Of a stretch of 24,407 nt of DNA, positions 1 through 24,407 are shown piece by piece. The notes beneath the pieces were generated by a model. That model did not search any database. It was given only the letters and a program-made list of their open reading frames with translations, and was not told the origin of the DNA. The translations under genes and the position numbers were made by a program. The stretch is from JAFGIT01 sp016929465 [NCBI: Candidatus Coatesbacteria bacterium] (GTDB lineage: Bacteria; B130-G9): the NCBI GenBank assembly GCA_016929465.1, contig JAFGIT010000150.1, positions 1-24,407 of the forward strand, written 5' to 3'. Every line of letters begins with the position of its first letter. The stretch's first letter is position 1.

Positions 1-1487
1 AAGTTCTCCCAGAATTTTTTTGCGAGCTCTTCGTCGAATATCTCCTCGATCTGATATGCCCGGCTCTTCGCGCAACCCGGGAACTCGAGACAGGAGTAGT
101 TCTTGAGGTGGTCCGATCCACGGGTGGACATCGCGTAGCCCAGGCTGAATCCCGTCGCGATTCGTGGATCGACGCTGATGTGCTCCAGTCCCCTGCAATG
201 AGGGACTATGTCCGCGCCAATACCGAGTCTCTCCGCGACACGGATGTTGCCCTCAGCAAGGATGTCGCCAAAGCCTTCCCTCGCTGCGATCAAGTTCAGA
301 ACCTTCATGGAGGTCTCGACGTCGCCCCATTCGAGCCTAATGCCGCCGGTGTCCTTCTCGGTGATGTAGCCCTTCTCGAACGCCTCCATCGTCCAAGATA
401 GCGCTGCTCCGGCCGAGATGCTGTCCATCCCGAGCTCGTTCACCATGCCGCACATGACAGTCACTCCTGGAAGGTCTTCCGAATCGATCCTGGGCCCTAA
501 ATTGCATAGGCTCTCCATCTCGGGGCCACCAGCCTGGAAACCGGAGTATTTCCCCTCTTTGATATAAGTGTATCTCCCGCAGCTGACGGGGCAAGACCAG
601 CAGCCCTTTCGCCTGAACAGGAACTGGTTGGCCCACTGAACTCCGCCGTATAGGGTCTCGATATCCTTCATATAGCCCGTAGAGCAGTTCTTGTGTGCAT
701 TGATGCCTATCGCATTGCCGACATCGAACAGGTCGAGCGAACCCTCCGCCCGCCTTCTGATAGCCGACGCCGAAGCGTGAATCTTCCCTCTAAGGTCCCA
801 GGCGGCTCTTATGAAGCCATCGGGATCGGCAATCGTTATCGGCTTGCGTCCCCGGACCGCAATCGCCTTCAGGTTCTTCGAGCCCATCACAGCACCCATC
901 CCGGTCCTGCCGCCCGAGGCGCTGAACGAGCTCATGACACATGCGAAGCGGACCAGCTTCTCGCCTGCCGGGCCTATAACAGCGACATTGATATCAGGGT
1001 CGCCGAGCTCCTCGAGTATCTTGAGGGTGGTCTTTTTTGTGCCGAGGCCCCAGAAGCGGCTCGCATCACGGAACTGGATTTTGTCACCATCTATGAATAC
1101 CCAGACCGGCTTGTCAGCCTTGCCCTTGACGATGATCTGGTCGTAGCCGGCGTATTTCATCTTCGGACCGAACGAGCCGCCCATGTTCGTATCGCCGTGG
1201 CCGTGGTGGTCTGTGCCGATGTATGAGCAGGTCATCGGAGAACGCGCGCTGATCGTCGTTCTGCCAGCAAGCGGTGCGAACGTCGCCGCCAACGGTCCGG
1301 CCCCGAAGCAAAGCGGATTTCCAGGATCGAACGGGTCCATCCCCTGATGAGTTTCGTGATATACGACGTCCGAGTTCATGCCCCGGCCGCCTATCCACTT
1401 CTGACAATATTCGGGCGTCAGCTTCTCGACCTTGAACGTCTGGTCGGTCATATTGAGCCGAAGTCTTTGCCCCATGTATCCGTGCAT
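1..1487 (-). CDS. Aldehyde:ferredoxin oxidoreductase (AOR family), C-terminus beyond left edge
   Basis: About 495 codons are readable; the family is usually around 600 residues or more, so the C-terminus lies off the window. AORs are tungsten/molybdenum-pterin enzymes that oxidise aldehydes to acids, passing electrons to ferredoxin-like partners in the cytoplasm. Seen here: an N-terminal domain with WIGGRGMNSD (residues 31-40) and ARSPMTCSYIGTD (81-93); the cluster motif GCWSCPVSCGRY with Cys 296, 299 and 303; and RGSDHLKNYSC (456-466), matching the conserved RGxDHL segment. The start at 1487 has an AAGGAG seven bases upstream. It lies 157 bases downstream of the four-cluster ferredoxin on the same strand, which matches AorA-AorB organisation. 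The aldehyde substrate cannot be read from sequence; the nearby glycyl radical enzyme is the likely source. Family assignment is firm. Confidence 0.93.
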   Translation of the reverse strand, partial: MHGYMGQRLRLNMTDQTFKVEKLTPEYCQKWIGGRGMNSDVVYHETHQGMDPFDPGNPLCFGAGPLAATFAPLAGRTTISARSPMTCSYIGTDHHGHGDTNMGGSFGPKMKYAGYDQIIVKGKADKPVWVFIDGDKIQFRDASRFWGLGTKKTTLKILEELGDPDINVAVIGPAGEKLVRFACVMSSFSASGGRTGMGAVMGSKNLKAIAVRGRKPITIADPDGFIRAAWDLRGKIHASASAIRRRAEGSLDLFDVGNAIGINAHKNCSTGYMKDIETLYGGVQWANQFLFRRKGCWSCPVSCGRYTYIKEGKYSGFQAGGPEMESLCNLGPRIDSEDLPGVTVMCGMVNELGMDSISAGAALSWTMEAFEKGYITEKDTGGIRLEWGDVETSMKVLNLIAAREGFGDILAEGNIRVAERLGIGADIVPHCRGLEHISVDPRIATGFSLGYAMSTRGSDHLKNYSCLEFPGCAKSRAYQIEEIFDEELAKKFWEN

Positions 1488-1525
1488 TTTATCTCTCCTT
1501 ATTCGATTGGGTGGTCATAGTCATC

Positions 1526-1553
1526 CTGTAGAGGCGGGGCTTGTCTCCGCCCG
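1526..1553. repeat. REP-like hairpin, CTGTAGAGGCGG type
   Basis: This short imperfect inverted repeat (GGCGG at 1533-1537 pairing with CCGCC at 1547-1551) lies between the ferredoxin and AOR genes. It begins CTGTAGAGGCGG and resembles the element at 12206-12231, which begins CTGTAGGGGCGG. The two look like copies of one small dispersed palindromic repeat. Confidence 0.5.
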
Positions 1554-1644
1554 ATATGCAAATGGACGGGCACACCGTTCCCGCACAGGCCATAGCGCAA
1601 TGATTAGATGGGCAGACACAATGCCTGCCACAACGTCAATTGCC

Positions 1645-2187
1645 TTACTCGATGTTGAAGCTGAAGCCAAAGCCCTCTTCCTCTGCGGACGGCACTTCGT
1701 AGTCCTTCTTCAGGCTCTTGGCCCATTCTCTGCCGCGCGCCTTCGCTGCGTCGTTTGCGTCAACATAGGAAAGCGCTTTCTGCATAGTGCAGGCCTTAAC
1801 GCACCAGGGACCCATCTCGTCGTCATCGCATAGGTCGCAGCTCATCGTCTTCCCAGTCTGGGGATTCACGACGACCGCACCGAACGGGCAAGCGTGGATA
1901 CAAGCCTTGCATCCAATGCACTTCTCTTCATCCGTGACAACCGCGCCGCTCTGGAGGCGAATTCTGGCGTTCATCGGGCAGACTTTGACGCAGATTGCCT
2001 CCTCACACGCCTGGCACATCACCGGAATGAAGGTGTTGACCTCCCTGAATTCCTGAACTCTGACTCTCGAGTAGTTCGGGCCGCAGACACCGAAATGCTT
2101 GACAGAGCAAGCCATCTCGCAGCTGTGGCAGCCCGTACACTTGTCAGGATCGACGACAATGATCTTCGCTCCAACCGCTTGTGGCAT
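1645..2187 (-). CDS. Four-[4Fe-4S] ferredoxin subunit, AorA/HycB-like
   Basis: This 180-residue cytoplasmic electron-transfer protein has 16 cysteines arranged for four [4Fe-4S] clusters: CTGCHSCEMAC (17-27), CQACEEAICVKVCP (58-71), CIGCKACIHACP (90-101) and CDLCDDDEMGPWCVKAC (117-133). There is no signal peptide. The architecture is that of HycB/NrfC/DmsB-type subunits and of AorA, the FeS subunit known to partner tungsten AOR in Aromatoleum. It sits directly upstream of the AOR gene on the same strand, so it probably carries electrons from AOR, perhaps to the FAD oxidoreductase at 9575. An AGGA lies just before the start. The acidic and aromatic C-terminal tail after residue 165 is not part of the FeS fold. 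Family is certain; partner is inferred from context. Confidence 0.9.
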   Translation of the reverse strand: MPQAVGAKIIVVDPDKCTGCHSCEMACSVKHFGVCGPNYSRVRVQEFREVNTFIPVMCQACEEAICVKVCPMNARIRLQSGAVVTDEEKCIGCKACIHACPFGAVVVNPQTGKTMSCDLCDDDEMGPWCVKACTMQKALSYVDANDAAKARGREWAKSLKKDYEVPSAEEEGFGFSFNIE

Positions 2188-2253
2188 CGTCCTAATTCCT
2201 CTTATTATGATTATTGTCTATCTGCGATTATTTCCGCAATGTCATGAGCAAAA

Positions 2254-3054
2254 TCATGCGATACACATTTCAACATAGCTGAAGTGTCCCTGCTTCCCCC
2301 AAAGACCATTGCACATCTCCCTCGCGCGGCTCTGGAGCAAAGCTGCGTGCTCGTCGGTCGGGATCACTAGATAAGCTCGGGCTGTGCCGCGATGATAGTG
2401 CAATGCGAAGCCGCTTTTCGCGCCAGAGGCTTTTTGAATCTGCTCGAGCCGCCATTCGATCTGGAGATGAGCTTTTTCGCTGCGATTTATATGTTGATAT
2501 AAGATGACGCTCTGACCGCGCTTATAGAAAGGTGTAATCTCGTCATTGAAGGCGAATTTGGGGCCTTTCTTCCGGTATTGTTTAACCGAATCTGGAGATA
2601 GCCCATTATCCGGGTCGAAGAACACAACCTGACAGTCTTGCGTTCGGTCAAATCCTTGTTGCCACCATTGACTGCGACATTTTCGGCGCGCCTCTTGCCC
2701 CGCGGGAGTATTGGCAGGCATATCTTCTGGCCATTTGAGCTCCTTGCCGAAATAGACCGTCTCCGCCGGCAGGATTCCTGACCTCTGGCTCTCCTGTATG
2801 TTGCGTTTACCACTTTCAAGGAGCCCTTTTAGCTCTTCCCAAAGTACGGGATCGCATATGCGAAACTTGCGACGATTCTTAGGTGTGTCATATAGATAGC
2901 TGATGTGCTTCCCATCCGAATTCGCTTCGTTGGGAACCAAATACCACATTAAGCCTATTCTTAGTCCCTCGCCGTCTGGGTCGGGAAAGCACAGCCATCG
3001 CAGCAGGCCATATTTCCCAAAATCTCCTTGATCGCAACAATACTGATTCTGCAT
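2254..3054 (-). CDS. Conserved protein of unknown function (266 aa)
   Basis: A full-length open reading frame lies between the GRE (34 bases upstream) and the ferredoxin (66 bases downstream), on the same strand. I do not recognise a named domain. Visible landmarks are an N-terminal CDQGDFGKYGLLRWL (8-22), a WYLVPNEANSDGKHISYL segment, a central VVFFDPDNGL, and GQSVILYQHINR followed by a conserved-looking C-terminal part with LHYHRG. This pattern resembles a sporadically distributed family of hypothetical proteins I have seen near mobile or accessory genes. It has no membrane segments and no signal peptide. The upstream ribosome site is weak. It looks out of place inside an otherwise metabolic operon and may be an acquired gene; whether it takes part in the GRE/AOR pathway is unknown. 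Confidence 0.75.
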   Translation of the reverse strand: MQNQYCCDQGDFGKYGLLRWLCFPDPDGEGLRIGLMWYLVPNEANSDGKHISYLYDTPKNRRKFRICDPVLWEELKGLLESGKRNIQESQRSGILPAETVYFGKELKWPEDMPANTPAGQEARRKCRSQWWQQGFDRTQDCQVVFFDPDNGLSPDSVKQYRKKGPKFAFNDEITPFYKRGQSVILYQHINRSEKAHLQIEWRLEQIQKASGAKSGFALHYHRGTARAYLVIPTDEHAALLQSRAREMCNGLWGKQGHFSYVEMCIA

Positions 3055-3087
3055 TCTTTGTGTGCCCTACTGGCTAGGAATATGTTG

Positions 3088-5559
3088 TCAAATCTCTTCG
3101 CCGAATTGTGTTCTCTCGATAATCTGCCGCTGCACATCGGGGCCCAAGTCAATGAACCTGGCTGTGAAGCCCGCCACTCTCACCATCAGGTCGGAGTAAT
3201 TCTCCGGATGCTTCTGGGCATCGACGAGCATCCCGCTGTCAACGACGTTGAACTGCACTTGATATCCGCCCAGGCCGAAGTAGGTGTCAATCAGCTTGAT
3301 GAACTTCTTCGCTCCGACCTCGCCCTCGATCGCTTCCGGATGGAACTTCATGTTGAAGAGCGTCGCCTGTAGGCTCCTTGCGTTGACCTTCGAAGCAGAC
3401 TTGATAAGGCTCGTTGGGCCGTTCAGGTCGGTTCCAGGAAAGGCCGAAAGCGCGCCGTCGGCGAGGTAGTCGCCCGCGCGTCGTCCATCGGGGCTCGCGC
3501 CACACGCCTTGCCATGGAGCACCTGCGTCGTTACGGAGAGCGTGCTCGGACGCCAAGGTTCACCCACCCAGTTAGTCACCTGCTGCGCCGCGTCGGACCA
3601 CGCCTCATACAGATCGGAAGCAATCGCATCGACATAGTCATCGTCGTTACCGAACTTGGGCGCTTCTACGAGCAGCTTCAGCAGCCTCTCATGGCCCTCG
3701 AAGTTCGCCGCAATCGCCTCTTTGATCTCCTTCATGCTGACGACCTTCTCATCAAAGACTAGCCTCTTGATCGCCGCAAGGCTGTTCGCAACGTTTATCA
3801 TCCCGCATGAGATGACATACGCTGGATCGCTGTACCTGCACCCGCCCTCGTAGGAGTCGAGCCCCCTGTCGATGCAATCATCAAGGAGTGCCGTCATGAA
3901 GGGATGAACTAGCCCCAGGTCGTTATGGACCAGCATGATAGTATTCCAGTATTCCTCTTCCCGGCGGGCAACGACGGCCGTCACGCGCTTGTACTCCTCG
4001 ATGATCTCGGCGTAGCCGGCATTCTCGGCGTCCAGTTTCACGTCGATGAGCCTCTCGCCGGTCACTGGATTTACTCCGCCATTCAGCACGATCTCCAGTA
4101 TCTTTAGGCTGTTGGTGTGAGGGACCGCGTACATCGGCATGCGCTTGCCGCAGATCTGCATGTCAACGCACCCGCATGGCGCCCAGTCCCGAGCGTCCTC
4201 TATGGTCGCGCCGGTCACGTTTACGAACCGCTCAACCGCAATCCTGTCGCTGAAGAGCGCCGGATATCCCGAGCCCGCCTTGATGCAGTTCACGACGTTC
4301 ATCTTGAATTCGGGGCTCATGTCCTCGCTCCATCGGACGGAGAGCGTTGGCTGCCAGGTGCGCACATTTATCCCGGCCTGAAGAACCAGGTCGGAGAGCT
4401 CGTTATTGCACAGCCTGCCCTCGCCATCGACGCCGCCGAGAGTGAGGTTCTGATACACGCTGCCGCCGAGATACGATTCCGTGAAGGTCGCGTGCGCTCT
4501 CGTTATCTCCGCACATTTGATGCGCATCAGTTCCAATAGCTCGAGCGCCTGCCCTTCGTCAATCCTGCCGGCATCCAGGTCGCTCTTGAACGGGCGATAC
4601 ATGTACTGGTCGAACCGGCCCGGCGAGATGCCTCGCCCGTTGAGCTCGATGAATAGGCAAACGTGAGCAAACCAGAAGGACTGCATCGCTTCCGGGAAGG
4701 TGTCTGCTCGGAACCTGGGGACCTTTCGACATATCCTGGCGATCTCTTGCAGCTCATCCCTCCGCTTTGCGTTCTTGCATTCATCCGCCAACCTCTCGGC
4801 CTCGGCGGCGTGGTTCTCAGCGAACTTGATGACGCCTTCGAGAGCGAGTTTGACGCCCTGGTAGAAATTGTACCGGTCGAATTTGTGCTTCGAATCGGGG
4901 CTGCCTATTGCTGCGAGCTTCTCGTCTATATGGGCAATCAGGCCCTCGACACCCAGGTCGATTATCTTCCCGTAATCAACGATGACGCGGCCTTCTGGCA
5001 CGTCGAACATGAACCGCAGGAATACGAGCTGCTGCATCCACTTCTCGACGGTGTCGAAGTCATCCCTTGTCTCATGAAGAAGCCTCTCGGCGAGCGTTCT
5101 CCAGTCCTTGCCCTCCCAGAATCGAGCCACATCGAGGATCTTCTCCTTGTCGTCAGGGCGAATGAGGTAGATGCCTAGCCGGTCGCCCTCGCCCTTTTGG
5201 AGAGTGCCATCGATATAGCGTTCTTCCTCCCGCTTGATCCTCTTGAATCCCTCCAGCATCCAGGTCTCGTACTCGGGATAGACATGGGTGCCCTTGAAGA
5301 GACGGGAGACGTTGCCGACGACGAGTTCTTCATCCCATATTCTGGGAGACAGGTTGGACAGAACGTGTTTGAGCGCTCCGCCCGCCCTTTGATAGCGGGG
5401 TGAGGTCCAGTGCTGCCTGATGTAATCTGTAAACAGGACGGCACGCTCCGAGTCGATGTACGGCTCTCGCCGGAGCAGTTCCTGATACCTCAACGCGACG
5501 CGGGGGGTCGATGGTGCGCCTTTAATCTCTCTCGTAGCAGCGGTCGGTCTTGGGGCCAT
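3088..5559 (-). CDS. Glycyl radical enzyme (PFL/dehydratase superfamily) of unknown substrate
   Basis: This is a roughly 823-residue GRE. The glycyl radical loop RVAGFTARFIDLG sits near the C-terminus (Gly ~797 from the chosen start), and the thiyl-radical site is WAPCGCVDMQICGK (Cys ~464). GREs cleave C-C, C-N, C-O or C-S bonds, or add radicals to fumarate, after activation by a radical SAM enzyme; such an activase lies at 12251. Many characterised lyases and dehydratases have C-V-E here; this one has C-V-D. The site does not resemble pyruvate formate-lyase (adjacent C-C) or benzylsuccinate synthase. The start at 5559 is chosen because GAGGTG precedes it closely; GTG (5589) and ATG (5574) are upstream in-frame alternatives. 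A strong promoter lies upstream, and ferredoxin and AOR genes lie downstream. Superfamily is certain; reaction is not. Confidence 0.93.
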   Translation of the reverse strand: MAPRPTAATREIKGAPSTPRVALRYQELLRREPYIDSERAVLFTDYIRQHWTSPRYQRAGGALKHVLSNLSPRIWDEELVVGNVSRLFKGTHVYPEYETWMLEGFKRIKREEERYIDGTLQKGEGDRLGIYLIRPDDKEKILDVARFWEGKDWRTLAERLLHETRDDFDTVEKWMQQLVFLRFMFDVPEGRVIVDYGKIIDLGVEGLIAHIDEKLAAIGSPDSKHKFDRYNFYQGVKLALEGVIKFAENHAAEAERLADECKNAKRRDELQEIARICRKVPRFRADTFPEAMQSFWFAHVCLFIELNGRGISPGRFDQYMYRPFKSDLDAGRIDEGQALELLELMRIKCAEITRAHATFTESYLGGSVYQNLTLGGVDGEGRLCNNELSDLVLQAGINVRTWQPTLSVRWSEDMSPEFKMNVVNCIKAGSGYPALFSDRIAVERFVNVTGATIEDARDWAPCGCVDMQICGKRMPMYAVPHTNSLKILEIVLNGGVNPVTGERLIDVKLDAENAGYAEIIEEYKRVTAVVARREEEYWNTIMLVHNDLGLVHPFMTALLDDCIDRGLDSYEGGCRYSDPAYVISCGMINVANSLAAIKRLVFDEKVVSMKEIKEAIAANFEGHERLLKLLVEAPKFGNDDDYVDAIASDLYEAWSDAAQQVTNWVGEPWRPSTLSVTTQVLHGKACGASPDGRRAGDYLADGALSAFPGTDLNGPTSLIKSASKVNARSLQATLFNMKFHPEAIEGEVGAKKFIKLIDTYFGLGGYQVQFNVVDSGMLVDAQKHPENYSDLMVRVAGFTARFIDLGPDVQRQIIERTQFGEEI

Positions 5560-5650
5560 ATTCACCTCAGCCATATAATGCTCGGACACCAGATGTGCTG
5601 CCGCCGGCCATCAAATCTCTACATTTCGAGGCTATGGACCATGACGGTCA

Positions 5651-5688
5651 ACAATTGTCCATTATACTACACTTGCCCATTGTGTTAA
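5651..5688 (-). promoter_or_regulatory. Sigma70-like promoter of the GRE operon, with palindrome at the start site
   Basis: Read on the minus strand, TTAACA (5688-5683) is followed by a 16-base spacer and a perfect TATAAT (5666-5661). The predicted transcription start falls on the perfect palindrome ACAATTGT (5651-5658), a natural place for a repressor to bind. The IclR-type regulator at 14886 is a candidate, but no binding evidence exists in the sequence. Confidence 0.6.
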
Positions 5689-5689
5689 G

Positions 5690-5950
5690 CGAAAAGTTCG
5701 GGATGGGTTGTGGCACCGAAGGTGTGGCGCCTTCAAGGAAATCAGGTCAGATCCGGGTCGAACCGAACGAGTGACCTGGACAAGACATTTATCGGAATCC
5801 TGCGCGGGTCGAAGGTCGAACCCTATGCTCGGAGGTTGATGGAAGTCAGCTGTGCCGCGATTGCCGGCTAAGTATCATTTCTTCTTGACGTGCCTCAGGA
5901 TTAATCGCACTCCGATGACAAGGCGACCGCCAAGAGTGCAAGGGATTAGA
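5690..5950. other. Intergenic stretch with no recognisable gene
   Basis: This is non-coding sequence between the GRE promoter and the Res remnant. The only structure seen is a 7-base inverted repeat, CAGGTCA ... TGACCTG, around 5744-5780. No protein, RNA gene or insertion sequence was recognised. Confidence 0.4.
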
Positions 5951-5956
5951 ACGGAA

Positions 5957-6144
5957 TCAGAAGGTTGAGCGTTCTGATTCTACACCTGAGAGCCACTCTT
6001 TGACCTTGCGACGCAGCTCTGAGACGAGCGGTGGCATAAGCTTGTCCATGCTGGTGTCACGCAGCCCTTCATCTGCCGGAAACCAGCGCATCGCTGGATT
6101 GAGGATGGCATAGGCGAATCAGGGAAGTCGGGATGCAGCGCCAT
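5957..6144 (-). pseudogene. Frameshifted N-terminal remnant of a type III-like restriction helicase (Res)
   Basis: The minus strand from ATG at 6144 reads MALHPDFPDSP and then shifts by one base at about 6112/6113. It continues as YAILNPAMRWFPADEGLR and DKLMPPLVSELRRKVKEW before ending at 5957. This matches, from memory of the family, the extreme N-terminus of DEAD-type helicases of type III-like restriction systems (pattern DFPxSPHxILDPxxRWFPADE). Only about 60 of some 900 or more residues remain. Its start lies 3 bases after the DinD stop, with GAGGA inside the DinD end as ribosome site, so it was once translationally linked to DinD. The last residues overlap a hairpin with a 9-bp stem (GAATCAGAA / TTCTGATTC, 5954-5980), where homology appears to end. 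The gene is clearly non-functional. Confidence 0.75.
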
Positions 6145-6147
6145 CGC

Positions 6148-7005
6148 CTAATCCTCATCCTCTTCTGGATCACAGGCTTTGCCTATTAGCTTTCGCTCCT
6201 TCGCCTCGATCTTCTTGATGCTCTCAGCGACCGGCAGCTCTTCAGGCATGGTACCACCCAGTTCCTTAATCGTCTGGCGGACCTTTCTGCCCACCTCGCG
6301 ATGTGTTCGGTTGGCGTCCTCCTTCCGCTGCACTCGCTCCCGGCGGAGTTTCTCCTCTGTCTGTGTTGCTCTAAACAGATTGGCAGCAAGTTCCGTGCTT
6401 CCCATGTGATCGAGGATCTTCTGACTTTTCTTCAGGCCCTTGCGCCGATGGATATCCTCTTGCTTCAATCCGCCGTAAAGCCCCATGTATCCGTGGTTTT
6501 GAAAGATGGCATAGTCTATGGGCTCGATGACGCCCGAATTTTTAGCTGCGTCCGCCAGCTGGATATTGTGCTGGCGCATCTCTCCGCGCAGGAAGAGGCG
6601 GCGCTCCTCTTCGACTTGCTCATCTTCTAGCTCTTGCCGTCGCGTCTGAACGGCGAAATACGTCTGGCCATGCGCCACGATTTCCTTCTTCGGGTCAGCA
6701 TTCTGTATAATCAGGTAGCAGGCGTAACGTGAAAGCAGTGTAGCATTGACCTTGCGCTGGCCACCCTTGCCGATTTCGATCATTTTGCTGACGTCAGCGA
6801 AATGATCCTCAATACGATATCCACTGTTGAGGCAGGCGGCCTTGGCCTTCTCAATAACCGCCTCGAAATTGCGGTATTGCGTGTAGTCCAATACGCGCGC
6901 AAGTTCGCGGCTTTCCCAATAATCCATGCCATTGTCATTGGTGCGCTTGATTCGCTCAAATGGCGAAATATGTCCCGCTACGGCTGGCATGATTTCTTTG
7001 CTCAT
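6148..7005 (-). CDS. dinD: DNA damage-inducible protein D (DinD)-like
   Basis: This 285-residue protein is similar in length to E. coli DinD (274). It has a BRO-N-like N-terminal part (residues ~15-100: DNGMDYWESRELARVLDY, then the FEAVIEKAKAAC, DHFADVSKMIEIGKGGQRKV and LSRYACYLIIQNADP segments typical of DinD). A highly charged helical C-terminal half follows, with FQNHGYMGLYGGL and KILDHMGSTELAANLFR. E. coli DinD is SOS-induced and reported to antagonise RecA filaments. Here it sits between a Mod remnant and a Res remnant, a placement that suggests it travelled with a restriction-modification operon. AAAGGAG lies 9 bases before the start. No LexA box is obvious nearby. The gene looks intact while both neighbours are broken. 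Confidence 0.88.
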   Translation of the reverse strand: MSKEIMPAVAGHISPFERIKRTNDNGMDYWESRELARVLDYTQYRNFEAVIEKAKAACLNSGYRIEDHFADVSKMIEIGKGGQRKVNATLLSRYACYLIIQNADPKKEIVAHGQTYFAVQTRRQELEDEQVEEERRLFLRGEMRQHNIQLADAAKNSGVIEPIDYAIFQNHGYMGLYGGLKQEDIHRRKGLKKSQKILDHMGSTELAANLFRATQTEEKLRRERVQRKEDANRTHREVGRKVRQTIKELGGTMPEELPVAESIKKIEAKERKLIGKACDPEEDED

Positions 7006-7092
7006 AGCCTAAAACTCCTTTGGGCATCCAGGCCATTTCTAAACTGGTCGAATTCGACGGGTTTAACATCGGAGATCATTATGGCGGTTTTT

Positions 7093-7123
7093 TCATCTGC
7101 GCTCATCTGTGTCATCTGCGGAT
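7093..7123. repeat. CATCTGCG-type short tandem repeat
   Basis: Three approximate 10-base units (TCATCTGCGC, TCATCTGTG, TCATCTGCGG) lie between the Mod remnant stop and the DinD start. This CGCAGAT-type simple repeat is known to me as a widely dispersed sequence in many environmental bacterial genomes; no function is evident. Confidence 0.45.
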
Positions 7124-7372
7124 TCAAACAGTGACCTCGAGGATCGTCATCGTATCGGTGCCGAAAATATCGACCACCTTGACGGCGAGCTTGCGACGCC
7201 CGGGTCGGCAGTCGTGAAAGACGCTCGTGAGCTCGTTAGTCTTCCCGTTCCAGACCAGTTCCACCTCCCGCTTGTCGCCAAAAAGCAAAAAGCGATATTT
7301 GTCTGGAAGAGGCTTGTCCGCCTCAAGATAGCGGAGGATTTCTTGTCTCTCTTGGTCAGTCAGTCGTGGCAT
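7124..7372 (-). pseudogene. Internally deleted remnant of an adenine-specific DNA methyltransferase (Mod)
   Basis: This 82-residue open frame appears to be the first ~45 residues of a type III-like Mod protein fused in frame to its last ~30. The N-terminal part, MPRLTDQERQEILRYLEADK continuing to LVWNGKTNE, matches the start of site-specific adenine methyltransferases of this class as I remember them. The C-terminal part, KLAVKVVDIFGTDTMTILEV, resembles the end of the same family. The whole catalytic centre (DPPY-type and FxGxG motifs) is absent. The start is taken at 7372; an in-frame upstream ATG at 7390 is possible. It lies 118 bases upstream of DinD on the same strand. It could instead be a small stand-alone protein, but the head-to-tail homology argues for a deletion scar. 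Confidence 0.65.
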
Positions 7373-7661
7373 TGTGATTATTCCGCTCAAAGGGCCGTGT
7401 CACCGCAAAACGACCGGGCGGCGACAATGCCAGTTGGTAATACGCTTATAGAGTGAGAATTGGAGCGTACATCCGCTGTCGAATCAAGGCTTTTCGCGGT
7501 ATTCGAGTGGAACGGGGTTGGCAGGATATCTAAACTATCGCTGCACTTAGGTCCCTCGGGACCCCTCAATATTTCGGTTCTGGCTTCAAGGAATTGCACG
7601 GGCTATGGTGGGGAGATCCCGGCGCTGTTTTTGAATTGCTGCGAGCAATCCATTAGGGCGT
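7373..7661. other. Intergenic stretch with no recognisable gene
   Basis: This is non-coding sequence upstream of the Mod remnant. It should hold that gene's old promoter, but no convincing -35/-10 pair was found. Together with 7662-7737 it separates the broken restriction locus from the first HEPN cassette. Confidence 0.35.
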
Positions 7662-7693
7662 GAATGTAAGGTTGTGCGAAAACGTTACATTTT
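7662..7693 (-). repeat. Cassette 1 right-end motif (paired with 22655-22688)
   Basis: Read on the minus strand, this roughly 32-base motif starts AATGTAACGTTTTCGCA and closes TTACATT. Its ends form a 7-base inverted repeat (AATGTAA / TTACATT). A close relative, AATGTAACATTTTCGCA ... TACATT, lies downstream of the second HEPN cassette in the same polarity relative to the genes. It resembles an element end, although I cannot assign it to an insertion sequence family. Confidence 0.55.
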
Positions 7694-7694
7694 G

Positions 7695-7719
7695 TGGCGG
7701 GGCGCCCCTGGACTCGATC
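7695..7719 (-). other. tRNA 3'-end-like sequence next to cassette 1 end
   Basis: On the minus strand this reads GATCGAGTCCAGGGG followed by CGCCCCGCCA. It resembles the T-loop, acceptor stem and CCA end of a tRNA, for example proline- or tryptophan-type ends. No 5' part of a tRNA can be folded to it: the expected T-stem partner CCTGG is absent. It may be a leftover attachment-site fragment of an element that integrated in a tRNA gene, or chance resemblance. Confidence 0.3.
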
Positions 7720-7737
7720 TTGCAGAGGCTAATCACC

Positions 7738-8124
7738 TCAACTTAGGAGATTGCCAAAAGCTCTCTTAATGTTCTCAAGTTTAGCAATGCAAGTAGCAAC
7801 ATCATTGAAGTTAAAGCGGCGTCCTTTGTATCGTGCGCTAATCGAGGCATCAAATAGGAAGCGATAGTCCAAGTAGATAGCGTAGTCCAGATGGTCCTTC
7901 AAATATACCTCGCGCTCATCGTGAGATCTGAAATCCGTTGCAGACGGATCGAGTTTGAAATGAAGGTGATTCACACGGTGGAGCGCCGAGTAGAAGACAG
8001 CCACGATTCCCCATTCCTGTCGATTCTTGAAATCGGATGAGTTTCTCAACTCAACAGAGAAATTCTCCGCTCTCTCGGCGATCGTTAGGAAAGCAGAAGG
8101 ATTATTGTAGGTCAGGTTTGCCAT
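7738..8124 (-). CDS. HEPN-like domain protein, last gene of cassette 1
   Basis: This 128-residue, mostly helical protein has a helix-2 segment VAVFYSALHRVNHLHFKL (residues ~42-59). It fits the FYxAxxxxxxL pattern of HEPN proteins and is followed by DFRSHDEREVYLKDHL and a C-terminal helix. HEPN domains are helical-bundle proteins, often RNases in toxin-antitoxin and defence systems, although many small ones are non-catalytic. A clear RxxxxH catalytic motif is not certain here. It is the third gene of a minus-strand unit, 24 bases after its neighbour, with no strong ribosome site. No MNT nucleotidyltransferase partner, the usual antitoxin, is present. The gene at 22013 is its counterpart in the second cassette. 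Family call is moderately confident; toxin activity is unproven. Confidence 0.6.
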   Translation of the reverse strand: MANLTYNNPSAFLTIAERAENFSVELRNSSDFKNRQEWGIVAVFYSALHRVNHLHFKLDPSATDFRSHDEREVYLKDHLDYAIYLDYRFLFDASISARYKGRRFNFNDVATCIAKLENIKRAFGNLLS

Positions 8125-8148
8125 GCTGCGGATGATACCGAATCGTCT

Positions 8149-8598
8149 CTACGGGTGTATATCTTGCACCTCAAATCCCTGAGAGCGATAGTAGGCCTCG
8201 GGTAGTTCGGTAAGACAGCTCGTGATTCGCGAAATCTGTGCATATTTACCCTCTAGGGCCAAGATGTCTTTATAGAGAGGGTAGAATTCATCGAGACTGA
8301 TATCCGGGGCGACAAATTCTACATCAGCAACTCGGCTTGTCGTATTGAACCTCCAAAACATCGTCTTGATAGACTGGGATCGCTCCGCAATCTCCTGAAT
8401 CTCCTGACGTAAACTGGCCGCAGCGTTTATTGCCATTGTGAGTTCATAGGCCTCCCTGCGATCGTTGTCACCTACCTTGATTTTGATCCCCGCTGCAGGA
8501 TAGGCCACCTTCCTGCGCTTTGGAGCTATAGAGGGCTTGTGCTCCCATCGAAAATTGGATTTCCCGCCAGAAGGAGCCCATGGATGGTCTGGAGTCAA
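8149..8598 (-). CDS. Unknown protein, middle gene of cassette 1 (TTG start)
   Basis: This 149-residue protein matches no family I recognise. A TTG at 8598 is chosen as start because a perfect AAGGAGG lies 10 bases upstream, inside the end of the preceding gene, and because it begins 2 bases after that gene's stop codon. A longer reading from ATG 8652 would overlap the preceding gene by about 50 bases. The N-terminal third is basic and proline-rich (KPSIAPKRRKVAYP). The middle is helical (NAAASLRQEIQEIAERSQS), followed by DISLDEFYPLYKDILALEGK. There is no membrane segment. Its position between an unknown first gene and a HEPN gene parallels the gene at 21462, but no sequence similarity to that gene was seen. 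Confidence 0.65.
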   Translation of the reverse strand: MTPDHPWAPSGGKSNFRWEHKPSIAPKRRKVAYPAAGIKIKVGDNDRREAYELTMAINAAASLRQEIQEIAERSQSIKTMFWRFNTTSRVADVEFVAPDISLDEFYPLYKDILALEGKYAQISRITSCLTELPEAYYRSQGFEVQDIHP

Positions 8599-8600
8599 TT

Positions 8601-9032
8601 CTACTTGGCCTCCTTGGGCTGATTCGCTGTGAGGTCCACAGCGCCGATCCATTTACCGAGATGGTTGACCGCGAGCACAAATCCGACCTTGGGCTTCTCT
8701 TTCCACTCTATCGGCGCCAGCTCCATACACTGTAAGAATCCGTCAGGTTTGATCCGTAGTCGGATCTCGTATTGCTCTAAATACTCCTTGCACTTCTCAT
8801 TCAGTAGGAGCCGATTCACCAATTCGCCTGTGTCCGGATCGTTGCCGGTTAACCAAAGAGCCACCCTGGTGTCATTTAGGAAGGAGTAATCTGGATGAAG
8901 CTTCCCTTCAGTCTTAAGCTTCTGTATCAGCGGCTTCCAGATGTTCGGGTAGTTCTGCAGAATCATCGCATCGCTCATCTCGGATGGGCGAAGCTCGTTC
9001 GGATTATACTCTGACTTAGGCTTGTTTGGCAT
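8601..9032 (-). CDS. Unknown protein, first gene of cassette 1
   Basis: This 143-residue soluble protein belongs to no family I recognise. It has a charged N-terminus (MPNKPKSEYNPNELRPSEM), a helical SDAMILQNYPNIWKPLIQKL segment, and a beta-rich second half with RLRIKPDGFLQC and VGFVLAVNHLGKWIGAVDL. The start at 9032 has GGGAAGGGAG directly upstream, at the end of a roughly 200-base leader shared with the first gene of cassette 2. The downstream gene follows after 2 bases, so the three genes (9032 to 7738) form an operon. It occupies the slot that a TIGR04255-like gene fills in cassette 2. Confidence 0.65.
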   Translation of the reverse strand: MPNKPKSEYNPNELRPSEMSDAMILQNYPNIWKPLIQKLKTEGKLHPDYSFLNDTRVALWLTGNDPDTGELVNRLLLNEKCKEYLEQYEIRLRIKPDGFLQCMELAPIEWKEKPKVGFVLAVNHLGKWIGAVDLTANQPKEAK

Positions 9033-9235
9033 GTCTCCCTTCCCTCAAATGGCGTTCCGTCAATGAACTTATCGGTTACCATTTGCGCCGACTTTACGCC
9101 ACCTGTTCACCAACAGTCAACTAGTTTCTGTCCATACTCCCTACCTCTATAACCCTTCAGAAGGCGATCTCGCCTCAGAACCACATCCAGTTGTATGGCA
9201 GCATCAGCGCTCCCCGGCCCATAGCGTCAATGCCC
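9033..9235 (-). repeat. Cassette leader copy 1 (shared promoter/5' region)
   Basis: This roughly 200-base segment ends at the start codon of the gene at 9032. It is repeated in inverted orientation at 20486-20690, upstream of the unrelated first gene of cassette 2; by eye the core is about 85% identical. Shared blocks include GGGCATTGA, TGCCATAC, GAGGCGAGATCGCCTTCTGA, GGTAGGGAGTATGGACAGAA (AGTAGGG in copy 2), GCGTAAAGTCGG and ATGGTAACCGATAAGTTCAT. It contains a 6-bp hairpin (AGGCGA/TCGCCT, 9162-9175) and the promoter at 9091-9120. It also covers the end of a small minus-strand reading frame (9369-9175) that I do not consider a gene. Confidence 0.8.
9091..9120 (-). promoter_or_regulatory. Candidate promoter inside cassette leader 1
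   Basis: On the minus strand TTGACT (9120-9115), an 18-base spacer and TAAAGT (9096-9091) form a plausible sigma70 promoter. The same hexamers and spacing occur in the second leader copy (20600-20629) despite differences in the spacer sequence, which supports function. Confidence 0.5.
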
Positions 9236-9440
9236 CGCCCCTGACTTGGGCGCAATCGCTGAGAGCCTTCGGGCGAAATCGTCGTGGCGGCGTCAGGGTC
9301 CTTCATAAGAGGCGCAAAATCGATCTCGATGTCCACGGGCCGCCTTCGTTTTGCTGGCGCGCGACACATCAGAGAAGGGGCCTCGCTGGCGATTTTGTCG
9401 GCCTCGAGCTCTCAATGTGACGAGTCGATTGCATATCGTA
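9236..9440. other. Intergenic stretch between leader 1 and the AorC-like promoter
   Basis: I see no convincing gene. A short minus-strand frame (9369-9175, 64 codons, ending ALMLPYNWMWF) runs into leader copy 1. The corresponding sequence in copy 2 reads quite differently, so it is probably non-coding or the tail of a decayed gene. Confidence 0.35.
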
Positions 9441-9469
9441 TGGACAAGTCTCTTGCTGTTTTGGATAAT
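9441..9469 (+). promoter_or_regulatory. Candidate promoter of the plus-strand oxidoreductase operon
   Basis: TGGACA (9441-9446), a 17-base spacer and GATAAT (9464-9469) lie about 105 bases upstream of the AorC-like gene. Each hexamer differs from the sigma70 consensus by one base. It would drive the operon from 9575 onward. Confidence 0.5.
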
Positions 9470-9574
9470 ATGGATGCGAGATAATGCGGCGGCGCAGCAC
9501 GCCATCAGAACATAACAGGGCGAGAAGAAGCGCCGCGAGAATTTGGAGCTAACCACCAACAGGTCGAACGCGCG

Positions 9575-10846
9575 ATGAAGGTACTTATCGTCGGCAACGG
9601 TATAGCGGGCAACGCAGTGGCGTTCGGCCTTAGAGAGCTTGGTGCGAATTGCGAGATAGCGATCATCTCCGCCGAGGAATGGCCCGAATATGACCCCTGC
9701 TCGCTGCCCTACTTCGTGGGCGGCGATGTGCCGAGGGAAGCTGTCTTCAGGCGTACGCAGAACCACTATGATCAAAATCGCATCGACCTGATTCTCGGCG
9801 ACGAGGCCGTCGCGATCGACCCTTCGGCCAAGTGCGTCACAACCGGAAGCGGGGCAGTGAACCGCTATGACAAGCTGGTACTCGCCCACGGGGGCCGCCT
9901 TGTCAGGCCGCGCATCCCCAACTTGGACATGAAAGGCGTATTCAGCTGCAAGGAACTCTCGGAAGCTGACAGGTTATTCGAGCACGAGGGCAGCACAGCG
10001 GTCGTCATAGGCTCGGGTGCTATTGGTGTGGAGGTTGCCGAGGCTTTGAAAAAACGCGGCCTCGAGGTAACCATCATCGAGCTGCTCGGTTGGATACTGC
10101 CCGCGATGTTCGACGAGCCCATCTCGCGTCGTCTGGAAGATTCTCTGAAGGGAAATGGCATCAGCGTCTTAACGGGCGAGAAGGTGCTCCGGATAGAGGG
10201 TGATGGCTCGGTCGCTCAGGTTGTAACCGATAAGCGGACGATCGACTGCGACACTGTTGTGGTCGCAACCGGCGTCGTTCCTCGGAAGGAGCTGGCAGAA
10301 TCGGCGGATATAAGGGTCAACCGGGGAATCGTGGTTGATGAGAGTATGGCGACGAGCGTCGAGGGCATCTACGCTTGTGGTGACTGCGCCGAAGTTGTCG
10401 ATGCACTCACCGGCGTTCATTGCGTATCCCAGTTGAAGCACAACGCACTGGAACAGGCGAAGACGGTCGTGAAGGGGATCCTGGGCAAAAGGGAGCGCTA
10501 TCCGGGGGCATACGCTTTCGCGAGAGCACATTTCTTCGACACACACGCGGCCATGTTTGGCAGGACCACTCAATCGCTTTGTGACAGTGACGATGTCGAG
10601 GTCATCGACAGATCGAGCGGCGACGATTGCCTCAGGATTATCCTCAAAGGAGGAAAGGTTGTCGGTGGACAGGCGATTGGTGAGTATGCGGACAGCATCG
10701 GCCTCTTCATGGGCGCGATGTGGCGCGGAGATGATCTGGGCCAAATCAGAGGGAATTGGCAGCATATCTCCAAGCTCGACTCCCCCGCACCTTGGATATA
10801 TCGGAAGCTGGGCCGTCTAATTGGACTCGCCGCCGAGGGGAGTTGA
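9575..10846 (+). CDS. FAD/NAD(P)-dependent oxidoreductase, AorC/NADH-oxidase/CoA-disulfide-reductase-like
   Basis: This 423-residue class I pyridine nucleotide-disulfide-type flavoprotein has an N-terminal FAD-binding VGNGIAGNAVA (6-16). The redox-active segment YDPCSLPYFVGG puts a single Cys at 42, as in NADH oxidases and CoA-disulfide reductases. A second Rossmann motif VIGSGAIGVEVAEAL (144-158) binds NAD(P)H, and YACGDCAE (266-273) is the second FAD contact. AorC, the FAD subunit of the Aromatoleum tungsten AOR, is of the same broad type and links AOR to NAD. With the FeS protein at 1645 and AOR at the left edge, this completes a possible A-B-C set, although it is about 7 kb away on the other strand. 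The start has only a weak ribosome site (AGGT). Fold is certain; role with AOR is inferred. Confidence 0.85.
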   Translation: MKVLIVGNGIAGNAVAFGLRELGANCEIAIISAEEWPEYDPCSLPYFVGGDVPREAVFRRTQNHYDQNRIDLILGDEAVAIDPSAKCVTTGSGAVNRYDKLVLAHGGRLVRPRIPNLDMKGVFSCKELSEADRLFEHEGSTAVVIGSGAIGVEVAEALKKRGLEVTIIELLGWILPAMFDEPISRRLEDSLKGNGISVLTGEKVLRIEGDGSVAQVVTDKRTIDCDTVVVATGVVPRKELAESADIRVNRGIVVDESMATSVEGIYACGDCAEVVDALTGVHCVSQLKHNALEQAKTVVKGILGKRERYPGAYAFARAHFFDTHAAMFGRTTQSLCDSDDVEVIDRSSGDDCLRIILKGGKVVGGQAIGEYADSIGLFMGAMWRGDDLGQIRGNWQHISKLDSPAPWIYRKLGRLIGLAAEGS

Positions 10847-10937
10847 TTTGAGGCGTGACTCGAAATTGAGGGTAAGCTCGTTTCAGAAATGATTAGACCA
10901 GCAGATTCACCATTATTGATCCGTCTTTTATCAGCTA

Positions 10938-11067
10938 ATGCCCCGACGGGGCATCATGTGAATAGCCGTAGCGCGCCGGCCGAAGGCCAAGCCTACGGAC
11001 CAGATGGCGCCCTCACCGATTTCTTCCCCTCCCACCAATCGCGATGCGATTGGTGGGAGGGGAAGAA
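10938..11067. repeat. Dispersed structured repeat, copy 1 (three nested hairpins)
   Basis: Between the FAD oxidoreductase and the hydrolase lies a roughly 130-base element made of three palindromes. These are ATGCCCCGACGGGGCAT (10938-10954), a TAGCCGTAG ... CCTACGGA hairpin (10963-10999), and a perfect 22-bp stem with a 3-base loop (11021-11067; arm ending CCCACCAATCGC). The same three-part architecture is at 19258-19380. It is a bacterial interspersed repeat. In transcripts the 22-bp stem would be very stable and could attenuate or protect the operon mRNA. Confidence 0.8.
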
Positions 11068-11125
11068 GCCAGGGGGAAATGGCATCATGAACACACAAAT
11101 AAATGCAATCTGAAAGGAGCACGGC

Positions 11126-12184
11126 ATGAGTAAGGCTAGCGAGGAATGGGCAAAGAGGCCTTATGGCAGGGTCATATCAGAGGAGGAGCTCAAGAAGAGG
11201 ACACATCCTGCGTGGCCTTACATCTACTTCAATCCGGGAAAGCCGGTTGCCCCGGAGAAGGTCGAGGAGCTTCTCAGCGGAGTGATAGACGTTCACGTTC
11301 ACGGCGCTCCGCTTGGCGGCTGGCTACCGGGAAGGCCGACGATGGTCGAGACCTGTCTCGAGGCGACCGAGGCCGGCATGAGGGCTCTCGTCTTCAAGGA
11401 CCACAACACGATGACGTGCAACTGTGCGGATATCCTCCAGGATTTCCTGAACCGATTAGCATCGGACTATGCCGAGCAAGGAGTGGAGTGCACGCCGGTC
11501 GAGGTCTATGGCGGCATCGTCCTCAATGAAACCATCGGAGGGGTGAACGCTAAGGCCGTCAAAACCGCCCTCGGCTATGGCCGGTGCAAGGAAGTCTGGT
11601 TGCCATCTCTCGATGCTCAGCATCAGCGGAACGCGATGGGGCTCGAGGGTGGCATTTCTGTCACGGAGGGTAAAGACAAGCTGACCTCCGAGATGAAGGA
11701 GATAATCGACCTACTCGCCGAATACAACGGCAATGCAAAGGGCGATAGGGTCGCGCTCTCGACGTGTCACGTCTCGAACGAAGAGAAGGCCGCTGTCCTG
11801 AAGTACATCAAGAAGAAAGGCGCGGATGTTGATGTTCTGCTCGATCATGTGACGCAGGAGATGACCATCTTAAATCCCGCCGAGGCAAAAGAGATGATAG
11901 ACCTGGGTGGGTATCTGGAGTTCGCCGAATGCTCATGTATCCCCTGGCCTGGCATGCAGGACTGGATAATAGCATTCGATTACTCATTCGCCTTGATCAA
12001 GGAACTCATCGAAGAGAAGGGCCCAGACCACCTGGTCCTGATCACAGATGCGGGTCAGCCGGGAAACAAGCCCGTGCCGGGGTGGCGCATGTTCATCAAG
12101 ACGCTTCTCGCGCAGGGAGTGAGTGAGGCCGACATCAGCGTCATGGCGAAAGAGGTGCCCGCGAAGCTCATCTACGGCGCGTAG
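11126..12184 (+). CDS. DUF6282-like TIM-barrel metal-dependent hydrolase (amidohydrolase superfamily)
   Basis: This 352-residue cytoplasmic protein has amidohydrolase-type metal ligands in order: DVHVHG (His57, His59), FKDHN (His93), LSTCHVS (His215), LLDHVTQ (His241) and LITDAGQ (Asp308). The set HxH ... H ... H ... D is what a binuclear metal centre needs. The N-terminal ~50 residues (with RPYGRVISEEELKKR and YIYFNPGKP) precede the barrel and are typical of the DUF6282 group as I recall it. No function is established for that group; superfamily members hydrolyse amides, lactones or cyclic ureas. AAAGGAG lies 6 bases before the start. It lies downstream of the FAD oxidoreductase and 66 bases upstream of the GRE activase, so it probably acts on the substrate or product of the same pathway. 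Confidence 0.8.
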   Translation: MSKASEEWAKRPYGRVISEEELKKRTHPAWPYIYFNPGKPVAPEKVEELLSGVIDVHVHGAPLGGWLPGRPTMVETCLEATEAGMRALVFKDHNTMTCNCADILQDFLNRLASDYAEQGVECTPVEVYGGIVLNETIGGVNAKAVKTALGYGRCKEVWLPSLDAQHQRNAMGLEGGISVTEGKDKLTSEMKEIIDLLAEYNGNAKGDRVALSTCHVSNEEKAAVLKYIKKKGADVDVLLDHVTQEMTILNPAEAKEMIDLGGYLEFAECSCIPWPGMQDWIIAFDYSFALIKELIEEKGPDHLVLITDAGQPGNKPVPGWRMFIKTLLAQGVSEADISVMAKEVPAKLIYGA

Positions 12185-12205
12185 GGGTGAGGCCTTGTCT
12201 TCGTT

Positions 12206-12231
12206 CTGTAGGGGCGGTTCACGAACCGCCC
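12206..12231. repeat. REP-like hairpin, CTGTAGGGGCGG type
   Basis: A perfect 9-bp inverted repeat (GGGCGGTTC / GAACCGCCC, loop AC) lies in the short gap between the hydrolase and the activase. It begins CTGTAGGGGCGG, like the element at 1526. It is probably a dispersed palindromic repeat and not a terminator, as no T-tract follows. Confidence 0.6.
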
Positions 12232-12250
12232 GAATCTCTGAGGATGGGCT

Positions 12251-13162
12251 ATGAGAACGGCGATGGCGAACGGCATCATCACCGAGCTGAAGAGGTTCGC
12301 CACACACGATGGTCCGGGGATACGTACTTCGGTCTTTTTGAAGGGCTGTCCGCTACGGTGTGGCTGGTGCTCGAATCCGGAGACTCTCGATTCCGGGCCC
12401 CAGCTCTATTTCATCGCAAGTCGATGCAGGGAATGCGGAGCATGCGTCGAGGCCTGCCCCGAGGGGGCGGTCAGCATGGACTCGGAGGGGAGAATCGATC
12501 GCGAGAAGTGCAGCCTCTGCCTGAGCTGCGTGGATAGCTGTGTGTACGGTGCCCTGCGTACCATAGGCGAGCAAATGACCTCGGAACAGCTGATGATGGA
12601 GGTTGAGAAAGACCGCCCATTTTACGGGGAAGACGGCGGCCTTACGCTGACCGGGGGCGAGCCGCTCTTTCAGCCGGAGTTCTGCAATGCAATGCTGAAA
12701 GCATGCCGAGATAGAGGTATCTCGACCGTGCTCGATACATCCGGCTACGCCCCGCCCGAAGTCGTCGAGGAGATGATGAGATATACGGACCTCGTCTTAC
12801 TCGATATCAAACACCTCGATCCGAAGAAGCACCGAGAAGGAACTGGCGTCGATAACCGGCTTGTTCTCGAGAACGCGGCGCTCATGGCCAGCATGACGAC
12901 GGTTCGCATCTCCTTGCCGCTTGTCGGTGGCTTTAATAGCACGGAGGAGGAAGTCCGTGCGATTGCAGAGATGGCTGCATCTCTCGGGATCGAGCACATC
13001 GACGTAAATCCGATGCATTGTCTTGGCAGAGATAAGTACCGCTACCTGGGATTGACACCTCCACCCGAAAAATACAACACACCCACGAAGGTAGAGTTGA
13101 AACGGGCGGTTGCTGTAATCGAGAAACTCGGACTGAAGACGACAATCGGGAGAATGATGTGA
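12251..13162 (+). CDS. Glycyl radical enzyme activating enzyme (radical SAM)
   Basis: This 303-residue radical SAM protein uses S-adenosylmethionine to install the glycyl radical on its GRE. It has the radical SAM motif CPLRCGWC (Cys33, 37, 40) preceded by THDGPGIRTSVFLKGC, which is diagnostic of GRE activases. A ferredoxin-like insert follows with two further clusters, CRECGACVEACP (59-70) and CSLCLSCVDSC (87-97), then LTGGEPLF (133-140). The two-cluster insert is typical of activases for dehydratase, decarboxylase and fumarate-adding GREs, and is absent from simple PflA. The start at 12251 has GAGG 7 bases upstream; ATG 12263 is an alternative. It is encoded apart from its likely partner at 3088, the only GRE in the window. 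Function is firm; pairing is inferred. Confidence 0.93.
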   Translation: MRTAMANGIITELKRFATHDGPGIRTSVFLKGCPLRCGWCSNPETLDSGPQLYFIASRCRECGACVEACPEGAVSMDSEGRIDREKCSLCLSCVDSCVYGALRTIGEQMTSEQLMMEVEKDRPFYGEDGGLTLTGGEPLFQPEFCNAMLKACRDRGISTVLDTSGYAPPEVVEEMMRYTDLVLLDIKHLDPKKHREGTGVDNRLVLENAALMASMTTVRISLPLVGGFNSTEEEVRAIAEMAASLGIEHIDVNPMHCLGRDKYRYLGLTPPPEKYNTPTKVELKRAVAVIEKLGLKTTIGRMM

Positions 13163-13293
13163 GGCCTTCCAGGTCGGAGTTTGGATAGGCCGATTCCTGT
13201 GATCTCAACATGGACACGAGACACCCATATCGAGTAATCTGAGGTATCTTGAGCCGTAATAAAAGAATCGAATATCCATCGAAGGAGACTTAA

Positions 13294-14568
13294 ATGGCGA
13301 ATTTGCATACTGAGTTCTGTGGAATTCCGATCAAGAACCCAATAGGTGTAACCTCGTGCGATTTTGGCGGGCATGAACGGCTTTTGAGGCGGTGCGTCGA
13401 GCAGGGCATCGGCTGGATTATCGGCAAGACGGTCCACGAGATCGACGGGCCGCATCGCTGGCCCAGGCCATACTTCTACTCGCTGAGGCGCTTCGGGAAG
13501 GACCTCAAGGATGCCTGGGTATGCAGTCAGATGTTCCACAACATGCCGTATCGGAAGTGGCTCAATGAGGAGCTCCCGAAATGTCTCGAGACATGCCAGG
13601 AATTCGATGTGCTCTTCATCGGCTCCTGCTCCGGCATTGGTGCCGACGCTGACACCTGGATCCCGTTCTTGAAGGACATGGCTGCGGCCGGGGTCAAGAT
13701 GGTCGAGCTGGACACGGGCGGACCGCACGCGACGTTCGGCGCCGTGGCTGCCCACAAAGCCGTCGGCGCGCCCCTGGCAATGGATCCCGATACTGCGTAT
13801 AAGGTGACGAAGGCCTGTGTCGAGGCAGTCGATATCCCCATCATGTTCAAGATGACGCCTCAGTGTGTGAACATGGCGGGAGTGGCGCTTGCGGTCGAGA
13901 AGGCGGGGGCCGCTGCAATTTCCGCCAACAACGCATTCTACGGCTGCTGGATCGATCACGAGACGGGGACATTCTTCGGGGTGCCCTCCTCGATGGGGGG
14001 ACTCATCGGAAGACCCTGGCAGCTATTCTCGCTGGCGAAGGTCATGGAGATCACTGCAACGGTCAAGATACCCGTTCTCGGCGGCGGCGGTTCCTTCACT
14101 TACGATGATTGCGTCCGCTATCTCATGGCAGGCTGTGGCGTGGCTGGGCTTTGCTCGTCTGTCTATTCAAGGGGCGTCGGCGTTCTCGAGGAGTGCGTCA
14201 ACGGATTGGCGCAGTTCATGGATAGGAAGGGCTACTCTTCGGTAGATGACTTTCGCGGATGCGTGGTGAAGCAATTCCAGTATCTAAGGGAGTGGAACAG
14301 AGAGGCGCAGATGGCAGGGCTGACGCCGATAATCCCCGAGTTCAACAAGGACAAGTGCACCATGTGCGGCATCTGCCAGAAGCTCTGCCCCTACGGCGCA
14401 ATTTCGCTAAAGAGCGGGTCGAGCATTCCCGAGGTCAACAGGGAGCACTGCTTCGGCTGCGGCTGGTGCGTGGGCCATTGCCCCCAAGAGGCTATCCGGT
14501 GTGTTCATATTAATACGGGAGAATTGATCTGGAACGGCTACGGCACCATCAAGGACTGGGTGAAGTAA
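13294..14568 (+). CDS. Dihydropyrimidine/dihydroorotate-dehydrogenase-like flavoprotein with two [4Fe-4S] clusters
   Basis: This 424-residue protein has an FMN-binding TIM barrel (residues ~1-310) fused to a C-terminal 2x[4Fe-4S] domain: CTMCGICQKLCP (355-366) and CFGCGWCVGHCP (386-397). The layout equals PreA, the catalytic part of bacterial dihydropyrimidine dehydrogenase. Family marks are KNPIGVTSC (14-22), FKMTPQ (185-190) and LGGGGSFTYDDCVRYLMAG (262-280). However, the SCPH motif of DPD, which supplies the substrate-facing region near the catalytic loop, is TGGPH (141-145) here, and the following ACGQ-type loop with the acid Cys is not recognisable. The enzyme is thus unlikely to be an ordinary uracil reductase. 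AAGGAG precedes the start, 131 bases after the activase. It is probably a reductase or dehydrogenase step of the GRE pathway. Confidence 0.82.
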   Translation: MANLHTEFCGIPIKNPIGVTSCDFGGHERLLRRCVEQGIGWIIGKTVHEIDGPHRWPRPYFYSLRRFGKDLKDAWVCSQMFHNMPYRKWLNEELPKCLETCQEFDVLFIGSCSGIGADADTWIPFLKDMAAAGVKMVELDTGGPHATFGAVAAHKAVGAPLAMDPDTAYKVTKACVEAVDIPIMFKMTPQCVNMAGVALAVEKAGAAAISANNAFYGCWIDHETGTFFGVPSSMGGLIGRPWQLFSLAKVMEITATVKIPVLGGGGSFTYDDCVRYLMAGCGVAGLCSSVYSRGVGVLEECVNGLAQFMDRKGYSSVDDFRGCVVKQFQYLREWNREAQMAGLTPIIPEFNKDKCTMCGICQKLCPYGAISLKSGSSIPEVNREHCFGCGWCVGHCPQEAIRCVHINTGELIWNGYGTIKDWVK

Positions 14569-14885
14569 GGACTATACGGCAGTAACTGAACCGAGTCTCA
14601 TCGGGCGCGCAAGGTCATATTGGCCGGGCTCGTTGATTCCCCGTGAATTGCTCGATCTCTGATTTTACCCCCACCAGCGGCATTTGGGGGCGGAGCTGCG
14701 GCCACCTTGCGCGGAACTGACGCTTGACACAGGAATAGCGGGCTCCTGCGTTTCTTTTGCCCTGAATTGCAGAACCCGAAGGCATCTCGAGGAACAAATG
14801 GGCCGGGGCGACTCTGCGCACCCGACCCCATGATTAAATTCGAGTTTGCTATCACTCGTCGTGACGCGTGACCTTAAATGGTCGC
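14569..14885. other. Intergenic region between convergent genes, nothing recognised
   Basis: This is about 317 bases between the DPD-like gene and the IclR gene, which converge here. Minus-strand frames of 70-85 codons cross it, but they lack ribosome sites and protein-like composition. No clear intrinsic terminator was seen. Confidence 0.35.
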
Positions 14886-15551
14886 TTATCCCGCCAAAGC
14901 AGCGGCCTTTTCCTCGAGAAGCTTGGTATAGGTCTCCGCCTTCTTCTTGTCGATACGGTCCTTCGGAATAAGCAGCGCGAGGACGCCCTTGATGTTGCCC
15001 TCCTTGTCCCTCACTGCGGCGCTCAAGATATCAATGCTCTTATCCCCTAGTGAAGTAGTGTAAGCTTCCGGGGGCATCGCCTTCCTGACCTTTTCGTCCG
15101 TGTTCGCAAGTGTGATACCGAATAGGCTCTCTGGAATGCACTTGCCGATGTGCGATTGCAGCCTGATCGGGTGCGAGGTCTCCCTCTCAGAGATAACAAG
15201 TAGGCCCGGCCAATCGGGACAAGCGAGGGCGTACAAGGCGGTCTCGGACGTCGCCTTGGCGATCTCATCAATTACAGCCTCCGCCTTATCGGAGGCTATT
15301 TCATCCCGGTAGATGACTGCGCCTATCGCATGCGCTTTTGGGCCCGGGCGATATGGGCCCTTCGGTTTCTGAACGACGAGCCCGTGTTCCTTCATCACCT
15401 GGAGCACCTGGTGCGCCGTTGACTTGGTCAGGTCAAGCCTATCGCCGATCTCGCTGACCGTCAATGGTCTCTCGCTCCAGCAGACTATTTCGAGGACTCT
15501 TAGACAATGGGACACCATCGGGTGTTCCCCGTATGCACGTGTTCGTGGCAT
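14886..15551 (-). CDS. IclR-family transcriptional regulator
   Basis: This 221-residue regulator has an N-terminal winged helix-turn-helix (residues ~10-65; LTVSEIGDRLDLTKSTAHQV followed by LQVMKEHGLV) and a C-terminal effector-binding domain (~85-215), the standard IclR layout, though slightly shorter than the usual ~250. The start at 15551 is chosen because AGGAGA lies 7 bases upstream; a TTG 18 bases further out is in frame. IclR proteins sense small organic acids or aromatics and repress or activate catabolic operons. It faces the DPD-like operon tail to tail and is the only pathway-type regulator in the window, so it is the likely controller of the GRE and oxidoreductase promoters. Confidence 0.88.
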   Translation of the reverse strand: MPRTRAYGEHPMVSHCLRVLEIVCWSERPLTVSEIGDRLDLTKSTAHQVLQVMKEHGLVVQKPKGPYRPGPKAHAIGAVIYRDEIASDKAEAVIDEIAKATSETALYALACPDWPGLLVISERETSHPIRLQSHIGKCIPESLFGITLANTDEKVRKAMPPEAYTTSLGDKSIDILSAAVRDKEGNIKGVLALLIPKDRIDKKKAETYTKLLEEKAAALAG

Positions 15552-15597
15552 TATCGATTCTCCTATCAAAGTTGAGAGTTATAGCCGCCCATGGATT

Positions 15598-15627
15598 ATT
15601 CTAATCGAGATGAACTGAGATGTGCAA
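15598..15627 (-). promoter_or_regulatory. Candidate promoter of the IclR gene
   Basis: On the minus strand TTGCAC (15627-15622), an 18-base spacer and TAGAAT (15603-15598) lie about 47 bases before the start codon. This is a reasonable sigma70 match. Confidence 0.4.
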
Positions 15628-15834
15628 CTGCTGTCGCACGATCCTGGCAGTACTGCGAAGATTATGGCTCCTTTTTTCGGATAATCTACGATACATGACA
15701 ATCTGACCTCGGAAGCGTCCCACCTGCTCATCGCGGTTTTGGGCCCCAGCCCTCCATGAACATGCGCTCAAATTGCACCAAAAGGTATCCCGAGGGCTAT
15801 CAGCACAATGTCCATCTCGTCCTTCTAACCAAAT

Positions 15835-16713
15835 TTAGCCTTCACTGGCCATCAAAGCCGCCTCGAACGTGTTCTCGAGAAGCATACATACAGTCATAGG
15901 GCCTACACCGCCTGGGACCGGAGTGATATAGGACGCGAGCTTCGAGACCGATTCGTAATCGACATCGCCAACGAGCTTCTGGCCGTTCTTGGCCTCGGGG
16001 CACGGGATAGTGTTCGTCCCAGCGTCGATGACGACCACGCCCTCTGAGAAGTGGCTAGCGTTTAGCATGTGCGCTTTGCCGGCGGCGATGGCGACAATGT
16101 CAGCCTTCTTTGTGATTTCTCCCAGGTTTCGGGTTCGGGTGTGGGCTACCGTGACGGTCGCATTCCGCTTCCTACTGGAGAGCATGACCGCTAGCGGCCT
16201 GCCGACTAGCTCGCTGCGTCCGACAACCACGACATTCTTCCCCTCGGTAGTAATTCCATAGACATCGAGCAGCCGCAGCATCCCCTTCGGGGTGCAGGGG
16301 GCGAGACAGGGCTGGCCGCGATATAGGAGCCCTTGGCTTATTGCAGTAAGCCCATCAACGTCCTTCGCGGGCATGATCCAGTCGATGGTCTCGTGTGGGT
16401 CGAGATGGTCGGGAAGCGGTAATTGAACGAGTATGCCATGAATGTCCGAATTGAGATTCAGACCATCAATCGCCTTGTGCAATTCATCCTTTGTGGTGGT
16501 CGCGGGGAATTTGAGGACCTCGGAGTGCATGCCGAGCTTTGCCGCGCGCTTGCTCTTCATCCTTACATAGATTGCTGAGGCGGGATCCTCACCGACCAGA
16601 ACGACCGCAAGCCCGGGACGAATGCCCTTCTCCGTCTGGAGCCGCTCGATGCGCTCGGCTAGCCCCTCCTGGATCTCCTCGGCCGTCTTCTTCCCATCCA
16701 GAATCTCTGTCAT
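15835..16713 (-). CDS. folD: Bifunctional methylene-THF dehydrogenase / methenyl-THF cyclohydrolase
   Basis: FolD interconverts 5,10-methylene-, 5,10-methenyl- and 10-formyl-tetrahydrofolate in the cytoplasm. Diagnostic motifs are all present: YVRMKSK with the catalytic Lys (residue 53 from the chosen start), ILVQLPLP, AKDVDGL, PCTPKGMLRLL, VVGRSELVGRP (NADP loop), and PVPGGVGPMT near the C-terminus. Length (292) fits the family (~280-300). ATG 16713 is preferred over ATG 16719 because AGGAAGG lies 6 bases before it. It stands alone between the IclR gene and the SPFH genes. In an anaerobe it may also serve the Wood-Ljungdahl methyl branch. A link to the GRE pathway through a one-carbon product is possible but unsupported. 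Confidence 0.96.
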   Translation of the reverse strand: MTEILDGKKTAEEIQEGLAERIERLQTEKGIRPGLAVVLVGEDPASAIYVRMKSKRAAKLGMHSEVLKFPATTTKDELHKAIDGLNLNSDIHGILVQLPLPDHLDPHETIDWIMPAKDVDGLTAISQGLLYRGQPCLAPCTPKGMLRLLDVYGITTEGKNVVVVGRSELVGRPLAVMLSSRKRNATVTVAHTRTRNLGEITKKADIVAIAAGKAHMLNASHFSEGVVVIDAGTNTIPCPEAKNGQKLVGDVDYESVSKLASYITPVPGGVGPMTVCMLLENTFEAALMASEG

Positions 16714-16878
16714 CTCCATCCTTCCTGCAAATGTCTGAATTCATTCAGTAATCACACGAAAGCGCAAAAATGCACCTCGACAGTCAATATTGAAACAAAC
16801 GGGATACTGTGTGGGCTGAAAGAAGAAGCGAAGTAGGTTTCTCCTCCTCATCTGCCAGAGAAATTCATAGGCCTTGAC

Positions 16879-16893
16879 GCCCCAGTGCGGGGC
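16879..16893 (-). terminator. Hairpin downstream of the SPFH gene pair
   Basis: A 5-bp GC stem (GCCCC / GGGGC, loop AGTGC) lies 33 bases after the stop of the gene ending at 16926. No U-tract follows, so this is a weak terminator candidate at best. Confidence 0.25.
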
Positions 16894-16925
16894 CGATCAC
16901 GCGGTCAGAGCGGGATCACATCAGA

Positions 16926-18095
16926 TCATGGTCCGACGGCCTGCGGTGCGGACGTAGCCCTGAGAAGCTCTTCGAGACCAGCGCCCGAATCCATGCCTTC
17001 CGGGAGGATCACGATCGGCTTGCCCTCGAGCGCCTTTGCGAGCTCCATCTGAAGAGACGCCTCTCCACCGGGGCCCGAAATCGCCAGGGCCTTTTCCCGA
17101 ACGAGATCGGCTTCCCGCCTCAACCTGAGCCTGAGCATCTCAGCACGCTGCTTCATTCTCTCGAGAGATAATTCTGCGTCGGCCTTAGCGGCATATATCT
17201 TGCGCTCTGCTGCTGCTGAGGAAAGCCTGGCATTGGCCTTTGCCTGTTCGAGCTCCTGCTTCCGCTCCTCGAGAGTTGCCTCTCGCTGATCATCGACCGA
17301 GGCCAGGCGCTGGTTCAGTATCTTCACATCCTGTAGGTAGTTATGAAATTCACGGTCGAAAGTGAATTGGTCCAGCGAAAAGCTCTCGACGGTGACACCC
17401 GCCGCGCCAAACAGCTCATTCAGGGCGATGCGGCACTGGTCTGATTTCGCAACTCTCTCGGTCGAGTTGAAGAAGGCGACGCTGTCGAGCTCGCCGAAAA
17501 CAGACCTTATAGCGCTTCTTGCTGCGGGGATCAGGTACAGCTCGAGAAGCTTCTGGGCGTCTTCCATGCCAATGAACCTGATTAGCTGGGGAGCGTTTTC
17601 TTCAGCCACGTGGAAGACGAGGGTCGCCTCCAGCTCCACATCTTCGCCATCACTCGTCTTGGTTCGAATCGGAAGCGTGGGTTGACGCATCTCCGCATTT
17701 CTCTCGCGGATTTCTGCCTCGCTCAAATCCCGACCTCTATCTAGGCGCCAGTAGTCGGTTGCCCCGGCCTGGACCTGCGCTGACTTCCTGCTCGAGTAGG
17801 CCCACTCATCCGATTGGCTCCTCAATGGCTCGAAGGTAAGGGTCTGCTCTGTCGTGTTTACCGCGAAATAGTCCGTCGTGAGTGGATTGTAGAAGTGCAG
17901 CCCCTCGCGGAGCACTTCGCTCCTGAGTCCATCCCCTGAGCCGCCTACCTCGTCCATCAGGACGGCCACATGGCCGGGTGGGACGTCGAATGAACAACGC
18001 CAGGCGATTAGAATGGCTGCGACTATAATAATTATTGTGAATATGATGGAGCTGCAGCCCCAGTTCGTTGATTTACTACTCTTTTTGTCGCTCAT
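16926..18095 (-). CDS. SPFH/band-7 domain membrane protein (second gene of pair)
   Basis: This 389-residue protein has one N-terminal transmembrane segment (residues ~15-33; IIFTIIIIVAAILIAW). An SPFH domain follows from about residue 38 (VPPGHVAVLMDEVGG) to ~250. A long charged coiled coil comes next (~255-340; QREATLEERKQELEQAKANA), and then the C-terminal segment with GKPIVILPEGM seen in many flotillin-like proteins. SPFH proteins form membrane-bound oligomeric rings or scaffolds. AAGGAG lies 5 bases before the start, and the gene follows its paralogue by 39 bases, so the two are one operon and probably form a hetero-oligomer like HflK/HflC. No FtsH or NfeD partner is nearby, so the assignment stays generic. 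Confidence 0.85.
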   Translation of the reverse strand: MSDKKSSKSTNWGCSSIIFTIIIIVAAILIAWRCSFDVPPGHVAVLMDEVGGSGDGLRSEVLREGLHFYNPLTTDYFAVNTTEQTLTFEPLRSQSDEWAYSSRKSAQVQAGATDYWRLDRGRDLSEAEIRERNAEMRQPTLPIRTKTSDGEDVELEATLVFHVAEENAPQLIRFIGMEDAQKLLELYLIPAARSAIRSVFGELDSVAFFNSTERVAKSDQCRIALNELFGAAGVTVESFSLDQFTFDREFHNYLQDVKILNQRLASVDDQREATLEERKQELEQAKANARLSSAAAERKIYAAKADAELSLERMKQRAEMLRLRLRREADLVREKALAISGPGGEASLQMELAKALEGKPIVILPEGMDSGAGLEELLRATSAPQAVGP

Positions 18096-18134
18096 CTTCG
18101 CTCCTTATGTCGATAGAGTGCTCTCGCCACTGCA

Positions 18135-19091
18135 CTAACGAGTTCGCTTCTCTTTGCCGCTAAGTGCATCGAGCAGACCTATATCGGACGGCCTGAGAAT
18201 GATGAATCTGAGCCCGGTCCTGAGAGCGTCGATCATCTCCATCCTCATCATCGCATTCGCGTCCGCCGACTTGAGGACCTCGGTCATCATCCCCTGGCCC
18301 TCTACTTCCGCCTGATGGATCAGGAAGTCGCCCTGTTGACGAGCGTTCTCCGCGATCATTTGTGCCTCCTGATCGGCCGCGTCCGCTGTGCGTTGCGCGT
18401 TCCTTCTGACTTCCTCGATCTCTGCTTCGAGTGCCTGTGTATCGACGTTGCCCTGGGACTCGAGCGAGGCGAGTTTCATCTCGAGGGACCTCCTGTATTT
18501 CTGCTGCCTCGTCTGGCGCTGATACTTCAGCTCCTGCTCATAGGGCGCTGCAAACGCGAAGTCCCGCAGAAAGAATTGCCCCAGCTTCAGGCCGCGTTTG
18601 GCGAGGAGCTCCGATAGTTTCGCCTCAATTGCAGCCTTTTGACGGCCTCGCCATGCCGCGTCGAGAAATCCATCCGCATCGGTCTTCTGCAGAACCTCCC
18701 GGACCACGCCTTTGAGGTCGTTTGGCATTACGCTGCGGATATATCGATCGCCATCGTTCAGAGCAAATTGGAGGGCGAGATCGGAGGGCTCGACGTTGAA
18801 GGTCGTGGTCGCGTCAACGAAAACCCTCAGGTTGTCTTCGAGAGTAATCTCAACGTGCTCGATATCCAGCTTTCGCACGATCGTGCTGACTAGCTCGACC
18901 TCGTGCAGTATTGGCAGGACGACTCGAAGCCCGGGCAACAGGACCTTCACTCTCTCCGCTTCGCCTCCAGAGGAGCCGAACTGCGACCTGCGAACGGCCA
19001 CCGCTCCACATGGGATTTTGTCTAAAATGACTAGCCTGACTATGCCGAGAGCAACAGCCAGGAGGACCAGGACAAGAACCATCTTCTTCAT
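18135..19091 (-). CDS. SPFH/band-7 domain membrane protein (first gene of pair)
   Basis: This 318-residue protein has an N-terminal membrane anchor (KKMVLVLVLLAVALGIVRLV, residues 2-21), a band-7 domain (~25-190) and a coiled coil rich in Arg, Glu, Ala and Gln (~195-270). The C-terminal LRFIILRPSDIGLLDAL resembles the short hydrophobic strand of SPFH C-termini. The start at 19091 is favoured by GGGAGG 8 bases upstream; a GTG 9 bases earlier is in frame but too close to that site. It forms an operon with the SPFH gene that follows. Despite the shared architecture the two sequences are quite divergent, as for HflK and HflC. Confidence 0.83.
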   Translation of the reverse strand: MKKMVLVLVLLAVALGIVRLVILDKIPCGAVAVRRSQFGSSGGEAERVKVLLPGLRVVLPILHEVELVSTIVRKLDIEHVEITLEDNLRVFVDATTTFNVEPSDLALQFALNDGDRYIRSVMPNDLKGVVREVLQKTDADGFLDAAWRGRQKAAIEAKLSELLAKRGLKLGQFFLRDFAFAAPYEQELKYQRQTRQQKYRRSLEMKLASLESQGNVDTQALEAEIEEVRRNAQRTADAADQEAQMIAENARQQGDFLIHQAEVEGQGMMTEVLKSADANAMMRMEMIDALRTGLRFIILRPSDIGLLDALSGKEKRTR

Positions 19092-19257
19092 TACGCGCAC
19101 CTCCCGTTTTATTGGACCAAACCGGAGATACTTTACGACGGTTCAAGTCCACAGGCAAGGCGGTTGGCTGGGATGGCTTCCTCCTGAATTGCAGTAATCC
19201 GGGCTCGATGGCGAATCCAGCGAGTTAATTCCTCAATTGATCTGTTTTGCTCATTTG

Positions 19258-19380
19258 ATGCCCCAGCGGGGCATAAGATGGGTAGCCGTAGGTGTAGGCC
19301 GCAGGCCAAACCTACGGATTTGTGGGCGCCAAAGCCAGACCTGCCCGCCCACCAATCGCCGCGTGATTGGCGGGCGGGCA
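19258..19380. repeat. Dispersed structured repeat, copy 2
   Basis: This repeats the architecture of 10938-11067: ATGCCCCAGCGGGGCAT (19258-19274), a TAGCCGTAGGT ... ACCTACGGA hairpin, and a long stem (arms 19342-19357 and 19365-19380, 16 bp with one mismatch). The stem bases differ from copy 1 (CCCGCCCACC against CCCCTCCCACC), but both arms changed together for most pairs, so structure is conserved over sequence. It abuts the stop codon of the small membrane protein gene at 19382. Confidence 0.8.
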
Positions 19381-19381
19381 A

Positions 19382-19654
19382 TCAATCGCCTACATAGTCA
19401 CGCCCCCGGAAGGCCATGATCCCGAGTGCACCAATGCAGATGAGCTGTGCTATGAACAAAAGGAAATAGCTATCGCTGGATACGGGTGGCTCATCGCTTA
19501 TCAAATGACGAATTGTCAGATAGCTGAAGTATGAGGACAGGCCGCCCGGAACGAGAGCCCACCACCGCCAGCCCCTCTTCCAGGCAAGGACAGTGAGGCC
19601 GATGGCGAGTACGACTATGTAAATACCTCTACCAGAGACATAAGTCACCAGCAA
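19382..19654 (-). CDS. Small membrane protein, tandem paralogue B
   Basis: This is a protein of about 90 residues with three predicted membrane segments (IYIVVLAIGLTVLAW, a middle segment near LSSYFSYLTIRHL, and YFLLFIAQLICIGALGIMAF). It is clearly paralogous to the next gene upstream (19712): GRG....AI..T..AW.RGW....L.PG and SDS.(Y)LL......G.(M)AF/Y.(R) align throughout. No function is known to me. The start is uncertain: only TTG (19654) or GTG (19648) are available and no strong ribosome site is visible. The last codons run into the structured repeat (19258-19380), so its C-terminus may have been altered by repeat insertion. Confidence 0.6.
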   Translation of the reverse strand: MLVTYVSGRGIYIVVLAIGLTVLAWKRGWRWWALVPGGLSSYFSYLTIRHLISDEPPVSSDSYFLLFIAQLICIGALGIMAFRGRDYVGD

Positions 19655-19711
19655 AGAGAGTTTCGCCTATCTCTTTCAGTTTCGTGCATCAAAGGCGTCG
19701 TCAAGATCGGA

Positions 19712-19969
19712 TCACTCCCTCGCACAATATGCCATGAGTCCCAATATACAGACACAGAGACCACTTCCCAGTAGAAGCAGATACGCGGAGTCGCTGAAGA
19801 GATAGCCCTCATGGGTGAATTGCGTATATAAGAATACGCCGCCCATCAATGTCCCTGGTATGCCCGGGATGAGGGCTTTCGGGCCCCAGCCCCTTCTCCA
19901 GGCGAAGATGGTCATTGCGATCGCAAAGATCACGACCGGACACCCCCTACCAGCTGCACCTCTCAGCAT
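19712..19969 (-). CDS. Small membrane protein, tandem paralogue A
   Basis: This 85-residue protein has three hydrophobic segments (CPVVIFAIAMTIFAW; IPGTLMGGVFLY; SAYLLLLGSGLCVCILGLMAY) separated by a basic RRGWGPKALIPG turn. GAGGAG lies 5 bases before the ATG. It is followed after 57 bases by its paralogue (19654-19382), probably in one transcript. A third, truncated relative lies at 22785-22874 on the same strand. Function is unknown; it resembles small PQ-rich or four-helix-type uncharacterised membrane proteins only in general composition. Confidence 0.65.
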   Translation of the reverse strand: MLRGAAGRGCPVVIFAIAMTIFAWRRGWGPKALIPGIPGTLMGGVFLYTQFTHEGYLFSDSAYLLLLGSGLCVCILGLMAYCARE

Positions 19970-20018
19970 CGCGACTCCTCTCAGAACCGGCTATTGCCGG
20001 TCAATACCGTGCGATCAG

Positions 20019-20056
20019 GCCTCTATGCCGTCTGCGCCGACGGCGTCACCCTGCAG
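20019..20056 (-). other. Possible duplicated 3' end of the symporter gene
   Basis: The minus strand here reads KTLQGDAVGADGIEA then stop. It resembles the symporter C-terminal RTTVNVWGDAVGAAVIE encoded around 23005-23050. Eighteen bases (20034-20051 and 23019-23036) are identical. In both places the segment lies 50-130 bases upstream of a small-membrane-protein paralogue, which suggests duplication of a block. Confidence 0.35.
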
Positions 20057-20125
20057 CGTTTTTCATTGGGTTCACAGCAAGCGCCCAGACAGCTTCGGAC
20101 AATCTTGTATCCCAATCTAGCGATT

Positions 20126-20435
20126 TCATTCTCTCTCGTCCTTGGTGTCTTTATTCTTTGAGCGCACTGACGTTTCTTCCAACATGAATTTCTTGATTGC
20201 TGCGTCTTGCCAGGCCATTGAGAGCTTCCTTGCACTCTCGCCCCGACAGGCCACATAGTATTCCAAAGCGGACGCATATATGGAACTGCTATCTTTGCAT
20301 CCAGCTCGCACACTCTGGAAGCTCGGGAATCGGGTACTGCTTCTCGATGTCTTGGAAAACACCGGAGAGCCATTTTTCCAGTTCTAAGATTCTTGTGAGG
20401 CTCTTTCTCTTAAGGTAAATCTCTTTTAGTTGCAG
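20126..20435 (-). pseudogene. Frameshifted gene for a small helical protein of unknown family
   Basis: Two overlapping minus-strand frames each look protein-like and join into one. The first (20435-20289) reads LQLKEIYLKRKSLTRILELE and continues through WLSGVFQDIEKQYPIPELPE. The second (to 20126) reads SSSIYASALEYYVACRGESA and continues through WQDAAIKKFMLEE to a charged tail. The switch lies near 20290. The first frame has no start codon after its upstream stop, so the gene looks truncated as well as shifted. No family is recognised. It lies just outside the left end of cassette 2 and could be a relic of an earlier gene there. Confidence 0.4.
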
Positions 20436-20485
20436 TTACTTGAGACAGAAGAGTTCATTGTCCTTTGTCTCCTTTACTTCCTCAA

Positions 20486-20690
20486 GGGCATTGATACTAT
20501 GGGTAGCGGGGGCTGTGCTTGCCATACCAGTGGTTGTGGTTTAGAGGCGAGATCGCCTTCTGAAGGGTTATAGAAGTAGGGAGTATGGACAGAAGAGAGT
20601 TGACTATCGGTGAATGGGCAGCGTAAAGTCGGCTCAAATGGTAACCGATAAGTTCATTACGGAACACCATTTGCCGAAGGGAGATATAAC
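20486..20690 (+). repeat. Cassette leader copy 2 (shared promoter/5' region)
   Basis: This is the inverted partner of 9033-9235. Homology starts at GGGCATTGATACTATGGG and runs through the hairpin AGGCGAGATCGCCT (20545-20558), the promoter and ATGGTAACCGATAAGTTCAT to GAAGGGAGA just before the first gene. It then stops: coding sequences downstream are unrelated. The conservation of a whole upstream region in front of different genes suggests a shared regulatory or mobility function. Confidence 0.8.
20600..20629 (+). promoter_or_regulatory. Candidate promoter inside cassette leader 2
   Basis: TTGACT (20600-20605), an 18-base spacer and TAAAGT (20624-20629) match the first leader copy exactly in hexamers and spacing. 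Transcription would begin near 20636, which argues against the in-frame ATG at 20614 as the start of the following gene. Confidence 0.5.
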
Positions 20691-20697
20691 AGGTACC

Positions 20698-21462
20698 GTG
20701 ACCAGGAAATACGCCAATCCTCCTGTGCAGGAAGTCTGCGCTGAAATCAGATTCGAAAGACCCGAGAACTGGGATTTAACTCTACCAGGCCTTATTTACC
20801 AGGCGCTGGGAGGAGAAGAGAAATTCCCTCACAAGGAGCAAGAGAGGGCTCTCGCCAAGTCTAGCCTCACGCTTGGGCCATCTAGTCTTAGACAGACAGC
20901 GGACCTCGTAGATCGAGTTAAGCTCTTCACTGACGACAGGACGACTGTCATTCAATTGAGTTCTGATCTACTGAGTGTTCATAAGCTCGCCCCGTACGAC
21001 ACATGGGAGGCTTTCGCGCCAGTCATTGGGGAATCACTCAGTGAGTATGTGCGATATGCGCAACCCAAAGCCTTAGCCGGATTAAAGCTCTACTATGTGG
21101 ATAGAATAGAACTTCCTTGCGGGATCGATGGGATTGGTCAGTATCTCAATTTGGCCCCTTACGCTGGCCCTGAACTCATGGAGTCAGAGCAGTTTGACAC
21201 ATTCATCAGTGGGATATGCAGTCGCCATGAAGGAGGCAGAGATGCGCTGCGCATGGAGCTTCTGACGGTCGCCCCAAGTGAGTCCTCAAAGCTACATCTG
21301 CAACTGCTTTCGCTCTACTTTCTAGTTAATATAAAGAGCGTCCCCCTGGAAACGCCCGAGATCATGACATGGCTTAAGACCGCACATGACAACGTGTCCA
21401 GGGCATTCGAGTCCTGTATCACAGATAACACTCGAGCGTTATTTGGTGAGGTAATGACCTAG
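20698..21462 (+). CDS. TIGR04255-family protein, first gene of cassette 2
   Basis: This protein of about 254 residues starts at GTG 20698 (MTRKYANPPVQEVCAEIRFE). It matches the TIGR04255 pattern of YxNPPIxEV followed by W...P.....(F)P, and a C-terminal WLKTAHDNVSRAFESCITD segment, which is also typical. The family is sporadic and of unknown function. In-frame ATGs at 20614 and 20638 lie inside the shared leader and at or before its predicted transcription start, so they are less likely. GGGAG of the leader precedes the GTG. The stop overlaps the next start by one base (TAGTG), giving tight coupling with the unknown gene and HEPN gene that follow. Confidence 0.8.
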   Translation: MTRKYANPPVQEVCAEIRFERPENWDLTLPGLIYQALGGEEKFPHKEQERALAKSSLTLGPSSLRQTADLVDRVKLFTDDRTTVIQLSSDLLSVHKLAPYDTWEAFAPVIGESLSEYVRYAQPKALAGLKLYYVDRIELPCGIDGIGQYLNLAPYAGPELMESEQFDTFISGICSRHEGGRDALRMELLTVAPSESSKLHLQLLSLYFLVNIKSVPLETPEIMTWLKTAHDNVSRAFESCITDNTRALFGEVMT

Positions 21463-22016
21463 TGAAGAATAATAAGTGTGCAGTAGGATATGCGGAAGAA
21501 GATAGCGGCGTTCTGGCCAGCCTGATGCTGCAGAGCGGCCTCTCGGAGTGGGGGGAGTGGTCGGAAAAGCCGTCTTCGCTCATAATGAACTCTGCGACCA
21601 CTTCCGGCGACATTTCGCAATCAGGTGGGGAAGCGCACCTAGATTGTCTATTATCAGTGCGCCCCCGAACTAGCGAATGCTCATTTGAGGTGTCAGTCAA
21701 TCGCTCTCCTGACTTGCCCGAGATATATGAGAGACCAGAAAATGCAGTCTTAGAGCATTTGTCTCAGCACCCATCAATCATTGGTCTGTTGGCGAGAGCA
21801 GCGTCGAAGACCGTCCAGTACTTCGGAAGTGATATACGTCTGGCGCTTGAACTAATCCATGATCCTGAGGATTCCGGAGCCGGCCCCACATTGTACGTGG
21901 TTATCGGGACTGAGCTGCCTTGGGAAGAATCGCTGAAGGCTCTGCGCAGATTCGACAATGAGTGGTGGCTTGAAGCTTCTCAGGGATTAGATACACCCCT
22001 CTGTATAACGACATGA
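21462..22016 (+). CDS. Unknown protein, middle gene of cassette 2 (GTG start)
   Basis: This 184-residue soluble protein starts at GTG overlapping the preceding stop codon and ends in an ATGA overlap with the HEPN gene. No family is recognised. It has a Ser-rich N-terminal half (SLIMNSATTSGDISQSGGEA), a predicted helix VLEHLSQHPSIIGLLARAAS, and a strand-helix C-terminal part TLYVVIGTELPWEESLKALR with the following FDNEWWLEAS. The latter (an I/V...L....EAL..L..FD..WW pattern) looks like a small alpha/beta domain. The tight overlaps on both sides mean it is made together with its neighbours, perhaps as a complex subunit or antitoxin for the HEPN protein. Confidence 0.75.
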   Translation: MKNNKCAVGYAEEDSGVLASLMLQSGLSEWGEWSEKPSSLIMNSATTSGDISQSGGEAHLDCLLSVRPRTSECSFEVSVNRSPDLPEIYERPENAVLEHLSQHPSIIGLLARAASKTVQYFGSDIRLALELIHDPEDSGAGPTLYVVIGTELPWEESLKALRRFDNEWWLEASQGLDTPLCITT

Positions 22017-22444
22017 CGCCTGCGGCTGAAGCCTTCAATTGGGAAGATTATCTGACACTCGCGACGGAGCTAAGCGACCAAGAATCAGCGGATGAGCTGA
22101 GCGAGGCGAAGGCGCGTTGCTCGGTTAGTAGATGCTATTATGCGGCCTATTGGGCGGCGAGAACATATGCTGAAGCTGAGGGGTGCGTTGTTAGAAATGA
22201 TCCCCATACGACAGTGTGGAAATGGTTCAGGAATAAGGGCATGGCAAAGGGAGCAATTGCCTCCGACGGGGACAGACTTACGGGCCGTCGCATCTGGGCG
22301 GACTACAAGCCAAATCCATATGGCCTCCCCGGTAAGGTCAGGAAAAGCTTGGATTTGGCCAGGGAATGCGTGGAGATGGCGAAGACAATTATCGGATGGG
22401 TCAAGGATCTCCCACCGCCAAATCGTGAGGGTGCCGGCCAGTAA
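22013..22444 (+). CDS. HEPN domain protein, last gene of cassette 2
   Basis: This 143-residue helical protein carries the recognisable HEPN signature SVSRCYYAAYWAARTYAEAE (residues ~38-57) and a later RRIWADYKPN (~93-102), equivalent to the R..ADY segment of small HEPN proteins. A C-terminal helix ARECVEMAKTIIGWV follows. HEPN proteins of this size are often toxins paired with MNT nucleotidyltransferases; none is present. The classical RxxxxH pair is not clearly conserved, so nuclease activity is doubtful. The start overlaps the previous stop (ATGA). It occupies the same third position as the HEPN-like gene at 7738 in cassette 1. Confidence 0.8.
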   Translation: MTPAAEAFNWEDYLTLATELSDQESADELSEAKARCSVSRCYYAAYWAARTYAEAEGCVVRNDPHTTVWKWFRNKGMAKGAIASDGDRLTGRRIWADYKPNPYGLPGKVRKSLDLARECVEMAKTIIGWVKDLPPPNREGAGQ

Positions 22445-22654
22445 CTTAGAAGCACTCTAGACATCGCCAATCCCTCATTCAACCCCCAATACTCCCCCCA
22501 ACACTCAATCGGGGGCAAAAGCGCTTCTATAGGCATTCTACGCGATCACCTCAGACCTCATTACTTGCCCGCCTGTTTCGCCTCGTGGCGGCCACTTTTC
22601 ACCGGATGTGGGAGGTCCGGCGTCTCGCTGTCTTTCGGTGATTCACACCCATCT

Positions 22655-22688
22655 GAAATGTAACATTTTCGCAATCCCCTACATTTCC
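22655..22688 (+). repeat. Cassette 2 right-end motif (paired with 7662-7693)
   Basis: The motif reads AATGTAACATTTTCGCA and then ends CCCCTACATTTC; AATGTA and TACATT form an inverted repeat. It matches the motif beyond cassette 1 in about 25 of 32 positions and in the same orientation relative to the genes. The interval between the HEPN stop (22444) and this motif holds no gene; a 5-bp CCCCC/GGGGG hairpin lies near 22490-22515. Confidence 0.55.
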
Positions 22689-22784
22689 GCCTATTCGCCC
22701 TTCCCAAAACACTTCTCGGCAATTCGTCAATGCCCCTGCGAGAGATGAAGGCCGCTATCATCATTCGCGTCACCCATCCATAGC

Positions 22785-22874
22785 TCAGTCTCGTGGATTG
22801 AATGCAAGGAGTGCCAGTGCTGCGACGCAGACGAATTGTCCCGCAAGCAGCAAGAATGCGGTATCGCTCAGCAT
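22785..22874 (-). pseudogene. C-terminal fragment of a third small-membrane-protein paralogue
   Basis: The minus strand reads MLSDTAFLLLAGQFVCVAAL and ends LALLAFNPRD before a stop. It aligns with the last third of the 85-residue protein at 19712 (LFSDSAYLLLLGSGLCVCIL, then GLMAYCARE). An in-frame stop lies just upstream (about 22895) and the N-terminal two thirds are missing. It is therefore a broken copy left between the symporter gene and the end of cassette 2. Confidence 0.6.
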
Positions 22875-22963
22875 GAAGTCCTCGCAATTGCCAACGTGCT
22901 ATAGGCTCTAATCATCTACTTCTCGCCTGGTTAGCATGGTTGCGGGCATTCAATGCTACGCTA

Positions 22964-24407
22964 TCAAGGCTCTCTCGCTTCGTCCTCGTGCCCGCCCTCA
23001 TATCGCTCGATGACGGCCGCGCCGACGGCGTCACCCCAGACGTTCACCGTCGTCCGGCACCGGTCGAGGAACCAGTCGATGACAAGTATCAGCGAGATGC
23101 CCTCTATAGGGAGGTTCACTGCACGAAGCACGATGATCATAGTAACGAGACCGGCTTGTGGGATTGCGGCAGCGCCGATTGCCGCCAACGTGGCGGTGAG
23201 GAAGATGATGATCAGATGCCCCATGCCCAGCTGGATACCGTATATCTGTGCGATGAAGATGGCTGCGACGGCCTCATATAGCGCCGTCCCGTCCATGTTG
23301 ATCGTTGCCCCGAGAGGAAGCACGAAGTTCGAGATGTAGAGCGGCACTCCATTGCGCTCGCTCGTGCACTGTATGGTCACCGGCAGAGTTGCGGAGCTCG
23401 AAGCAGTCGAAAAGGCGGTCGTGAGCGCCGGCGCAGTATTCCTGGCGTATGTGCCGGCCTTCCGCTTCCCGAAGAAATGAAGAACCAACGGCAATATCAC
23501 CAGTGAATGAATGAGAAGCCCAAGGATGACCGTCAGCGAATATTTGCCCAGGCGGGCGAGTTCTGGGCCAAAACCGGCGAAGCCTCCTGCGTTGGCAAGC
23601 CGGCCCGCGATGAGCGCCCCTACGCCCACGGGCGCGGCGAGCATCAGCAGCATAACCATCTTCATCACTGCCTCATTCAGGCCCTCGAATAGCCGGATTA
23701 CGGGGCGGCCACGCTCGCCCAGCGTCAAGAGCACTGCACCGAAAACGAGGGAGAATATGATCAATGGAAGGACATCGTTATTGGCCATCGCCTTGAATAG
23801 ATTGCGCGGAATCAGGCTGGTGATAACGTCAATCAGCACCTCGCCGATCGACCTCTTCTTGCCCTTGACCAGTTCGGTCACCGCGAGGTCCACTCTCAGG
23901 CCAACGCCCAGCGGTTTCGGCTTCGCAACCTCGTCATTGGCATCGGTCCAGCCCTTCACCGTGACGGTATTGTTATTAGGGCCGTGGATGCGCGATACGA
24001 TCCCGCGTATGCTGCCCTGATCGAGCAGGGCGATCATATAGCGGTCGTCATAGGAGCGCGAGAAGCTCGAGTCCGCCAGTTTCAATGTATTGTCCGTTAT
24101 GACATAGCCCTCCCGCTCCATCAATTGTCCACCGCGAAGCGCCACTCGCGCTGCCTCGGTGTCTGCACCACCAGGCGCAATGACGAGCACCAGAGCGATC
24201 CCCAGGGCGACCGAGAGAGCGGTGGTCGCCATGTAATAGACGAGGGTCTTTCCGCCGACGCCGGGAAGACGACGGATGTCGCCGATGCGGTGCACTCCAA
24301 CGACCATCGATGCCATTATCAAGGGCACGACGAGCATCAGGAGCGCCTTGATGAAGAGGTCGCCCAGGAAGGCAACGGCGTCGCCTGCCGATGGCCAGAA
24401 ACCGCCC
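22964..24407 (-). CDS. Dicarboxylate/amino acid:cation symporter (DAACS), N-terminus beyond right edge
   Basis: About 480 residues are visible, and the reading frame is open to the right edge, so the N-terminus is missing. The ATG at 24337 is internal: GGFWPSAGDAVAFLGDLFIK lies upstream in frame. Signature motifs of the GltP/DctA/EAAT fold are present: the Ser-rich loop AFSTASSSATLPVT, ATINMDGTALYEA, and DRCRTTVNVWGDAVGAA near the C-terminus. The protein uses Na+ or H+ gradients to import glutamate, aspartate or C4-dicarboxylates. Unusually, about 100 mostly polar residues (from the APGGADTEA segment to about KGKKRSIGE) sit between early membrane helices, where prokaryotic members usually have a short loop. 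It may feed a substrate to the nearby pathway, but that is speculation. Confidence 0.92.
   Translation of the reverse strand, partial: GGFWPSAGDAVAFLGDLFIKALLMLVVPLIMASMVVGVHRIGDIRRLPGVGGKTLVYYMATTALSVALGIALVLVIAPGGADTEAARVALRGGQLMEREGYVITDNTLKLADSSFSRSYDDRYMIALLDQGSIRGIVSRIHGPNNNTVTVKGWTDANDEVAKPKPLGVGLRVDLAVTELVKGKKRSIGEVLIDVITSLIPRNLFKAMANNDVLPLIIFSLVFGAVLLTLGERGRPVIRLFEGLNEAVMKMVMLLMLAAPVGVGALIAGRLANAGGFAGFGPELARLGKYSLTVILGLLIHSLVILPLVLHFFGKRKAGTYARNTAPALTTAFSTASSSATLPVTIQCTSERNGVPLYISNFVLPLGATINMDGTALYEAVAAIFIAQIYGIQLGMGHLIIIFLTATLAAIGAAAIPQAGLVTMIIVLRAVNLPIEGISLILVIDWFLDRCRTTVNVWGDAVGAAVIERYEGGHEDEAREP

What the first reader, a model, noticed from the sequence alone, without database searches (positions are those of the whole stretch)
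7662..22688. Two modular HEPN cassettes share both ends but not their genes
Unit 1 (9235 to 7662, minus) and unit 2 (20486 to 22688, plus) each have a ~200-nt leader, three tightly packed genes ending in a HEPN-like gene, and a ~32-nt terminal motif, all in the same polarity. The leaders and end motifs are homologous while the first two genes are unrelated. This is what a family of mobile or recombining units with a conserved frame and exchangeable cargo would look like. Alternatives are a shared promoter captured by recombination, or two old copies of one locus with gene replacement.
Basis: partly seen in the sequence, partly recalled or inferred. Interest (0 to 1): 0.75.

Follow-up and report, generated by a model that had tools for sequence, protein, structure and literature searches.

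The report
Promoter-led cassettes with swappable gene cargo
Three short gene units in two related uncultured bacteria share the same front end (a promoter-like region) and the same back-end mark but carry quite different, partly toxin-like genes, which looks like a small family of cassettes whose contents are swapped.

Summary
The two leaders are homologous (206 nt, 85%, E 2e-58) and the end motifs match (36 nt, 81%, E 5e-4); between and beyond them nothing does, and the three gene positions are unrelated. In the window's genome leader and motif occur twice each, only here. A profile of the two leaders found a third in another genus, G001:C89 (E 1e-4); 957 nt on, in the same polarity, lies the same end motif. 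Between them is a third, unrelated cargo without HEPN: a DUF5678-like gene and a retropepsin-like protease. Leader and motif were paired in 3 of 3 cases, with no convincing orphan in 386 genomes. HEPN is therefore cargo, not frame. All three leaders hold a promoter-like pair at the same place. Unit 3 shares its contig with an integrase and a primase-like gene. G002 has unit 2's flanking genes side by side. I read this as accessory-gene cassettes with a conserved frame and exchangeable cargo. That they move is inferred; no recombinase action, target duplication or exact empty site was shown.

The parts
9031..9235 (-). leader of unit 1: promoter-like region and 5' untranslated region up to the first start codon
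   Evidence: 206 nt at 85% to unit 2; third copy in G001:C89:8477-8675; TTGACT-N18-TAAAGT inside
8601..9032 (-). unit 1 gene 1, 143 aa, unknown
   Evidence: no Pfam family at E 1, only E 0.16 in NCBIfam, none in PADLOC or PHROGs at E 1; single-sequence model pLDDT 42
8149..8652 (-). unit 1 gene 2, up to 167 aa (start uncertain), partner of the HEPN-like gene
   Evidence: C-terminal part similar to the gene before the HEPN-like gene in G001 (L095) and G003 (L096): 0/500 shuffles as good for each
7738..8124 (-). unit 1 gene 3, 128 aa, divergent HEPN-like protein (tentative)
   Evidence: relatives in 5 of the other 385 genomes searched; one relative has PF05168 E 0.0096; profile comparison P 0.0017
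7657..7692 (-). end motif of unit 1, imperfect palindrome AATGTAACGTT-N7-AACCTTACATT
20486..20690 (+). leader of unit 2
   Evidence: TTGACT-N18-TAAAGT
20698..21462 (+). unit 2 gene 1, TIGR04255 family protein, 254 aa from the GTG chosen here
   Evidence: NCBIfam TIGR04255 E 5.3e-29, 101.8 bits against a cut-off of 30
21462..22016 (+). unit 2 gene 2, 184 aa, unknown
   Evidence: similar middle gene in the same three-gene operon of G003, L060: 32% over 53 aa, E 5.5e-4
22013..22444 (+). unit 2 gene 3, HEPN (PF05168-like), 143 aa
   Evidence: Pfam E 0.0013; homolog in L060 E 1e-9
22656..22691 (+). end motif of unit 2

Best explanation
A small family of accessory-gene cassettes with a conserved frame. 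The frame is a leader of about 200 nt, which reaches up to the first start codon and holds a promoter-like pair, plus an imperfectly palindromic 29-nt end mark 45 to 211 nt after the last stop codon. The frame holds a short co-directional operon that differs completely between copies: unknown/partner/HEPN-like, TIGR04255/unknown/HEPN, and DUF5678-like/retropepsin-like protease. Shown: homology of both ends in three units of two genera; same order and polarity; unrelated cargo; conserved promoter-like geometry; two of the cargo modules, or part of them, also occurring without the frame. Inferred: the cargo is toxin-antitoxin- or defence-like; it is expressed from the leader; cargo is replaced, or whole units are spread, by recombination at the shared ends, partly on integrative elements, as suggested by unit 3 (contig with integrase and primase-like gene) and by unit 2 lying where G002 has only two adjacent genes.
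For: Leader and motif homology with breaks at both ends. Third leader found by a profile of the first two (E 9.8e-5; alignment score matched by 0 of 1000 dinucleotide shuffles against unit 1 and by 3 of 1000 against unit 2), with the end motif 957 nt on (4 mismatches to the pattern fixed before this unit was known, which with 3 mismatches allowed had missed it). In 386 genomes the loosened motif pattern occurs with 0 mismatches only at these 3 places; 7 further matches in 6 genomes all had 3 mismatches, against 5 in the reversed control. The 3-leader profile gave nothing else better than E 0.0039 in 386 genomes. Promoter-like pair at positions 116, 115 and 123 of the leaders with an 18-nt spacer. 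The unit 2 gene set occurs in G003 without leader or motif, and the gene 2 + HEPN-like dyad of unit 1 in G001 and G003 likewise. Phage_integrase (E 4e-28) and a protein with primase profiles on the unit 3 contig. Unit 2's flanking genes are adjacent in G002.
Against: Only three units, in 2 of the 4 genomes held for this phylum. No direct or inverted repeat joins the two ends of any unit beyond the range of 60 shuffles. No recombinase beside units 1 and 2 among the 20 of 89 window ORFs scanned with Pfam. Promoter-like pairs are common by chance: 1 found against 2.4 expected and 4 against 1.9; only the conserved position speaks for this one. A TIGR04255 gene on a Thermus plasmid has no annotated HEPN gene behind it. 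Function of every cargo protein is untested.
Confidence: 0.6

Rival explanations
1. A regulon rather than a mobile unit: the leader is a promoter and operator region, and the end motif a 3' control site, reused in front of and behind unrelated accessory operons because one regulator controls them. Copies of the leader spread by recombination, but the units as such do not move.
For: The leader homology ends at the first start codon and holds a promoter-like pair at one place in all three. A shared regulatory sequence before unrelated accessory genes is known in archaeal viruses (PMC11065993, passages read). No transposition mark was found.
Against: A match of 85% over 206 nt is more than an operator needs. 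It does not by itself explain a matching mark behind the operon in 3 of 3 cases, nor insertion-like absence in G002.
Confidence: 0.3
2. A site-specific recombination system: the end motif is the core site of a tyrosine recombinase (11-nt inverted arms round 7 nt), and cassettes are inserted and excised there, much as integron cassettes are at attC.
For: The motif can be read as 11+7+11 with arms matching 10/11, 6/11 and 10/11 in units 1, 2 and 3. It lies at the 3' end in the same polarity in all three. As single-stranded DNA the strand opposite to the genes folds better than all 200 shuffles in each unit; the other strand is beaten by 14, 4 and 7 of 200. An integrase gene lies on the unit 3 contig.
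Against: No partner site at the leader side. No RYYYAAC or GTTRRRY core in the ends or leaders of the three units. The integrase of G001:C89 lies beside what looks, by eye in the output, like a tRNA 3' fragment, which suggests another attachment site; ARAGORN calls no tRNA there.
Confidence: 0.18
3. Two old copies of one locus whose genes were replaced locally, with the leaders kept alike by gene conversion between inverted copies 11.2 kb apart.
For: Units 1 and 2 point outward, with their leaders as inverted repeats on one contig.
Against: A third copy in another genus with both ends and other cargo.
Confidence: 0.12

Closest known systems
Prophage accessory (moron) loci
   Same: Short accessory loci set among phage or element genes, some with a promoter of their own (PMC7067206, passages read).
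   Different: Here one and the same leader and end mark recur round unrelated cargo. The end motif is not an intrinsic-terminator-like site by the simple scan.
Defence hotspots of P2-like phages and P4-like satellites
   Same: Variable small defence operons at a fixed place of an integrative element; exchange by recombination is suggested there too (PMC9122126, passages read).
   Different: There the fixed frame is the neighbouring phage genes; here it is a leader and a motif that recur at three different places.
Conserved early-promoter regulons of archaeal viruses
   Same: Highly conserved regulatory sequence before unrelated accessory genes (PMC11065993, passages read).
   Different: No matching 3' mark is mentioned in the passages read; bacterial-type promoter-like pair and operons of two or three genes here.
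Integron gene cassettes
   Same: One palindromic site at the 3' end of exchangeable cargo (general knowledge; abstract of PMC11014356 read for the promoterless nature of most cassettes). HEPN cargo is known in integrons: PMC3710099 names an integron-associated HEPN structure (passage).
   Different: No attC core, a leader of its own, no array, no integrase recognised beside units 1 and 2.
HEPN-MNT toxin-antitoxin modules
   Same: HEPN gene last in a tight operon, as in MNT-HEPN dyads (PMC3710099, passages read).
   Different: No MNT gene was recognised among the partners.

Membership tests
Integron gene cassette | attC with RYYYAAC / GTTRRRY core sites | tested here: not met
   0 matches on both strands of the stretches of 150-156 nt round the ends and 230-250 nt round the leaders of the 3 units; the consensus is recalled
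Integron gene cassette | integron integrase (intI) platform | tested here: inconclusive
   no integrase among 20 of 89 window ORFs scanned; the G001:C89 integrase was not typed as IntI or otherwise
Transposon or miniature element with terminal inverted repeats | inverted repeats at both ends | tested here: not met
   best inverted match between the ends within the range of 60 shuffles in all 3 units
Transposon or miniature element with terminal inverted repeats | target-site duplication | tested here: inconclusive
   no direct repeat above the shuffled range; a duplication of a few nt would not stand out, and exact outer ends are uncertain
Prophage or element accessory (moron) locus | own promoter | tested here: inconclusive
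   conserved promoter-like pair at one place in 3 of 3 leaders; no transcript data
Prophage or element accessory (moron) locus | own terminator | tested here: not met
   simple consensus scan: no terminator-like site on the coding strand of units 1 and 2; unit 3 not scanned
Prophage or element accessory (moron) locus | lies in a phage or integrative element | tested here: inconclusive
   unit 3: contig with integrase and primase-like gene; unit 1: only a Bro-N gene nearby; unit 2: none seen
HEPN-MNT toxin-antitoxin | HEPN domain | tested here: inconclusive
   unit 2 E 0.0013, below the cut-off; unit 1 weak; unit 3 none
HEPN-MNT toxin-antitoxin | MNT nucleotidyltransferase partner | tested here: not met
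   no nucleotidyltransferase family listed at E 1 for the first two genes of units 1 and 2
Structured RNA leader | folding better than shuffles, or covariation | tested here: inconclusive
   folding: z -0.56 and -0.86, 52 and 37 of 200 shuffles as good; three-leader consensus: 7 of 50 pairs have a change on both sides, 20 of 50 are broken or gapped in a sequence, covariation term +0.8; no Rfam match

The most novel reading that the evidence does not exclude
An undescribed cassette system of a small bacterial phylum: promoter-bearing gene cassettes closed by a 29-nt palindromic site that a tyrosine recombinase of integrative elements uses to insert and exchange toxin- or defence-like cargo, working like integrons but with a site, a leader and an enzyme of their own.
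Probability: 0.17. Interest if true: 0.8.

Novelty: new variant of a known kind. Interest (0 to 1): 0.52.

Why it matters
If the frame is what it seems, the leader and the end motif are baits: any operon found between them in this phylum is a candidate conflict module (toxin-antitoxin, defence, counter-defence), whatever its sequence. It also makes a concrete, testable case of how accessory operons keep one expression frame while their content turns over.

Tried and rejected
Structured RNA or RNA antitoxin in the leader: folding no better than shuffles, no Rfam match, covariation not convincing with three sequences. Intrinsic terminator as end motif: not recognised in units 1 and 2, and the consensus hairpin is weak (-1.57 kcal/mol as RNA). 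Tn3-like or other terminal inverted repeats (a recalled resemblance): no paired end. Integron attC: no core. Direct repeat between the integrase side and the unit 3 end as attL/attR: best score 11 against a shuffled maximum of 13. Relation between the middle genes: none found. The 17-nt core of the motif gave 41 stretches in genome contigs; none carries CCYTACATT three bases on; L026 has CCTTACGTT six bases on. I take all 41 as chance: my own arithmetic for even base use gives about 60. A leader BLAST over 145 genomes gave, besides the own genome, 12 short matches (18-37 nt) in 10 genomes at E 0.007-0.07, taken as chance. Leader: none in plasmids and phages by distant search and no exact piece in viral contigs. 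Motif: none in viral contigs; not searched in plasmids and phages. Relatives of unit 1 genes 1 and 3: none in viral contigs and plasmids. Unit 2 in plasmids: its HEPN gene partly in 2 records (23% of its length), its TIGR04255 gene in 2 records. The primase-like protein of unit 3's contig: none in viral contigs; partial matches, at most 51% of its length among the 8 listed, in 1168 phage records. Its retropepsin-like protein: none in plasmids. Models of P0003 and P0001 were too poor to use. TIGR04255 is named in 0 papers of the library; DUF5678 in 1, judged unrelated from its listing only.

Weak leader-like hits not counted as units: G003:C231 (E 0.115), G003:C13 (0.189) and G000:C200 (0.236), and 10 matches in 10 genomes of other families at E 0.0039-0.088. 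Their surroundings were not examined, although five stretches were fetched; L121 and L120 were rescored.
Full report
What was checked. The window is contig 280 of a 3.19-Mb, 423-contig genome, 86% complete. Only four genomes of its phylum are held, all of one family: G000 (own), G001 and G003 (one genus), G002 (another genus).

The two ends are real. The leaders align over 206 nt at 85% (E 2e-58) and the end motifs over 36 nt at 81% (E 5e-4). The next best match between the two stretches has E 0.83, so homology breaks at the outer edge of the leader, at the first start codon and on both sides of the motif. In the window the 16-nt core of the motif occurs twice, against 0.18 expected with up to 3 mismatches, 1 of 100 shuffles having as many (the pattern was taken from the two copies). 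In the whole genome the leader has two matches and the motif two, all here.

The genes. Unit 2 is a TIGR04255 protein (E 5e-29), an unknown protein and a HEPN protein (PF05168 E 0.0013). The same three genes in the same order lie in G003 (L060) at 31-32% identity, the middle one over 53 aa only, without the leader or the motif. Unit 1 is an unknown protein, a second gene and a divergent HEPN-like protein. Relatives of the last one were found in 5 of the other 385 genomes searched; in two of them, G001 and G003, it is preceded by a relative of gene 2 (0 of 500 shuffles as good), again without leader or motif. So these cargoes, or parts of them, also live outside the frame; this was not tested for the cargo of unit 3 in relatives. 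None of the three gene positions is related between units 1 and 2: 138, 130 and 139 of 500 shuffles scored as well. The HEPN identity of the unit 1 gene is tentative.

A third unit. A sequence profile of the two leaders was run over the four phylum genomes. It gave G001:C89:8503-8673 at E 9.8e-5; next were 0.115, 0.189 and 0.236. Against unit 1 this stretch scores 53, with 0 of 1000 dinucleotide shuffles as good; against unit 2 it scores 38, with 3 of 1000. Reading on in the same direction, a 93-aa gene (DUF5678 at E 0.09 only) and a 162-aa retropepsin-like protease (gag-asp_proteas E 1.4e-6, 29.2 bits against a cut-off of 28.2) follow, then the end motif at 9630-9658, 175 nt after the stop codon. 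It differs at 4 positions from the pattern that I had used before this unit was known, so that call, which allowed 3, had missed it. Neither cargo gene matches a HEPN family. The loosened motif pattern was then searched in 386 genomes: three places with 0 mismatches, all three being these units; the pattern had been loosened to fit them, so only the absence of others is informative. Seven more places in 6 other genomes had 3 mismatches each, against 5 for the reversed control. The 3-leader profile over the same 386 genomes gave the three units, then 10 matches at E 0.0039 and worse (strict filters, so weak copies may be lost). The motif profile over the phylum gave the three, then E 0.75. Leader and motif were thus found together in 3 of 3 cases.

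What the leader is. In all three a TTGAC[TA]-N18-TAA[AT]GT pair sits at the same place: 116, 115 and 123 nt from the leader's start, that of unit 3 being where the profile match begins. The homology of units 1 and 2 stops at the ribosome-binding region. Such pairs are common by chance; the conserved position is the evidence. There is no convincing sign of a structured RNA.

What the end motif is. It is an imperfect palindrome that can be read as 11-nt arms round 7 nt, the arms matching 10/11, 6/11 and 10/11. It is not an intrinsic terminator by the scan of units 1 and 2, carries no integron core and has no partner at the other end of the unit. A recombinase core site or another protein-binding site both remain possible.

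Surroundings. The unit 3 contig carries a Phage_integrase protein (E 4e-28) and a protein with primase profiles (PHROG E 7e-16; partial matches in 1168 phage records), with what looks like a tRNA 3' fragment beside the integrase (by eye; ARAGORN finds no tRNA). That is the look of an integrative element; no other end was recognised on the contig. Unit 1 lies near a Bro-N gene of a virus-associated family. Unit 2 lies between Band_7 and SDF genes that are about 70 nt apart in G002 but 3.9 kb apart here; the SDF gene was found in 2 of the 4 phylum genomes, G000 and G002. Copies of a small membrane ORF lie on both sides of unit 2 (19382-19654 and 19712-19969 against a fragment near 22788-22890). 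This is a locus-level empty site in another genus, not a precise one; the 3.9 kb hold more than unit 2. The flanks of unit 1 and of unit 3 were not compared in relatives beyond the stretches.

Reading. The best account is a small family of accessory-gene cassettes with a conserved leader and a conserved end mark and exchangeable, conflict-type cargo, associated at least once with a contig that looks like an integrative element. Whether the ends are conserved for movement, for regulation or for both cannot be told from three copies. It works like prophage accessory loci and like the variable defence hotspots of phage satellites (PMC7067206 and PMC9122126, passages read), with the shared-promoter logic reported for archaeal virus accessory genes (PMC11065993, passages read). 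I file it in none of them. A search for papers joining conserved upstream regions, cargo, cassettes and HEPN gave 3, none of which describes this in its listing (listing only).

Noticed in passing
window 11021-11067 and 19344-19388: A perfect 22-nt-arm hairpin (TTCTTCCCCTCCCACCAATCGC...) and a related repeat at 80%, 8.3 kb away.
   Followed up: no
window 19382-19654, 19712-19969, about 22788-22890: Copies of a small membrane-protein-like ORF on both sides of unit 2; the third is only a C-terminal fragment (tblastx E 4e-7).
   Followed up: partly
L065 (G000:C149), L062 (G002:C2), L064 (G003:C306): A second TIGR04255 type lies after a LarA/DUF2088-like gene (name recalled, from no call) in G000, G002 and G003, with no leader match there.
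   Followed up: partly
L148 about 2310-2370 (G001:C89): tRNA 3'-end-like fragment next to the integrase, a possible attachment site of the element that carries unit 3 (by eye).
   Followed up: partly
window 3088-5589: Large glycyl radical enzyme nearest to indoleacetate decarboxylase (E 1e-182, but 609 bits against a cut-off of 1100).
   Followed up: no
L098 (G318): A HEPN-like gene after a 274-aa and a 169-aa gene; the latter resembles TIGR04255 by eye only, with no NCBIfam match.
   Followed up: partly
L097 (G130) 70-1500: The relative of the unit 1 HEPN-like gene in G130 lies just after a 476-aa protein that looks by eye like an IscB-type HNH nuclease (name recalled).
   Followed up: no
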